Part shown: positions 1-64,000 of the stretch, piece by piece
Numbering within the stretch: position 1 is the stretch's first letter
Layout: each line of letters starts with the position of its first letter
Origin: Verrucomicrobiia bacterium
GTDB taxonomy: Bacteria; Verrucomicrobiota; Verrucomicrobiia; Opitutales; Cerasicoccaceae
Assembly (NCBI GenBank): GCA_030432235.1
Contig: JAUIHT010000001.1
Span: 1,054,001-1,118,000, forward strand
Direction: 5' to 3'
Length of the DNA stretch: 64,000 nucleotides
Notes under the pieces: generated by a model
What the model saw: the letters and a program-made list of their open reading frames with translations, nothing else
What the model was told of the DNA's origin: nothing
Databases searched by the model: none
Program-made: the position numbers and the translations under genes

Positions 1-1
1 G

Positions 2-892
2 CTGCCCAACGACCTGCTGCTGCAGCAGGCCGAGGAAAACGCCACCGTGCTCGATGCCTTTACGCAGGCCGACGACTGGATTGGCCGAGGCGTCGGCAGC
101 ATCTGCGCCATGCTTTTCCAGACCGGCCTCATCAATGTCGACTTCGCCACGCTCAAGAAAGCCTTCTGCGTGCAGGGCGGTAAAACGCTCTTCGGCCTTG
201 GCCGGGGTGAAGGCGGTGACTTCGTCGAAAAGGCCCTGCAGGACCTCGCTCTGTGCCCGCTCCTGCACACTCCCGAGTATGCCCGCAAGGCCGACCGCCT
301 GCTGGTCAACATCATCGGCGGCACCGATCTGGGCATCGGCCACGTCAATCGCGTCATGGCCGCCGTAACCGAGCGCTTCGGCAGCAAAGCTGACACCGTC
401 CTCGGCGCGGTTATCGACGACAACCTGCAATCGACGGTTGAGATTTGCGTCATCGGCACGACGGACGTCGGCGGCGGTCGTTACGTGCGCCAGCCGGTCA
501 AGAGCTACGCGGCCAAACCTAAGCCCCCCGAGTCTCCTCAAGGCAGGCCCATCGACAAAGCTCAGGGCGGGCCCGCCGCGCCCAAACTGGACCTGGAAGA
601 AACGTCGGCGCCGGACAACCGGGAATCGGACTACGAGCCGCTGCCCGAGCTGGATTCGGTCAGGCCCCACGACGGCGCTCAGGGCAGGTCCACAGAGACC
701 CGGATGCCTCAAGTGCATCAGTCCAAGCTCAAGAAGACCGAAGCCAACGATGGCACGGACCAGGAGGAGTTCCTTTTCGTCTCCGAAGAGGAGCAACGCG
801 GCTACTTCGACAAGACCGACCGCAACCTCTTCGACGGCGAAGACCTCGACGTCCCCACGTACCTCCGCCGCGGCATCCGCGTGACGCTTTAA
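2..892 (+). CDS. ftsZ: Cell division protein FtsZ, 5' end cut by window
   Basis: FtsZ is the tubulin-like GTPase that forms the cytokinetic ring. The frame is open from base 2, so the N-terminal GTP-binding half lies outside the window. Visible are the end of the GTPase domain (LPNDLLL), the T7 loop in GLINVDFATL, the C-terminal domain (LVNIIGGTDLGIGHVN, then GAVIDDNL), a variable linker of roughly 110 residues, and the C-terminal peptide DLDVPTYLRR that in the family binds membrane anchors such as FtsA. The second T7-loop aspartate (Asp212 in E. coli numbering) is Thr, codon 149-151. The linker holds two related decapeptides, GRPIDKAQGG and VRPHDGAQGR, encoded by DNA resembling the intergenic repeat at 2799. 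Identity is secure; the T7 change may be lineage-specific. Confidence 0.93.
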   Translation: MPNDLLLQQAEENATVLDAFTQADDWIGRGVGSICAMLFQTGLINVDFATLKKAFCVQGGKTLFGLGRGEGGDFVEKALQDLALCPLLHTPEYARKADRLLVNIIGGTDLGIGHVNRVMAAVTERFGSKADTVLGAVIDDNLQSTVEICVIGTTDVGGGRYVRQPVKSYAAKPKPPESPQGRPIDKAQGGPAAPKLDLEETSAPDNRESDYEPLPELDSVRPHDGAQGRSTETRMPQVHQSKLKKTEANDGTDQEEFLFVSEEEQRGYFDKTDRNLFDGEDLDVPTYLRRGIRVTL

Positions 893-934
893 GGGGGATT
901 GCTTTTACGTCATCGCTTCATACAGTGGGTTTTG

Positions 935-1465
935 ATGAACCTCAGTGTTGTTTGGTTCCTGTGTATTGGACTGGTTCCTTGCTTGTTGTTGGGGGAGTCG
1001 GACAGGTCCGCAAATAACGAGGCGTTAAAGAGGTCGTTGTTATTTTTGTACGATAGAAAATGGGAAAACCCTGAGGATGTCTTCATTGCTACCGTGCGTA
1101 AAGAGCGCCTTGAGGAATTACGGGAATTTTCGCTACAGGAGGACTTAAATAGTATTCCGGTATCGATCATTGAGGATATTAGCCAACCCGTCGGCGAAGA
1201 TCGTGGGACTCGTAAAGTTTTCGTTTTCGAAAAAGGTATTTTCGAGCCAATGGATTATAAGACTTGGCCTGAATTGCTGCTGTATGTGGGTTTTCAAGGT
1301 GAGGGGAAAGGTGCTTTATCCGTCTTCTTGAATACCATCAACAATCCTTACAACGGCGTCGTTTTTCTATTTGAGGACGATAAGCTAATATCCGTGATGC
1401 AATGGCCTCCCACAGTATGCGATATTCCTGGAAAGCATGAGGTTGTGGAGTCTTCGGAGAAATAG
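935..1465 (+). CDS. Hypothetical secreted or membrane-anchored protein
   Basis: I do not recognise this gene. I chose the ATG at 935 over an upstream TTG at 899 because it places a clean hydrophobic segment (MNLSVVWFLCIGLVPCLLLG) at the N-terminus, typical of a signal peptide. The remaining 150 or so residues are polar and mixed alpha/beta, with no catalytic motif that I can name. It starts 42 bases after ftsZ on the same strand and could be read through from it, but its base composition is clearly AT-richer than ftsZ or the helicase that follows, suggesting later arrival or relaxed codon selection. The product could be a lineage-specific periplasmic protein. Confidence 0.6.
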   Translation: MNLSVVWFLCIGLVPCLLLGESDRSANNEALKRSLLFLYDRKWENPEDVFIATVRKERLEELREFSLQEDLNSIPVSIIEDISQPVGEDRGTRKVFVFEKGIFEPMDYKTWPELLLYVGFQGEGKGALSVFLNTINNPYNGVVFLFEDDKLISVMQWPPTVCDIPGKHEVVESSEK

Positions 1466-1544
1466 GCAGGCGCTTTTCCCTCGCGGTTATTCCCCATTTC
1501 GAGGCTTGTTGTATGGCAATTAGCTGTCTACTTTCTGGCGGCTT

Positions 1545-2762
1545 ATGACATTTGATGAACTCGGACTGCACCCGGAGGTGCTCCGCGCCGTAAAGGAAAA
1601 GGGCTACGAAATCCCGACGCCCATCCAGGCTCAGGCCATACCCGTCGTGCTGGAAGGCAAGGACGTCATCGGCTCGGCCCAGACCGGCACGGGCAAGACT
1701 GCGGCCTTTTGCCTGCCCACGCTCTCGCGCCTGGAAAAACGCGACACTGAGCGCGCCCCGCGCTGCCTCATGCTCGAGCCCACCCGCGAGCTGGCCGGCC
1801 AGGTGGACGAAAATATCCAGATTTACGGCAAATACCTCGATTTGCGTGCCACCCTCATCCATGGCGGGGTGAAATACGGCGGCCAGGAAAAGGCCCTCGC
1901 CGATGGCGTCGACATCGTCGTGGCCACCCCCGGGCGGCTCATCGACCACATGGAGAAGGGCAACCTCTCCCTGCGCAACGTCGAGGTGCTCGTCCTGGAC
2001 GAGGTCGACCGCATGCTGGACCTCGGCTTCATCGAGGACGTCACCCGCATCGTCAGCGCCTGCCCGAAGGAGCGCCAGACCCTGTTTTTCTCCGCTACCG
2101 TGCCGGATGCCATCAAGCGCCTGGCCGAGGACGTCCTGCAGGACCCCGTCAGTGTCGAGCTGGGCGGACGGCGTTCGCCCGCCGAGACGGTCGACCACGC
2201 CATCTACCCGGTGGACGCCATCCAGAAGTTCGACCTGCTCGTGCACATGCTCGAGAAGATGGACTACGAGAGCGTCATCATCTTTACCCGTACGAAAATC
2301 GACGCCGATCGCATCTCGCGCTGGCTCATCGAGCGCAACCACCCGGTGGCCACGATGCACTCCGACCGCACCCAATCCGAGCGCAAGGCAGCTCTCGACG
2401 GCTTCAAGAACGGCAAATATCCCATCCTCATCGCCACCGACATCGCCTCGCGCGGGCTGGACGTTAGCGGCATCACGCACGTCATCAACTACAACGTGCC
2501 GCAGCACTGCGAGGACTACGTGCACCGTATCGGCCGCACGGGCCGCGCGCTCAAGGAGGGCGAGGCCTTCACGCTGTTTTCCACCGACGAGACCAGCTTC
2601 CTGCACAACATCGAGAAGTTCATCGAGTCGACCATCCCGCGCCGTAAGTGGGAGGGTTTCCACTACCGCAACGAGCCGCACCTGGGTGCGTCCGCCCCTG
2701 TGCGCAAGCGTCGCAACCGCGGCTTCTCCGCGCCTGGCTCAGGCGGTTTCGGCCGGCGGTAG
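1545..2762 (+). CDS. DEAD-box ATP-dependent RNA helicase, DEVD variant
   Basis: This is a superfamily 2 RNA helicase acting on structured RNA in the cytoplasm (RNA decay, ribosome assembly or cold adaptation in the family). At 405 residues it is a near-minimal core. The Q motif is around IPTPIQ (residues 23-28), motif I AQTGTGKT at 45-52, motif Ia PTRELA at 79-84, Ib TPGR at 128-131, motif II DEVD at 152-155, motif III SAT at 183-185 and motif [10 protein letters not shown] near 325. The third motif II residue is Val instead of Ala; the DE pair needed for Mg-ATP is kept. The C-terminus is a short basic Arg/Gly tail ([14 protein letters not shown]), as in RhlE-type enzymes. It appears monocistronic and converges on the esterase-like gene. 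Confidence 0.92.
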
Positions 2763-2778
2763 GGCTGACGCATGACCT

Positions 2779-2817
2779 GGGGCTGCGCGCCCCACCTGGC
2801 CTGAGCTTGTCGAAGGC
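2779..2817. repeat. Two adjacent intergenic hairpins, one of the TCGACAAGCTCAGG type
   Basis: GGGGCTGCGCGCCCC (2779-2793) can form a 5-base stem. Next to it, at 2799-2817, is GCCTGAGCTTGTCGAAGGC, the reverse of the intergenic repeat sequence with core TTCGACAAGCTCAGG that recurs in many bacterial genomes. They lie between convergent genes and may act as a bidirectional terminator, although neither has a T-tract. Confidence 0.5.
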
Positions 2818-2873
2818 AACCTGCGGTGCGTAAATAGCACAGGACATTGTTTTGCCGCAAAAGGGTGCCCGTA

Positions 2874-3626
2874 TTAACGCTCCCAATTGGCCTCGAAGGT
2901 AGAGAGGGCGACATCGACGATGCTCTTGCCTTCCGGCAGGGGCGGGAGGCCGCTGGGGACGCTGCCGTAAACGGTGCAGGGGATGCCGACTTCCTCGCAG
3001 TGCTGCTGGATTGCCTGCGCGTACACCGGGCTGTGAATCTTTTCTCCCGGGGGCGAAAGTGTGTAGAGGATCAGGGGTGCGTCTCCGCCGTGCATGTATT
3101 GCTTCGCCATGGGTACGGCGTAGGGCTGCTGGATGGCCAGGCAGGCGGTGATGCCCAGGTCCTCGTAGTAGGTAAGGTACTCGGCGATGAGGGCCCCGGC
3201 GGAGGACCCCGCGACGACGAACTTCGCCGGGTCGAGGTTGTAGTCCTTGGCGTGGGTTTGCAGGTACTTGATGGCCTTGGGCGTTTCGGCCAGTATTTGC
3301 AGGTAGCCGGCTTTCGAAATGGAGCCTTGCTTGCCTTGATCGCCCAGGAATGGGTAGCCGACGCTGGCCACGGCGATTCCCTGATCCAAAAGCGCCAGAA
3401 AATCCCGCTTGAACGGTATGCGCTCTTTTGAGCCCTTCCTGAAGCCGCCACCATGGAAGTAAATGATCAGTGGGGTGGGGTGCTCGCTTTCCGGCAACCA
3501 CAGATCGATGAGCTGGCGGTCATAGTCCGGGCTGTACCGGAGATCGGAGTGGGTAGGCTTTATTTGTGCCGAGGCGCAAAGAGCCGTAAGGAGGGTGAGA
3601 ACCAGAATGGTGGGCAGGCGATTCAT
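2874..3626 (-). CDS. Secreted alpha/beta-hydrolase fold protein, putative esterase with degenerate triad
   Basis: A 250-residue protein with a signal peptide (MNRLPTILVLTLLTALCASA). It has the features of carboxylesterases that act on acylated sugars: oxyanion loop HGGGF at 58-62 and nucleophile elbow GSSAG at 140-144 (Ser142). After that the family pattern breaks down. The usual acid position is replaced by a stretch reading LSPPGEKIHSP, and the segment that should carry the catalytic His (VYGSVPSGLPPLPEG) has none. So it may be a weak or inactive hydrolase, a binding protein, or an enzyme with a rearranged triad. It stands alone, convergent with the helicase and divergent from the sugar ABC operon. 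Confidence 0.75.
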   Translation of the reverse strand: MNRLPTILVLTLLTALCASAQIKPTHSDLRYSPDYDRQLIDLWLPESEHPTPLIIYFHGGGFRKGSKERIPFKRDFLALLDQGIAVASVGYPFLGDQGKQGSISKAGYLQILAETPKAIKYLQTHAKDYNLDPAKFVVAGSSAGALIAEYLTYYEDLGITACLAIQQPYAVPMAKQYMHGGDAPLILYTLSPPGEKIHSPVYAQAIQQHCEEVGIPCTVYGSVPSGLPPLPEGKSIVDVALSTFEANWER

Positions 3627-3660
3627 GGCGGCTTCCTGTGGGATGACTATGTATCACCTC

Positions 3661-3725
3661 TGGCGCGAGGTTGTTTCAGCCATTCGCACTCACCGGTCAG
3701 AGGGACCTGCTTTTGCCTCGCGCCA
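3661..3725. repeat. Perfect 10-base inverted repeat
   Basis: TGGCGCGAGG at 3661-3670 is matched exactly by its reverse complement CCTCGCGCCA at 3716-3725, with 45 bases between. It lies in the divergent promoter region between the esterase-like gene and the sugar ABC operon. It could be a long hairpin, a small non-autonomous element, or a pair of operator arms. No flanking target duplication is evident. Confidence 0.5.
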
Positions 3726-3822
3726 TAGCTAATATCTGCTATTACGAGAAACGTGTTAACTGTTTACATGCAGCGTGATTATTTTCTTTGCACGAATCCT
3801 TTAATGTGCTCTAGATAGTATC

Positions 3823-5187
3823 GTGAAATTGCATAAAATTGCAATAATCCTGTTTTCCTTATACCCCTTGCTTTGCCTCATGTTGGGCGGCTGTTCCCGA
3901 GAGCTGCCGCCGGAGGCCGAGGGGCGCGTCGTCATCGACTATTGGGAGAAATGGACGGGCTTCGAGGCCGAGGCCATGCAAGCGGTGGTGGACGACTTCA
4001 ACGCCTCGCAGGACCGCATCTACGTGCGCTATTTGCCCGTCAGCCAAATCGACCGCAAACTGCTGCTGGCCATAGCCGGAGGGAATCCGCCCGATGTGGC
4101 CGGGATGTGGTCCTACGCCGTGGCGGCCTACTCCGAAAACAACGCCCTGACGCCGCTGGATACCTACGTCGCGGAGGCGGGTATCGTGGAAGAGGACTAC
4201 TATCCGATTTTCTGGGAGCTGGGCCTACACCGGGGGCATTTGTGGGCGCTGCCCAGCACTCCCGCCACCAATGCCCTGCACTGGAACAAGAAGCTCTTTC
4301 GTGATGCCGGGTTGGACCCGGATAAGCCGCCGCGCTCCCTGGCCGAGCTGGAGGCGATGAACGAAAAGCTGCTGCTGCGCGATGCCAACGGCAGGATTAT
4401 CCGCCTGGGCCACAACCCGCAGGAGCCGGGTTGGTGGAACGCCTCCTGGGTGGCGTGGTTCGGTGGCGAGCCCTGGACGCCCGAGGACGGTATGCTGGCC
4501 GACTCACCGCAGATGCGCGAGGCCTTCGCCTGGTTTGAGTCCTACCCGGAGCGCTTCGGCGGACACGACCTGCAACAGCTCCGCAACAGCTTTGGCAACT
4601 TCGCCTCGCCGCAGAATCCGTTCTTCACCGGGCGCGTGGCGATGACCTTGCAGGGCCCCTGGCTCTACAACTTCATCAAGGACTACGCGCCGGAGGACTT
4701 CGAGTGGGGCGTCGCGCCGTTCCCCTCCCTGGACCCGGAGCGCTGGCCCGGCGTGACCATTGCCGAGTCCGACCAGTTGGTCATCCCCGCCGGTGCGAAG
4801 CATCCCGAGGAGGCCTTCGAGTTCATTCGCTACGTGCAGCAGCAGGGGCCGATGGAAAAGCTCTGCCTGGGCCAGAAGAAGTTCAGCCCGCTGGTGGAGG
4901 TCAGCGACGCTTTTTACGCGGAGCATCCCAATCCCTACATCAAGGTTTTTGCCGATCTGGCGGCCAGCCCCAATGCCGCGCGCACCTCGCCCATCACGAT
5001 TTGGAATGAGTACCGCAACGAAATGACCAACGCCGTCGACACGGTTTTTCTGGGCGATGCGACAGCGGAGGATTTACTGCCGCCGCTGCAGAAAAACATG
5101 GTCGAGGCCTACGACCGGGCCCAGGAGCGTTGGGAGCGCGTGGCCGAACAACGCGAGGAAGAATGGAGGCAGGATGTCGAGGAGTGA
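3823..5187 (+). CDS. Sugar ABC transporter, substrate-binding lipoprotein (family 1)
   Basis: An extracellular solute-binding protein of the carbohydrate-type family 1 (MalE/UgpB-like), 454 residues. The N-terminus is a lipoprotein signal with lipobox LGGC, so Cys24 is probably lipidated and the protein tethered to a membrane. It contains the VDYWEKWTG-like start (VIDYWEKWTG) and the GNPPDVAGMW and GRVAMTLQGPW segments typical of this family. The start is GTG at 3823, chosen because it gives the complete signal peptide; the next in-frame Met lies inside that hydrophobic segment. Possible sigma-70-like boxes (TTGCAC near 3799, TAGATA near 3812) are so close that the transcript might be leaderless. 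It is the first gene of an uptake operon with two permeases; the substrate is probably an oligosaccharide but cannot be read from sequence. Confidence 0.9.
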   Translation: MKLHKIAIILFSLYPLLCLMLGGCSRELPPEAEGRVVIDYWEKWTGFEAEAMQAVVDDFNASQDRIYVRYLPVSQIDRKLLLAIAGGNPPDVAGMWSYAVAAYSENNALTPLDTYVAEAGIVEEDYYPIFWELGLHRGHLWALPSTPATNALHWNKKLFRDAGLDPDKPPRSLAELEAMNEKLLLRDANGRIIRLGHNPQEPGWWNASWVAWFGGEPWTPEDGMLADSPQMREAFAWFESYPERFGGHDLQQLRNSFGNFASPQNPFFTGRVAMTLQGPWLYNFIKDYAPEDFEWGVAPFPSLDPERWPGVTIAESDQLVIPAGAKHPEEAFEFIRYVQQQGPMEKLCLGQKKFSPLVEVSDAFYAEHPNPYIKVFADLAASPNAARTSPITIWNEYRNEMTNAVDTVFLGDATAEDLLPPLQKNMVEAYDRAQERWERVAEQREEEWRQDVEE

Positions 5188-6091
5188 CTGGATACGGCTG
5201 CGTAACGGCCTGCTCTTTATCAGCCCGTGGATACTGGGCTTCGTCGTGCTGAACCTGTACCCGTTGCTCAGCTCCTTCGCGTATTCCTTCACCGACTACT
5301 CGGTGCTGTCGGACCCGGTATACGTCGGTACGGACAACTACGAGCGCCTCCTGAAAGACGGCCTGTTCTGGCAGTCGCTCTACAACACGTTTTTCTTCGC
5401 CGCCTTCAGTATTCCGGCCAGCCTGGCGGTATCACTGATCTTCGCGGTGTTGCTGAACTTCGAGCTGCCGGGGCGCTCGATCTTCCGCACGATTTATTTC
5501 CTGCCGTCGCTGCTGCCGCTGGTTTGCCTGGGCGTGCTTTGGCAGTGGCTGCTCAACGGGGACATCGGCCTGATCAACGCCGCGCTCGATCCCTTCTTCG
5601 ATACGTTTAACCGTATCTTCGGCACGAGTGTGCGCCCGCCCAACTGGCTGGCGGACCCGGCCTTCACCAAACCCGCGCTCATCCTTACCACCGTGTGGAC
5701 GGCGGGCAACGCGGTCGTCATCTTCCTGGCGGGCCTGCAGGACGTGCCGCGTTCGCTCTACGAGGCCGCCGAAATCGACGGGGCGAACTTTTTCCAGAAG
5801 CTCCTGCACGTGACCCTGCCGATGATTTCCCCGGTGATTTACTTCAACGGCATCATGGCGCTGATCGGCTCCTTCCAGGTCTTCGCGCTGCCCTTCATCA
5901 TCACTGGTGGCAGCGACGGGCCGGGGCGCTCGCTTATGTTCACCGCGACCTACATCTACCGCCGCGCCTTCGAGTACTGGGATATGGGCTATGCCTGTGC
6001 TATCGGCCTGGTGCTTTTCCTCTTCGTGCTCGTCCTCACGCTGCTGGCTCACTTCATCAGCCAGCGCTACACTTATTATCAGGGAGAATAA
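5174..6091 (+). CDS. Sugar ABC transporter permease 1 (MalF/UgpA type)
   Basis: An inner-membrane permease of 305 residues. I chose the ATG at 5174 (MSRSDWIRL) because it follows a good ribosome-binding sequence (GGAGGCAGG, 5165-5173) and gives the usual family start just before the first membrane helix; it overlaps the lipoprotein gene by 14 bases. About six membrane segments are visible, and the cytoplasmic EAA loop that docks the ATPase reads EAAEIDGANFFQKLLHVTLP. It pairs with the next gene to form the membrane channel. The overlap suggests translational coupling. Confidence 0.92.
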   Translation: MSRSDWIRLRNGLLFISPWILGFVVLNLYPLLSSFAYSFTDYSVLSDPVYVGTDNYERLLKDGLFWQSLYNTFFFAAFSIPASLAVSLIFAVLLNFELPGRSIFRTIYFLPSLLPLVCLGVLWQWLLNGDIGLINAALDPFFDTFNRIFGTSVRPPNWLADPAFTKPALILTTVWTAGNAVVIFLAGLQDVPRSLYEAAEIDGANFFQKLLHVTLPMISPVIYFNGIMALIGSFQVFALPFIITGGSDGPGRSLMFTATYIYRRAFEYWDMGYACAIGLVLFLFVLVLTLLAHFISQRYTYYQGE

Positions 6092-6936
6092 TGAGCTTCG
6101 TACGTCCATTAACCCTCTGGCAAAAGGCCATCATCTACACCCTGTTGCTCCTCGGGGTGGCGGCCTTCCTGACGCCGTTCCTCTGGATGGTCTCGACCGC
6201 GCTCAAACCCCTGCGCGAGACCATGAGCTTCCCGCCGAAGTGGATTCCATCCGAGTGGCAATGGGGCAACTTTCACCGTGCAATGATCGAGATGGGGCCG
6301 TTCTGGCGTTACCTGGGCAACACCCTGATCATCTGTTTTCTCAGCGTTGCCGGGACGGTCATGAGCAGTGCATTGGCGGCCTACGGCTTCGCACGCATCC
6401 GCTGGCGGGGCCGCGACACCGTATTTCTGATTGTGCTGGCCACGATGATGATTCCCTTCCCGGTCATCATGGTGCCCATCTACACGCTCTTCCGGGAGCT
6501 GAGCTGGACCGGCACCTTCCGCCCGCTCTGGGTGCCTTGTTTCCTGGCCGGCGCTTTCAATGTTTTCCTGCTGCGACAGTTCTTCATGACCATCCCGCAG
6601 GAGCTTTCCGAGGCCGCCCGCATCGACGGCTGTTCGGAGTGGGGCATCTTCTGGCGTGTTGTCCTGCCGTTGAGCCGCCCGGCCTTGCTGGTGGTGGCGC
6701 TGTTCCAATTCATGTTCAGTTGGAACGACTTCCTCGGGCCGCTCATTTACCTGACCGACCAGCAGGACTACACCCTGGCCCTCGGCCTGCAGTCTTTCCA
6801 GAGCAAGAGCGGTGGCACCTCCTGGAATCTCCTTATGGCCGCCTCGACCCTTATCGCCGTGCCGGTGATTGTGCTGTTCTTCTTCACCCAGAAGAGCTTC
6901 GTCGAGGGCATCGCCACGACGGGCTCCAAGGGCTAA
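6091..6936 (+). CDS. Sugar ABC transporter permease 2 (MalG/UgpE type)
   Basis: A second inner-membrane permease of 281 residues. Its ATG at 6091 shares one base with the stop of permease 1 (TAATG), a classic coupling junction. The EAA loop is EAARIDGCSEWGIFWRVVLP, and the N-terminal helix plus five further segments match the MalG-type topology. No ATPase gene follows: the operon ends here and a cluster of palindromes begins. The transporter therefore presumably uses a shared, MsmX/UgpC-type ATPase encoded elsewhere, which is common for this family. Confidence 0.92.
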   Translation: MSFVRPLTLWQKAIIYTLLLLGVAAFLTPFLWMVSTALKPLRETMSFPPKWIPSEWQWGNFHRAMIEMGPFWRYLGNTLIICFLSVAGTVMSSALAAYGFARIRWRGRDTVFLIVLATMMIPFPVIMVPIYTLFRELSWTGTFRPLWVPCFLAGAFNVFLLRQFFMTIPQELSEAARIDGCSEWGIFWRVVLPLSRPALLVVALFQFMFSWNDFLGPLIYLTDQQDYTLALGLQSFQSKSGGTSWNLLMAASTLIAVPVIVLFFFTQKSFVEGIATTGSKG

Positions 6937-6960
6937 CTATATATTATTGCCGACTACAAA

Positions 6961-7082
6961 CAGGCTGAAAGCCTGACGCATCGTAGCCAGGGGCAACGCC
7001 CCTGGTTGACTGACGAATTATCTTCGCAGGCTAAAGGCCTGCTACAAACGTAGCGCATCGCTGGAGCAGGCCTTCAGCCTGC
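6961..7082. repeat. Cluster of four small palindromes after the ABC operon
   Basis: Four hairpin-forming palindromes in 122 bases: CAGGCTGAAAGCCTG (6961-6975), CCAGGGGCAACGCCCCTGG (6987-7005), GCAGGCTAAAGGCCTGC (7026-7042) and GCAGGCCTTCAGCCTGC (7066-7082). Three share the core GCAGGC/GCCTGC with an AAAG or TTCAG centre and are followed or preceded by GCTACAA or ACTACAA. This looks like an array of a repetitive extragenic palindrome family. It probably also ends transcription of the operon and of the convergent gene. Confidence 0.7.
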
Positions 7083-7114
7083 GGCTACAACTATATTTAA
7101 ACGCGCTAGAGGAA

Positions 7115-7489
7115 CTAGGTAAGGCGTGCGCACAGGGTCGTGTAGCGTTCGCGGGTCGGTAAGCCATCCTCGCGTATCGTCCCAAGCAAGTAGTCGCGGG
7201 ATCGTTCTTCCACAGGAGCAGTCAGACACCAGAGGGGAAACTGGTCCCGGGCCAAATCGACTTCGGTGCCGTCGTCGAGGCGATTCCAGAAGTGTGAGTG
7301 GCCACAGACAAGCGAGCGGAGGATGACGCCACCGAAACGGTCTTGCACGAGCAGTGCCGTGACTCCGCATTGGCCCTTGGCCGGGCAGGCGGGACTCCAG
7401 CCCTCAGGGTCTGTGCTGGTGTCGGCACTCCAGGTCTGCTCCAACTGGGTGCGCAGCGAGAGGAGTGCGTTCGTGAGAGTCGCCTGCAT
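7115..7489 (-). CDS. Uncharacterised small protein, YunG-like
   Basis: A 124-residue cytoplasmic protein without signal peptide. The pattern of an early Trp (LEQTWS), a CGVTALLVQDRFGG segment, a GHSHFWNRLDDGTEVDLARDQF segment and a trailing ERYTTLCARL resembles the YunG-type family of unknown function; this is recalled from family knowledge and not tested. Several His, Cys and Asp residues are conserved-looking, so metal binding or catalysis is possible. It begins 12 bases after the MYG1-like gene on the same strand and is probably cotranscribed with it. Confidence 0.7.
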   Translation of the reverse strand: MQATLTNALLSLRTQLEQTWSADTSTDPEGWSPACPAKGQCGVTALLVQDRFGGVILRSLVCGHSHFWNRLDDGTEVDLARDQFPLWCLTAPVEERSRDYLLGTIREDGLPTRERYTTLCARLT

Positions 7490-7501
7490 GCCAAGGGGTG
7501 C

Positions 7502-8374
7502 CTAGGCTTCTCCTAGCCAGGCCAGGGTCAGCAGCTCGCGGAGGCGCTCGGGGTTTTGGGCGCTGGTCTTGGCGATGAAACCACGCTTGTGGGCAAAGTG
7601 GACGTCGGGCTCGGCGTCGACGCGGGAGAAGTCGAGCAGCGGGCTGTCGTTAAACTTGCGCAGACCGTGGCCTTCGCTGCGGTTGTCCGGGGTGACCACG
7701 GCCACGACGGTTTCCTCCTTCTCCAGCGCCTTGAGGTGGAAGCCGACGCCGGTGGCGGCATCGCCGATGGGTGAATTGCGATTCAGGATGGCAAAGACTT
7801 CGAAGGTCTGGTCGCCCCGCTCGATGGTCCAGAGCTCACCGTTTTCCTGCAGGAATTGGATCTGTGCGGTCAGCCCCTGGATGTAGCCCAGCCATTCGCT
7901 GCCCATGGCCCGCATGACCTCCCAGAGCGGCTCGCCGGGCAGATGGGTGCTTTGTTTGGCAAAGAGCCGTAGGATGGTCGGGTCGACGGGGGAGTCGAGC
8001 TTGCGCATCTGCTCGGGGGTGACGCCGATCCACTCGGCCGTTTCCTTGGGGCCGCGGCAGTCGAAGTGCTCGGTCGCCTCCAGCCAGTCGCAGAATTGCC
8101 GCGCGTGTTCCAGTAGTCCGATGTGTTGCAGGACGAGCGACAGCGCGCAGGATACCTCCGCGTCGCGAGGGAACTGGTGGTGGTCGAAATTCAGGAGTTC
8201 CGGCTCGTGCCGATGGCCGATATCGAGCACCGCGATGCGGGCGTCGGCCAGCTCGGCTTCGGTGGGGTCGCGACGCTCAATCGGGGCGGGGCATTCGCTC
8301 AGCAGTACGCAGCAGGCGAGAAACTCGTCCCGATGCGCTCCTCCGCCATGCGTGATAATCTTATCTATATCCAT
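7502..8374 (-). CDS. MYG1-like DHH-fold metal-dependent phosphohydrolase/exonuclease
   Basis: The protein resembles the MYG1 (UPF0160) family, whose eukaryotic members are 3'-5' RNA exonucleases with a DHH-type metal site. Supporting motifs are the N-terminal HGGGAHRDE (residues 9-17, family pattern H-x-G-x-x-H-x-D-E), an Arg-Asp-Pro segment, Asp51 in VLDIG, and FDHHQ at 63-67. At 290 residues it is slightly shorter than typical members. I chose the ATG at 8374 (MDIDKIITHGGG), since family members start just before the HGG motif; an upstream TTG at 8413 would add 13 residues. It is probably cotranscribed with the YunG-like gene. Confidence 0.75.
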   Translation of the reverse strand: MDIDKIITHGGGAHRDEFLACCVLLSECPAPIERRDPTEAELADARIAVLDIGHRHEPELLNFDHHQFPRDAEVSCALSLVLQHIGLLEHARQFCDWLEATEHFDCRGPKETAEWIGVTPEQMRKLDSPVDPTILRLFAKQSTHLPGEPLWEVMRAMGSEWLGYIQGLTAQIQFLQENGELWTIERGDQTFEVFAILNRNSPIGDAATGVGFHLKALEKEETVVAVVTPDNRSEGHGLRKFNDSPLLDFSRVDAEPDVHFAHKRGFIAKTSAQNPERLRELLTLAWLGEA

Positions 8375-8449
8375 GTGCTGCCCGACAAGGCAGGCAAATA
8401 CGCGCAAGGTCAAGCCAGCGTCCGCTCTATTAATTCCCTGGAAAATATT

Positions 8450-8537
8450 TTAACCACGAAAAGGCACAAAACACACAAAACGGCGGTAAAGGGAGAGCGT
8501 GACTCTGGTTCTTGCGCTTATTGTGCCTTTTCGGGGC
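8450..8537. repeat. A/C-rich inverted-repeat element, copy 1
   Basis: The left arm, around 8451-8480, contains CCACGAAAAGGCACAAAACA; the right arm, around 8516-8537, contains TTATTGTGCCTTTTCGGGG, largely its reverse complement. The core CGAAAAGGCACAA/TTGTGCCTTTTCG pairs exactly. A related element lies between xylA and xylB at 23098-23176. The arms resemble the ACCACGAAAGGCACAAAA sequences scattered in many environmental bacterial genomes. It sits just upstream of the MYG1-like gene. Confidence 0.65.
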
Positions 8538-8947
8538 CAATCACTTTTATTGAGAACTGAGCGTACATGTCACTGGGGTCTGCTCAGAGATGGACTGCCC
8601 CAACATAGACAACGTATCCAATTAATCCAATACATCCTCCGTAACTATTGACAGATGAGAAACTTATGATATTATCGGGGCGTCATGAGCACCGAAGCCA
8701 AGTTCACCGAAATCTGTCATCCGCGTGCGGGTTGCCCGCCGTAGCCGGGGGCATTACCGCTGATCCAGGCGGATGTCCGGCGAGTCTCGGGTGGCTCCAT
8801 TCATCGCCTCGCGTGCCCAGGAGCGCACGGCGAGGGTAGCATTAAATGAAGGAGGAGACGATTTGAGATGAAGCCGGGCGGATGCCTCCGATTACCGGAT
8901 GTTCTTTGACATGGCTGCATGGATTGCAGCCGATAGCCCAGCCAGCC
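8538..8947. other. Intergenic stretch without a convincing gene
   Basis: About 410 bases. Only short reading frames are present, with poor codon pattern and no recognisable product. One perfect 7-base-stem hairpin, GGCTGCATGGATTGCAGCC (8913-8931), lies 17 bases beyond the end of the thioredoxin-fold gene and could help end its transcript, though it lacks a T-tract. Otherwise I see nothing in it. Confidence 0.5.
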
Positions 8948-9700
8948 TTACGACGACTTCTTGTTCAGCCGGGATTCGAGCTCCCCCATCACTTTGGTAG
9001 GGCCGACGTAGGTTTTGCCCTCGTAGCTGTGGGAGATGACATTGCCGTCCTTGTCGACCAACACGAGGCAGGGGATGCCGCTGCCTCTGAATTGGGTCAG
9101 CTCTTTGCTGGATTTCTTCTTATCGAAGTCAAGAGCGAGCCACTCCATGTCGTCGTCTTTCATGTAGCCTTCCATGGCCTCCTCGCTGCGGTCGCTGCTG
9201 ACGAAGATGATTTCAAACTCGTCGCCGTTTTTGCGCTGTTGCTTCTTGTAGAAGTCAACCAGCTTGGGAGTGAATTTCCGGCAGGGGCCACACCAGGAGG
9301 CCGAGTAGTAAATCGCATAATACTCGCGGGGCGCGATCTCATCCGGACTCACGCGGCTCATACGGCTGCCGTTCATGCGGACGAGGTTCTTGGAGATTTC
9401 CTCCTCGAAGGCGGTCTTCGGGCGGATAGTAGAGGCACTGCCGGTGTCCTTCGGCTCAGCCTCATTGGATGCTTTTCCGCTGGTGATGTACTGCTGGTCG
9501 GCCTCGCTGAGCTTGTTCAGGGGCACTTGGTAGCGCATGCCGTCGCTCTTCGAGAAGATGACGATGGTTTGGCCGCCCATTTCCATGGTTCCAGCGAAAT
9601 CGGCTTCCATGGTGATGCCCTCGCTGTTGGTCCAGGTACGGGCGGACAGGACGGAAGCGCTGATAAGGAATAGATAGAGGAGATGATATGGCTGCTTCAT
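8948..9700 (-). CDS. Secreted SHD1-like plus thioredoxin-fold protein (TlpA/nucleoredoxin type)
   Basis: A 250-residue exported thiol oxidoreductase. I chose the ATG at 9700 (MKQPYHLLYLFLISASVLSA) because it gives a clean signal peptide; a GTG- or other upstream start would add a polar extension. Residues 21-72 (RTWTNSEGITMEADF to LSEADQQYI) resemble the SHD1-type module common in PVC bacteria. The rest is a thioredoxin fold with active site WCGPC at 136-140 and a cis-Pro region GSGIPCLVLVDKDG. Such proteins reduce disulfides or mature cytochromes in the periplasm; the substrate is unknown here. It is divergent from hisB with about 100 bases between them. Confidence 0.85.
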   Translation of the reverse strand: MKQPYHLLYLFLISASVLSARTWTNSEGITMEADFAGTMEMGGQTIVIFSKSDGMRYQVPLNKLSEADQQYITSGKASNEAEPKDTGSASTIRPKTAFEEEISKNLVRMNGSRMSRVSPDEIAPREYYAIYYSASWCGPCRKFTPKLVDFYKKQQRKNGDEFEIIFVSSDRSEEAMEGYMKDDDMEWLALDFDKKKSSKELTQFRGSGIPCLVLVDKDGNVISHSYEGKTYVGPTKVMGELESRLNKKSS

Positions 9701-9801
9701 GACGTGGAAATTGAATACACCGTAGGTGCGAAAGGCAATCCACAATGCAGTGCCGGAAAAGCTTGGCCTTGGCGCGGGGATGCCTCAATCTGTCGCGGAT
9801 T

Positions 9802-10416
9802 ATGGCAGACGAAGCCGAAACCCCCGCCGCCCGTGTGGCCGAGATCTCCCGCAAAACCGCGGAGACGGATATTTCCCTGCGCATCGATCTGGACGGCTCC
9901 GGCAAGTCCGAGATCGCCACGGGCGTGCCCTTCTTCGACCACATGCTGACGCTTTTCGCCAAGCATGGGCTGTTCGACCTCACCGTCGACGCCAAGGGAG
10001 ACGTTGAGGTGGATTATCACCACACCGTGGAAGACGTCGGCATCGTGTTGGGGCAGGCCATCAAGGAGGCCCTGGGGGACAAGGCTGGCATCAAGCGTTA
10101 CGGCTTCTTCATTCTTCCGATGGACGAATGCCTGGCCCGCTGTGCCCTCGACCTGTCCAACCGCCCGCTCTTTGTCTACAAGGTAGAGGCTGTCAGTCTG
10201 ATGGTGCGCGATTTCAACATCCTGCTGGTACGGGAATTCTTCCAGGCTTTCGCCAACGCCGTCGGCGCCAACCTGCACCTCGCCCTGGAGTACGGCAGCG
10301 AGCCGCACCACATCGCCGAGGCGCTCTTCAAGTGCTTCGCGCGCGCCCTCGACGCGGCCACACAGGTCGACCCACGGCTCGGTGGCGCCCTGCCCAGCAC
10401 CAAGGAGATGCTGTAG
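9802..10416 (+). CDS. hisB: Imidazoleglycerol-phosphate dehydratase
   Basis: HisB catalyses the dehydration of imidazole glycerol phosphate to imidazole acetol phosphate, in histidine biosynthesis. The 204-residue protein is a monofunctional dehydratase without the phosphatase domain found in enterobacteria. Key motifs are GVPFFDHML (41-49), the metal-binding HHTVED (73-78) and [11 protein letters not shown] in the second half. I chose the ATG at 9802 ([19 protein letters not shown]), which gives the usual short N-terminus; an earlier ATG at 9745 adds a Cys/Arg-rich stretch. hisH follows 103 bases later on the same strand, with a small repeat array between them. Confidence 0.96.
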
Positions 10417-10429
10417 CGGCAAATCGGTA

Positions 10430-10510
10430 GTCAACAGTCATCAGACCGATGACGAAAGGAGAGTTTCATTGTTTGACTCCCTCTTGACTACTGACCCTTG
10501 ACTCTTGACT
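10430..10510. repeat. TTGACT-type short repeat array between hisB and hisH
   Basis: The spacer contains TTGACT four times (in TTGACTCCC, TTGACTACTGACC, TTGACTCTTGACTG) and the inverse AGTCAACAGTCA at its left end, so the strand can fold back on itself. Similar short units (TGTCTATTGCCGACT) occur at 38657. This looks like slippage-prone intergenic repeat DNA; no regulatory role is evident. Confidence 0.5.
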
Positions 10511-10519
10511 GTCCTCGCC

Positions 10520-11143
10520 ATGACCCAACCCGACATCGCAGTCATCGACCCCGGCATGGGGAACCTGCGCAGCGTGTGCAAAGCCTGGGAGCACGCCGGG
10601 GCCGCTGTACGCCTATGCGACAGCCCGGAGGCCGTCGGACAGCCTGACGCGGTGGTATTCCCGGGGCAGGGGGGTATGCCGCACTGCATGGAGGCGCTCC
10701 GGGCCACCGGCTTTGACAGCTTCCTCAAGGACTGGATTGCCGCCGACAAGCCCTTTTTCGGCATCTGCCTGGGTCTGCAGGCGCTCTTTGAGGTCTCCGA
10801 GGAGGGCGAAACCCCCGCATTGGGCGTTTTTCCCGGCCAAGTGGTGCGTTTTCGTCTCGGGACGGAGTATAAAATTCCGCACATGGGCTGGAATACCGTT
10901 ACATTTCAAGGGGAACCCACTCCTGCGGAGGCCGGCTTGAGCCGCTCGGAGGACCAGTTTTACTTCGTTCACAGCTACCACGTCGAGACGCCGGAGGCCT
11001 CCATTGTCTGGGGAGAGACGGAGTACGGCTACCGTTTTGTCAGCGCGGTGAGGCGTGGACGCTGCTTCGCCACCCAGTTTCACCCCGAAAAAAGCCAGGC
11101 GAAAGGCTTGCAACTTTACCGCAACTTTGTGGAGTCTTTGTAA
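10520..11143 (+). CDS. hisH: Imidazole glycerol phosphate synthase, glutamine amidotransferase subunit
   Basis: HisH hydrolyses glutamine and passes ammonia to HisF, making imidazole glycerol phosphate and AICAR. The 207-residue class I amidotransferase has its nucleophile in GICLGLQ (Cys83) and the partner residues His188 and Glu190 in [10 protein letters not shown]; the N-terminus [11 protein letters not shown] is typical. I chose the ATG at 10520 ([10 protein letters not shown]); a TTG at 10505 would add five residues. hisA and hisF do not follow, so the histidine pathway is split in this genome. Confidence 0.96.
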
Positions 11144-11239
11144 AGGTATGTTGCAGCGCAACTTGCCCTTGCCAGATACGGAAAAGCTGACCTAGTCTTA
11201 TTCTCCCTCTGGTTTTTAGCCGCAATCACCACGATTCAC

Positions 11240-12556
11240 ATGGAAGATACCGCCACATTACGCATCGCAGACGAGAACTACACCTTCCCGCTTATGGTTG
11301 GGACGGAGGGCGAAAAAGCCATCGACACGCGCTCGCTGCGTTCGTCCAGCGGCTTTATCACCTACGACGACGGTTACGGGAACACCGGGTCCTGCCAGAG
11401 CAAGATCACCTTCATCGACGGGGAAAAGGGCATCCTGCGCTACCGCGGCTATCCCATTGAGCAACTGGCGGAGAGCTCCACCTTCATCGAGGCCGCCTAC
11501 CTGATTATCTACGGAGAGCTGCCCAACCGCGGCCAGCTCAGCCAGTTCTCGCAGAACGTCCTGCGCCAGGCCCGCATCGATGTGGGCATGAACAATATCT
11601 TCGAGGGCTTTCCGCACAATTCCCACCCCATGGCCATGCTGAGCGCCATGCTGAACACCCTCGGCTGCTATTACTCAGAGCTGGCCAGTAACAACCGCGA
11701 GCGTGACCTGGAGAACTTCGACCAGGCCGCTTCCGTCCTGCTTTCCAAGGTGCGCACCCTGGCCGCCATGTCCTACCGCATGAAGCAGGGGCTGCCCTTC
11801 ATCTACCCGAAGGGTAACATGGGCTACTCCCAGAACTTCCTGCACATGATGTTCTCGGAGCCCTACAACGAGTACTATCCGCATGACGATGTCACCAAGG
11901 CGCTCGACCTGATTTTCCTCCTCCACGCCGACCACGAGCAGAACTGCTCCACCTCCACCGTGCGCATGGTAGCCAGCGGCGGGGCCAACCTCTTCGCCTC
12001 CGTTGCTGCCGGCGTTTGCGCCCTGTGGGGCCCGCTGCATGGCGGCGCCAATATGGCCGTGGTCAAAATGCTCCAGGAAATCCACGATGCCGGTGACGAT
12101 GGCCGCAAATTCATTGAGAAGGCCAAGAAGGGTGAAGCCCGCCTGATGGGCTTTGGCCACCGCGTTTACAAGAACTACGACCCGCGCGCCAAGATTCTCG
12201 GCGAGTACTGCGAAAAGGTGCTCAAGGCCCTCGGACGCAAGGACCCGCTGCTGGACATCGCCCGCCACCTTGAGCAGGAGGCCCTCAGCGACGATTACTT
12301 CATCCAGCGCAAGCTCTACCCGAACGTCGACTTCTACAGCGGCATCATCCTCAAGGCCGTCGGCCTGCCGCTGGACATGTTCACGGTCATCTTCGCCATC
12401 GGTCGCATGCCTGGGTGGATCGCCAACTGGAAGGAAGTGGCCGAGAGCAGCAGCCGCATCCATCGTCCGCGCCAGATTTATGTCGGCCCCACCATCCGCG
12501 ACTACGTCATGATGAAGGACCGTGGCCGTGATTGGCCCCCCGCCGCCAAGGAGTAG
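11240..12556 (+). CDS. gltA: Citrate synthase, type II (GltA-like)
   Basis: It condenses oxaloacetate and acetyl-CoA to citrate, the entry step of the TCA cycle. The 438-residue length and the N-terminal domain with early beta strands are typical of the Gram-negative hexameric type. The catalytic triad is visible: His267 in PLHGGAN, His307 in GFGHRVYK and Asp364 in NVDFYSG, nearly at the E. coli positions. It is a single-gene unit with about 96 bases upstream and no Shine-Dalgarno sequence I can recognise before its ATG. Confidence 0.97.
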
Positions 12557-12630
12557 GACCACTTGGTTTTAGTCGCGGCTCTGTTCAGACTGGACAGGGC
12601 TTTTGCCAGGGGGCACCTTGTTGAGGTGTT

Positions 12631-15135
12631 ATGAGCCGTCTCCTCTGGCACGGGGCATTGTATGTCCTCCTTGTCTCGACCGCGTTTATCGCGATGGGGC
12701 TCATTTCGTTGCCGCCGACGAACATGACGACCGTGTGGCTGCCCGCCGGGGTGGCCCTGGCTCTGATGGTTTTCCGGTTGGGCTGGTGGGCGCTGCCGAC
12801 CATCTGGCTGGCCAATACCAGCGTTGTGTACCTGGCCAACGGCTACCCGCTCTTTTCCTGGCATCCCTTCACCTACATGCTGGCGCTGGTCAATACGGCG
12901 GGCCCGGCGCTCAGTTACGCGGTGTGGCGATGGTGGCTGACCAAGCCGCCTTTCGAGGATGGCCGCAGCTATATCAAATTCGTCTTTGGCGTCGCGCTTG
13001 TTCCCAGCCTGCTGACGGCCTGGATGGTCATCGCGATTATCAAGTGGGCCGGTTTTCTGGCCGGAATGACCTGGGACGGGTTTCTCATCCGTTCGGGCAT
13101 CAACACCCTGTCCAGCTCGTTGGGGATTCTGCTGGTCCTGCCGCTGGTGTTGGCGCCGCGGGACGAGGGCCTCGGTCGCAGTGCTGGGGAGATTGGCGCG
13201 GCGCATGGGTTGAACCTGCTGCTGACCTTGCTCGTTTGCTGGCTCAGCTTCCACGTCACTCCTTACGCGATTTACCTGACCATTCCACTGGCCATGCTGG
13301 CTGCGCTCCTGACCGGTGCGCGCGGGGTCGCCATCGCGGTCATGCTCATCGCCTTCTACGGGTTGATTGCGACGGCGCACGGGTTGGGGCCGTTTGTCCT
13401 GCCGGCCGAGGACACGCGTACCTACCGGCCCGTTTTCGAGATGGCCATCTTTGCCTTTTGCCTGTCGCTGCCCGGGCAGTTTGCGGGCATTGTGTATGAC
13501 CAACTGCGACGCTATCAGGCGGGCCTTGAGGACATGGTGGCGCAGCGCACCCGCGACTTGAGCGAGGCCGAGGAGCGTTTCCGTCTGGCTATCGAGGCGG
13601 TCTCCGACGGCATTTTTGACTGGGAGTTCCGAAGAAGCAAACCGCGCTTCAACCCTTCCTTCTTCACCATGCTGGGGCATCCCGCCGATACGCCCGACCC
13701 GGACTGGCAAACGCTCCGGCGCTTCGTGCATCCGCGCGACCGGGAGCGTGTCGATACCGTCATCAGCGAGTGTCGCGCGGCTCAGCGGGACAGCTTTCAG
13801 GTCGAGGCACGGGTGCGGGTACGCGGTGGTGGCTGGCAATGGATTCTGGCGCGGGGCCGGGTGGTTCTGCGTGGCGATGACGGCGCGGCCCAGCGTTTGG
13901 TCGGCACCACCACGGACATCACCGAGGAGCGTCAGCGCACGAGCGAGCTTGTCTCCGCGCGCAACCGCGCCCAGCAGGCGGACCGGGCCAAGTCGCAATT
14001 CCTCGCAGCCATGAGCCACGAGATTCGCACGCCCATGAACGGCGTGCTTGGCTTTGCCGAGATGCTGGACACCACGGACCTCAACCAGACGCAGCAGGAG
14101 TTCGTGGAATCGATTCGGACCAGCGGTGAAACTCTCCTGGCCCTGCTCAACGATATCCTGGACCTCTCCAAGATCGAGGCCGGTCACATGGACCTCGAGC
14201 AGCGCGCCTTCGACCTGTCGTTGTGCATCGAGTCGGTCGTCCAGTTGTTCCGCATGCAGTCGGAGGCAAAGCATGTCCCCATTCGGGTCGTGCTGGCCGA
14301 AGGGCTCCCCGAGATGGTGGTCGGGGACAGCACACGGCTCAAACAGGTGCTAAGCAACCTGGTATCCAACGCGATGAAGTTCACCGAGGTCGGCTCCGTG
14401 ACGATCGAAGTCGAGGAGTCAGATGCCGGGAATCCCAATTATCATGACATCAGTATCGCGGTAAAGGATACGGGCATCGGCATAGCGCCTGAGGTGCAGG
14501 CCCGGCTCTTCCGTCCCTTCAGCCAGGGAGACGCCTCCGTCGCGCGGCGTTACGGAGGCAGCGGCCTGGGGCTGTCCATCTCGCGGCAGATATGCCGCTT
14601 AATGCTTGGGGACTTGCTCCTGCAAAGTGAGCGAGGCAAGGGGTCCACCTTTACCGCCCGGGTCAAACTTGGGCAGGTCGGTGAACGGCAGTCGCCCACC
14701 GGTATGCCGGAGAGCGAGGAAGCGCCCATGCACTTGCCCAAGCGCATTCTGGTGGCGGAGGACAACCAGCTCAATCGCCGTCTGCTGGAGGCCTACCTGC
14801 AAAAGCTCGGCCATGCCGTCCGTTTTGCCCATGATGGCGTCGAGGCGGTCGAAGCCTGTCGGGATGGCGCCTTCGACCTCATTCTCAGCGATGTGCAGAT
14901 GCCGCGCATGGACGGCCTGACCTGCGCGCGCACCATACGCGCCGAGGAGGCGGAAGCGGGTCGCCCACGCACTCCCATCGTGGCCATCACCGCCGCGACC
15001 ACCGCCCGTGATCGGCAGACGTGCCTGGATGCGGGCATGGACGATTTCCTGACCAAGCCTATCCGCTTCAACGAGCTTCGCGCCATCCTCCGGCGTATGC
15101 TGCCGGAGGTTTACGAGGAGTCTCAATCGTCGTAA
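12631..15135 (+). CDS. Hybrid sensor histidine kinase: MASE1, PAS, HisKA, HATPase, receiver
   Basis: An 834-residue inner-membrane signalling protein. Residues 1 to about 290 are a MASE1-type integral membrane sensor (PPTNMTTVWLPAGVALAL near the start and about eight hydrophobic segments). A PAS domain with PAC-like end (GTTTDITEERQRT) spans about 310-435. The HisKA motif MSHEIRTPMNG carries the phospho-acceptor His463. The HATPase domain has the N box (NLVSNAMKFTE) and DTGIGI and GSGLGLSI boxes. A receiver domain at about 705-825 has phospho-acceptor Asp754 (SDVQMPRMDG) and a terminal Lys in FLTKPI. There is no output domain and no partner regulator next to it. It follows gltA by 74 bases. 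Its end overlaps the convergent GH2 gene by 13 bases. Confidence 0.93.
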   Translation: MSRLLWHGALYVLLVSTAFIAMGLISLPPTNMTTVWLPAGVALALMVFRLGWWALPTIWLANTSVVYLANGYPLFSWHPFTYMLALVNTAGPALSYAVWRWWLTKPPFEDGRSYIKFVFGVALVPSLLTAWMVIAIIKWAGFLAGMTWDGFLIRSGINTLSSSLGILLVLPLVLAPRDEGLGRSAGEIGAAHGLNLLLTLLVCWLSFHVTPYAIYLTIPLAMLAALLTGARGVAIAVMLIAFYGLIATAHGLGPFVLPAEDTRTYRPVFEMAIFAFCLSLPGQFAGIVYDQLRRYQAGLEDMVAQRTRDLSEAEERFRLAIEAVSDGIFDWEFRRSKPRFNPSFFTMLGHPADTPDPDWQTLRRFVHPRDRERVDTVISECRAAQRDSFQVEARVRVRGGGWQWILARGRVVLRGDDGAAQRLVGTTTDITEERQRTSELVSARNRAQQADRAKSQFLAAMSHEIRTPMNGVLGFAEMLDTTDLNQTQQEFVESIRTSGETLLALLNDILDLSKIEAGHMDLEQRAFDLSLCIESVVQLFRMQSEAKHVPIRVVLAEGLPEMVVGDSTRLKQVLSNLVSNAMKFTEVGSVTIEVEESDAGNPNYHDISIAVKDTGIGIAPEVQARLFRPFSQGDASVARRYGGSGLGLSISRQICRLMLGDLLLQSERGKGSTFTARVKLGQVGERQSPTGMPESEEAPMHLPKRILVAEDNQLNRRLLEAYLQKLGHAVRFAHDGVEAVEACRDGAFDLILSDVQMPRMDGLTCARTIRAEEAEAGRPRTPIVAITAATTARDRQTCLDAGMDDFLTKPIRFNELRAILRRMLPEVYEESQSS

Positions 15136-17612
15136 CTGTCGCGATAGGAGTAGACGGTCAGCAGCTTCTTGAAAGCCTCTGCTGAGTAGGGCTCCTTCGT
15201 GGTGATGCAGATGCGTGCCGGTTCGCCGGGGAAGAGTTCGAACGCGTTGTCGCAGGTACGGAATACCGCCGCCTCGCGCAGATTCAGGAAGACCTGGTAG
15301 GCGATCTTATCCGTGTTGAGGGTGACGTAAAAGGTGCGGTCGTTTTCAACCTCGACTGACCACTCAATGGCGGGCCGTGCGAACTCCACGCGTTTGGGCA
15401 TGGTGAAGAAGGTGGTATTGTAACTGTCGAGGTAACCTTCGGCTTCAAGGCGCGTGCGCAGGATGAGGTCTTCGCGGCCGTACTCGTCCACCTCTTTCTG
15501 GAAATCCAGGGTGGCCAGTTCAAGGGCGGTGTCCGGCACGAGCTCGCAGTCCATCTTGCCCGACTTCACGACCGCGTTCTTGCTCACGCTCCACAAGGTC
15601 CAGTGGGCGGCGCCTTTCGTCTTTTCGGGACCGTCGTAGACGGCGGTCAACTGCATGGCGCTGATGTCATTGTAGATATGGTTACTGCTGGCGCCGATGG
15701 TTTCCTCGCCGATGCGCTTGACCGAGATCAACGCCGGGGCAAAGAAGCGTCGGGCGGTGTAGTGCAGGACTTTCCAGCGCCCGCCGAAGTCCAGGCTGGA
15801 CCAGGAGGCGACCGGCCAGCAGTCGTTGATCTGCCAGTAGAGCGCGCCCATGGTGCGGGGCATGTTGCGCCGCATGTGCTCGATGCCGGTGCGCAGGCAG
15901 TAGGCCTGATTCAACTGCGACAGGTAAAGCGTGGCCTCGAAGTCCTTGGGGAATCGATACAGGCTGGAGCAATAGTGGAAGATGATGGCGTTGCCGCCGC
16001 CGTTCTTCTGGTGGTTGTCGAACTCCGGCCCGAAGACGTTCCGGCTATCGGTGAAGGTGGCCACGGTCTCGGGGCAGGGATAGGCCTGCATGCCGAACTC
16101 GGAGAAGAAGCGATGCAGTTGCTTCTCGTACGCCTCCACGGGTTCGCGTGAATGCCACACGCCCCAGTAGTGCGCGTCGCCACTGTCCTGGTTGTTGGTC
16201 TTGCCGAGCGGGTCCTGCGGGTTCCACTCGGAGGTCGGCCAGTAGTCAATTTCCGGCGAAAACTTCTCCACGGCTGCTGGCAGGATGTTGTGAAAGATGT
16301 CCTCGTAGGCCTTGGTCTTGACCGGGTCGGCTGCGATTTCCGGACCGAACAACTGTATGATTTCGTTGTTGCCGCACCAGAGTGCCAGGTTGGCGTAGTT
16401 GCGCAGTGCCTTGATGTTGGTCTCGGCCTCGGCGCGAACCAGCCCGAGGAAATCGTCGTCGCCGGGGTAGGGACAGCAGGCGAACATGAAGTCGTGCCAG
16501 ACCAACAGTCCGCGCTCCAGGCACTTTTCCATGAAGGCGGCGTCTTCATAAATGCCGCCACCCCAGACGCGTATCATGTTCATGTTGGCGTCGCGGGCGG
16601 AGTCCAGCGCGTCGGTGGCAAGAGCATCGCCTTCGTTGACGAAGGAGTGCGCCGGAATCCAGTTCGCGCCCTTGGCGAAGATCGTGCGTCCGTTGACCAC
16701 GAACTGGAAGGACTCGCCCCATTCGTCTTTGTGCCGGTCCAGCTTGACCTCGCACAGGCCGATGCGCTGGCTGCGAGTGGTGACGAGTCGCTGGCCGTTG
16801 AAGAACACAATCGTCACGGTGTAGAGCGGCTGCTCTCCGTGGTGGTTGGGCCACCACAGGCGTGGCTGCGGGATTTCGACTTCGAGCGGGGAATCGCAGG
16901 AGGCTTCTGCCTGGGCGACCTCCTTGCCGTCCAACTCGACGGTGACCACGAGCCGGGTGCCTTCGGAGTTGCCGGTGATTTCCGGAGCGATGCCGAGCGT
17001 GACTTTGCCGTCGTCGTGCTTTTGCGTGAGGTGGTAGTCGACCAGACGTGCGTTGCGCCAGGCCTCCAGACGGAAGGGACGCCAGATGCCGCTGGTGGAA
17101 AACCGCGGGCCCCAGTCCCATCCGAAGGAACATTGCTCCTTGCGGATGTGATAGCGGCCACCGACGCGGTCGCAGGTAATGGGCTCAATCGGCTTGCCTT
17201 CCTTGTCCCGGATGTAGGCCATGGGATTACTGAAAAGGATGTGTAAGTGGTTGCCTGTGGCCTTGAGGTGCTTCTTCACCTCCACGCGCAGGGGAGCGAA
17301 CATGTTGCGCGACTCCGCCACGACCTCGCCGTTGAGCGTGATGGTCGCCAGGGTGTCGAGCCCTTCGGCCACCAGCTCGATGTGCTCACCCTTCAACAGG
17401 TCTTCGTCGGCGTCGAAAGTCGTTTCGTATTCCCAATCGACCTCCTCCATCCACTGCAGGTCGTCCTCGTTGCGGCCCCAGAACGGATCGGGGATGGCGC
17501 CGGCGCGATGCAGGTCCGTATGGACACAGCCCGGGACCAGCGCCGGATAGGTTTCTTTTTTGCCGGACTGTTGCACAGACCAGCCTTTATGGAGGGTTTG
17601 GGTGATAAGCAT
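15123..17612 (-). CDS. Beta-mannosidase, glycoside hydrolase family 2
   Basis: An 829-residue GH2 enzyme that releases terminal beta-linked mannose. The N-terminal sugar-binding-like domain starts at LHKGWSVQQSGK, and the mannosidase-type signature GWDWGPRF is clear. The acid/base is Glu417 in WCGNNEI and the nucleophile is Glu505 in FFSEFGMQ, both in the form usual for beta-mannosidases. No signal peptide is visible, so it is probably cytoplasmic and cleaves imported manno-oligosaccharides. It follows the ABC exporter genes by 27 bases on the same strand, which suggests cotranscription. Its 3' end overlaps the histidine kinase gene tail to tail. Confidence 0.93.
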   Translation of the reverse strand: MLITQTLHKGWSVQQSGKKETYPALVPGCVHTDLHRAGAIPDPFWGRNEDDLQWMEEVDWEYETTFDADEDLLKGEHIELVAEGLDTLATITLNGEVVAESRNMFAPLRVEVKKHLKATGNHLHILFSNPMAYIRDKEGKPIEPITCDRVGGRYHIRKEQCSFGWDWGPRFSTSGIWRPFRLEAWRNARLVDYHLTQKHDDGKVTLGIAPEITGNSEGTRLVVTVELDGKEVAQAEASCDSPLEVEIPQPRLWWPNHHGEQPLYTVTIVFFNGQRLVTTRSQRIGLCEVKLDRHKDEWGESFQFVVNGRTIFAKGANWIPAHSFVNEGDALATDALDSARDANMNMIRVWGGGIYEDAAFMEKCLERGLLVWHDFMFACCPYPGDDDFLGLVRAEAETNIKALRNYANLALWCGNNEIIQLFGPEIAADPVKTKAYEDIFHNILPAAVEKFSPEIDYWPTSEWNPQDPLGKTNNQDSGDAHYWGVWHSREPVEAYEKQLHRFFSEFGMQAYPCPETVATFTDSRNVFGPEFDNHQKNGGGNAIIFHYCSSLYRFPKDFEATLYLSQLNQAYCLRTGIEHMRRNMPRTMGALYWQINDCWPVASWSSLDFGGRWKVLHYTARRFFAPALISVKRIGEETIGASSNHIYNDISAMQLTAVYDGPEKTKGAAHWTLWSVSKNAVVKSGKMDCELVPDTALELATLDFQKEVDEYGREDLILRTRLEAEGYLDSYNTTFFTMPKRVEFARPAIEWSVEVENDRTFYVTLNTDKIAYQVFLNLREAAVFRTCDNAFELFPGEPARICITTKEPYSAEAFKKLLTVYSYRDSYDD

Positions 17613-17639
17613 GATTGGGAAAAGCGCGAAACTTGAAGA

Positions 17640-19520
17640 CTACTGCGTGGCAAAGCGACGATAAAGTCCTGCATATATACCGCCCTTGTCCAGGAGCTCA
17701 CGATGCTTGCCGGACTCGACGAGCTTGCCGTGGTCGAGCACGAGGATGTTGTCGGCCTGCCGGATGGTGGACAGGCGGTGCGCCACGACGAAGCAGGTGC
17801 GCCCCTGCAGGAGTTTGTCGAGCGCCTTCTGCAGACGGGCTTCCGTCAGCGTATCGACGCTGGAGGTGGCCTCGTCGAGGATGAGGATTTGCGGGTCGGC
17901 CAACAGGGCGCGGGCAAAGCAGACGATCTGGCGCTGGCCCAGGGAAAGCCCCTGGCCGCGCTCCGTTACGGTACTCTGGAAGCCGTCGATCATGGCTTCG
18001 ATGAGGTCGAGGCAGTCGAGGCGTCGCACGGCGTCGATGACTTCCTCGTCGCTGGCGCCGGGCTTGCCCACGCGGATGTTTTCCATGACCGTGCCGCTGA
18101 AGAGGAAGTTGTTCTGCAGAACGATGCCGATGTGTTCGCGCAGTGAAGACGATTCGATGTCGCGGATTTCCTGGCCGTCGAAGAGGATGCGCCCGCCGGT
18201 GGGCAGGTAAAATTTGCAGAGCAGGTTGATGATGGTGCTCTTGCCGCTGCCGGTGTGGCCGACCAGCGCCAGCATTTCGCCCGGCTTGGCACTGAAGGAG
18301 ATGCCTTTCAGGACGGGCTTTGCGGGCTCGTAGTGGAAGCGCACATCCTCGAACTCCACCTTGCCGGTGTAGGAGCGCATGGGCTCGCCGGCGCCGAACT
18401 CTTCCCAGTCCGGCGGCGTATCGAGGAGGCGGAAGACGCGCTCCGCCCCGGCCAGCGACGCCAGTGCGGAGGTGAACTGGCGCCCGATGACGGTGATGGG
18501 CGTGAAGAACAGGCTGGCCAGGAAGAAGAACGTGACCAGGTCGTCGATGTCCATATGCATCTCCGCGTCGAGCGCGCCGTAACCGCCGAGGATGACCAGC
18601 ACGGCGGTGAAGATTTGCGCGTTCAACTCCAGCAGCGGCAGGTACATCGCGATATGGCGGGACAGGCCCATGTTGTACGCGGAGTGGTCGGCCACCAGCC
18701 GGTGAAAGAGGTCGGCGTTTTTATCCTCGCGAGCGAAGCCCTGCGTCACCTGGATGCCCCGCACGCTCTCGGCCACGGTGGCGGTGACGCGCGAGAAGCT
18801 TTCCTGGAGGTTGCGGGAAGTCTGCGAAATGCGCTTGCGGAAGAAACGGTTGATGCCCCACAGCAGGGGCGTCATGGCCAGGATGACGCAGAACAGCATC
18901 CAGTTGTAGAACGCCATCAGGATGCCGGCGACCAGCATCTGCCCGCCTTGCACCAGGGAGATGAAAATCACGTTTTGCACGCCCTGACGCACGGACTCCA
19001 TGTCGGAGGTCAGCCGCGAAATGATGCGCCCGTGCTTGGTGCGGTTGTAGTAGGCCATCGGCATGCGCATGAGGTGCCGGAAGACGGCGTTGCGCATTTC
19101 GTAGATGACGGTTTCGCCCATCTCCAGGGCCAGACGCGAGCGGAAGTGCATCACCACCATGGTGGACAGTGCAAAGAGACCGTAGGCGAGAGACCACCAG
19201 AGGGTTGCGGTCATGTCGTCGTCGGCGATGGGGCCGTTGATGATGGCGCTGATGCCCCAGGCCAGCAGGGGCAACTGCGCCGCGCGGATGAGGACGCAGG
19301 TCAGCAACCACCAGCGCTTGGGGCCGTAATACCGCGTCCAGGACATCAAGCGCATGAAGAGGGCGAAGTTGAGCTGCTCGGATTCCTCGCGGTCATCCGG
19401 GGCTTCCCGGGTGGGGCGCGCCAAGGAGATATCATGGCTGACCGCTTCGTCCACTCGCTTATAGCCGACGCGTGCGCTGCCGCGGTTTTCCAACTCGGGC
19501 CTGTACTCGGAGTCACTCAT
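17640..19520 (-). CDS. ABC exporter half-transporter 1 (canonical Walker B, altered signature)
   Basis: A 626-residue half-transporter of the multidrug/lipid exporter type: a six-helix membrane domain at about 65-350 and a nucleotide-binding domain from about 385. Walker A is GHTGSGKS (421-428) and Walker B ends in LILDE with the catalytic Glu550 kept, and the switch His581 is present. The signature motif is LSLGQ (525-529) in place of LSGGQ. Its start overlaps the end of the upstream partner gene by 8 bases, so the two are coupled and very probably form a heterodimer. The exported substrate is not evident. The beta-mannosidase gene follows. Confidence 0.92.
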   Translation of the reverse strand: MSDSEYRPELENRGSARVGYKRVDEAVSHDISLARPTREAPDDREESEQLNFALFMRLMSWTRYYGPKRWWLLTCVLIRAAQLPLLAWGISAIINGPIADDDMTATLWWSLAYGLFALSTMVVMHFRSRLALEMGETVIYEMRNAVFRHLMRMPMAYYNRTKHGRIISRLTSDMESVRQGVQNVIFISLVQGGQMLVAGILMAFYNWMLFCVILAMTPLLWGINRFFRKRISQTSRNLQESFSRVTATVAESVRGIQVTQGFAREDKNADLFHRLVADHSAYNMGLSRHIAMYLPLLELNAQIFTAVLVILGGYGALDAEMHMDIDDLVTFFFLASLFFTPITVIGRQFTSALASLAGAERVFRLLDTPPDWEEFGAGEPMRSYTGKVEFEDVRFHYEPAKPVLKGISFSAKPGEMLALVGHTGSGKSTIINLLCKFYLPTGGRILFDGQEIRDIESSSLREHIGIVLQNNFLFSGTVMENIRVGKPGASDEEVIDAVRRLDCLDLIEAMIDGFQSTVTERGQGLSLGQRQIVCFARALLADPQILILDEATSSVDTLTEARLQKALDKLLQGRTCFVVAHRLSTIRQADNILVLDHGKLVESGKHRELLDKGGIYAGLYRRFATQ

Positions 19521-21411
19521 TGCGCCTCCTTTCGTTGGCGGCCAGGATTGCCAGGCTTTCCGGGTCGAGCGCCTGCAGCTCCACGGCGGTCTTGTAAAGG
19601 CCTTCCTGCTGCATCAATTCCTCGTGGCTGCCACGCTGGATGATGCTGCCGTGGTCCAACACGATGATGGAGTCTGCCCGACGCATGGTGGAGAGCCGGT
19701 GCGCCACGATGAAGGTGGTACGCCCGGAAATTGCCGCGTCGATGGCGCTCATGATCTCGTGCTCGGTTTCCGGGTCGATGGCGGCGGTGGGGTCGTCTAG
19801 GAGGAGGAGCGGCGGTTCCAGCAGGATGGCGCGGGCAATGGCGATACGCTGCCGCTGGCCGCCGGAGAGGTTGCCGCCGGCCTCGCTCAGGATGGTGTTG
19901 TAGCCGTCGGGCATCTCCATGATGAAGTCGTGCGCGCAGGCGATGCGGGCGGCGCGCTCGATCTGTTCCTGGGAGGCCTCGGGATGCCCGAAGGCGATAT
20001 TGGCGGCAATCGAGTTCGAGAAGAGAAAGTTTTCCTGGAAGACCAGGCCGATGCTGCGGCGGATCTGATCGACCTTCAACTCGCGCAGATCGAGGCCATC
20101 CAGCAGGACGCGTCCCTCGTGTGGATCGTAGAAGCGCGGAATCAGGTTCATGATCAGGCTTTTGCCCGCGCCGGTGGCTCCGGCGATGGCAATGACTTCG
20201 CCGGGGCGCGCCTCCAGGCTGACCCCTCGCAGAACGGGGGTTCCACTGGAAAAGCTAAACGTGACATCCTCGAAGCGCACATGGCCGCGCACCCGGGGCA
20301 GGATGACCGCATCGGGGCGCGAGCGGATGTCCACCGGGGCGTCGAGGACCTCGAAGACGCGCCGGGCGCCGGTCAGGCTTTGCTGCATGGAGTCGGCCAC
20401 GCCAGCGAGGTTGGCCACCTGATTGGAGAACTGCTGCAGCAGCGCCGCGAAGGCCACCAGACCGGTGCCGAGCGGAAGTTGATCGTGGATGACCAGATAG
20501 CCGCCGTAGCCCAGCAGCACGATGAGGTTCACCTGGGTGACGAGGCCGATGAAGGGCGCCATGTTACTGGTCAGCCAAAAAATTTCCTGTCGTTTGTTCC
20601 GCACGTCGGTGCTGGCCTGGTCAAATTCGTCGATGCGCAGCTTTTCCAGGGAGAAGCCCTTGACCATCTGGATGCCCTGCAAACTCTCCGAGAAGCTCAG
20701 GACCAGCTTGTCCATCAGGGCGCTGTTCTCGAGGTAGGTGGGCCGGAGGCGCTTGGCAAACCAGGCCGTGCCGAACCAGATGAGCGGAGTGGTGGCGAGG
20801 CAGGCGAGCGTCAGCGGGACATGGTAGCTGAACATGTAGCACAGGTAAACCAGCAGCGACACGCTCATGACGAACACCTGCACGACTACCTGGTCGATGA
20901 AGGCGCGGGTGGACTGCACGTCCGTGGTGACGCGGTTGATCAGACCGCCGCTGGCATTGCGGTCGAAGAAGCGGAAGGACAGCCGTTGCAGCTTCTCGTA
21001 AACGAGGCTGCGCAGCCGCAGCACGATATCCACGTGGATGAGCATGCCGCGCGAAAGCTCGTTGTAGTACTCCAGTACCGCGCGCAAAAGCGCGAAGCTG
21101 GCGACGCACAAGCCAATGACCAGAATGACGGTGAAGGGCCTGGTGTCCGGAGGCGGCTGTATGCCGAAAGGCCAGGCGATATCGGCGTTGCCGGTCAGCA
21201 CGAGCTTGAGGTAGTCGATGGACAGACCGGCCAGATTGACGCTGCCGATGGTCAGCAGGAGGATGAGCGTTTGCAGGACAATGACCAGCAGGCAGCGCTT
21301 GCGAAACTGCCAGGAGAAGCGCAGCAAGCGCTTGATTAAGGCTAAGTTACCCGGCCCGTTGTCTGTTTCAACCCCACCGGTATTCAAGCCTTGATGCTTT
21401 TCCTCAGCCAC
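19513..21411 (-). CDS. ABC exporter half-transporter 2 (degenerate catalytic site)
   Basis: A 632-residue half-transporter with an N-terminal extension, membrane domain at about 35-345 and nucleotide-binding domain from about 375. Walker A is GATGAGKS (411-418), the signature is canonical LSGGQ (515-519), and the switch His571 is kept. The residue after Walker B is Asp540 instead of Glu (LLLLDDP), the hallmark of the non-hydrolysing site in heterodimeric exporters such as TM287/288 or BmrCD. This fits its partner, which has the complementary altered signature. It is the first gene of the operon with the second half-transporter and the beta-mannosidase, 110 bases downstream of xylB on the same strand. 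Confidence 0.92.
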   Translation of the reverse strand: MAEEKHQGLNTGGVETDNGPGNLALIKRLLRFSWQFRKRCLLVIVLQTLILLLTIGSVNLAGLSIDYLKLVLTGNADIAWPFGIQPPPDTRPFTVILVIGLCVASFALLRAVLEYYNELSRGMLIHVDIVLRLRSLVYEKLQRLSFRFFDRNASGGLINRVTTDVQSTRAFIDQVVVQVFVMSVSLLVYLCYMFSYHVPLTLACLATTPLIWFGTAWFAKRLRPTYLENSALMDKLVLSFSESLQGIQMVKGFSLEKLRIDEFDQASTDVRNKRQEIFWLTSNMAPFIGLVTQVNLIVLLGYGGYLVIHDQLPLGTGLVAFAALLQQFSNQVANLAGVADSMQQSLTGARRVFEVLDAPVDIRSRPDAVILPRVRGHVRFEDVTFSFSSGTPVLRGVSLEARPGEVIAIAGATGAGKSLIMNLIPRFYDPHEGRVLLDGLDLRELKVDQIRRSIGLVFQENFLFSNSIAANIAFGHPEASQEQIERAARIACAHDFIMEMPDGYNTILSEAGGNLSGGQRQRIAIARAILLEPPLLLLDDPTAAIDPETEHEIMSAIDAAISGRTTFIVAHRLSTMRRADSIIVLDHGSIIQRGSHEELMQQEGLYKTAVELQALDPESLAILAANERRRNE

Positions 21412-21521
21412 AACCCCTTAAAATCCGGGTCTCTGGAAGTCGTAGCAAGCACGAAGACAAGAAATACTGAATTTTTAGTAATCGAGCCAGTTGCAACCGG
21501 CTCAGTCATGGGGGCTTGAGC

Positions 21522-23081
21522 TCAGGAAAGATATTTGCCGACAAGGCTGCTGAACTGTTCCGCTAAGGCATCGTAGGCACCGGGGGAGACCCGGGGCGTA
21601 ACGGTACTTCCGGGATCGGCCTGGCAGAAATGTTTTTCCAAAGTGTCCATGTCGATGTCGAAGCAGCGATGTGCCGCGCGCATGGCCGCCCCCAGTGCGA
21701 CCGAGCCGCTGACGGCCAGCCGCTGGACCTTGGCTTCGAAGATATCGGCGGCCACCTGCGCGATGGCGTCGTTCTTAGAGGCGCCACCGGTCAGGTAGAT
21801 AACCTCCGGCTGCAGACGCATCCAGGCACTGCGCAGGCGCAGATTGAGAAACTGCCCCTCGACGCAGGCGCGGACCGCTGCCTCCGCCTCTTCCCATTTT
21901 TCGAAGGCCGTGCCGCCGTGCAGGACAGGTTCGTCGAGGTCGAGGCGAGGACTGATCTCCGGACGGAAAAACGGCAGCATGAGTTTGCCGTCGTTGCCGG
22001 GCACCGTGTCTTTGAGCGCGGCGGTAAACCGCCCCCAGTCCATCCCGAAGCGATCCCGTACGGCCTCCCGGGCCAGCGAGCCATTGACAAAGCACTGCAG
22101 CGACATCGAGCCGCCGAGAGGATTACCGAAGACGTGTCCGTAGCCGTCCGGATCGGTCACCACACCGGGCATGGCGGCAAAAAAGGTGTCCGAGGTCCCG
22201 AGCGAAACGACGACTTTGCCGGGGCGGCTTGCGCCCATGCCGACGAGGCTGCTGGGGTTGTCCCCGGTGAAGACTGTTACCTGAGTCCCTTGAGCGAAGC
22301 CGTATTTTTCAACAAAGAACGCGGAAATTTCCCCAACGACCGTATTGCCCGGAACGACTCCGGGCAGCTTCGCCTCCAACTCCGGCGCAGTGGCGGAAAG
22401 CAACTCGGCGTCCCATTGCCAGCTTTGCAGGTTGAGCAGGTTCATGCCCGCGCCGTCGCCGGTGTCGATGGGGGCGTCCGCGCCGCAGAGCACGGAGCAG
22501 AGAAAGGAGCTGACCAGATGGATGCGCGCGGTGGCTACGTAGGCCTCGGGTTGTGTTTTATAGAAGCGCCGAATCTGCGGCCCGGTAAAGCGCTCGATGG
22601 CGATCGAGCCGGACTTCGCGCAGACCACGTCGTTGCCGCCGACCGCCTCGGCAATCTCGCGGCACTCCGCGCCGGTGGAGGTGTCCATCCAAATGGGGGA
22701 GGTGGCGCGGCTCAGGCAGGGCGCGATTTGCTCCGCGAGGCTCTTGCCGGTATTCAGCTTCCCTGCATATGAGAACCAATTATCATTTAGGTAAACGGAG
22801 CCATGCTGCTGCCCCGCGCCGCAGATAGCCGTGACTTCAGACAGCTCGCACTGCTGACGGAGGTCCGCCAACAGCAGTTCGAGCGCGTCGAGCCACATGC
22901 GCGGGTCGGAATGGACCTCGCCATTGGCTCCGCCGGGGATGAAGCCCGAGGGTGCGCCGTATTGTGGCAGGCGCTCGCCGAAGTTAACCGAAGCCTCCGC
23001 CACGACCTCGCCCGCATCCGTGTCGATGACCAGCGCGGAGCAGCTTTGGGTGGAGGCGTCGATACCGAGGGCGAGGGGCAT
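21522..23081 (-). CDS. xylB: Xylulokinase (FGGY family carbohydrate kinase)
   Basis: It phosphorylates D-xylulose to xylulose 5-phosphate, linking xylose breakdown to the pentose phosphate pathway. The 519-residue protein has the N-terminal GIDASTQSCSALVID motif, the AGQQHGSVYL substrate-region motif, the presumed catalytic Asp in IDTGDGAGMN, and GTSDTFFAA and LTGGASKNDAI in the ATPase half. I chose the ATG at 23081 (MPLALGIDAS), which fits the family; an upstream start would add nine residues. Specificity for xylulose is inferred mainly from the adjacent xylA gene, 115 bases upstream on the same strand, with an inverted-repeat element between. Confidence 0.9.
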   Translation of the reverse strand: MPLALGIDASTQSCSALVIDTDAGEVVAEASVNFGERLPQYGAPSGFIPGGANGEVHSDPRMWLDALELLLADLRQQCELSEVTAICGAGQQHGSVYLNDNWFSYAGKLNTGKSLAEQIAPCLSRATSPIWMDTSTGAECREIAEAVGGNDVVCAKSGSIAIERFTGPQIRRFYKTQPEAYVATARIHLVSSFLCSVLCGADAPIDTGDGAGMNLLNLQSWQWDAELLSATAPELEAKLPGVVPGNTVVGEISAFFVEKYGFAQGTQVTVFTGDNPSSLVGMGASRPGKVVVSLGTSDTFFAAMPGVVTDPDGYGHVFGNPLGGSMSLQCFVNGSLAREAVRDRFGMDWGRFTAALKDTVPGNDGKLMLPFFRPEISPRLDLDEPVLHGGTAFEKWEEAEAAVRACVEGQFLNLRLRSAWMRLQPEVIYLTGGASKNDAIAQVAADIFEAKVQRLAVSGSVALGAAMRAAHRCFDIDMDTLEKHFCQADPGSTVTPRVSPGAYDALAEQFSSLVGKYLS

Positions 23082-23097
23082 GAATGAGAAGCTTTTT

Positions 23098-23176
23098 ATG
23101 AGCCACAAAGAGGCACAAAGTTCACAGGTTTCTGAGGCACCAATTGAACAGGACTTGTGTTTCTTGTGCCTGGAAT
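23098..23176. repeat. A/C-rich inverted-repeat element, copy 2
   Basis: The left arm contains GCCACAAAGAGGCACAAAG (about 23102-23120) and the right arm TTGTGTTTCTTGTGCCT (about 23156-23172). Both arms share the AGGCACAA/TTGTGCCT core with copy 1 at 8450-8537. It separates xylA from xylB inside their apparent operon and may act as an mRNA hairpin. Confidence 0.6.
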
Positions 23177-23196
23177 TCAGAAGTAATGGGTAGTGT

Positions 23197-24504
23197 TTAG
23201 ATGAACTCGTTGATGAGGTTTTCGAGCATCTCCTGGCGGCCGCTGGCGAGGGTGGGTTCGCCGCCGGACAGGGCCACTTTTTCCAGCTCGGCGAAGCTGC
23301 ATTTGCCGGACTCTACCTTCTGCCCCAGCTCACTGTCGAAACTGCCGTAGCGCTGCTTGACGAAGTCCGCCAGGCGGCCGTCGGCCCGGATGGCGGCGGC
23401 AATCTTGAGTCCGCGCGCGAAGGCATCCATGCCGCCGATGTGAGCGTAGATGAGGTCCATGGGCTCGTGGGATTCACGGCGGCGCTTGGCATCGAAGTTG
23501 AGCCCTCCGGTGGTAAAGCCGCCCATGCCCAGCACCACAAGCATGACCTGGGTCGTCAAATAGATATCGGTGGGGAACTGGTCGGTGTCCCAGCCGACGA
23601 GGGTGTCGCCGCGGTTGGCGTCGACGCTGCCGAGCATGCCGGCGTTGGCCGAGACGGTCAGCTCGTGCTCCATGGAGTGGCCGGCCAGCGTGGCGTGGTT
23701 CGTCTCGATGTTGAGGCGGAACTTCTCCATCAGGTCGTACTCTCGCAGGAAGTTCAGGCAGGCTGCCGCGTCGGAGTCGTATTGGTGCGTGGAGGGCTCG
23801 CGGGGTTTGGGCTCAATGTAGAACGGCCCGTCGAACCCGATGGCCTTGGCGTGGTCCACCGCCATATGCAGGAAGGCGGCAAGGTGGTCCAGCTCGCGCT
23901 TCATGTTGGTGTTGAGCAGTGTGGCGTAGCCTTCGCGGCCTCCCCAAAAAGTATAGCCGAGGCCGTCGAGCTCCTTGGTGCACTCAATGGCCTTCTTGAC
24001 CTGCGCGGCGGCGTAGGCGTAGACCCGCAGGTCCGGCGAGGTGGCCGCGCCGTGGGCGTAGCGCGGATGCGAGAAGAGGCAGGCCGTACCCCAGAGCAGT
24101 TTGGCGCCCGTCTCGGCCTGCTTGTCCTTGAGCTTGGCCACGACGGCGTCGAGGGCTTTGCTAGACGCGGCCAGGTCGTTTAGCTCCGGCGCGATATCGC
24201 GGTCGTGCCAGCAGTAGAACTCGATGCTCATTTTATGCAGGAACTCGAAAAAGACATCGACGCGCTTGAGTGCATTATCGACCGAGTCCGAGCCGTCGTC
24301 CCACGGCATCTGCGCGGTGCCGGCGCCAAAGGGGTCGCCCAGGACGTTGCGCATGACATGCCAGTACGGCGCGGCGAAGCGCAGATGCTCTTTCATCGGC
24401 TTGCCCTCGACGAGCTCGTCGGGATTGTAGTGCTTGAAGGCCAGCGGATTTTTGGAATCGGCGCCTTCGTAAGATACGGGATCGCAATCGAAGTAGGTTT
24501 TCAT
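23197..24504 (-). CDS. xylA: Xylose isomerase
   Basis: It interconverts D-xylose and D-xylulose with divalent metals. The 435-residue length matches the longer (class II) enzymes. Recognisable motifs are [12 protein letters not shown] with the catalytic His, [15 protein letters not shown] and [15 protein letters not shown] with metal-ligand acids, and [17 protein letters not shown]. The start ATG at 24504 gives the usual N-terminus ([14 protein letters not shown]). It is the first gene of the xylAB unit and is divergent from a PAS-AraC regulator 131 bases away, which probably controls it. Confidence 0.97.
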
Positions 24505-24530
24505 GAGTCGGGACTTCAGGGGTGAGGGGA

Positions 24531-24584
24531 GTCTGGATTATTAGCTCCCGGATGAAGATAAGTCTAGCAGAAGTCGTCTGGATT
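24531..24584. promoter_or_regulatory. Candidate regulator half-sites between xylA and its divergent regulator
   Basis: The nonamer GTCTGGATT occurs twice in the same orientation, at 24531-24539 and 24576-24584, in the 131-base divergent promoter region. The 45-base spacing is a little over four helical turns. AraC-family proteins bind direct repeats, so these are candidate sites for the neighbouring PAS-AraC protein. The repeat is short and could be chance. Confidence 0.35.
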
Positions 24585-24635
24585 TGAATTGCACCTATCG
24601 GCAAAAACTATGCAGAATCTGTCATCTGCTGAAAC

Positions 24636-25367
24636 ATGGACAAGCTTCCCGATATCCTGAGTACAGAGGCTTTAAGAGCCATAATAGCGCTATTTGACGA
24701 TGTCTCTGACGTCTTGTTCTGGTACAAGGACCGGCGGCTAAGGATACTGGCGCTGAACAACGTTTTTGCCGAACGCGTCAATTTGTCCAAGGAGAAGGTT
24801 CTGGGAAAAACGGATGCCGACCTCTATTTTACGGATATGGCGCAGGTCTTTATGGCCGATGATCGCCGCGTGATGCGCACGGGGGAGCCTATCCGGCGCA
24901 AGGTCGAGCTGCTGGCAAATCGCTTCGGTGGTGTCGAGTGGCGTTCGACGACAAAGCTGCCAGTGCGCGATGCCCGTGGGGCCATCGTTGGGACCACCGG
25001 CATTTCGCGTCCGCTGACGGGCGCCTCAGGAACGCTGCCGCCACCTTATCGTGCCTTTGGGCAAATTATCGACTACTGCCGGGAGCATCTCTCCGAAGGG
25101 ATCGGCGTCGAGCAAATGGCGCGGCACGCGGGCATGTCCATGGCTACGCTGGCCCGCCGTTTCCGTCAGCACTTGCGGCTGAGTCCGGGCGAGTTTCTTG
25201 CCCATCTGCGCCTGTCGCACGCATGCAAGCTCTTGGCGGACTCGCCGCTGAATGTAACCGAGATTGCGCTGGAGTGCGGCTACGAAAGCCCGGCCGCTTT
25301 TTCCCGTGCTTTTCACCGGCAGATGCAGGTGTCCCCCTCGCGTTACCGCCGTTCGTTCGGGACCTGA
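24636..25367 (+). CDS. PAS-domain AraC-family transcriptional regulator (probable xyl regulator)
   Basis: A 243-residue cytoplasmic regulator. Residues about 10-130 form a PAS-like domain (VLFWYKDRRLRILALNNVFAE, then PVRDARGAIVGTTGIS). Residues about 140-240 are a complete AraC-type DNA-binding domain with two helix-turn-helix units (GVEQMARHAGMSMATLARRF and NVTEIALECGYESPAAFSRAF) and the LSPGEFLAHLRLSHA linker. It is divergent from xylA, which suggests it activates xylose genes. It is unlike the E. coli XylR, which senses xylose with a periplasmic-binding-protein domain; here any ligand would enter a PAS fold. What it senses is unknown. Confidence 0.88.
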   Translation: MDKLPDILSTEALRAIIALFDDVSDVLFWYKDRRLRILALNNVFAERVNLSKEKVLGKTDADLYFTDMAQVFMADDRRVMRTGEPIRRKVELLANRFGGVEWRSTTKLPVRDARGAIVGTTGISRPLTGASGTLPPPYRAFGQIIDYCREHLSEGIGVEQMARHAGMSMATLARRFRQHLRLSPGEFLAHLRLSHACKLLADSPLNVTEIALECGYESPAAFSRAFHRQMQVSPSRYRRSFGT

Positions 25368-25395
25368 CGAAGCGGAATCGTGCCGGGTGCTGCGT

Positions 25396-26895
25396 TCAAC
25401 GCTGCGCGACGTAACCCTCGAACGTTTTTAGTACCTGCGTATAGGCCGGATCGGCGATATGGTTCTGCTGTTCGTCCGGGTCGGTTTCGTAGTCGAAGAG
25501 CTCGCGGTCGATGACTTCATGCGTCTTACGGTCTCGCCACTCCGTGTAGCGGTAGCGATCGGAGCGATAGGTGTAGCCCATCAGGTTCTTGCCTGTCTCT
25601 TCGTCTTCGCGTGGGAACTGACTTTGCGCGGCAAAGCGGACGCTGGCATCCGGTTGGCGAATGACGGGGAGCAGGCTGATGCCATCCAGTGCCGGTGGGA
25701 TGGGGAGGTTGCTCAATTCGCAGAGGGTGGGATAGATGTCGACAAACTCGACGGGGGCGGAGGAGTAGCCGGGCACAATCCCAGGGCCGGCCACGATGAG
25801 CGGCGAACGCGTGGCCTGCTCGTAGTTGGTATGCTTGCCCCACATGCCGTGATCACCCAGGTGCCAGCCATGGTCGCCCCAGAGGACGACGATGGTGTTT
25901 TCCCGCAAACCGGCTTTATCCAGGGCTGCGATGACCTTGCCCACGAGAGCATCCACGTAGCTGGCACAGGCATAGTATCCGTGAATGAGCCGCTTTTGCT
26001 GTTCTTCGGGGATTGGGATTTCCTCGCCGGGGATGTTGCTATAGCTCCAGCGCAGTTCCCAGGAGTCCTGATAGGCATAGTCCGGGCTTCCTGCCGGCAG
26101 CGCGGAGACGGCCGAAGGCTGGAAGTCGTGCCCATCATACAAGTCCCAGTAGCGTTTGGGGGCGGCAAAAGGCAGGTGTGGGCGGAGGAAACCGATGGCG
26201 AGGAAGAAGGGCTTTTCGTTCTGTGAAAGCTGCTTCAAGGCATCGATGCCGAGCTGCGCGATCTTTCCATCGGGATAGTCGCCGTCGTTGGCAGGGTAGG
26301 CTTCAGTCGCCGGCAAGAGGCCCTGCTTTCGTAGCGCCTGCAGAGTGACCATGGCAGACGGGTTGGCGGCCTTCATGGTAGCCACCGCTTCGTAGTGAGC
26401 CGGGTCTGCATACTGGGCGGAGGTTCCTATGTCCGGGCTTTGATAGGAGAGACTCCAGGAAGCTTCGTCGTGCTCCGCATCGACGCCTCTTTTGTCGAAA
26501 ATCTTGCCCACGGCCTGCGTCACGTAACCCTCCTGCTGGAAGTACTGCGGCAAGGTGACGACGTCGGGGGTGATGTCGCGGATTTTCGTTTTGAGATTCC
26601 AGACCTGGGTGTGGTCCGGGTAAAGACCGGTCATGAGACTGGCACGGGACGCGGTGCAGACCGCTTGCTGGCAGTGCGCATTGGTAAAGACCATGCCGCT
26701 GTCCGCCAACCTGTCGATGTTAGGAGTGATAACCTCCTCGTCACCATAGCAGCCCAAGATAGGCTTCAAGTCATCGACCGCGATAAAGAGCACATTGGGG
26801 GGGGCAGGTGCCGTCTGTTTGGCAATAAGCGGAGAAGGAAAAGCGCCTGAGCAGATAGCGAAGACCGCCAGTATGATTAGAGCGAACTGGTTCAT
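25396..26895 (-). CDS. Secreted sulfatase, iduronate-2-sulfatase-like (formylglycine type)
   Basis: A 499-residue exported S1-family sulfatase that would remove sulfate esters from a polysaccharide. The signal peptide is MNQFALIILAVFAICSGAFP. The metal-binding Asp pair is in AVDDLKP (41-42) and the formylglycine precursor is Cys80 in CTASRASLMTG, the C-x-A-x-R variant. The N-terminal pattern (YTPNIDRLADSG-like VITPNIDRLADSG, LPQYFQQEGYVTQAVGKIF) resembles iduronate-2-sulfatase-type enzymes. Its start codon overlaps the stop of the small secreted protein gene (ATGA, 26892-26895), so it is the last gene of the locus A operon and implies a sulfated substrate. Confidence 0.92.
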   Translation of the reverse strand: MNQFALIILAVFAICSGAFPSPLIAKQTAPAPPNVLFIAVDDLKPILGCYGDEEVITPNIDRLADSGMVFTNAHCQQAVCTASRASLMTGLYPDHTQVWNLKTKIRDITPDVVTLPQYFQQEGYVTQAVGKIFDKRGVDAEHDEASWSLSYQSPDIGTSAQYADPAHYEAVATMKAANPSAMVTLQALRKQGLLPATEAYPANDGDYPDGKIAQLGIDALKQLSQNEKPFFLAIGFLRPHLPFAAPKRYWDLYDGHDFQPSAVSALPAGSPDYAYQDSWELRWSYSNIPGEEIPIPEEQQKRLIHGYYACASYVDALVGKVIAALDKAGLRENTIVVLWGDHGWHLGDHGMWGKHTNYEQATRSPLIVAGPGIVPGYSSAPVEFVDIYPTLCELSNLPIPPALDGISLLPVIRQPDASVRFAAQSQFPREDEETGKNLMGYTYRSDRYRYTEWRDRKTHEVIDRELFDYETDPDEQQNHIADPAYTQVLKTFEGYVAQR

Positions 26896-27629
26896 TGCAG
26901 ATGCTGAACTCCCAGTTCATCGGTAGTGATTCGCTCTTTCATTCTTCGCACGGCTATGCCTTTAGGATCGGGGTCGCGTTCAGTCACGGGAAGATCGACG
27001 AGAAAAATAGTAGTCCTTGAATTATTGCCTACAACATGTGGTGAGCTGGTTACGAGTAGCCACCCGTCATCTTCCTGATCGGCGGCAACCTTCAGCCAGG
27101 CTTTTCGGGTGTCCGGGTAGGGGACGGTTTCTGATTGTCCCCGATTCAGGAGCATTGATTGATCCGCCAAATTTACCGCCAGTTTACGCTTGGAGAAATT
27201 ATATACCCGATAATTGTCTGGAGGATGTGCAGACAGTGAGTGATCGATAACAAGAGTTTTGAACTTTAAACCGCTATCTTCGATGTTCTCGTATAGAATA
27301 ATTAGAAAAGGTCCCTCGCCTTCGGGAAGCGTAGCTATAGCCAAAGGTGCTTTAATCGGTGGTTTTGTGAGATCGGGATTCGGTTGTTCCGTGTACAACT
27401 CGACTTTGCGGTTACGCGGTGCGGGATACAAGCGTGTAAAGGTACCGATACCTATGCGTAGAACTTCCTTTTTCCCATTGCTGTCGTAGAACAGTGATGT
27501 GAGATCGTTGAGAGAAATAACCCTGAATTCAGCTTGTGCGTTCGCAGTCTGTGCGGATTGCCCGCACAAGCCGTGAACGAAACATAACATTAAGCTGATT
27601 GCTGCTAAACTTCGTCTACGGAAAGCCAT
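26892..27629 (-). CDS. Small secreted partner protein of the pseudopilin-like gene, locus A
   Basis: A 245-residue protein of unknown function with a signal peptide (SLAAISLMLCFVHGLCGQ). It is homologous by eye to the product of 47595-48275: similar N-terminal strand (FRVISLNDLTSLFYDSNGKKEVL against RFSCIGFGTVPQDIYFQSSTGQQEVL), a middle segment YRVYNFSKRKLAVNLADQSM matching IRFVNLAEKPIAGVLGEDVV, and a WLLVTSSP/TTIFLVDLP end matching WEPFFSSR/RMMILFLPD. In both loci this gene directly follows a giant pilin-like gene; here the overlap is 25 bases. The fold looks all-beta. It is AT-richer than the sulfatase and GH genes around it. A role as assembly partner or chaperone of the pilin-like protein is inference. 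Confidence 0.8.
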   Translation of the reverse strand: MAFRRRSLAAISLMLCFVHGLCGQSAQTANAQAEFRVISLNDLTSLFYDSNGKKEVLRIGIGTFTRLYPAPRNRKVELYTEQPNPDLTKPPIKAPLAIATLPEGEGPFLIILYENIEDSGLKFKTLVIDHSLSAHPPDNYRVYNFSKRKLAVNLADQSMLLNRGQSETVPYPDTRKAWLKVAADQEDDGWLLVTSSPHVVGNNSRTTIFLVDLPVTERDPDPKGIAVRRMKERITTDELGVQHLQ

Positions 27630-30600
27630 CTAAAATCTATAATTTTGAATTTTCTTCCAAAGTTATCATTCAAAGTATCATCAGCCGCTTTTTCCTCAGG
27701 ATTATTCGACGATTCATCGATGTACTCGGGATAGCGCTGTACAACTGCTTCGCACCATGCTTGTGCTTTGACATCATTGGAATTCAGCGGATTAATGACT
27801 TCGCCATAGGCGCGGATAACAAAAGTGTCGGATCTCGCGGTCAGACTGGCGCCAATGGTGGAAAGGATGTCGCCTTGGGTCAGGAAATTGGGTGCATGCG
27901 AGGAGCGGTTGCTGTATGGCTTTCCCGCTTGATCTGCACCAAAAACCATGCCTTTTTCATATTGATTTTTGCCGAACTGACCTTCTGTAAAGAGGTCTGT
28001 AACGAAGTCGCCATTCCAAAAATCATCCTGGATGTCATTCGCTGGAAAATGACTTTTCTCAGACGAATCAATCGTACGATTGATGGCGGCTTGAAGGGCG
28101 CCGCTGTAATGTTCATGCACATAAGCTGAGCCTTGGGTACTGCTGCTGTCCGTGTTGGTATCAGGATTATCAACCAGACGGCGATTAACGAAATCTGAAA
28201 CAGAAATAAAGGGACCTCGGTTTTTTATTTCGGTAACAATGTTATGGGCCAGCTGTGCGACCTGCTCTTCGTCTAGGGTGCGATAGCTCCCCCCCCATGC
28301 GTCGTTTGGGTTGTTGTCAGAGATTGGCTTTGTGAATCGTGGGAAAGCTGCTTGCAGTGGCGTATTTGAAGAGTCGGACGTTTGAGGATCGAATGCGAGT
28401 TGGTTGGTGCCAGCCAGAACCGCACGCCATGCCTGTTCTGAACTTGAATTGATATTAAAGCCCCCTTTTAGCATTATGCCGCCAGCGTTCTTGTCGGGAT
28501 TTTGTAAATCAACTTCCGCAAACTCGCTATTGTGCCTGTCATACCGCGGATTGGGAAGCTCGTCGGGAATGTCACCGGTGGTGGGGATGGTTGAGAAATA
28601 GTACTGATCCCATAGCGTTCGATTTAGCAGATAGGAAATGTCATAATAAGCAGTTTGCTCATAAGTTAGATCCTGCTCTTTCGCTCCTTTTGCCACGTCT
28701 GTTCGAACCAATTCACCGCCCGGCGTGCCGTCGTATGGCAATCGAAAATCGGCCAAACTGTTACCGATGGGATAGGATGGATAGGAACCGACGAGTGAAA
28801 GATTGGCATGTTGTAGTTGACCTATTGAAAACAGTGGTTGGTCTTCGTAGGGGAACTCAAACAGAATGGCGTCTTCGGGTGCGCCATTAACCCAGTCATG
28901 GGTCTGCCCTGCAGATGTACGATTGCTGTTTGCGCCTTTATCAATCTTGAACCGGTCCCATTCCGTGCCACCGCCCGGAGATCCGGCGGTAGCGAAAAAG
29001 AGCGGATTGAAACGCGGATCCCGGCGCGTCCGCCCTGTCCGAATCGCACGCATATTTCCTTGTGCTATCCAACGCGTGCTAAACATATGCAGATTACTGT
29101 AGTCTTCTCCGTTTGAGCCCAGTCCAGAGAAGAATGCTTGTGCCAGAAATACAAAAGATGGATCAGAGTCATCGGGGGAATAGGTAAGTTGATTGGTTAG
29201 TTGCAGAACGTTACCCGCTGCTACTTCAATACCGTTCCATTCGGCGCGTTGTTGTGCGTTGTACCAGCGGCGAGGCCAATAGGACGGATTATGGCCTATG
29301 TGCTGATTGGGGCCTTGTAAATTTACTGAAGAACTGACTGGTTGGCCCAGATAAATATAAGCTTCTCCTTTTCCATTCTGGCTGAAACTACTCCCAACAT
29401 TAGTAGTGTCATTGTTTTGGTAATGTGCCTTTAGGCGGTAAGAGGTGTTTTCTTCACCTGCGGCGATCGTAATCGGCTGGTTGATCCTATTTTTATTTGC
29501 TGGTTCTACCCCTTCTTTGTAATCCTGCGCAGTATAGGTAATGGGAAGAGCGACATATGAGCTTCTTTCTGGTTCGATATTCTCAAGGACGTTGTACTGA
29601 GTGTATGTGTCACCTGATGAATCGATAGGTAAGGAAAATATCAGACTCTGACCTGGTGGAATATCTGGGCAATTCAAGCGGAAGCGGATGTATTCACGAT
29701 TCGCCCAGTTTCCATCCATACTATTTTGGAAATCAAAAATGGCGAGCCTTCGCCATTCATTGGTGACGGGGTCATCGACTTGTAGCTGAAATCTGACCGC
29801 ATAGGTTGGATAGAAGCCTACTTCATAGTTCCCTCCATCGGGGTCCATCGGGGGCGCTTTAATGGTAAAGTTGTAAGGATTCCAAATGATGACCAATGGG
29901 TAGAGTTGAATATTTAAAGGAACTCCTTCGGCTGGTGGGGCTCCGGGTTGCATGCTGAAGCCGATTGAGAAATACGTAATGACAGGCCCAAGTCCTACGT
30001 GGTCCGGGAAATCTACGCCGTCATGTTCCTCTTTGTCATTCATCGGGAGAATCGGGCTCATTTTCATGGCATCCGCACCGGTAGTCGGAATTCGTGTTTG
30101 GGCATATGATCGTAGATGACCCCAAGTCGGGATATTGTACCCCGGAGGAGATTGCCATCCATCTTTTGTTCCGTGATACCCTTTGTCGACAGTGGGATCA
30201 AAAGCCCACATCCTATTCGTATCCGCCGTGGGGTCGTCATCGGGGACGGCATAGTTTTCGTCGAGGAGGATGGAGAGGTCGCGTTTGAGGCCGCCGGCGT
30301 AGGTGTCGGAGAGGACGGACTGGGAATGCACGGTGACGTCGTGAAAGCGGTTCTTCAGGTAGCCTTTCAAATTATCAGGCTGGGGCGAGGTGAGGGTGAG
30401 CTCGTTGCGCTCGTCGACGAGCTCGAGGTTGGAAGCGAGCGGGTTGTAGGCGTTATCAATACGATCGCCGTCGAGGGTTGCCTCGCTGCCGGGGCCCGTT
30501 GCCATCAGTTCGACGGCAGTACGGGTGGCGTTGACGAAGGCGTTGAGCTTGTCGTCGTCCTCGGTTACGAGTGGCAGGTCCGCGCGTGCCTTGACGCCTT

Positions 30601-31342
30601 CGTCGCCGACCCACCAGGCATACCGGCCGCTGACGCCGCCGCCCGCGCCCTCCATATCCACGGCGGGCACGGCGACATAATCCTGTAGCGAGGCGTTGGT
30701 CACGCTTGCGTCTCCGGCGGAGCCCGGACCGACCATCAAGCGCGCGGGCAGGCTGCCGCCGCTGGCATTTTGAATGGTCAAGTCGGTTGATTTCGCCGTG
30801 GTGTTGACATTCAGATTGGCGATGGTCCCGACGGGCTTGAAGGTGATGGAGGAATCCGCAGGCGGGTTGATTATTTCGCCGGAACTGCCAACATCGTCCG
30901 ACGGACTAAAGCCGATGGACTCGTTGCCGCTAACCAGCCAGCTGAGGAGCTTGGCGGAGGAGCCTTTGCTGTCCACCTTGGCCGGGTTGGTCAGGTCGGT
31001 CGCGATTTGTACGGGATCGTCGTCGTAGTTGGCGGCGATGGAATTGCCGTAGACGCCGGTCCAGAGCGGGCTGGCGGCAGCGTCGTTTTGCAGGTCGGCG
31101 CGCGCCGTGACACGCTGGTCCGGCCCGGCGTACTTTTGCAATTCGCCTATGGCGATGCCCAGTGCGGTGAGGGCGTTTTGCCGCGCCTGGGTGTTGTTGC
31201 GGGTGTGTATCGCCGATTGTGTTTCGAGGGTGGTCAGCGCGGTGAGGCCGACGATGAGCAGCAGCAGAAAGGCCATCAGCGTCATGCTGATGATCAAGGC
31301 GAAGCCTGGCCGGGCTTTGCTGTTCTGCTTTGAGGGTATCAT
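27605..31342 (-). CDS. Giant pseudopilin-like protein (PilX/GspK-type N-terminus), locus A
   Basis: A 1245-residue protein that starts with a type IV pilin-like signal: basic leader, then G followed by FALIISMTLMAFLLLLIVGL, with no Glu at position 5 of the mature helix, as in GspK and PilX. The rest would be extracellular. Near residue 50 it has ALGIAIGELQKYAGPDQRVTA; the C-terminus includes FISVSDFVNRRL, LTARSDTFVIRAYGEV and WCEAVVQRYPEYID. These segments recur in the 1212-residue protein at 43960. It may belong near the Verru_Chthon cassette A family, which I cannot check. The first third of the gene (about 30250-31342) is very GC-rich and the remainder is AT-richer. It lies between GH16 and its small partner in one operon. 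Confidence 0.85.
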   Translation of the reverse strand: MIPSKQNSKARPGFALIISMTLMAFLLLLIVGLTALTTLETQSAIHTRNNTQARQNALTALGIAIGELQKYAGPDQRVTARADLQNDAAASPLWTGVYGNSIAANYDDDPVQIATDLTNPAKVDSKGSSAKLLSWLVSGNESIGFSPSDDVGSSGEIINPPADSSITFKPVGTIANLNVNTTAKSTDLTIQNASGGSLPARLMVGPGSAGDASVTNASLQDYVAVPAVDMEGAGGGVSGRYAWWVGDEGVKARADLPLVTEDDDKLNAFVNATRTAVELMATGPGSEATLDGDRIDNAYNPLASNLELVDERNELTLTSPQPDNLKGYLKNRFHDVTVHSQSVLSDTYAGGLKRDLSILLDENYAVPDDDPTADTNRMWAFDPTVDKGYHGTKDGWQSPPGYNIPTWGHLRSYAQTRIPTTGADAMKMSPILPMNDKEEHDGVDFPDHVGLGPVITYFSIGFSMQPGAPPAEGVPLNIQLYPLVIIWNPYNFTIKAPPMDPDGGNYEVGFYPTYAVRFQLQVDDPVTNEWRRLAIFDFQNSMDGNWANREYIRFRLNCPDIPPGQSLIFSLPIDSSGDTYTQYNVLENIEPERSSYVALPITYTAQDYKEGVEPANKNRINQPITIAAGEENTSYRLKAHYQNNDTTNVGSSFSQNGKGEAYIYLGQPVSSSVNLQGPNQHIGHNPSYWPRRWYNAQQRAEWNGIEVAAGNVLQLTNQLTYSPDDSDPSFVFLAQAFFSGLGSNGEDYSNLHMFSTRWIAQGNMRAIRTGRTRRDPRFNPLFFATAGSPGGGTEWDRFKIDKGANSNRTSAGQTHDWVNGAPEDAILFEFPYEDQPLFSIGQLQHANLSLVGSYPSYPIGNSLADFRLPYDGTPGGELVRTDVAKGAKEQDLTYEQTAYYDISYLLNRTLWDQYYFSTIPTTGDIPDELPNPRYDRHNSEFAEVDLQNPDKNAGGIMLKGGFNINSSSEQAWRAVLAGTNQLAFDPQTSDSSNTPLQAAFPRFTKPISDNNPNDAWGGSYRTLDEEQVAQLAHNIVTEIKNRGPFISVSDFVNRRLVDNPDTNTDSSSTQGSAYVHEHYSGALQAAINRTIDSSEKSHFPANDIQDDFWNGDFVTDLFTEGQFGKNQYEKGMVFGADQAGKPYSNRSSHAPNFLTQGDILSTIGASLTARSDTFVIRAYGEVINPLNSNDVKAQAWCEAVVQRYPEYIDESSNNPEEKAADDTLNDNFGRKFKIIDFRWLSVDEV

Positions 31343-31399
31343 GCAACGAATGTGTTAAGGGGGTATTAGGGGAAATATACCACAGGAGTAGCACGCCTA

Positions 31400-33952
31400 T
31401 CAAGGCGTGCTATCCACATGGGCAACTTTTTCGGACAGTCGATCCGCCAGTTGCCAGGCGCGTACATAATCGACTTGGTAATAATCGGGCAGGTTTGCTT
31501 CATCGACATCCTTGGTCGCCCAGTTGCCCATCTGGACGTTAATGAGCAGGTAGGTGGGGACGTCGATAATTTCATCGCTTTCCCATTCGCCTTTTTTCAC
31601 GCCATCGATGTACCAGCTCAGCTTGGTGGGCTCCCAGAGCAGTCCGAAGACGTGCCAGCCATCATCGGTCGGGCCGTAGTAAACGTGATTGGTGCCCCAG
31701 CGCTTGTGGTTGCTGCCATAGCCGCCCCAGTGGGTGGCGATGTTAGTGCGGCCCGGGCCCCATTCGGTCAGATGTTCCATGATGTCGATTTCCATGCCAC
31801 GACCGTGTTTGTTTTCAGTCGTGCGGCGTTGCCAGACGTCGAGGCCGGACTCGGCGCCCCGGTCGGGCATCATCCAGAAGGCGGGCCAGAGGCCGCGCGC
31901 GGTGGGCAGCTTCAGGCGTGCTTCGATGTAGCCGTACTTCTGGGTCCACTTGTCATAGGAGGTGACGGTCGCCGTGGCATACTTGCGCGTCGGCAGGTTG
32001 GGATCGTTGTACTGGTGGCCAGGGTTCACCTCGCACTTGATCGACATCACGCCGTCTTTGACGCTGATGTTCTCCTTGATGTAGCGCTGAGTCTCCGCCT
32101 TGGCCGGACCGTCCCAGACGAAGCGTGTGTTCCAGGTTTCCAGGTCGAGGGAATCGCCGTCGAACTCCTCGTCGAGCGTCATGACCCAGTCGCCTTCGAC
32201 AGGCGGGCGCTCGCCCAGCCAGTCCGGCGGAGTAACGGCGACATTGCGGTCTTCCGGGTTGCTGAATCTTTGGCGGATGCCGGCCGTTTCGGAGCTGCCG
32301 TAACCCTTGAGGTTACTCATGAGAATGGTCGTGCCCTCCCTGGGGCTGATCAGAAAGACCTGGATGGCACTGACCCGGCCGGAATCCAGCGGAAATGCCG
32401 GGGCGCCGTTTTCTTCGCCGAAAACCATCTGGAGCGTTTTGGTTTCACCAGCCTTGAGTTCGGAGAGCTCGGTGTTCCAGGGAGACTTTTTCCAGTCGCC
32501 TCGATTGTCCACACGGAGGCCGACGCGGACCTTCTTGTCGCTTTGGTTGGTCAACGTCACCTCAATGCCTTTGTAGTCGTGCAGATTCCAGCCGCCCTTG
32601 GGGCAGGGGAATTGGACATTGGGATATTTATTTTTGTGGAAGACCGCCTTGAGGACTGGCGCGGGGCCGGATTTATCCAGAGATACGGAGCAGCTTTGCG
32701 TCTTCAACTGAGCGAGGTTGACGTTGCCGTCCAGGGGAAAGAGTTCGCCGGAGATGGGTGGCGCGTTCAGGTTGGCTTCATCGCCACTGGCAACGGTAGC
32801 GGTGCTTCCTGAGTTGCTCTGGGCGGGAGCCGCGCTCGTGGGTGTGCCTACGGCCTTGACGTACTTGACGATCAGGTTGCCTGCGACGCTGGGCTTGTCG
32901 ACGCAGACCTTGATATTGGACACGCGGCTGGAATCGAGGGCGTAGCCGGGATGGCCGTAGGATTGGCCAAAGGTCACGGTGATGGTGCGCGTGCTGCCCG
33001 GGGGCATCCAAGACACTTCCGAGTTCCAAGGCGATTTTTTCCAGTTCCCGGGATTGTCCACACGCACGACAACGCCCACTTTCTTGCTGCTGCTGTTGGT
33101 GATCTCGGTCTGGACGCCGCCGTACTGAGACAGGTTCCAGGCTCCGGCGGGCGGGACGAAGTTGATACCCGGATAGGTACTGCTCTTGGGGAAATCGAAT
33201 TGCACGGCCTTGCTGCCGTCCACATCCACGATGGATGCACTGGCGCCGTTTTCCGTATCGATAGAGGCCAGACTGGCGTCCGAGATGGCAACGAGGGTTT
33301 CGCCCTTAACCGGAGCAGTCGCGGCGGGCTTGGCGGGGGAGGCAGAAGCCTGCGGGGGCGCTGCGGTTGTCGCGCTGTAGCTGGAGGGCGGGCCGACTGC
33401 CTTCAGGCTTGTAACCAAGAGCTTCACATCACCTTTGGGATTGGCGGCAAAGAGCTTGATCCTTTTGACCTGGGCCGGATTGAGATTGAACCCGGGGTTG
33501 CCGTAGGATTCACCGAAGGTCAGCTTGAGAGTCTTGGTCTTTCCTGCGGGCAGCCAGGTGTTCTGGGTGTTCCAGGGAGAGTTTTTCCAGTTGCCGGGAT
33601 TATCGACGCGCAGCGCGATGTCCACTCCGGTTTGGCTGAGATTGGCCAGGGTGATTTCGATCCCGCTGTACTGGGACAAGTCCCAACTGCCCCCTGGGAT
33701 GGGGAAGTCGACACCAGGATACTGGGACGCTCCGGGCAGATTGATTTCGATGGCGGGAGAACCGTCAGGCGCGGTGGCCTGGCTGACGCTGGCGCCTTGT
33801 TCGGTGTCGAAGGCGCTTACTTCAATGCTCGCGGGATCCAGCAACGAGCCGCCGGTGGGCGGCGTGGCGGCCATTCCGGCATGGGCCAGCGCGGCGAGTG
33901 AGAGAATCGTCGCGCCCCAGGCACGCGATGAGATGAATCGTGGGGTTTTCAT
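31400..33952 (-). CDS. Secreted GH16 glycoside hydrolase with three repeated sugar-binding-like modules
   Basis: An 850-residue exported enzyme. After the signal peptide come three homologous modules of about 150 residues (roughly 38-187, 215-370 and 400-555), each with RVDNPGNWKNSPWNT-like and FGxxxGxPxxxLxxxxV segments, joined by Ala/Pro/Ser-rich linkers. They look like beta-sandwich carbohydrate-binding modules. The GH16 catalytic domain covers about 585-830, with the ExDxxE motif EIDIMEH (Glu721, Asp723, Glu726) and WPAFWMMPDRG. Family GH16 includes laminarinases, lichenases, agarases and carrageenases; the EIDIMEH form favours a laminarinase-like endo-glucanase, but I am not sure. The gene is 23 bases after the GH1 gene and 57 before the pseudopilin-like gene, in the same operon. 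Confidence 0.9.
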   Translation of the reverse strand: MKTPRFISSRAWGATILSLAALAHAGMAATPPTGGSLLDPASIEVSAFDTEQGASVSQATAPDGSPAIEINLPGASQYPGVDFPIPGGSWDLSQYSGIEITLANLSQTGVDIALRVDNPGNWKNSPWNTQNTWLPAGKTKTLKLTFGESYGNPGFNLNPAQVKRIKLFAANPKGDVKLLVTSLKAVGPPSSYSATTAAPPQASASPAKPAATAPVKGETLVAISDASLASIDTENGASASIVDVDGSKAVQFDFPKSSTYPGINFVPPAGAWNLSQYGGVQTEITNSSSKKVGVVVRVDNPGNWKKSPWNSEVSWMPPGSTRTITVTFGQSYGHPGYALDSSRVSNIKVCVDKPSVAGNLIVKYVKAVGTPTSAAPAQSNSGSTATVASGDEANLNAPPISGELFPLDGNVNLAQLKTQSCSVSLDKSGPAPVLKAVFHKNKYPNVQFPCPKGGWNLHDYKGIEVTLTNQSDKKVRVGLRVDNRGDWKKSPWNTELSELKAGETKTLQMVFGEENGAPAFPLDSGRVSAIQVFLISPREGTTILMSNLKGYGSSETAGIRQRFSNPEDRNVAVTPPDWLGERPPVEGDWVMTLDEEFDGDSLDLETWNTRFVWDGPAKAETQRYIKENISVKDGVMSIKCEVNPGHQYNDPNLPTRKYATATVTSYDKWTQKYGYIEARLKLPTARGLWPAFWMMPDRGAESGLDVWQRRTTENKHGRGMEIDIMEHLTEWGPGRTNIATHWGGYGSNHKRWGTNHVYYGPTDDGWHVFGLLWEPTKLSWYIDGVKKGEWESDEIIDVPTYLLINVQMGNWATKDVDEANLPDYYQVDYVRAWQLADRLSEKVAHVDSTP

Positions 33953-33975
33953 GGTGATGGACTCTTTAATAAAGG

Positions 33976-35747
<1,772 letters not shown>

Positions 35748-37529
35748 ATGAGTGATATGCACAGTGGCTTTCCCGATGGGTTCATCTGGGGAGCGGCGAC
35801 CTCTTCTTATCAGATAGAAGGGGCCTGGGACGAAGACGGCAAAGGCCCGTCCATATGGGACCGGTTTACGGATCGGGAGAATACGATCTGGCGTCGACAT
35901 CACGGGCGCGTCGCCTGCGATCACTACCATCGCTTTCGCCAGGATGTGGCGATTATGCAGCAGATCGGTCTGGGGGCTTATCGCTTTTCCATCTCCTGGC
36001 CGCGCATCCTGCCCGAGGGCACCGGGAAGGTGAACAAGGCGGGTCTGGGGTTTTACGACGCGCTGGTCGACGAGCTGTTGGCTCATGGCATTGAGCCTTG
36101 GGTGACGCTCTATCATTGGGATATGCCCAATGAGCTCTTTTATCGCGGGGGCTGGCTGAATCCATCCAGCCCGAAGTGGTTCGCCGATTACACCGCCGTC
36201 GTGGTCGAGCGTCTGTCTGACCGCGTAAAGCATTGGATCACTTTAAACGAGCCCCAGTGCTTCATCGGGTTGGGCTACCAGACGGCGGAGCATCCGCCGG
36301 GGCTACAACTGGACTTCTCGGATGTCCTGCAAGCGGGTCACCACACGCTGTTGGCGCATGGTCACGCCGTGACGGTTATCCGCGAGAAAGCGAAGCAGAA
36401 GCCGAACATCGGCTGGTCGCCGGCGGGTAGCATATACTGTCCCACCAGTCCTTCCCTGGAAGATGTCAAGGCCGCCCGGCAGGCGACGCAGGCGGTTTAC
36501 CCCAAGGGACTTTGGAATAACCGCTGGTGGGGTGATCCGGTTGTCTTTGGCCACTATCCGGAGGAGGGGTTGCGTGTCTATGGTAGCAACGCGCCCCGCT
36601 TCAAGGACTCCGATTTTGAGACTATCAAGCAGCCGATAGACTTCTATGGCTGTAATATTTTCCAGGGCGTATCGGTCTACGCCGGACCGGACGGCAACCC
36701 GGTCCCGGCGGAGTTGGCTCCGGGCAAGCCCTTGTCGTTGTACGAATGGAATCAGGCGCCCGACTCACTGTACTGGGGGCCGCGCTTGCTCTCCGAGATG
36801 TACAAGCTGCCGATTGTGATCACGGAGAACGGCGTTTCCATCGGGGACCAGATCAGCCACGACGGGCGCGTTCATGACAGTGTGCGGGTCGATTTCCTGA
36901 TCGACCACCTGCTGGCACTGAAAAAGGCCATCAGCGAGGGTGTCGATGTGCGCGGCTATTTCCATTGGTCCTTCATGGACAACTTTGAGTGGCAGGAGGG
37001 CTACAAGCATCGCTTCGGTCTCGTCTATGTGGATTACGAAAATCAGGAGCGCACGATCAAGGACTCCGGGTTCTGGTATCAGGAACTGATCGCCACCAAT
37101 GGCGAAAGCCTGCAGAAGTACCTGTCCCAGGATGCCAATCCGCCGCCCTATGTGGTGAAGGAGAGCCTCAAGTACATCGAGGCGAATATCCACGAAGTCT
37201 TTAACGTCAAGAGCCTTGCGGCCAAGCTGAATTGCCATCCGGACTTCCTCAGCCGGCGCTTCAAACAGTATACCGGCACGGACCTGAGCAGCTACATCCG
37301 GCAGATGCGCATTGAGCGTGCACGCGATGTTCTCAAAAGACCCGGGGCGCTCATTGACGAAGCCGTGGAGCAGTCCGGTTTTTCGGATCGCATCCATTTC
37401 ACCAAGGTTTTCCGGAAATTAACCGGGCTTACCCCCGGTCAGTTCCAGAGGCAGTTCCAGAGTATGATGGAGTCACCTCCTGATGGAGTCGGTTTGAAGG
37501 CGGAAAATCCGCGATCGACATCCAGCTAG
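35748..37529 (+). CDS. GH1 beta-glucosidase fused to an AraC-type DNA-binding domain
   Basis: A 593-residue fusion. Residues 1 to about 445 are a complete GH1 domain with both catalytic glutamates (Glu168 in TLNEPQCF, Glu360 in VITENGVS) and the substrate-pocket motifs WNNRWWGDP and [12 protein letters not shown]. After a short linker, residues about 468-575 are an AraC-type DNA-binding domain: first helix-turn-helix NVKSLAAKLNCHPDFLSRRFKQ, then the TGTDLSSYIRQMRIERA linker helix, second unit DEAVEQSGFSDRIHFTKVFRKLTG and the LTPGQFQRQF end. The frame runs without a break from one to the other. I chose the ATG at 35748; a TTG at 35688 would add 20 residues, and neither start has a clear ribosome-binding site. 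No signal peptide, so it is cytoplasmic. It likely senses a beta-glucoside and regulates adjacent loci; whether it still hydrolyses is open. Confidence 0.93.
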   Translation: MSDMHSGFPDGFIWGAATSSYQIEGAWDEDGKGPSIWDRFTDRENTIWRRHHGRVACDHYHRFRQDVAIMQQIGLGAYRFSISWPRILPEGTGKVNKAGLGFYDALVDELLAHGIEPWVTLYHWDMPNELFYRGGWLNPSSPKWFADYTAVVVERLSDRVKHWITLNEPQCFIGLGYQTAEHPPGLQLDFSDVLQAGHHTLLAHGHAVTVIREKAKQKPNIGWSPAGSIYCPTSPSLEDVKAARQATQAVYPKGLWNNRWWGDPVVFGHYPEEGLRVYGSNAPRFKDSDFETIKQPIDFYGCNIFQGVSVYAGPDGNPVPAELAPGKPLSLYEWNQAPDSLYWGPRLLSEMYKLPIVITENGVSIGDQISHDGRVHDSVRVDFLIDHLLALKKAISEGVDVRGYFHWSFMDNFEWQEGYKHRFGLVYVDYENQERTIKDSGFWYQELIATNGESLQKYLSQDANPPPYVVKESLKYIEANIHEVFNVKSLAAKLNCHPDFLSRRFKQYTGTDLSSYIRQMRIERARDVLKRPGALIDEAVEQSGFSDRIHFTKVFRKLTGLTPGQFQRQFQSMMESPPDGVGLKAENPRSTSS

Positions 37530-37560
37530 TGTTCTCACGTGCATTTTTCATGTCTGTAAG

Positions 37561-37608
37561 TCGGCAAATGACATATATTCAAGCAGGGTTGAACTTGGTT
37601 AATAACCA
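37561..37608. promoter_or_regulatory. Candidate operator copy 2 plus nearby palindromes before a PEP-CTERM gene
   Basis: TCGGCAAATGACATATAT (37561-37578) repeats the element found before the GH1-AraC gene. It runs into TTCAAGCAGGGTTGAA (37578-37593), which has the TTCAA/TTGAA arms of the palindrome seen elsewhere in the region but with a six-base centre instead of four, and then GGTTAATAACC (37598-37608). The PEP-CTERM gene starts 93 bases later. Confidence 0.4.
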
Positions 37609-37700
37609 GTAAAATGATAGAATTTACCTGAAACCTGTTCGTTTAAAACAAATCCTTTGTCACTTACTTTCAAAGCCCCCAACCCTAAATCAAAATCATT

Positions 37701-38540
37701 ATGATACCCAAAAAAAGCATACTCCTGACCTCACTTTTCCTTACTGCGAACTTTGCCGGCACAGCTTTCGGCTCTTTCGTTCTTGTGGATAACTTTAATT
37801 CCCTGACGACCGGAGACTTGGGAACCCAGAATGGCTGGGCGACTGACGACGCAGACGGAACGCGTTACACGGTAACGGATACGTCTCCTTTTTCAGCGTC
37901 GGACAAAGGTGTGCTCAATGGAGCAAATGGCAGTAATCCAGCCGATATGTACAAGGCGCTTGGAAACAATATCGACAACAATACGACCGGGACGCTGTTC
38001 TTCCAGATGTATGTTAATGATAAGTCGGCCGGCACGTCGATAGGTTTGGCGGATTCGACAGTGCCCAGCGTCGGTGGGACTTCTGCGATTTTCAACACCT
38101 TCCGCACGCAATTGGCATTCTCTGCCGCTGGTGATTTTACCGCGCGCAATGGTGGCAGTTCAGCAACGTTGGATCAATCGGGTAGCATGCAGACCGGGGT
38201 GATGTACAGCGTCTGGGCGGTTTCGAACAATACCAGCAATACCTCCCAATTTTATATTCAGGGCGGGACCTTTACCGAGCAAACTCAACTGACGGCTGGC
38301 AGTGGTACGATTACTTCATTCGCCTATCGCAGCAATAACCCGGCATCGGATTCCCTCACGTATTTCCTGTCGGCTTCCAGTGGCGCGGGTGGCGGTGCGG
38401 ACTCAATCGCTCTGGACAACATCTACATCGACAATACCGGCGTCAACTTGGTCAATCCGATTCCGGAGCCCGGCACCTATGCTCTCCTGATTGCGTTTGG
38501 CATGCTGACGCTCGCTGTGGTGCGTCGCCGCCGGAGCTGA
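37701..38540 (+). CDS. PEP-CTERM-anchored surface protein 1
   Basis: A 279-residue exported protein with a signal peptide (LTSLFLTANFAGTAFG) and a C-terminal PEP-CTERM sorting signal: IPEPGTYALL, a hydrophobic helix and the basic tail RRRRS. Exosortase-type enzymes recognise such signals and transfer the protein to the cell surface or extracellular matrix. The body (FVLVDNFNSLTTGDLGTQNGW onward) looks like an all-beta, lectin-like jelly roll of about 200 residues, rich in Thr, Ser and Asn, which suggests sugar binding. Its leader is AT-rich with the C-rich stretch GCCCCCAACCC before the ATG and no Shine-Dalgarno sequence. No exosortase gene is in the window. Confidence 0.88.
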   Translation: MIPKKSILLTSLFLTANFAGTAFGSFVLVDNFNSLTTGDLGTQNGWATDDADGTRYTVTDTSPFSASDKGVLNGANGSNPADMYKALGNNIDNNTTGTLFFQMYVNDKSAGTSIGLADSTVPSVGGTSAIFNTFRTQLAFSAAGDFTARNGGSSATLDQSGSMQTGVMYSVWAVSNNTSNTSQFYIQGGTFTEQTQLTAGSGTITSFAYRSNNPASDSLTYFLSASSGAGGGADSIALDNIYIDNTGVNLVNPIPEPGTYALLIAFGMLTLAVVRRRRS

Positions 38541-38988
38541 GTGGGGACGCACCTGCTTCGCTCTGCGGACCTCCGCTGAGCCCGGATTATGTTGTAGTCC
38601 GGGGTGATGACACTGGCTGTTCGCTTCTGATCGGCATGGGTGGGGTATGCTTTTTGTCTATTGCCGACTGCCATATGTCTATTGCTGACTCTTGGGCTCG
38701 GGCTTACGGGGATTTATCGAGAAAAAGAGCCTTTAGCTGTTCACAATACGGCTTTGGCAGGTAAGAAACAGACGGGGTGAACAATCTTTGTTCCGGCGAC
38801 TCGGTCGTCGGGCCCAACCGGCTACGTCCCGTTGCAGCTGGCGCTTTGATTGGGCGTCGAACCGGACACTGTTGTGTGGGGTGAGGTATGCCCTGAGCAG
38901 AGCGGTGATGCCTGGGTACTGCAGCCGCTGTTTGCGTTTGCGTAGATATCGGAGGCTGCCGCCTGAGTGGGGGGTGTGATTCGCGGCA
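38541..38988. other. Intergenic stretch between the two PEP-CTERM genes
   Basis: About 450 bases without a convincing gene; the few short frames have no recognisable product. It contains a strong hairpin at 38581-38603 (arms CCCGGATTA and TAGTCCGGG), which may end the upstream transcript, and a near-perfect direct repeat, TGTCTATTGCCGACT (38657) and TGTCTATTGCTGACT (38675), of the same style as the array between hisB and hisH. Confidence 0.5.
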
Positions 38989-39010
38989 TTTATTCAAAAG
39001 ATTGAATAAA
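38989..39010. promoter_or_regulatory. Shared palindrome, variant 4 (centre AAGA)
   Basis: ATTCAAAAGATTGAAT at 38992-39007 extends on both sides to 11-base arms (38989-39010, TTTATTCAA and TTGAATAAA outermost). It has the TTCAA-N4-TTGAA form of the exact copies at 43818, 50430 and 60768. It lies 78 bases before the ATG of PEP-CTERM protein 2. Probably a dimeric regulator site. Confidence 0.6.
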
Positions 39011-39088
39011 TATACCTTTTGCTAGCAAGGATGCCGTTGGGGATGATGCCATCGCTCGCAAGTTAATGTAACCCCCTATCTTACTCCC

Positions 39089-39922
39089 ATGAAAAAAATT
39101 ACTTCTTCTGTTATCGCTATTGTACTGTTACAGGCTTCCACTCTGAGTGCGCAGTTCCTCATTTATGACGGTTTTGAAACCCCGGGTGATTACACTGCGG
39201 ATACCAACATCTCCGCGCAGACGGGTGCTGGATCCGGCAACTGGGGCGGCTCAAGCTATACTTATGACAATGAAGGTCAGCCGGTGAATACCGTTACGTC
39301 TTCGCTGACTTACACGGATGGCTCCAATACGCTGGCCACCGCGGACGGGTCCATTCAGAAAACCGCCGGTGTTAACAGTGTGTTTAGCCGCACCTTCGAT
39401 AACACCGCTTTCAATGCCTCCTTTGGAGCCGGAGAGGATATCTGGCTCAGCACCCTTATTGGCATGGAAGCCACCACGGACATCACCTTCCGGGTTAGCC
39501 GGGCCGACCAGTTCAATGGCGCCGGGTTCGACATCATCGGCGGTACGCTGGTGGCCAAGTTCAACAACTCTACTTCCAGCGGCTCGATGAGTATGACGCC
39601 CGGACAGACCTACTTTCTTGTCGGCCGTATCCAGCAGGACGCTGGGGCCGGTGGTGATGATGTCTTCGATTTGTGGGTGAACCCCGATCTGGGCTCCACG
39701 CCTGTCGGCTCGGGCGACCTCACCGTTGAGCAAGGCTACGCCATTTCGCTCATGGGCCGCGTTGTTATGCAGAGCCGCAACAACGATTCCATTCATATGG
39801 ACGAGATTCGCGTAGGCGCCAGCTTTGACGCGGTAGCCCCGACGATACCCGAGCCTTCCGTCTACGCGCTGGCTTTCGGCCTGTGCGCCGGTGTTCTGGT
39901 GTGCTTCCGTCGTCGCCGCTAG
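39089..39922 (+). CDS. PEP-CTERM-anchored surface protein 2
   Basis: A 277-residue exported protein with signal peptide (SSVIAIVLLQASTLSAQ) and C-terminal PEP-CTERM signal (IPEPSVYALAFGLCAGVL then CFRRRR). The body starts with FLIYDGFETPGDYTADTNIS, resembling the jelly-roll lectin-like start of many surface proteins in this phylum, and contains SVFSRTFDNTAF and QTYFLVGRIQ beta-strand segments. It shares its general plan but little sequence with PEP-CTERM protein 1. The leader TAACCCCCTATCTTACTCCC directly precedes the ATG. It is first in a plus-strand series leading to a secreted glycosidase and may help bind the polysaccharide at the surface. Confidence 0.88.
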   Translation: MKKITSSVIAIVLLQASTLSAQFLIYDGFETPGDYTADTNISAQTGAGSGNWGGSSYTYDNEGQPVNTVTSSLTYTDGSNTLATADGSIQKTAGVNSVFSRTFDNTAFNASFGAGEDIWLSTLIGMEATTDITFRVSRADQFNGAGFDIIGGTLVAKFNNSTSSGSMSMTPGQTYFLVGRIQQDAGAGGDDVFDLWVNPDLGSTPVGSGDLTVEQGYAISLMGRVVMQSRNNDSIHMDEIRVGASFDAVAPTIPEPSVYALAFGLCAGVLVCFRRRR

Positions 39923-39968
39923 AGGCTGTTCGGGGCTGAAATGCCCCCGTTATGATTCCCGTTGCATT

Positions 39969-40038
39969 CCGGCACGTTGTGCCGGCCCAGACTTGCGATA
40001 CCTAGAGCCCGGCGTTGCCACCGGATAGTATTATCCGG
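39969..40038. terminator. Two perfect 7-base-stem hairpins before the clan GH-A glycosidase gene
   Basis: CCGGCACGTTGTGCCGG (39969-39985) and CCGGATAGTATTATCCGG (40021-40038) each form a perfect 7-base stem, with loops of three and four. They lie between PEP-CTERM protein 2 and the glycosidase gene. They may attenuate or end the upstream transcript; no T-tract follows, so termination is uncertain and a role in mRNA processing is equally possible. Confidence 0.4.
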
Positions 40039-40140
40039 CTGCACGCCACCTGCGCTGCCTGCACCCACTGTTCCCGCAAGGCCTTCATGGCCTGCGCCGG
40101 GCTGTGCCTACCCCAAAACCTCAACCCCACAACTACCCCG

Positions 40141-43100
40141 ATGAAACACACAATCGCCGCCCTGGCGGCTTGGTCTTCCGTGCTCAGTTTGCACGGTTAC
40201 ACGGATTACTCCGGCACCATGGACGACTTCATGGGCATCAACATCCACACCAACCTGTGGAAGGACTATTATCACCCCTATGCCAGCTACAATCATCTGG
40301 ATTTAAGCCAGGCTTTCAAATGGGTCCGTAACTACCAGCGCTGGGATAAGTTCGAGCCTGCCAACGACGACTATCAGTGGATGGACACCGGCGGTGGCCA
40401 GGAACACTACTTTGATGAATACTACCGACTTCTCAACGAGGACGGCATCAACATCCTGGTCGTGCCGGTGGATGTGCCGGAATGGCTGGCTGGCAGTCCC
40501 GAGCTGCCCGTGGACAACGGCGATGGCACCGAGCCCGACCACTATCGGGAGCGCGCCGAATACCTGGCGCAAATGGCCGCGCGTTACGGGCCGACCGGGG
40601 GACACTCGGGTACACGGCTGGAAACGCCCGACCAGGAGCAAGGGCTCGATTACATTCGTTACTTCGAGGACCACAACGAGCCCAATCAGGACTGGAAGCC
40701 CGACATCTGGTTTGGCGAACTCTTTGGGCAGTACCAGAACGCCGCCCATGACGGACGCGGAGTCGTCCGCAGCGGCACGATGCCTTTGGCCGGTATCAAG
40801 CAGGGCGACCCGAATGCGTTCCATGTCTCCGCAGGTCTCGTGACTAATGGCGTCGATGACAGTTATCTCTTCAAGGCGTTTTATTCCGCCGGGCGTCAGG
40901 CTTACGATATTCTCAATATCCACTCGTACTTCCGCAACGCGCACCTGTTTCCGCCCAACACCTGGCCCTGGCCGAAGGAAGCCGTCGGCGTCTCGCCGGA
41001 GTATTACCTTTTCGAAAGCGGTCTCGACGAAATCCAAAAGACCATCGCCTGGCGCGATGAGAACATGCCGGGCACGCCCGTCTGGCTGACGGAGTTTGGC
41101 TGGGATACCTACGACAACGGCAGCGGCGTGGACGGTAACCACTCGCGCAACTATGCGCCGGAGCTCGCCCAGGCAAACTACCTGATGCGCTCATTCCCGC
41201 TGTTGAAAAAGGTCGGCATCGACAAAGCGTTTATCTTTTTCGACATCGACCCGAACTCCACCTCGACGCAGATGTTCGCCAGCTCCGGGGTATTCTATGA
41301 CAAGGACACGGGGTACGAGGCAAAGACCGCCTATTACTTTCTCAGCGCCATGTCGCAGGCCCTCGGTGAGTATGCCTACGACGGTGCGCACATCTTTGGC
41401 GAAGGCGATCCCGAGGTCTATGCCTTCATCTTCTCCAAGTCCGCGACGGACAAGGTCGTGATGCTCTGGTGCCGCGAGCGCGATGAGCTTTTCGACAACA
41501 GCAGCGGTCTCACCAACTACGTCTTCAACGCGCCCAACATGACCGCCTGCGATATTATTGTGCCGACGGATAACGTCATCGGCGGTGTCGAGAGTGCGCT
41601 TACGATTAGCCAGCCCGGCCAATCCGGCGCCAGCGTGACCGTACCGACCGTCAGTGAGACGCCGGTCTTCCTCCAGATTTCCGGTTCACAGAGCATCGAC
41701 CTCAACCTCGCGCCGGAGGTCCGGGCAGGGGAAGACTTCGAAGTGCAGTTGCCCACCACGACCGCGCAGCTCAGTTGCGAGGCCAGTGATGCGGACGGCT
41801 CCGTTACCGGCTATCAGTGGACGCAGTTGTCCGGCCCCACTGCCACCATCAGCCAGGGGACGACGGCCAGTCCATCGTTGAGCAACCTCACCGCCGGGGA
41901 CTATGCGTTTGCCGTGGAGGCGACCGATAACGACGGTGCGGTCGTGCGTGACGTGGTGCGGTTCAGCGTCACCAACCGCCAACCGTTCCCGAGCGGTCGT
42001 CACGATATCCCGGGCACGATTGAGGCCGAGGATTTCGATGCTGGCGGTGAGGGCATCTCCTACCACGACACCACTACAGGCAACAGCAAGGGATACCACC
42101 GCACTAGCGATGACGTGGACATCAAGTTCATCGGCAGCGACCCGAGCAATTTCTACATCACCGATGCTGCCGCCTCGGAGTGGGTCGAGTATTCCGTCAC
42201 CGTCGACGAAAGCGGCTTGTATACGCTGGATATGAATATGGCGGCTTTCAACACCGGGCGTCGCGTCGAGGTACTCATGGACGGCCTGAATATCTCCGGG
42301 ATCATGCAGGTCATTCAGACCTTCGACGGGGAGGCGTTCACCAGCAACATCGCCGAGCCGATCCTGCTGACCGAGGGCGACCATGTGTTGCGCGTACACT
42401 TCGAAACCAGTGGCACCAGCCTGGACAGCATATCGCTACAGCCCTACGACGACGGCGTGCCTCCGGGGGAATACTTCCATCTGGTCAACACACAGTCGGG
42501 CTGGACCTCGTTGCGCATCTTCTACGAGGTTAAATGGCAGGACGACATTGATGTCCTGGCGGGTGGCAACGACACGCTGTCGTTTTACCTTTCGGACGAG
42601 TCCGCCGGGTTGACCGCGGATTGGGCCAACCTCAAGATCGCCCTTGCCGATACCTCCAGTAACAGCGCCGAGATCGTCATCGGCAACTACGAGACCAACA
42701 TCGGCATCAACTGGACTCAGGTCGAGGTGCCTTTGTCCGTATTCAGCACCGCGGGTGTGGATCTCAATCATGTGGAATTCATGGAGATGCGCTCAGGCAA
42801 CGCAGGCGCGTTCGATATCGGCATCGACGAAATAACCTTCTCCGGAGGGACCACGCCTTTCCTCTGGTACGGCGACGATCATGATGGCAATCCTCTCTCC
42901 AACAGTCCAATCAGCCTGGTCATTGAGAGCACCGGGGGTGTCGGCTACGTCGAGCCTTACAACGAGCCGCCCTTTGTCGATGCCGGACCGGACGCTGTCA
43001 TACGTCCCGCCATCGACACCTTTGTCTTCGACGGCAGCGCTTACGATATCGACGGCGCCGTCACCGCCTACGCCTGGACGCAACTCAGCGGTCCGACGCC

Positions 43101-43752
43101 CGCGTTGCTTTCCGGCCAGGTCACGGAGGACCTCACGTTGGAGGTTTCGCCTGCGGCTTATGGCACCTATGTATTTCGTCTGACGGCTACGGATAACTCC
43201 GGCAATACGTGTACGGATGATGTCGAGCTCGTCTACGAGCCCGTGGGCGGATACATCAACGTCGATCACACCGCGAGCAATTGGAAGGCCTTCACCATTT
43301 TCTACGATGAGGACAAGGAGCCCCAGGATGTGGTCTCCGGCGCGAGCGCCAACACGCAGTTGGAGATTCACTTCAAGCGCTTCGATACAAACTACGCCAT
43401 CGACTGGACCAAGCTCTTCATCGAGGCCAAAGACGACGACAGCCCCGCGACCACCGGCTCCGTTACGGTCGCCGCCTACGCCTCCGTCAGTATTGACGGT
43501 GATTGGGTCAAGGTGGTGTTTCCACTAACAGCCTTCTCCGGCGTGAACTTCGCCAACCTCAACCAGCTCAACGTGCGTTCCGGCAGCGCCGGTCCGTTCT
43601 ATGATCTGGGCATTGACGAAATCCGTTTTGTCGGAGGTTCCGATCCATTTCTGTGGTATGGCGATGACCATGCGGAGGTCGTCTTTAACTCGAATATGCC
43701 AGCCGATCTGGTCGTCAACCTGGAAGCAGCGGATGGCGTACCGATGGAGTAG
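40141..43752 (+). CDS. Secreted clan GH-A glycoside hydrolase with PKD-like and sugar-binding domains
   Basis: A 1203-residue exported enzyme. I chose the ATG at 40141 (signal MKHTIAALAAWSSVLSLHG); longer starts would bury that signal. Residues about 25-450 look like a clan GH-A barrel, with acid/base Glu180 in YFEDHNEPNQDW and nucleophile Glu318 in VWLTEFGWDT. I cannot assign a CAZy family (GH39 or GH5-like are candidates). Then come a PKD/Ig-like domain (YQWTQLSGPT), a CBM6-like domain (IPGTIEAEDFDAGG to VLRVHFETSG), a first sugar-binding-like module ending FLWYGDDHDG, a second PKD-like domain (YAWTQLSGPT) and a second copy of that module ending FLWYGDDHAE. No surface anchor is visible. It may attack a complex algal polysaccharide. 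Confidence 0.88.
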   Translation: MKHTIAALAAWSSVLSLHGYTDYSGTMDDFMGINIHTNLWKDYYHPYASYNHLDLSQAFKWVRNYQRWDKFEPANDDYQWMDTGGGQEHYFDEYYRLLNEDGINILVVPVDVPEWLAGSPELPVDNGDGTEPDHYRERAEYLAQMAARYGPTGGHSGTRLETPDQEQGLDYIRYFEDHNEPNQDWKPDIWFGELFGQYQNAAHDGRGVVRSGTMPLAGIKQGDPNAFHVSAGLVTNGVDDSYLFKAFYSAGRQAYDILNIHSYFRNAHLFPPNTWPWPKEAVGVSPEYYLFESGLDEIQKTIAWRDENMPGTPVWLTEFGWDTYDNGSGVDGNHSRNYAPELAQANYLMRSFPLLKKVGIDKAFIFFDIDPNSTSTQMFASSGVFYDKDTGYEAKTAYYFLSAMSQALGEYAYDGAHIFGEGDPEVYAFIFSKSATDKVVMLWCRERDELFDNSSGLTNYVFNAPNMTACDIIVPTDNVIGGVESALTISQPGQSGASVTVPTVSETPVFLQISGSQSIDLNLAPEVRAGEDFEVQLPTTTAQLSCEASDADGSVTGYQWTQLSGPTATISQGTTASPSLSNLTAGDYAFAVEATDNDGAVVRDVVRFSVTNRQPFPSGRHDIPGTIEAEDFDAGGEGISYHDTTTGNSKGYHRTSDDVDIKFIGSDPSNFYITDAAASEWVEYSVTVDESGLYTLDMNMAAFNTGRRVEVLMDGLNISGIMQVIQTFDGEAFTSNIAEPILLTEGDHVLRVHFETSGTSLDSISLQPYDDGVPPGEYFHLVNTQSGWTSLRIFYEVKWQDDIDVLAGGNDTLSFYLSDESAGLTADWANLKIALADTSSNSAEIVIGNYETNIGINWTQVEVPLSVFSTAGVDLNHVEFMEMRSGNAGAFDIGIDEITFSGGTTPFLWYGDDHDGNPLSNSPISLVIESTGGVGYVEPYNEPPFVDAGPDAVIRPAIDTFVFDGSAYDIDGAVTAYAWTQLSGPTPALLSGQVTEDLTLEVSPAAYGTYVFRLTATDNSGNTCTDDVELVYEPVGGYINVDHTASNWKAFTIFYDEDKEPQDVVSGASANTQLEIHFKRFDTNYAIDWTKLFIEAKDDDSPATTGSVTVAAYASVSIDGDWVKVVFPLTAFSGVNFANLNQLNVRSGSAGPFYDLGIDEIRFVGGSDPFLWYGDDHAEVVFNSNMPADLVVNLEAADGVPME

Positions 43753-43817
43753 TTTCCGGGCCTGAAAAGTACCGGAATTGAGCATCAAAAAGCCGACATG
43801 CGATGCCCTTGGCCTTG

Positions 43818-43831
43818 TTCAATTGATTGAA
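43818..43831. promoter_or_regulatory. Shared palindrome, exact copy 1
   Basis: TTCAATTGATTGAA, arms TTCAA/TTGAA with centre TTGA, 128 bases before the pseudopilin-like gene of locus B. Identical 14-mers lie at 50430 and 60768. Confidence 0.7.
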
Positions 43832-43959
43832 TAGGGCCGGGGGTCGCGCACCGGTCGATTTGCGAACAGTCTCTTACTTAAGAAACGGAGCCGATTCCGG
43901 TGCGACGGCGGCCTGCGGGCTGTGGCGCATCTTGAATCAGTGCTCAATTCCGTGACCCC

Positions 43960-46900
43960 ATGCAACGTACCCCCCAGTTCATTGTCACACGTCCAATCCG
44001 GCGGGCGCAGGATGGATTCGCGCTGGTGATCGCCCTGGCGCTGATGACCTTTATCATGCTGTTGCTGGTAATGACTTCCACCATCGTCCAACTGGACATG
44101 GCGACGCTACGCTCAAACCAGGCCCTGGCAGTTGCGCGTGACAACGCCCGGTTGGGCCTGCTGGTGGCTTTGGGGGAGCTGCAGAGCCAGACGGGGCCGG
44201 ACCAGCGCATCACAGCCAACGCCTCGCTGCTCAACGACGTTTCCACTCATCCGAACTGGGTGGGCGTTTGGGACTCCGAGGCCTGGAACCCGGACGCCCC
44301 ATCCGCGCAGCCCGATACCACGGCGCTGTTTCGTCGATGGTTGGTTTCCCTGCCGGACGCGGAGGAGTTCGGCCAGTCCCTCGACATCGAGAGTATGACC
44401 TTGCCCGAGGATGCCGGTAGCGGCTCGGGCTGGGAGCCGCTTGTGGGGGAGGGCACTCTGGGAGTTGGCGCCGCCGCGACCGACATCGTGCAGGCCGGCA
44501 AGCAGACCGTGCCGGGCAAGGGTCACTACGCCTATTGGGTCGGCGATGAGAATGTCAAAGCACGTTTCAACCTGACAGAAACCACCAGCCCATACGCCAC
44601 GGCTCCGGCTCAGGCCTTTGCTCTGGCGGCTCCTCAGCGCTGGCACATGGAACAGGTCGGCAAGGATGGGGCTTCTGCGACGGACGGTGATTTCGACGGT
44701 CTCTTTGATCCGCTGTCAGGCTCGCTTGAGAGCGTCTCTTCCGGTTCGGATGTCGGCCTGGCTGCGACTACGGAGGATAAGGCAGGTGATTTGCAGGCGG
44801 TTTACGGTAGCCGTTACCACGACTTGTCCCTCCACTCAATGGGACTGATGGCCAACGCCCGCGATGGCGGGCTCAAGCAGGACCTCAGCCTTGCCTTCGA
44901 GATGGACGAAACGGACTTCAACGATAGCGAGGATTTCGCCGTGGGCAGCGCGGGTTGGAACTCCCTCTACACCGACACCAATCCTGACGGGCAGTCGGTC
45001 AAGTCCATCTGGTGGCTCGAAAGCGACGATACGGACGAGCCGAACATGCACTATAAGGGTCCCACCTGGCACCTGTTGCGTGACTACTACAATCTCTACC
45101 GCGAAGTCAGTGACCCCACCGGCACGCCGACCTTGTCCGCCCGGCAGGCATTGCCGGTCCCGAAGAAGAACACCAACAATCGCAGTATATCCAGGGATTA
45201 TGACAACGGCCAAACCGTTTATAACTCCAATCTGCCCTTAATTCGACCGCGCAGCGTCAAGCTGGCCCCCGTGGTAGCGCGTGTGCAAATCGTGCTTAGT
45301 CTGACAGCGGTTCCGGTGGATAGCAGTACGGTTGTTTCTCCGGCCAGCTACACCAATTCCTCGGAGCCGGTTTATAAGCTTCGACTGATCGCGGACCCGA
45401 TTATCACGCTCTACAATCCTTATGGCGTCAACCTCCACTTCCAGGCCGTTACCATCGAGATCAACAATATCGTCAACTCCCTGCGCTGGGAGCTTAATGA
45501 CGTTGAGTCAAACCTTATGGCGCTGACGGAGATTTTTGCCCTCTCGCATCAGGGCTATCTGGACACCACCGATCCCGATAATTTCGTTTTCGGCATCGTT
45601 TCGATCGGCAATGATGATGAAGGCATCACGATGGCGCCCGGTGAGGTGAAGGTGTACTCGGCGGGAAATACATCGCCGGTCAATTATACCGAAGCCGTCG
45701 ATGCGATGGAGGGCTGGCCTACGGACGGTGGTTTTTTTGTCGAAACCCTGGACCCAGTTCCGGGCTTGAATGGAGGCGAGGGGAAGGAATACGGACATGA
45801 GCTCAACGTCGGCGGCAACGCCGTGAAAGGGGTTATACTGGGCAAGGCATCCGATACCCTCGCGGTCGATTTCGAGGAAATCTTTAGTGGCGGTACCGTT
45901 AAATGGATCAGCCGAAACAGTAATTTCAAGAGCTCCGAAAAGCAGATGTATATCAATGCTTATCTGGTGAGTCCCGATGCCTATGATGAGCGCCATGATG
46001 TCCACTCGAACCGGTTCATGGCTGATCGGGTGCCGCTTTACACGATGCTTCGGGCTAACGTTGAGTTTGGTGATTCCGCGATGATGGGGAATATCGGTCG
46101 TGTCCCCGAGAGCGGAAGCTACCCCTTCAGCCAGTTCATCAACAACAAGCAGACGCTCGGGCAGATCGACATCCGCCTGAAGACGGAAGACAACGATAGC
46201 CGCCCTTATCCGATGTTCGCCCTTTCATCGATGAATGCTTACGCGACTAACGTGCAGTCCGCCTTCGATGACAAATACGGAAAAATCAATCCTCCCTTCG
46301 AAGTTTCGCGTGAGCGCGTGGACGACATTTTTTCCGCCGTGCAATTCGACCCGGACACCAACCGCGGCTATTGGGGGCCGACCCGTGAGCTGCAGCCCGG
46401 CGCCAAGAGCTTCGTCGCGGGGTTTGATGTCCCCAAGGCACCGCTGGTTTCGCTGGGGCAGTTGCAGCATGTGGACACGGCAATTTACGGATACGAATCT
46501 TCCCATGCCATCGGCAACTCTTTCGCCTCACCGTGGATTCCCATCGACGAGATTGAGTTTACGGACAAGGCCAACATCGACACGGCGTTCCTGGCCAACA
46601 ATGCGCTTTGGGATGGGTACTTCTTCTCCTCACTGACACCGCAGGATACGGACATCTTCGGAACGAGTAGCGATATCGAAGAGGTGCTGACGGAGTTTAC
46701 TACAGGCGGGAAGCTCCTGCCTAACGCGCGCATGGCCTTTCTTGGTGATAAGGACGTGACCTTCGCCGATGCCGTCTTGGATGATGGCAAGATTCAACCC
46801 GATGCGCATCGCAAGAGCGCGGGATACTTGGGGGTCGAAGGTGCTTTCAATGTAAACTCCACTTCCGTTGAGGCCTGGAAGACGCTCTACGCCAGCATGG

Positions 46901-47598
46901 GCGAGGGCAGCTTGGTCCGGTTTGACGAAGCCGGTGAGCTGGTCGCGGGTAACACTACGGGCGAGATTCGCATCAGTCGTTTTTCCTTCCCGCTGGGTGA
47001 ACCCGGTGACAAATGGGCCGGCTATGCAACGCTAAGCGACACAGATATCCAGCGTCTAGCCGAGGAAACCGTGGAGCAGGTCAGGAAGCGCGGTCCCTTC
47101 CTGTCCATGGCGCAGTTCGTCAACCGCCAGATTGGCAGTGACCGCTCCGTGGCACAGGCTGGAGCCTTGCAGACCGCCATTAACGACGCGGACATCAACG
47201 ACGACAGCCAGCCCATCATCAGCGCGGAGTACACGGATAAGTATTATCCTGACTACCAGAGCGCCATGATTCCCACCGATACCGGTGCGGCGGGTTTTCT
47301 CACTCAGGCGGATTTGCTTTCGCAGCTTGGGCCTTTCCTCACCGTGCGCTCCGACACGTTTACTATCCGTGCCTATGGCGATGCGGTGGACCCGTTGACC
47401 GGACAGGTCGTTGCACGAGTCTGGTGCGAAGCGGTTGTGCAACGTCAGCCGGATTACATCGACAGTGCGAGTGACACAGCCTGGACGCGCCCTTACGACG
47501 ATAGCGGTGGCGATAACCTGGCGAGCAAGGTCAACCAGGACTTTGGCCGCGCTTACAAGATTGTGCAGTTCCGCTGGCTGGAGGAGGACGAAGTATGA
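43960..47598 (+). CDS. Giant pseudopilin-like protein (PilX/GspK-type N-terminus), locus B
   Basis: A 1212-residue paralogue of the 1245-residue protein of locus A. The N-terminus has a basic leader, G, then FALVIALALMTFIMLLLVM, without Glu5, as in GspK/PilX-type pseudopilins. Shared segments include ARLGLLVALGELQSQTGPDQRITA after the helix, GHYAYWVGDENVKARFNL, FLSMAQFVNRQI near the C-terminus, LTVRSDTFTIRAYGDAV and the ending FGRAYKIVQFRWLEEDEV. GC content is high and even along the gene, unlike its paralogue. The downstream partner gene overlaps it by 4 bases. It probably uses a type II secretion or type IV pilus apparatus encoded elsewhere; no such genes are in the window. Confidence 0.86.
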   Translation: MQRTPQFIVTRPIRRAQDGFALVIALALMTFIMLLLVMTSTIVQLDMATLRSNQALAVARDNARLGLLVALGELQSQTGPDQRITANASLLNDVSTHPNWVGVWDSEAWNPDAPSAQPDTTALFRRWLVSLPDAEEFGQSLDIESMTLPEDAGSGSGWEPLVGEGTLGVGAAATDIVQAGKQTVPGKGHYAYWVGDENVKARFNLTETTSPYATAPAQAFALAAPQRWHMEQVGKDGASATDGDFDGLFDPLSGSLESVSSGSDVGLAATTEDKAGDLQAVYGSRYHDLSLHSMGLMANARDGGLKQDLSLAFEMDETDFNDSEDFAVGSAGWNSLYTDTNPDGQSVKSIWWLESDDTDEPNMHYKGPTWHLLRDYYNLYREVSDPTGTPTLSARQALPVPKKNTNNRSISRDYDNGQTVYNSNLPLIRPRSVKLAPVVARVQIVLSLTAVPVDSSTVVSPASYTNSSEPVYKLRLIADPIITLYNPYGVNLHFQAVTIEINNIVNSLRWELNDVESNLMALTEIFALSHQGYLDTTDPDNFVFGIVSIGNDDEGITMAPGEVKVYSAGNTSPVNYTEAVDAMEGWPTDGGFFVETLDPVPGLNGGEGKEYGHELNVGGNAVKGVILGKASDTLAVDFEEIFSGGTVKWISRNSNFKSSEKQMYINAYLVSPDAYDERHDVHSNRFMADRVPLYTMLRANVEFGDSAMMGNIGRVPESGSYPFSQFINNKQTLGQIDIRLKTEDNDSRPYPMFALSSMNAYATNVQSAFDDKYGKINPPFEVSRERVDDIFSAVQFDPDTNRGYWGPTRELQPGAKSFVAGFDVPKAPLVSLGQLQHVDTAIYGYESSHAIGNSFASPWIPIDEIEFTDKANIDTAFLANNALWDGYFFSSLTPQDTDIFGTSSDIEEVLTEFTTGGKLLPNARMAFLGDKDVTFADAVLDDGKIQPDAHRKSAGYLGVEGAFNVNSTSVEAWKTLYASMGEGSLVRFDEAGELVAGNTTGEIRISRFSFPLGEPGDKWAGYATLSDTDIQRLAEETVEQVRKRGPFLSMAQFVNRQIGSDRSVAQAGALQTAINDADINDDSQPIISAEYTDKYYPDYQSAMIPTDTGAAGFLTQADLLSQLGPFLTVRSDTFTIRAYGDAVDPLTGQVVARVWCEAVVQRQPDYIDSASDTAWTRPYDDSGGDNLASKVNQDFGRAYKIVQFRWLEEDEV

Positions 47599-48275
47599 GA
47601 ATACGGCTGACATGTTTTCTCGCGCTGGTTTTCACACTGGCTACAACCACTTTGCAGGGGCAGGAGCGCCAAGTACGCTTTTCCTGCATCGGCTTTGGCA
47701 CGGTGCCGCAGGACATCTATTTTCAAAGCAGCACCGGCCAGCAGGAAGTCCTCGTCGGCGGCGGTGTGCGGGGCGCGCAACTGAGCTACACCGGGCTGAT
47801 GCCGCTACAGTTTTTTACACTCGTACCCGACGGTAAGGGTGGCCAGAGGCGGGTCGTACAGGCAGAGGCAAACATACCTGTGGATATCTCGGACGCGCTG
47901 CTGGTCTTTATGCCCGGCTCCAACGAGCCCGGAGAGTTGCCCTGGCGGGTGTACGTGATGAATGATGCCCGGAATGCCTTCAAGGCCGGCGAGATTCGCT
48001 TTGTGAATCTGGCCGAGAAACCCATCGCGGGTGTCCTCGGTGAAGACGTGGTACGCTTGCTGCCCGACCAGCAGGAAACGATTACACCCAAGACGAATAA
48101 AGAAGGCTTCGGGATTAAACTCGCCGCCTATCTGGATGAGCAGTGGGAGCCCTTCTTCAGCTCCCGGTGGCGCTACCGGAGTAATATCCGTATGATGATT
48201 CTTTTTCTGCCCGACAGTGAAACGGGCAAAGTGCTGATGCGGGCGGTTCCCGAGAATGTCGGTACCAACGGCTAA
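47595..48275 (+). CDS. Small secreted partner protein of the pseudopilin-like gene, locus B
   Basis: A 226-residue protein with signal peptide (LTCFLALVFTLATTTLQGQ), homologous by eye to the 245-residue product of 26892-27629. Function unknown. The shared plan is an N-terminal strand ending in QQEVLVGGGV, a DALLVFMPGSNEPGELPWRVYVMND stretch, IRFVNLAEKPIAGVLGEDVVRLLPDQQETI, and a beta hairpin RMMILFLPDSETG. The ATG overlaps the stop of the giant gene (ATGA-like junction, 47595-47598), so the two are translationally coupled. This repeats the gene order of locus A and supports a fixed two-gene module. Confidence 0.82.
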   Translation: MRIRLTCFLALVFTLATTTLQGQERQVRFSCIGFGTVPQDIYFQSSTGQQEVLVGGGVRGAQLSYTGLMPLQFFTLVPDGKGGQRRVVQAEANIPVDISDALLVFMPGSNEPGELPWRVYVMNDARNAFKAGEIRFVNLAEKPIAGVLGEDVVRLLPDQQETITPKTNKEGFGIKLAAYLDEQWEPFFSSRWRYRSNIRMMILFLPDSETGKVLMRAVPENVGTNG

Positions 48276-48282
48276 CGGAGGG

Positions 48283-48296
48283 TTTAACTGTTTGAA
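48283..48296. promoter_or_regulatory. Shared palindrome, degenerate copy
   Basis: TTTAACTGTTTGAA matches TTCAATTGATTGAA at 10 or more of 14 positions and is flanked by GGT and TAACC, so the extended site is itself nearly palindromic. It lies 63 bases before the GH42 gene. Weaker evidence than the exact copies. Confidence 0.45.
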
Positions 48297-48359
48297 TAAC
48301 CAGGTGCGTCGCGTCCCGGCGCATTCCATCGCATTGATTGCTAATAGTATACGAAGAGC

Positions 48360-50378
48360 ATGACGAACTCAAATGAGATTAGCCTCCAGCTTGGCGCCGC
48401 CTGGTATCCAGAACAGTACCCGAAGCATACCTGGGCCGGGGATTTGCGCTCCATGCGTGAACTGGGTATGACCGCGGTGCGCATGGGCGAGTTTGCCTGG
48501 GCGTGCCTGGAGCCCACCGAGGGGAAGTACGATTTTGCCTGGCTGTGCGAAGCGATGGACCTGCTGGCCGAGCATGAAATAGGTTGCGTGCTTTGTACGC
48601 CCACCGCCACGCCGCCGCACTGGTTTTTGAAGAAGCACCCGGAGGCGGGCTTCGTGGATCCGAGCGGCTATCAGCACAAGCACGGGGCACGTCAACACGC
48701 CTCTTACAACAGTCCCGTTTTTCGTAACTATGCCCATCGCATTACACGGGAGCTGGTGCGGGTCGCCTCCCGCCATCCTGCCATTATCGCATGGCAGACC
48801 GACAACGAGCTGGGTTCCCACCAGCAGCGTTGCCTGTCACCGGACTCGGTGGCCAAGTGGCACCAATGGCTCGAAAAACGTTACGGCAGTATCGACGCGC
48901 TCAACGAAGCCTGGCACACCGTCGTTTGGAGTCAGCGCTACGCCAGCTTCGCCGATGTGCCCCCGCCGTACCAGCTTTGCTACTATACGCACAACTTTGC
49001 CCTGACGCTTAATTACCGTCGCTTCATGGCGGATTCCATCGCGGAGTTCCAGGCCGAGCAGGTGGCTATCATCAAGGAATACAGCAAGGCGCCGGTCACG
49101 CACAACAGCACGACCAAGACGGACGACTGGGGCCTTACACGCGCGCTCGACTTTGCCTCCTCCGATATTTACACCTGCCGGCAACCGCCGACCAACATAC
49201 ACTTCCGGTTCGATTTCATGCGAAACATCCTTCCGGGTAAACCGTTCTGGACTCTCGAAACCTCCAGCGAGGATTTCCTGGAGGGCAGCCTGATCGAGCG
49301 TGGCTGGATGGGTTGCTACAGCTTCCTCAACTACGCCATGGGAGGGAGCGGCTTTTTCTACTGGCCCTGGAGACAACAGCCGGGCGGCGCGGAAATCATC
49401 AACAACTCCATCGTTTATGCCAACGGCCAGCCGGCTACCGGCTGGGACAATGTCGCGGAGGCAGTCGAGGTACGGAAGCAGCTCCAGCCGGTCCTGAAGG
49501 AATTCAGACCCGTACCGGCTGATGTCGTCTTTGTCCGCTCCGAGGTGAACGGACGCTATTTCTATGAGGACGCCGCCGGAGGCCTGGAGGCCAATTACGA
49601 TTATGCCGAGCGCGTTCGCCAGCATTATCAGACCTTGCTGGACCTGGGTATTTGGCGGGATGTGATCTTTGACGAAGCCGAGGTGCCGGACTGCCGCGTT
49701 TTACTCACGCCTTACCTGCCGTGTATCTCGGAAAGTCTGATCGAGCGCGCACTCCAGCTTGTCGAGCAAGGCGCGACATGGGTGGCCGGTCCCTACTGCG
49801 GCATGCGTACCCAGGACCATGCCGCGCATACGGACTACCTGATGGGTCGGCTTGAGGAGCGTATCGGCTTCAGGACGCGTTACCTGTTTCATTCCGGGCC
49901 CTTGGCCGTGGAGGTAGGGGGACGTGCCGGGCATACCAACCAGTTCGCTGTTATGTTCGAGCCGCAGGACGAAGACGAAGTCCTCGGCACTTATACGACC
50001 AAGCGCTTCCAGGGAATGGCCTGGGGGCTGCGCCGTGCGTACGGAAAGGGAGCGATTTACCTGCCCGGTACCGAGCTCGACCAACGCGGTCGCCGCCATC
50101 TGTTGAAGGGCATCTTTGAGCGCGAGGGCATTCAGCGCTACCCGATTGCCGAGCGTGTTACATCCATCCCGCTGCAAACTGAGTCCGGGCGGGAGGCGCT
50201 GGCTTTGTGCAATTGGGGTGGGCGGGAGCAAGCTCTGGACATTGGAGACGTTAGCATCCTGACTAGTTCCGGTGAAGTTTCCCGGCAGGACGAGCAGGTT
50301 ATACTGCAGCCTTTTTCCTGGGCGGTAGCGGAGTTGGTCCATGCCCGAAAGCCGGCACCGGTTCTGGCGGAGGCCTGA
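48360..50378 (+). CDS. GH42 beta-galactosidase
   Basis: A 672-residue family GH42 enzyme that removes terminal beta-galactose. The N-terminus LGAAWYPEQYPKHTWAGDLRSM and RMGEFAWACLEPTEGKYDF are typical; the acid/base is Glu150 in WQTDNELG and the nucleophile Glu300 in FWTLETSS. The trimerisation and C-terminal domains are recognisable from about 380 onward. No signal peptide is visible, so it acts on imported galacto-oligosaccharides. It follows the small partner gene by 84 bases and has its own candidate regulatory palindrome. With the sulfatases it hints at sulfated galactans or galactose-containing algal glycans as targets. Confidence 0.95.
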   Translation: MTNSNEISLQLGAAWYPEQYPKHTWAGDLRSMRELGMTAVRMGEFAWACLEPTEGKYDFAWLCEAMDLLAEHEIGCVLCTPTATPPHWFLKKHPEAGFVDPSGYQHKHGARQHASYNSPVFRNYAHRITRELVRVASRHPAIIAWQTDNELGSHQQRCLSPDSVAKWHQWLEKRYGSIDALNEAWHTVVWSQRYASFADVPPPYQLCYYTHNFALTLNYRRFMADSIAEFQAEQVAIIKEYSKAPVTHNSTTKTDDWGLTRALDFASSDIYTCRQPPTNIHFRFDFMRNILPGKPFWTLETSSEDFLEGSLIERGWMGCYSFLNYAMGGSGFFYWPWRQQPGGAEIINNSIVYANGQPATGWDNVAEAVEVRKQLQPVLKEFRPVPADVVFVRSEVNGRYFYEDAAGGLEANYDYAERVRQHYQTLLDLGIWRDVIFDEAEVPDCRVLLTPYLPCISESLIERALQLVEQGATWVAGPYCGMRTQDHAAHTDYLMGRLEERIGFRTRYLFHSGPLAVEVGGRAGHTNQFAVMFEPQDEDEVLGTYTTKRFQGMAWGLRRAYGKGAIYLPGTELDQRGRRHLLKGIFEREGIQRYPIAERVTSIPLQTESGREALALCNWGGREQALDIGDVSILTSSGEVSRQDEQVILQPFSWAVAELVHARKPAPVLAEA

Positions 50379-50429
50379 GCGCGCATGCTCCATAAGGCGG
50401 CTTTAGCGAGTGTCTGGTTCCGCCGGAGA

Positions 50430-50443
50430 TTCAATTGATTGAA
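50430..50443. promoter_or_regulatory. Shared palindrome, exact copy 2
   Basis: TTCAATTGATTGAA, 206 bases before the first giant esterase gene (50650). The distance leaves room for a long leader, which contains the C-rich stretch ACCTACCCCTAACCC near 50555. Confidence 0.7.
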
Positions 50444-50649
50444 CATGCGCGCGCATTGTTTGCGGGGATTTATGTGCGTTTAATAAAGGCCTTATGAAAG
50501 GCGCTTGTTTTTCGAAGAACGGGATCCGGGCGTCATCTCGCAACGTTTAATTGCACCTACCCCTAACCCTCGAAAATACCCCTGGCTGAGTTTGGCCCTT
50601 CTTGTGTCGTGCCATGCTTCGGGGTGCTATCAAAGTATAAACTAATAAA

Positions 50650-53600
50650 ATGAAATACTATAAGTTGACCCTAACATTCCTGTTCGCGTGCTTGCTACAC
50701 GCACTGATTCTGCCCCTGCAGGCAGTCACCATGGAAGACTTCGAGGCCCGCATATACGATCCGGATGACGATCCGAATACCGACAATTTGCACAACCGCC
50801 TCTTTATCCCGAAGGATTACGATACGAATAAAAGCTATCCCCTCGTCATTCACTTGCACGGCCTGGGCTCGGGTAACGGCAACAACATCACGCAGATGGC
50901 CGACCATGGTCACGGCGGCATGTACTTTGCCGAAGACGACCAGCAGGCCTACGAGCCGTCCTTCGTGCTTATTCCACAGGAGCCGGTGGGATCGACTCAC
51001 TGGCACCAGCAGCCCGTGAAGGGGCTCCTTATCGGTCTGATCGATTCGGTGTTGTCAGAATACTCGAACATCGATCCGGATCGTGTCTATTTGGGAGGAA
51101 TATCCATGGGAGGAAACGGTACCTGGAGTCATCTGGTCCAACAGCCCAATAAATTCGCCGCCGCTTACATCCTCGCCGGTGCCGGAGGTACGGGCAGTGC
51201 TTCCAGCATCGATCATGTTCCGATGTGGTTCCTGCACGGTAATGCGGACACGACCGTCTCTTACAGTACATCGGTGAATCGCGTGAACACACTGCGTGGC
51301 CTGGGCGCACCGGTCATCTTTACCACCTTCGATAATGTTGGGCACGCTATCGGCCCGCGTAGCGGAAGCATCTACGACCTCTACGTCTGGCTGATGAGTC
51401 AGCGACGCGGACAGGTTGCCCAGGGTGCGCCTCTGTTGCGCATCACCGAGTATTCCGTGGACAGCAACCTGGACATCTCCGGCGTCGCCCTCGACGACCT
51501 CGCGCAGGTTGACGATGTAGACTGGTCTAACAGCGCGGGCGGCAGCGGTACGGCCACCGGCACGTCGAGTTGGTCTGCCAGCAACATCACACTGTCCGGC
51601 GGCACAAATCTCGTCACGGTTACGGCCACTGGCTGGTCCTACGATGAAAGCAACACCAGCGGCTTCACCACCTTCAGTCAGGCGCTGCAAATCCTGGGCT
51701 TTTCAGCGCCGAGTGGTGATGTTACCGCGCCGGTCATGGTCACCACCAGCCCATCGCACACCGGCTTCTCCGTGACCACGGCGACTACGCCGCTTAGCTT
51801 TACCGGTACCGCTTCCGACGACACCGGGGTCAGCAGCGTGACCTGGGCGACGGACCGCGGGTACAGCGGCACGGCTTCCGGCACGACGTCATGGTCCGCT
51901 TCCATCGCGCTCGAATTGGACGTGAACACCGTCGAAATTACCGCCATGGACGCCAACGGCAACTTGCACGCGCAGGTCTTCGAAGTGAACTACACCGGCA
52001 CGGTGGTCAATGAAGCGCCGGAAGTCCGCACCGGTCCGGACCTTCTCCTGGCTATGCCGTACAACACCGCCGACCTCGATGCCGCGGTTGGCGATGACGG
52101 CCTGCCGTTGGCGTTCAGTGTGGAATGGACCAAGGAGTCCGGCCCCGGTACCGTCACCTTTGGCGATGCCTATGAGATCGACACCACCGCCACCTTCTCC
52201 ACGCCGGGAACCTACGTGCTGCGCCTGACTGCGGACGACTCCTCGCTGACCGGTTACGACGAGGTCACGGTCATTGTGCGTGGAACCCCTGTGGCGATTT
52301 CCGGTCCCGGCGTGTTGGGCATCAATTGCCGCGGCACATCGTCCTACACGGCATCGGACGGCACGGTGTATTATCCCGATGATACCTATGCGGAGCTCCT
52401 GGGTGGCGGTTCGCATACCAGCAGCGCGGCTATCGCGGACACGACCGACGATACGATTTACCAGACGGGCTATTTCCCGCGCGGTGATGTGCTCTGGCGC
52501 AACATCCCGCTGTCCAACGGCGAGTACGTCGTCACCCTGAAGATGGTCAACCCGAACAATGCGGTGGGTAAACGACTCGGTGATTACTACATCGAGGGCA
52601 TGCGCGTCCTCAACGACTTCGATGTGCGCGCATACGTGGCCAAGGATACCGCACTGGATCGCTCCTTCGCGGTAACCATCACGGACGGCGATCTCGATGT
52701 GATTTTGTTCGAAGCCAACGACAAGCCGTTGCTTTGCGGTATCCTCGTGCAGCAGGCCGACACCGGTTCGCCGACGAACACCGCGCCCACCGTCGATGCG
52801 GGCGCCGACCAGTCCGTGTTGTTGGCCAATGGGGCCTCTCTCGATGGCACGGTGACCGACGATGGTCTTGCTCCCGGTAATCCAACGCCGACCACCACGT
52901 GGAGCAAGGACAGTGGCCCCGGCACCGTCACCTTCGGCAGCGCCAGCGCGGTGGATACCACGGCCGACTTCTCCGTGGACGGTACCTACGTCCTGCGCCT
53001 GACTGCGGACGACGGCGACCTGAGCAGCTACGACACGGTAACTATTACCGTAACCGATCAGAGCGCACCCACGGCCAGCCGCACGGTGGTCTACGATTTC
53101 GGCGGCCAGTCCGTTCCTTCGGGCAACTGGAACCTCGTGCGATACTATGGCGTCAACGACAACGTCTACGATGCGGTCGATACCGACGGTAACTCAACGC
53201 CTTTCGATCTGGTCATCAACGATGACTTCAAAGGCCGCGATTACAACGGCTTCACCGGTTTGTCCAACTATCCCGACGAGGCGACCTTCGACGCCTTCTA
53301 CACGAATCTGACCAACCCCGCGGAGATTGCCTTCCAGGGACTGATTCCGGCGGCGAACTATAGCGTCACCATCTTCGCATCGATAGAGAACACGGGTTCA
53401 CCTGGCGACTATGTCGGCAAGTATACCATCGATAGCGTGGACGAGACCCTCGACGCGGAAAACAACACCGCGCAGGTCGTCACCTTTGGTTCGGTGACTC
53501 CGGACTCCGGCGGCGAAATCGTACTCAGCATGGTTTCCAACACTGGTTCGGGCATCGCCCTGGTCAACGTCATCGAGCTGACCGAGCTCGCGGCCAATGA

Positions 53601-54408
53601 GGCCCCGGTAGTCGACGCCGGCTCCGATGCCTCCGTCAATCTCTCCACCGGCGCATCTCTCGACGGCACGGTGACGGATGACGGTAACGCGCCGGGTAGT
53701 GCCACACCCACGACGACATGGAGCAAGGTCAGCGGCCCGGGCACGGTTACCTTCGGGGATGCCAATGCAGTGGACACCACGGCGACTTTTTCCGCCGCCG
53801 GGGAATACGTTCTGCAGCTCTACGCCACCGACGGGGACATGAGCGACTCCGACACGGTGACGATTACCGTCATCGACGACAGTACACCGGTGCTTCAAAA
53901 GCGGCTCTACTTCGATTTCGGCGGCCAGGTTACGCCTTCGGCCAACTGGAATCTTGTGCGCTACTATGGCGTCAATGACGGGGTGACGGATGCGGTCGAT
54001 ACCAACGGAAATGCGACATCCATCGACTTGCGCATCACCGACGACTTCAAGGGGCGCAACCTCACCGGCGTCACAGGTGAAGCGCCTTATGATGACGATG
54101 CCGCCTACGACTCCTTCTACACAAACCTGGGCAACCTGGCCGAGTTTGACCTGGAGGACCTCGACACCAATGCGACCTACACCGTCACCATCGTCGCGTC
54201 GGCGGACGAGGCCTGGAGCGGTGAGTTCACCATCGGCGGTACGCTGGTGACCGACGGTGCGGCGGCGGATGAAATTGCCACCATCACCGTTTCGGATGTC
54301 GTGCCGACGCAATCCGGCACCATCACGATCGAGTTTCATGCGGAAAACGATACCGGCTCGATCTTCATCAACATCCTCGATCTGGCGGAGTATACCACGG
54401 GCAGTTAA
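50650..54408 (+). CDS. Giant secreted esterase with malectin-like and repeated PKD domains
   Basis: A 1252-residue exported protein. After the signal peptide (FLFACLLHALILPLQA) is a PHB-depolymerase/feruloyl-esterase-like alpha/beta hydrolase with Ser152 in GGISMGGNG, Asp200 in HGNADTT and His232 in NVGHAIG. Then follow an Ig-like stretch (VDWSNSAGGSG), a second Ig-like stretch (SFTGTASDDTGVSSVTW), a PKD domain, a malectin-like sugar-binding domain (LGINCRGTSS to LCGILVQQ), and a tandem pair, each a PKD domain plus an unrecognised module of about 150 residues beginning YDFGGQ or FDFGGQ. No anchor is seen. It would remove acyl groups from a polysaccharide. A strong terminator follows. Confidence 0.88.
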   Translation: MKYYKLTLTFLFACLLHALILPLQAVTMEDFEARIYDPDDDPNTDNLHNRLFIPKDYDTNKSYPLVIHLHGLGSGNGNNITQMADHGHGGMYFAEDDQQAYEPSFVLIPQEPVGSTHWHQQPVKGLLIGLIDSVLSEYSNIDPDRVYLGGISMGGNGTWSHLVQQPNKFAAAYILAGAGGTGSASSIDHVPMWFLHGNADTTVSYSTSVNRVNTLRGLGAPVIFTTFDNVGHAIGPRSGSIYDLYVWLMSQRRGQVAQGAPLLRITEYSVDSNLDISGVALDDLAQVDDVDWSNSAGGSGTATGTSSWSASNITLSGGTNLVTVTATGWSYDESNTSGFTTFSQALQILGFSAPSGDVTAPVMVTTSPSHTGFSVTTATTPLSFTGTASDDTGVSSVTWATDRGYSGTASGTTSWSASIALELDVNTVEITAMDANGNLHAQVFEVNYTGTVVNEAPEVRTGPDLLLAMPYNTADLDAAVGDDGLPLAFSVEWTKESGPGTVTFGDAYEIDTTATFSTPGTYVLRLTADDSSLTGYDEVTVIVRGTPVAISGPGVLGINCRGTSSYTASDGTVYYPDDTYAELLGGGSHTSSAAIADTTDDTIYQTGYFPRGDVLWRNIPLSNGEYVVTLKMVNPNNAVGKRLGDYYIEGMRVLNDFDVRAYVAKDTALDRSFAVTITDGDLDVILFEANDKPLLCGILVQQADTGSPTNTAPTVDAGADQSVLLANGASLDGTVTDDGLAPGNPTPTTTWSKDSGPGTVTFGSASAVDTTADFSVDGTYVLRLTADDGDLSSYDTVTITVTDQSAPTASRTVVYDFGGQSVPSGNWNLVRYYGVNDNVYDAVDTDGNSTPFDLVINDDFKGRDYNGFTGLSNYPDEATFDAFYTNLTNPAEIAFQGLIPAANYSVTIFASIENTGSPGDYVGKYTIDSVDETLDAENNTAQVVTFGSVTPDSGGEIVLSMVSNTGSGIALVNVIELTELAANEAPVVDAGSDASVNLSTGASLDGTVTDDGNAPGSATPTTTWSKVSGPGTVTFGDANAVDTTATFSAAGEYVLQLYATDGDMSDSDTVTITVIDDSTPVLQKRLYFDFGGQVTPSANWNLVRYYGVNDGVTDAVDTNGNATSIDLRITDDFKGRNLTGVTGEAPYDDDAAYDSFYTNLGNLAEFDLEDLDTNATYTVTIVASADEAWSGEFTIGGTLVTDGAAADEIATITVSDVVPTQSGTITIEFHAENDTGSIFINILDLAEYTTGS

Positions 54409-54443
54409 TGCCTGTTCGCATCGCCGACTACACACGGTAAAAG

Positions 54444-54473
54444 AAAGCCCCCGCATGACGCGGGGGCTTTTTT
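54444..54473 (+). terminator. Rho-independent terminator
   Basis: A GCCCCCGC/GCGGGGGC stem with loop ATGA and a run of six T follows the esterase gene by about 36 bases. A-rich sequence on the other side means it may also serve the convergent sulfatase transcript ending at 54521. Confidence 0.92.
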
Positions 54474-54520
54474 GACTACACACGGGGCTTAAGCGCCCAA
54501 AGGGAAAATACCGGCGTCGG

Positions 54521-56044
54521 CTACTTTTTTGAATACTCGCGCAGGTACTGCTCCGGGGATTTGGGAAAGCCGTTGACGCCTCGCGAACCATCGAACTGGT
54601 ATAGGCGGCGGCGCTCGCGCATCTCAAAGGGCAGGGAGAGTAGCTTGCCGTCGCAGAGGGCTTCGGCGGGCCCTCGCTCTTTCAAGAGACGCGTGAGCTC
54701 GTCGCGCATCCGTTGTGTCGGTTCGTTATCGCCGGCGAGATTGTGGAGCTCGTCGGGATCGGCTTCCAGGTCGAAGAGCTGTTCGCGACCTCCGTTGGCC
54801 ATGAAGATGTACTTCCACTGACCCGAGCGCAGCATGAACTTCGAGCGTCTGGTGCCGGGCGCGCCATGGTAGCCGACAAGCGACTCCCTCGGTGGCGTCG
54901 TGCCGTTGAGCATCCCGAGCACATCGACGCCGTCGCGGAACTCGCCCGCGCCCGCTGCCTTGGTGGTGATGCCGAAGAGGTCCGTCAGGCAGACCAGTGC
55001 ATCACTACGCGAGCCCTCGGCGATATGGCCGGGCCAGCTCAGGAGGAAGGGGATGCGGCAGGAGGATTCAAAGAAGCTCTCCTTTTGCCAGGCATGGTGA
55101 TCGCCCATATGGTCGCCGTGATCGGAGACAAAGCAGACCAACGTGTTGTCAGCCTGACCACTGGCCTCCAGTGCATCGAGCACGCGCCCGATGCATTGAT
55201 CGATGTAAGTGATTTCACCATAGTAGCGCGAGTAGAGGATGCGTGTATGGTTGTCGGTTACGTCTTCGGCGAAGACCGCGTGGTTCATCCAGGGGATCTG
55301 GTCGTCCATGTGGTCTTCCGCACGATCACCCTTAACCGGCGTGGGCATGCGGTCGGGGTCGTAGATACGATTGAAGGGAATGGGCGGGGCGAGCGGCGGG
55401 TGCGGACCGATGTAGGAAACGACACCGAAGAACGGCCTGTCGTCCTCGATGTTGATTTGCTCGACGGCGCGATCACTGGCCCAGGCCTCGACGCATAACT
55501 CCGCGGGCAGGGGGCTCATCTGCGGCATGTAGTACATCTCCGAACGCTCTCCCATCAGCATTTCGAGGAAGGAAAAACTATCGTGATGTTCTTCAATCCA
55601 GCGGGCATAGGCATCGCCTGCACGCTTCTCGGGCGTTTGGTAGGTTTCCTCACTGTGCAGGTGTCTTTCGTAGCCGAGGTCTTCGTCCCAGGGTGACGAG
55701 TGGAACTTGCCGATACCGAAGGTGCGATAGCCGAGCCCCTTCATCGTTTCAGCCAGGTAGGGCCCGCAGCGTCCACGCATGGTTGCGGCCTGGCCGGGCG
55801 CGGGTTCCACAAAGATGTTTGAAAAGCTGCGCGTCGTGGGCGGTTCGCAACCGGTACGCACCGTGTAGCGAGCCGGCATGCACACCGGGCAGGTCGAGTA
55901 AGCGTTGGTGAAGGCCACGCCGCGCCGCACCAGCCGGTCCAGGTTGGGCGTATAGATTAACTCATTACCCAGCGCCGCGATGGTATCGTGGCGCTGCTGG
56001 TCGGTGAGGATGAACAGGATATTCGGTTTGCGATCGGCAGCCAT
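54521..56044 (-). CDS. Sulfatase without signal peptide (formylglycine type)
   Basis: A 507-residue S1-family sulfatase. The N-terminus MAADRKPNILFILTDQQRHD enters the catalytic domain at once, with metal ligand Asp15. The formylglycine precursor is Cys55 in CMPAR, the standard C-x-P-x-R form, and DHGDHMGDH carries later metal ligands. The LFDLEADPDELHNLA end is typical. Without a signal peptide it is presumably cytoplasmic, desulfating imported sulfated oligosaccharides or small sulfate esters; its neighbour upstream is exported. It starts 3 bases after the 1507-residue esterase gene and is clearly in the same operon. It differs in type from the exported sulfatase of locus A. Confidence 0.93.
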   Translation of the reverse strand: MAADRKPNILFILTDQQRHDTIAALGNELIYTPNLDRLVRRGVAFTNAYSTCPVCMPARYTVRTGCEPPTTRSFSNIFVEPAPGQAATMRGRCGPYLAETMKGLGYRTFGIGKFHSSPWDEDLGYERHLHSEETYQTPEKRAGDAYARWIEEHHDSFSFLEMLMGERSEMYYMPQMSPLPAELCVEAWASDRAVEQINIEDDRPFFGVVSYIGPHPPLAPPIPFNRIYDPDRMPTPVKGDRAEDHMDDQIPWMNHAVFAEDVTDNHTRILYSRYYGEITYIDQCIGRVLDALEASGQADNTLVCFVSDHGDHMGDHHAWQKESFFESSCRIPFLLSWPGHIAEGSRSDALVCLTDLFGITTKAAGAGEFRDGVDVLGMLNGTTPPRESLVGYHGAPGTRRSKFMLRSGQWKYIFMANGGREQLFDLEADPDELHNLAGDNEPTQRMRDELTRLLKERGPAEALCDGKLLSLPFEMRERRRLYQFDGSRGVNGFPKSPEQYLREYSKK

Positions 56045-56047
56045 GGT

Positions 56048-59000
56048 TTATTCTTCTTCCTGCACGCGGAGCCGAATGAAGCGCGGCTGCTCGGGTTCGA
56101 AGGTCAAATCCATCGTGTCCATGACCTTCACGCTGACGGTTTCGGTGCCGGTCTCGGTGACATCGGCGGAGCCGGTCCAGTCACCACCGGGCAGGAGCGT
56201 GGCGATGGTGAGCCAATCGCCGGGGGCCATGGTGGACGAGGCCTCGACGATGTAGGTCAGGCTACTTTCAGGAGGACGGTTAAAACTCAGTTCGAGCCGG
56301 CCGTTCCTCATACGGTGCTGTGGCAGGCCGGAGTTGGGCAGATCGGGGTTGGTGCCCAGGGCGTACTCCAGCATGTTGTTCATGCCGTCGCGGTCCGGGT
56401 CGGCACTTTCTCCTACAAAGTTTGGGTTGCCGGGCTCACCCGGGAAGAAATCGCCGATCCAGTTGACGAAGATGGGCGCCTGCACGGTCTTTTCCGCTAG
56501 CTCGATGGCATTGACGTAGACCTTGAAGGTGGTCTCCTGCGGCAGGCAGTGTAGCGTGATGACGCCCTGGGCCGTTGGTGCGATATTCTCGAAGACCACG
56601 AACCCGCTGGTGTTGCCGGCGGCGTCGAAGGTCTGCGCCAGGCCGTTGACGGTGTACACGCCGACGGAGGGCGTGGCGGGATCGACAGCGCTGGAGGCGA
56701 AGATGACGATGTCGTAAGCCTTGGCCGAGTCGAGGTCCTGGAAGGCCATTTCACCCACGTTGGCGTTATTGCAATAGAAGGAGTCGTAGGCGGCCTCGTC
56801 GGGGAAACCGCCGCCGGGAACGATGCCCGTGAGGTCGCGCCCGCGGAAGTCGTCCGTGAGGTAGAGGTCGATCGGGGTGACGTTGTCATCGGTGTCCTTG
56901 GCGTCAGTCACGCCGTCGCCCACGCCGTAGTAACGCATAAGGTTCCAGCCGGTGGCGGGTGTGACCTGCCCGCCGAAGTCGAAGCGGACGGTGCGTCCGC
57001 GTGGTGGCGGTCCGCGTGTGCCCACCGTGACGGTTATGGTGTCGGAGGCGCTCAGCTCGCCGTCATCGGCGGTCAGTTTGAGCACGTAGATTCCGGCGGC
57101 AGAAAAGCGTGCGGAGGAGTCCTCGGCATCTGGAGTGGCGAAGTGAACGCGCCCGGGCCCGCTCTGCTTGCTCCAGTGGAAGGTGGGGGTTGCATTGCCT
57201 GGCTCCAGACCGTCATCGACCACGCTGGCATCGAGCATGACACCCTGGGCGAGGCCCACGGTCTGGTTTTCGCCTGCATCGACAACAGGAGCCTGGTTGA
57301 CGAGTGGTCCGGTGATGGCTTCCCGGATAACGATGCCGCACAGCAACGCCTTCTCGCTTTCGTAGTACTGCTGGATGTTCAGCTCGCCGTCGGTGACGGT
57401 GATGGGAAAGTCGAGGTCGTAAGCGACATCCTTTTCGGCGAACTCGCGCACGTCGAAGTCGTTCAGGACGCGGTAGCCTTCGATAAGGTAGTCCGCGATG
57501 TTCTTGCCAAGCGAATTGACGTGCGTGACCTGCTGCAAGGTAACGACGTAGTCGCCGTTAGGCAGGGGGATGTCCCAGAGCGTGGAGCCGTGGGGAAAGA
57601 TGCCTGTTTGATAAATGACCGGATCGCTCGTGCCGGTGACAACCGACGAGTCCGCGTGGTCCGAGCCACCGCCAAAGCGAAACGCGTCATCGGCCTCGTA
57701 CACGGTGCCGTCGCTTGCGGTAAGCGCGGGCCCGAGGCAGTTGATGCCCATGATGCCAGCTCCGGCCGGGGAGCGCGGTGCCTCGGCCACGATGACAGTG
57801 ATCTCGTCCTCCGCGCTTTTCTCGGAGTCGTCCGCGCTGATGTGCAACACGTAGGTGCCGGGCTCGGAGAAAGTCGCCGTGGTGTCGACTGCGTTGGCAT
57901 CGCCGAAGGTGACGGTTCCCGGGCCGCTGGTTTTTGTCCAGGTGACCGTGGAGGGCACGGGCACGCCGTCGTCGCCGAGGGAGGCGTCGAGCTCCACCGT
58001 CATTTGCGGTATGACAACGATAAGGTTGGGGCCGGCACGTACACGTGGGGCAAGGTTGATGCCGGGCTCCTTGCGCACGACGTAGAATATCTGCGTATGG
58101 CGGTTGCCTGCGGCGTCGAATGCGCTGATGGAGACACGATTCAAACCCGCTACGAGCGGGATGAAGGCGAACCAGTCGTCAGTGCCGGTAGCGCCGCCGC
58201 TTTCGTCGCGATCGGTTTCCCACGTGACGGAGCTGACGGCGGTGTCGTCGCTAGCGGTACCGGTGAAGTCGATGGTGGTTTGATCGGTCTCGATAAAATG
58301 GTCGATGTGCTCGGGGCTGACGATCACCAGGCGCGGCGCATAGACATCTCCCGAGGGTGAGGCGTAGTCGATACTGACGGCCTGGTTGAAGGTGGTGTTA
58401 CCGCTGTCACCGTCGTGGTAGGCCCAGCCGGTGGCGGTGACGTTGATCAGGTTCTGCCCTTCCGAAAGCGCGATATCGTGCGCGGACCAGTAGGTGGCGC
58501 CGTTGACATCGTCGTCACTGCTGACGTTGTTGCGGTGCTCGTGGAAGAACTGCCAGATGCTCTTGAAGGGATCGGAAGGCACGTCGTCGATGGTGACGAG
58601 GGTGGTGGTGGAATTGCCGTCGTACCAGATGCGGTCCCAGACCGAGCCGCTATGGCCGAGGCCCTGGAAGCAGTTAAAGACGACCGACGGTCCGATGATT
58701 TTGCGCAGGCCCGCGACATTGCCGGGCTTGCGCGTGGTATCGGTTTCCCCGTGATGAATGAGAATGGGTTTGGAGGCCGCGATGCTTTGGTCGTACCCTC
58801 CGCCGATGCTGCCGGAGAGTGCGTAAACCGCGGCCAGCTTTTGCACGTGCTGGGTGATGTCCGTGACGCCGTCGTTGGCGTAGGGGGACTCCAGCATGCC
58901 GAGTGTGCTCATGGCGCCGCCGGAGAGCCCACCGAGGTAAATGCGGTTTGGATCGATGTTGGGATGATTGTAAGCGTACTCGATCATGTTGCAGACCTCC

Positions 59001-60571
59001 TCGGTGCTCAGCCAGGTGCCGCCGGCCAGGCAGAGCCCGATGAACTTCTCGCCGTTGACGCGGCTTTCGAGTTCGTTGCCGTTGTTGATGAACTTCGCCA
59101 GGCCAACGTTGAGTGTGGTGGGGTCACGCTCCGTGAAGCCGATGCCGTGGATGTCGATAATGCACGGGTAGCGCCGATTGGTGTCGAAGCCGGCAGGATG
59201 GTATTCCTTGAAACCGACGACCCAGTAGGACGTCTCGGTGAAGGGCCAGTCGGTGAAGCCGTAGTAGCCGGTGCCTTCCTCGAAGTAGTCGGTGAAGGTT
59301 GAAGGCGTATCGGCATCGATCCGATTGATCACGGGTACGCTGGAGAAGCCGTCGAGCTCCTCGCCCGTGGCGCTTTGGATGGGAGCGGTGACGGGTACTG
59401 CGTAGCCCAGGGTGGGCGCGTCGCCCATTTCGAAATCGGAGTCGAACGTGATGGAACAGAAGTAGTCGCCGTTGTTGATGGTGACGTTCGTGGCGGTTTT
59501 TGGCGTGGCCACACTGCCGCCGAGAATGAATCGGGAGAGGTCGGGGACGCTGTCGTGATCCAGGAGCTTGTCGGTCGAGATGACGATGGTGTCGCGATTG
59601 GAGTCGGCGATGAAGATGGCGTTCCGCTTCATCGGAGGACCGAGTACGGTTGCGCCGCTGCCCCCGGCGCTGTTGCTCCAGTCGACCTGGCTGGTGCGTA
59701 CGGTTTCGTCCACCGCGACGCCGCGGATGTCGAGCTGACTGTCGACGGAGTATTCGGTGATGCGGAGAAGTGGAGCCGCCTGCGGGGCCTCGCCGTTGGT
59801 TTGCCCGATCATCCAGGCGTAGAGATCCAGCATGCGGCAGGCGCGCGGGCCGATGACGTGTCCGCCGTTGTCGAAGCGCGTATAGATGGGAGAGCCCCCA
59901 AGCGACCGTAGGGCGTTGGTGCGGTCGTCGGAGCGAGCTACGTTGACGGTGGAGTCTGGGGCGGAGTGCAGGAGCCACACGGGCAGGTCCGTGATTTTAT
60001 TCGCGCCGCCCGTGCCTCCCGCGCCAGCCATGACGATGCCGGCGGCGTACTTGTCCGGGTAGCTGGTAATTTGGTCCCAGGTGCCCTGGCCGCCCATGGA
60101 GACGCCGCCGATGTAAATGCGATCCGGATCGATGTCCGGGAACTCAACCAGCAGGGAATCGACCAAACCGTTCAGCAGGGGCTTTACGTCCGACTGGTGC
60201 CAGCGGTCGTTGGTTTCGCCGGGCTCCTGTGGCAGGACGACATACGCGGGCTGCATGGCCTGGCGATCGTCCTCGGCGAAGAACATGCCGCCGTTGCCGT
60301 GGTTCATCATCTGTGTGATGTTGTCGCCGTTACCGCCCCCGACGCCGTGCAGGATGATGACCAGCGGATAGGTTTCATCGGGCCGGGTGTCTTCCGGGTA
60401 GAAGATGCGGTGCGGCATGTTGAGCGTTTCGGAGTTGTCGTCCGGGTCATAGACGCGTGCCTCGAAGTCGTCGACGGTGACGCCGAAGGCCGGAATCAGG
60501 GCCGCGAGCGAAAGCAGCGCGGTAGCCACCGTGGATTTTAATCGCGAGGGGAAGGCGGGTAGGGGATTCAT
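56048..60571 (-). CDS. Giant secreted protein with two esterase domains, one inserted into an Ig-like domain
   Basis: A 1507-residue exported paralogue of the esterase at 50650. Domain one has Ser158 (GGVSMGGQG), Asp206 and His238. The next Ig-like domain (VDWSNSAGGSG, about 297-306) is interrupted by some 385 residues and resumes near 690 (TYWSAHDIALSEGQNLINVTATGW). The insert holds a strand-rich segment (about 310-420) and a second alpha/beta hydrolase with Ser550 (GGLSGGAMS), probable Asp611 and His640. Later come another Ig-like stretch, a PKD domain, a malectin-like domain (MGINCLGPAL), a PKD domain, the FDFGGQ module and a C-terminal domain starting ADPDRDGMNNMLEYALGTNPD. It heads an operon with the sulfatase. 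It would deacylate polysaccharide. Confidence 0.88.
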   Translation of the reverse strand: MNPLPAFPSRLKSTVATALLSLAALIPAFGVTVDDFEARVYDPDDNSETLNMPHRIFYPEDTRPDETYPLVIILHGVGGGNGDNITQMMNHGNGGMFFAEDDRQAMQPAYVVLPQEPGETNDRWHQSDVKPLLNGLVDSLLVEFPDIDPDRIYIGGVSMGGQGTWDQITSYPDKYAAGIVMAGAGGTGGANKITDLPVWLLHSAPDSTVNVARSDDRTNALRSLGGSPIYTRFDNGGHVIGPRACRMLDLYAWMIGQTNGEAPQAAPLLRITEYSVDSQLDIRGVAVDETVRTSQVDWSNSAGGSGATVLGPPMKRNAIFIADSNRDTIVISTDKLLDHDSVPDLSRFILGGSVATPKTATNVTINNGDYFCSITFDSDFEMGDAPTLGYAVPVTAPIQSATGEELDGFSSVPVINRIDADTPSTFTDYFEEGTGYYGFTDWPFTETSYWVVGFKEYHPAGFDTNRRYPCIIDIHGIGFTERDPTTLNVGLAKFINNGNELESRVNGEKFIGLCLAGGTWLSTEEVCNMIEYAYNHPNIDPNRIYLGGLSGGAMSTLGMLESPYANDGVTDITQHVQKLAAVYALSGSIGGGYDQSIAASKPILIHHGETDTTRKPGNVAGLRKIIGPSVVFNCFQGLGHSGSVWDRIWYDGNSTTTLVTIDDVPSDPFKSIWQFFHEHRNNVSSDDDVNGATYWSAHDIALSEGQNLINVTATGWAYHDGDSGNTTFNQAVSIDYASPSGDVYAPRLVIVSPEHIDHFIETDQTTIDFTGTASDDTAVSSVTWETDRDESGGATGTDDWFAFIPLVAGLNRVSISAFDAAGNRHTQIFYVVRKEPGINLAPRVRAGPNLIVVIPQMTVELDASLGDDGVPVPSTVTWTKTSGPGTVTFGDANAVDTTATFSEPGTYVLHISADDSEKSAEDEITVIVAEAPRSPAGAGIMGINCLGPALTASDGTVYEADDAFRFGGGSDHADSSVVTGTSDPVIYQTGIFPHGSTLWDIPLPNGDYVVTLQQVTHVNSLGKNIADYLIEGYRVLNDFDVREFAEKDVAYDLDFPITVTDGELNIQQYYESEKALLCGIVIREAITGPLVNQAPVVDAGENQTVGLAQGVMLDASVVDDGLEPGNATPTFHWSKQSGPGRVHFATPDAEDSSARFSAAGIYVLKLTADDGELSASDTITVTVGTRGPPPRGRTVRFDFGGQVTPATGWNLMRYYGVGDGVTDAKDTDDNVTPIDLYLTDDFRGRDLTGIVPGGGFPDEAAYDSFYCNNANVGEMAFQDLDSAKAYDIVIFASSAVDPATPSVGVYTVNGLAQTFDAAGNTSGFVVFENIAPTAQGVITLHCLPQETTFKVYVNAIELAEKTVQAPIFVNWIGDFFPGEPGNPNFVGESADPDRDGMNNMLEYALGTNPDLPNSGLPQHRMRNGRLELSFNRPPESSLTYIVEASSTMAPGDWLTIATLLPGGDWTGSADVTETGTETVSVKVMDTMDLTFEPEQPRFIRLRVQEEE

Positions 60572-60875
60572 AAGCGTAAGGGTCGGGGAACAAGAGTTGC
60601 GGGGTGACGGCCAGGTCTAGCAAGGGGCGTCTGTGGGTCTGCCGTCCCAAGATTAAATATGGTCTTTTTACTGGCCTGCCGCACTGACTTCAAATCGGGC
60701 GCACAGTAGACCATTTGAATAGCCACCGCTGAGCATTGAGAGTCGAGAGGGCAGTCCTATGGCATCGTTCAATTGATTGAATTCGACTGCCCGTTGAGTG
60801 CGTGGCGTGGCTGCTTCAGCATGGGGGCGTAAGCAAAGCTAGTTGCTGACCAACCCATAACCCACCGAAACCCAC
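60572..60875. other. Divergent promoter region of the double esterase and the small secreted protein genes
   Basis: 304 bases with no reading frame of interest. It holds the exact palindrome at 60768 and the dodecamer ATATGGTCTTTT (60657-60668) shared with the region before the GH1-AraC gene. The transcript leaders on both sides are rich in CCC runs, and no Shine-Dalgarno sequence is seen before either start. Confidence 0.55.
60768..60781. promoter_or_regulatory. Shared palindrome, exact copy 3
   Basis: TTCAATTGATTGAA in the divergent region, 94 bases before the plus-strand gene at 60876 and 196 bases before the start of the minus-strand double esterase. One site could control both transcripts. 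Confidence 0.7.
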
Positions 60876-61490
60876 ATGTTTTTATCGAGACTCCTAAGCC
60901 CCGCCGTATTGTTTTTTGCCGCCACCAGCCTAAGCCTGCAAGCGGCCGACGAGACGCGCGTCATCACTGACTTCAATATCCCCGGAGAGTGGAAGGTCTC
61001 CAAATGGGCCAAAGCCGAGGGCCGTATCGCGGTACGACCGGAAGCCCCCGCCGAGTTGAAAAATGCCCAGCCTCCCGTGAAGGAGTCCTTGGGTGTCAAA
61101 ATCGATTGGCCCGGCGGTGAAGGCTTTCGCATCTTCCCGCTCGTTCCCGGGCAGGACATACGCATTCCCTACAAGGTGAGGGAATTTCGCATCTGGGTGA
61201 ACGGCAGCGGCTCCGGTCACTTCGGCGAAATCATCCTCAATGATGGCAACGGGGAGCGCCAGAAGATCGGTATGGGCAAGCTCAGCTTCCAGGGGTGGAA
61301 GCAGCTAACGCTCAAGGTGCCTCCCGCCATGTCTCAACCTCTCACGATCACGACGGTTTCCTTCAATGACTGGGGCAACCCCAAGCCCGGCGAAGAGACG
61401 ATTTACCTGAGTCGCCTGGAAGCTGTCATCGACCCCACGGCCAAGTTGGATGCCAGTGCGCCCAAGAGTAAAACCAATGACAATTGGTAA
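60876..61490 (+). CDS. Small secreted protein, probable carbohydrate-binding-like domain
   Basis: A 204-residue exported protein with signal peptide (SPAVLFFAATSLSLQA). The mature part (ETRVITDFNIPGEWKVSKW, then REFRIWVNGSGSGHFGEIILND and YLSRLEAVID) reads as one beta-sandwich domain of the kind found in CIA30-like or galactose-binding-like modules, with no catalytic motif. I do not recognise a specific family. The ATG is preceded by the C-rich leader CCCATAACCCACCGAAACCC. The glycosidase gene follows 43 bases later on the same strand, so it may be a stand-alone substrate-binding partner of that enzyme. Confidence 0.78.
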   Translation: MFLSRLLSPAVLFFAATSLSLQAADETRVITDFNIPGEWKVSKWAKAEGRIAVRPEAPAELKNAQPPVKESLGVKIDWPGGEGFRIFPLVPGQDIRIPYKVREFRIWVNGSGSGHFGEIILNDGNGERQKIGMGKLSFQGWKQLTLKVPPAMSQPLTITTVSFNDWGNPKPGEETIYLSRLEAVIDPTAKLDASAPKSKTNDNW

Positions 61491-61533
61491 ACTTTAACTG
61501 CGGCTTTGCCGAAACCCCAATCCTTTCCCCCTT

Positions 61534-64000
61534 ATGCGGAAAACACTTCTTCCTGCGCTTGTGTGGCTCTTCCAGTCTTTGTTCTGTTGGGCGGCACATC
61601 CCGAGCTGAGCCTGTTCTCCAACGCCGACGGCAACCTCGTCGGCGAGGACGGTCAGGTCACTATCTACTTTAAGCTCTCCAGTTGGGAGCCGGTACAAAG
61701 CGACTACCGCATTGAGCTGGAGGCCGTCAATGGGACCGGCGAGGTAATCGCTTCGGAAAACATTCCGGTGCGTTACACCGGAGGAAACCTGGCGGTGAAC
61801 ACCGAACTGGAAATTGCCCAATACGGCCCGGTGACGGTTACTGCGCGCTTGATGGAGGCCTCAGGAAAGGACGCCATCGCTACGCAAACGTTGGGGCTCA
61901 TCCGCCTGGTGCCACCGAAACAAATCACCGATGAACAACGCCAGCGCTCCAGCATCGGCATCAACACCCACAATGGCGCGCAGTGGAGCCTGTTCGAGAA
62001 GCTGGGCATACACTGGGCGCGCGACTACGCAGCCGGGGGCTTGGGCATCGGCGCCAGCCCGCCCAAGGCAAAGGACGGTAACAATTTTCGCACCGTCTAC
62101 GATAGAGCCGCCGCCGCAGGTGTCATCGTGTTGCCCTGCATGCAGCGTGGTTTTCACAATGCGGATGGCACCGGGTTCGTTGCGGACTCGAAAATCGAGA
62201 AGAGCTACGAGCAACTTGCCAAGGCCTTCCCCGAGATTTCCGTCTGGGAAGTGGAAAACGAGTACGACACACCGCTGGTCAAGATCGGCAAGGACACCGT
62301 CGAAGTCTGGGGGCCGATGATTGCGGCTGCGCACAAGGGTCTTGAGGCAAGCGGCACCGGCGCCAAGCTTGCCATGAACGGCCGCGCGGGCATTCACACC
62401 GACTTCACGCGTGAGTTACTGGAGTCCGAATACGGCGACGATTTCTCGGTGGTGAACTACCACTATTATACGGGCACGGTGCCTCCGGAAGTCTCCAGCG
62501 CCAATATGAACAACGGTGTCGATCCGGGCTATGAAAAGTTCACCTACCTCGACCAACTGCGTATCATCAATCAGCTTGCCCGTGAGCACGGCAAGGAAGC
62601 TTGGCTGACCGAGGGTGGCTACGATGTGAAATACGGTCCTGCCGTGGGGGTTGAAAACCAGGCCATTCTTCTGCCGCGCCTCTATCTCACGGCGCGTTGG
62701 GCGGGGACGGACAAGATTTTCTGGTACTTCGATCGCGATGTTCGAGGCTCCACGCAGAAGTTTGGTTCCTGTGGACTTTTCGACCTTAGCGGTCATCTGC
62801 GTCCTTCGGCGGCTTCTCTGGCTGCGCTATCGGCGCAGACTGCCACCGCGAAGGTGCTTGGTCGCATCGATCTCGGCTCCCCCGATATCTGGTGCCTGGT
62901 CTTGGAGAAGGACGAGGGAGGTTATGTTTTACCCGCCTGGACGGTCTCGGAATCCGTACCGCTTCCGGCCGCTCTCAATGGCGCCACGGCTACCTACGAC
63001 ATGTATGGCAACGCGGTGTCGCCAGCTCAGCTCGGGCCACGGATGCACTATTTCCATATGGACGAGCTGCGCGCCGGGTGGTCCGGTATGTTGGCCACCG
63101 CCTTGGTCAGCCCCTCCGTCATGAGTGTACAGCCCGGCGGCTCCGGAACGGTGGCAATCACGCAGCCCGCAGGCTCCGGCATCACCTGGCAGGGCCTGCC
63201 CGAGGGCGTTACCGCGGACGGCCTCACGCTCCAGGTCGCCCAGGATGTGGAAGCAGGGCCTTATCCGGTCCAGCTGGTCGTCAGCGGCGACGGTTGGACG
63301 AAAACGCTGTCGATGGTGCTCGATGTCTCCGCCGTACTGAAGGTGACGCGTGAACCCTTCAAGCCTGGCTCGTCCACGACACTCACATTCAAGGCGCAGG
63401 GGAACCAGCGCGAGGACTGGCGCATCGGCACTACCGCATCCGGCGTGGCTTTCACGCCTGCGCGTTTCAGCCTGAGCCCGGGGCAGACGCAGTCGGTCAG
63501 TGTGGCCGTGCCGCGTGCCCAGACTGCTATCTTCCAGGTCAACCTCACCTCTGCCTCGGGCTTTGGCCAGAGCTTCTGGATGAAGCCGGCGTTGCATGTC
63601 GTGCCGGAAGCCAGTTTCGACGACGCCTCGCCGTTCCCCGGTGAGTGGCCGACTAGAGGTGAGATGTCCGGCGCCAGTTTTTCAAGCACGGATCTGGGGA
63701 AGGACCTGCGTACCCGCTTTGCCTGGTCGCCCGACGGTCTCGCCATGGCTGTTCGTCTGCCTTCGAAAATGCTCCAGTCTGGCAATCCGCAAAATTTCTG
63801 GGAGGGTTCCAACATCGAGTTCTTCATCGCTACCGACCCCGGGGCCGGTAGCGGCTGGAACAAGACCGCGCATCACTTCTACTTCGTCCCTTACAAAGAG
63901 GGAGAGCAGTGGGACCTGGCCTCCGGCGAGTGGAAGCGCAGTGATGCCATCAAGGCAACGATCCGCGACGATGATCGTGTGCAGAAAAAGGCCATCGAAA
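61534..64000 (+). CDS. Secreted clan GH-A (GH39-like) glycosidase, 3' end cut by window
   Basis: At least 822 residues, open to the window edge. The start ATG at 61534 gives a signal peptide (LLPALVWLFQSLFCWA) after a C-rich leader. An N-terminal beta domain (about 22-125) is followed by a barrel (about 138-440) with acid/base Glu243 in VWEVENEYD and nucleophile Glu360 in AWLTEGGYD, an arrangement like GH39 although the family is not certain. Then come beta-sandwich domains (about 500-680) and a CBM9-like domain from about 690 (FAWSPDGLAMAVRLP, GSNIEFFIATDPG). It pairs with the small secreted protein upstream and is probably controlled by the palindrome at 60768. Confidence 0.85.
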   Translation, partial: MRKTLLPALVWLFQSLFCWAAHPELSLFSNADGNLVGEDGQVTIYFKLSSWEPVQSDYRIELEAVNGTGEVIASENIPVRYTGGNLAVNTELEIAQYGPVTVTARLMEASGKDAIATQTLGLIRLVPPKQITDEQRQRSSIGINTHNGAQWSLFEKLGIHWARDYAAGGLGIGASPPKAKDGNNFRTVYDRAAAAGVIVLPCMQRGFHNADGTGFVADSKIEKSYEQLAKAFPEISVWEVENEYDTPLVKIGKDTVEVWGPMIAAAHKGLEASGTGAKLAMNGRAGIHTDFTRELLESEYGDDFSVVNYHYYTGTVPPEVSSANMNNGVDPGYEKFTYLDQLRIINQLAREHGKEAWLTEGGYDVKYGPAVGVENQAILLPRLYLTARWAGTDKIFWYFDRDVRGSTQKFGSCGLFDLSGHLRPSAASLAALSAQTATAKVLGRIDLGSPDIWCLVLEKDEGGYVLPAWTVSESVPLPAALNGATATYDMYGNAVSPAQLGPRMHYFHMDELRAGWSGMLATALVSPSVMSVQPGGSGTVAITQPAGSGITWQGLPEGVTADGLTLQVAQDVEAGPYPVQLVVSGDGWTKTLSMVLDVSAVLKVTREPFKPGSSTTLTFKAQGNQREDWRIGTTASGVAFTPARFSLSPGQTQSVSVAVPRAQTAIFQVNLTSASGFGQSFWMKPALHVVPEASFDDASPFPGEWPTRGEMSGASFSSTDLGKDLRTRFAWSPDGLAMAVRLPSKMLQSGNPQNFWEGSNIEFFIATDPGAGSGWNKTAHHFYFVPYKEGEQWDLASGEWKRSDAIKATIRDDDRVQKKAIE

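Follow-up and report, generated by a model that had tools for sequence, protein, structure and literature searches.

Introduction

The closest described systems are the local LacI-family sugar regulons of RegPrecise (Ravcheev et al. 2014, PMC4052901). In the sections of that survey cited here, these regulators are encoded within the cluster, use an even palindrome and serve carbohydrate genes; their sites lie mostly 30-140 bases before start codons and autoregulation is probable. The locus described below resembles them in all of these features. It differs at the operator centre: 1173 of 1251 even-palindrome regulators in those sections have a central CG, whereas this pair, typical of LacI operators though not universal or defining, is absent here, with TG/CA at most sites and AG at a few (AG at 38993). 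A fixed distance to the -35 box, a feature of the present locus, is likewise unmentioned in the same sections, and the seven phyla as listed there do not include Verrucomicrobiota.

Two global regulators of the LacI family show activation. Bacillus subtilis genes with CcpA sites upstream of the -35 are as a rule activated (PMC3463425), and ackA, pta and ilvB resemble the present case in having a LacI-family protein placed upstream of the -35, with activation by CcpA depending on the face of the helix. CcpA differs in that it acts globally, has HPr-Ser-P as its partner and represses most of its targets (PMC3463425), whereas for the local, cluster-encoded protein considered here the activator position seems to be the rule, with nearly all its promoters arranged in this way. 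Cra/FruR of enterobacteria is also a LacI-family protein that activates some genes (in the cited sections of PMC4052901), but it is a global regulator with other targets. A literature search turned up no published operator for a Verrucomicrobiota cluster of this kind. The locus is a local LacI regulon without a central CG and with an unusual activator-like layout that suggests activation. To the whole explanation, a local LacI regulon with operators near -55 that mainly activate, we assign a probability of roughly 0.65.

Results

The exact 14-mer TTCAATTGATTGAA occurs at 43818, 50430 and 60768 of the window (the whole stretch of 64,000 nucleotides that was analysed), in intergenic DNA, as a preliminary description had reported. 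Across the whole genome (5,724,694 bases) it was found three times, always within this marine-type glycan-degradation gene cluster. The broader form TTCAAN4TTGAA has 8 copies genome-wide, four of them in these 22 kb; of the remaining four, three are within predicted genes, and the last, which has another centre, is intergenic. For 4 of the 8 copies to land by chance within a single 26-kb stretch, simple arithmetic gives a probability of ~3e-8. Dinucleotide shuffles of the window gave 0.06 expected copies of TTCAAN4TTGAA as compared to four observed, and no shuffle reached four. The earlier observation is confirmed. The window palindromes are 100% intergenic (the intergenic share of the surrounding 224 kb is 8.5%), and the copies share no flank similarity outside the 14-mer. 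Equal frequency of the motif in coding or housekeeping DNA had been named as the observation that would overturn the regulon; the genome-wide scan contradicted it.

Five operators were recognized, all listed on the + strand. Operator 1 (TTCAAAAGATTGAA, 38993-39006) lies 96 bases 5' of the gene at 39089 and scored 26.6 with a matrix derived from relatives only. This longest-arm variant is a site as first described, with extended arms of 9 bases each (TTTATTCAA/TTGAATAAA), and its position was corrected from 38992 to 38993. Its predicted promoter (39019-39047, +) consists of a -35 TTGCTA (39019-39024), a 17-base spacer and a -10 GATGAT (39042-39047). The regulon gene that follows (39089-39922, +) encodes a 277-aa secreted protein with a PEP-CTERM-like tail and has counterparts in three relatives. 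It likely forms one operon with 40015-43752 (+), whose 1245-aa product is 61-66% identical in relatives and contains an N-terminal (beta/alpha)8-type glycosidase-like region (NEP and TEFG motifs), PKD repeats and CBM6/35-like modules. Operator 2 (exact 14-mer, 43818-43831) stands 142 bases 5' of 43960-47598 (+), which encodes a 1212-aa pseudopilin-like protein related to Verru_Chthon cassette protein A, with a hydrophobic GFALVIALLLMAF-type start; the predicted promoter (43844-43872, +) has a -35 TCGCGC, a spacer of 17 and a weak -10 CAGTCT. The gene for a 226-aa protein (47595-48275, +) overlaps the 3' end of 43960 and shares its operon.

Operator 3 (48283-48296) is degenerate, TTTAACTGTTTGAA, with TCG at +12. 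It lies 77 bases 5' of the gene for a GH42 beta-galactosidase-like enzyme (48360-50378, +; 62-66% identical in relatives), and the predicted promoter (48309-48337, +) has a -35 TCGCGT, a spacer of 17 and a weak -10 CATTGA. Operator 4 (exact 14-mer, 50430-50443) was found 220 bases 5' of 50650-54408 (+), encoding a 1252-aa secreted esterase-like/PKD/malectin protein, with a predicted promoter at 50456-50484 (+; -35 TTGTTT, spacer 17, -10 TTTAAT). Operator 5 (exact 14-mer, 60768-60781) is located between divergent genes and heads the operon containing the LacI gene, being 108 bases 5' of 60876-61490 (+; 204-aa secreted protein, first gene of that operon); its predicted promoter occupies 60794-60822 (+; -35 TTGAGT, spacer 17, -10 CAGCAT). 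An 892-aa glycosidase-like protein is encoded next (61534-64000, continuing to 64212, +). To the left, the gene for a 1507-aa esterase-like/PKD/malectin protein (56048-60571, -) starts 197 bases from operator 5 and is followed by a sulfatase gene as the second of the leftward operon (54521-56044, -); a TTG box at +12 was absent on this side. The products of 50650 and 56048 are paralogous (43% identical). A general Pfam scan gave no SusC/SusD-type match among the cluster proteins scanned. These products (secreted glycosidases, GH42, esterase-like/PKD proteins and the pseudopilin-like protein) most likely target a sulfated galactose-containing glycan.

Genes 5' of 39089 and 3' of the LacI gene were unconserved with the cluster and without supported sites. 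The earlier reading of a regulon stands, but its supposed extent across several degradation loci reduces to one local cluster, from 39089 to ~65384. A further proposed site with a six-base centre, at 37578, was dropped; the relatives-trained matrix missed it and the gene downstream is outside the conserved cluster.

The LacI gene (64242-65384, L042:242-1384; probable ATG at 64281) lies in one same-strand run with 60876 and 61534. The preliminary description was literally correct that no matching regulator is in the window, yet this gene begins 242 bases past the window's end, and the suggestion of a LacI-type regulator proved apt, given a LacI gene (PF00356) in the operon headed by 60768. PF00356, the LacI-type HTH, matched at residues 21-66 (E 2.3e-13, above the cut-off), and the N-terminal region aligned with the HTH of CytR, LacI and PurR. 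A profile match to CcpA 2o20 over 7-278 (E 1e-6) took in the HTH and much of the core, a partial match to the effector domain; the Pfam scan of the protein gave no Peripla_BP, and it is the HTH homology alone that is firm. Structure prediction returned a poor model (pLDDT 49).

Of 273 genomes from the order, only four carry this LacI, and all belong to one family. The orthologs in three relatives are 60-64% identical, have the same recognition segment (VSISTVSLALR) and lie among the same genes. A scan of a genome collection added a single close ortholog, in Cerasicoccus frondis, apparently a relative already counted. Exact TTCAAN4TTGAA occurs five and three times near the LacI ortholog in two relatives, with core sites in the third, so that sites and LacI orthologs co-occur; the core common to the intergenic sites is TCAA-N-YR-N-TTGA. 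In an unsupervised palindrome search, TTCAA-N4-TTGAA came out top in two clusters; in one more it was second to a shorter version of these sites. When a weight matrix built from two relatives only was run on the 224 kb around the window, the four exact window sites ranked at the top (26-27 bits versus 12.5 for the best non-site), and operator 3 scored 18.7, which makes the variant noted earlier at 48283 a real, weaker site. A match at C37:1009968 (20.0 bits) was set aside as chance, being within an ORF in a low-GC stretch 83 kb off, and one at 67276, which overlaps a gene start and has no promoter box, was rejected. The match at 65408 (20.8 bits) also has no promoter box and is an uncertain candidate.

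Distances from site to gene were kept across orthologous genes (108/103/100 and 142/99/117/115); for operator 5, at -108 here, two relatives have counterparts at -103 and -100 from the same gene. Orthologous genes in other genera carry the same sites, although alignment of their upstream regions is otherwise poor. In two relatives no site directly precedes the LacI gene. The 14-16-bp palindromes are almost certainly operators of one regulon, and the cluster-encoded LacI protein (64242-65384) is very probably what binds them.

T[TC]G was found exactly 12 bases 3' of the operator at 21 of 26 intergenic sites versus 4 of 54 control sites (18 of 20 when only oriented sites are counted), with a chance level of ~4% per offset per orientation. 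The box varies among TTGC, TTGA, TTGT and TCGC. Weak -10-like columns follow 17 bases beyond it (A at +36, T at +40), and T occupies the last -10 position at 14 of 16 sites in three genomes; in the fourth genome the -10 signal was not found at the expected spacing. With boxes this poor, scanning for the sigma-70 consensus gave no promoter at either 60768 or 38993, and the signal is visible only with sites aligned on the operator. The earlier account had missed that a TTGC-type -35 box stands at a constant distance of 12 bases. The box at +12 is presumably the -35 element; with its edge 12 bases away, the operator would therefore lie some 55 bases 5' of the likely start. Judged from sequence, this geometry suggests an activator, for which it is typical; a simple blocking repressor does not require it. 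Turning genes on would be unusual in the LacI family.

The genome also contains a paralogous cluster, whose LacI protein has a different recognition helix (TTTVSL) and which carries a different, GTTTTACTGTTTAAAC-like palindrome 5' of paralogs of the same genes; an operator of this cluster is at G000:C37:740979. Despite the differing operators, TTGA is at +12 in three of its sites and at +11 in two. Other LacI regions in the family (e.g. G007:C13) rely on another motif and lack a clear box at +12; pooled, other LacI regions showed only a slight excess at +11 to +13.

Discussion

The LacI protein would bind TTCAA-N-TG-N-TTGAA as a dimer and control five rightward promoters (39089-40015, 43960-47595, 48360, 50650 and 60876-61534-lacI). 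A breakdown oligosaccharide may be the signal upon which the protein contacts RNA polymerase and the cluster, lacI included, is turned on. It is proposed to act mainly as an activator because the operator edge is exactly 12 bases before a poor -35 (TTGC/TCGC), with the centre near -55; given the fixed spacing, activation replaces repression as the likelier mechanism. With the sign read solely from geometry, activation appears somewhat the more probable.

The same protein and operators could instead act by classical repression, with LacI upstream of the -35 blocking or contacting the polymerase until an oligosaccharide releases it. Most studied LacI-family regulators repress, and LacI proteins of the GalR type are also able to repress, via polymerase contact, from positions near -60. 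Most local LacI regulators autoregulate (PMC4052901, sections cited here), and at the lev operon CcpA, bound 5' of the promoter, is a repressor (PMC3463425). A steric block, however, needs no invariant 12-base distance such as that at 21 of 26 sites, repressor sites usually overlap the promoter, and the -35 and -10 are poor versus consensus, as at activator-dependent promoters; we consider repression unlikely, if a serious alternative. That the +12 TTGC box is part of the operator or the site of a second factor, with the spacing set by contact between two regulators, is improbable. It would fit a box far better conserved than the -10, which in one genome is missing at the expected spacing, but the box varies like a -35, a -10-like column stands 17 bases on, and the paralogous cluster keeps TTGA at +12 or +11 though its operators differ.

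Some other protein may bind the palindromes, for instance the nearby AraC-type fusion (35688-37529) or one encoded elsewhere in the genome. This is very doubtful, since the fusion is outside the conserved cluster and is found also in G003, G009 and G030, which are without this LacI ortholog, AraC-type sites are usually direct repeats, and from one paralogous cluster to the other the site and the LacI helix change in step. Paralogy of some cluster genes, such as 50650 and 56048, might make the repeats a by-product of recent duplication, or they might be chance. The lack of similarity past the 14-mer and the low expected count speak against this, and the same sites 5' of orthologous genes in other genera refute it, leaving it a negligible probability.

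For a LacI regulon of the activating kind, two wider statements are offered together and tentatively, at somewhat less than even odds: that a LacI subfamily in Verrucomicrobiota-type bacteria may comprise dedicated local activators, using a CG-less palindrome near -55 and a degenerate -35, and that duplicated clusters may have diverged in helix and operator while the geometry was kept, so that each glycan cluster would have its own separate wiring. As a pair within one genome, the two paralogous clusters offer a natural experiment on the joint change of LacI helix and operator. If activation is true, the locus would be a clean case of LacI-family proteins as dedicated activators. A glycan cluster of a little-studied group is here tied to a regulator, an operator and probable promoters, so that its substrate may be found via the inducer.

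Palindromic sites and gene content of the cluster

All of the palindromes in the preliminary description were present: three exact copies of the 14-mer TTCAATTGATTGAA (43818, 50430 and 60768), a copy with an AAGA centre (38993) and a degenerate copy (48283). TTCAAN4TTGAA occurred 4 times in the window, compared with 0.06 expected from shuffled sequence. Across the 5.72 Mb genome, in which the window spans G000:C37:1054001-1118000, all 3 copies of TTCAATTGATTGAA and 4 of the 8 copies of TTCAAN4TTGAA fell in the window; the other four were in coding sequence (3) or intergenic with a different centre (1). Every exact site within the surrounding 224 kb was intergenic, where the intergenic share is 8.5%. 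The motif was thus not equally common in coding or housekeeping DNA, the pattern that the preliminary description had said would speak against a regulon, and it is therefore specific to the window cluster. Longer inverted repeats surround the fifth operator (window 60740-60800; GGGCAGTC...GACTGCCC) and the fourth (50379-50460; GCGCGCATG...CATGCGCGC).

The cluster genes, named by their window start coordinates, include a GH42 beta-galactosidase-like enzyme (48360), a protein with glycosidase-like catalytic motifs plus PKD and CBM6/35-like modules (40015), two esterase-like proteins that also contain PKD and malectin domains (50650 and 56048), a sulfatase (54521) and a large pseudopilin-like protein (43960, window 43960-47598). 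The obvious candidate for the substrate, though a guess, would be a sulfated glycan that contains galactose. Three of four members of the 43960 family weakly matched Verru_Chthon cassette protein A. Very large pseudopilin-like proteins (1200+ aa) related to this cassette protein are encoded at window 43960-47598 and 27605-31342, with one per orthologous glycan cluster.

A LacI-family regulator and its neighbours

While it is correct that no LacI-type gene lies inside the window, one was missed because the window ends 242 bases short of it. This LacI-family gene (PF00356, E = 2.3e-13) occupies window coordinates 64242-65384. It lies downstream of 60876 and 61534 in the same orientation, so the operon containing it is headed by site 60768. 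Among 273 genomes from the order, only 4 contained close relatives of this LacI; these belong to one family and include Cerasicoccus frondis. A second, distant LacI gene at 72080, a little beyond the window's end, is divergent from GH66-like and glucosidase-like genes (L042:3366-9141, window 67366-73141) and probably belongs to a separate glycan regulon.

Window 35688-37529 (+) encodes a fusion of a GH1 glycosidase and, at the C-terminal end, an AraC-type DNA-binding domain; the catalytic motifs NEP and ITENG both seem intact. It adjoins a divergent GH1 enzyme, 60% identical, at 33976-35379, and full-length fusions occur in several relatives (56-64% identity). The fusion may be an enzyme that has become a sensor, or it may act as both enzyme and regulator. 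A short PAS-AraC regulator at 24636-25367 (+) adjoins sulfatase and sugar kinase/isomerase genes.

Conservation in relatives

The LacI of the window cluster has the recognition segment VSISTVSLALR in common with its orthologs in three relatives (G001, G005 and G007). Genes 39089, 40015, 43960 and 48360 and sulfatases neighbour the ortholog in all three, and 60876 and 61534 have counterparts nearby in two. Neither the genes to the left of 39089 nor those to the right of the LacI gene were conserved with the cluster, and the regulon is bounded accordingly.

Exact TTCAAN4TTGAA sites lay within 17 kb of LacI in G001 (5 sites) and within 13 kb in G005 (3 sites); degenerate sites with core TCAANYRNTTGA were found near the G007 ortholog. 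Across 224 kb of the chromosome that carries the window, a weight matrix trained solely on these eight exact sites gave its highest scores (26.2-27.0) to the window's four exact sites. Next came 65408 (20.8), then a site 83 kb away in an open reading frame (20.0), then 48283 (18.7); the best score thereafter was 12.5. An untrained motif search using five-base arms and four gap lengths gave TTCAA-N4-TTGAA as the top motif in G000 and G001; in G005 it came second, and the first entry was a shorter version of these sites. Operator-to-start-codon distances were alike in orthologs (108, 103 and 100 for 60876; 142, 99, 117 and 115 for 43960), and upstream regions of orthologous genes aligned poorly outside the operator. 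One motif copy in G001:C1 was repeated at exact 35,720-base intervals (near 4495845, 4531565 and 4567285), which suggests a tandem duplication of ~36 kb or an assembly artefact.

Predicted promoter geometry and probable sign of regulation

When sites were aligned on the operator and oriented toward the downstream gene, another conserved block emerged exactly 12-15 bases past the 14-mer, reading T, then T or C, then G, then mostly C; further conserved columns stood at +36 (A) and +40 (T). T[TC]G stood at +12 in 18 of 20 oriented sites. Other offsets averaged 0.76 of 20, and reading the sites in the opposite direction gave at most 3. With a site definition blind to this box and both directions allowed, it was found in 21 of 26 intergenic sites versus 4 of 54 control-region sites. 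Read rightward, all five window operators carried it. The blocks fit a sigma-70-type promoter in which a 17-base spacer separates a putative -35 (TTGCnn) from a poor -10, and the operator centre would fall near -55. The last T of the predicted -10 was present in 14 of 16 sites in three genomes, and not in G007.

The invariant distance between operator and predicted -35 would indicate contact with RNA polymerase. CcpA, of the LacI family, as a rule activates from sites upstream of -35, with an effect dependent on helix face (PMC3463425), and the operators here also lie upstream of the predicted -35. Because of this precedent and the fixed distance, we favour the LacI protein acting as an activator, with a probability of about 0.6. 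The same contact could instead serve repression, which we consider less likely.

A paralogous cluster and novelty of the regulon

Paralogs of the cluster genes are held in a second cluster at G000:C37:728000-769000 (stretches L109, L051 and L052), with its own LacI, 58% identical to the first and with the recognition segment VSTTTVSL. TTCAAN4TTGAA was not found in this cluster; its intergenic regions carry GTTTTACTGTTTAAAC-like palindromes, roughly GTTTTAC-NN-GTAAAAC, a motif with few sites and weaker evidence than that of the window cluster. Several precede the paralogous genes at 741098, 741910, 747408, 729478 and 765369, and TTGA lay at +12 in three of the sites; in two others it lay at +11. 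Because recognition segment and palindrome both differ between the clusters, regulator and operator appear to have diverged together. The weaker sites 48283 and 65408 scored 19.3 and 20.9 with the matrix of the window cluster versus 19.0 and 18.6 with that of the paralogous cluster, and these good scores in both may reflect cross-talk between the two LacI proteins.

Local LacI regulons of this kind are well known, and this regulator is of an ordinary class; the finding itself holds up. In the largest LacI survey, a central CG is present in most even palindromes, and Verrucomicrobiota is not named where its seven phyla are listed (PMC4052901). The centre here has no CG. An operator of this kind was not found described in the open literature searched. 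New here are the CG-less centre, a layout that looks activator-type at nearly all promoters, and the pair of paralogous regulons.
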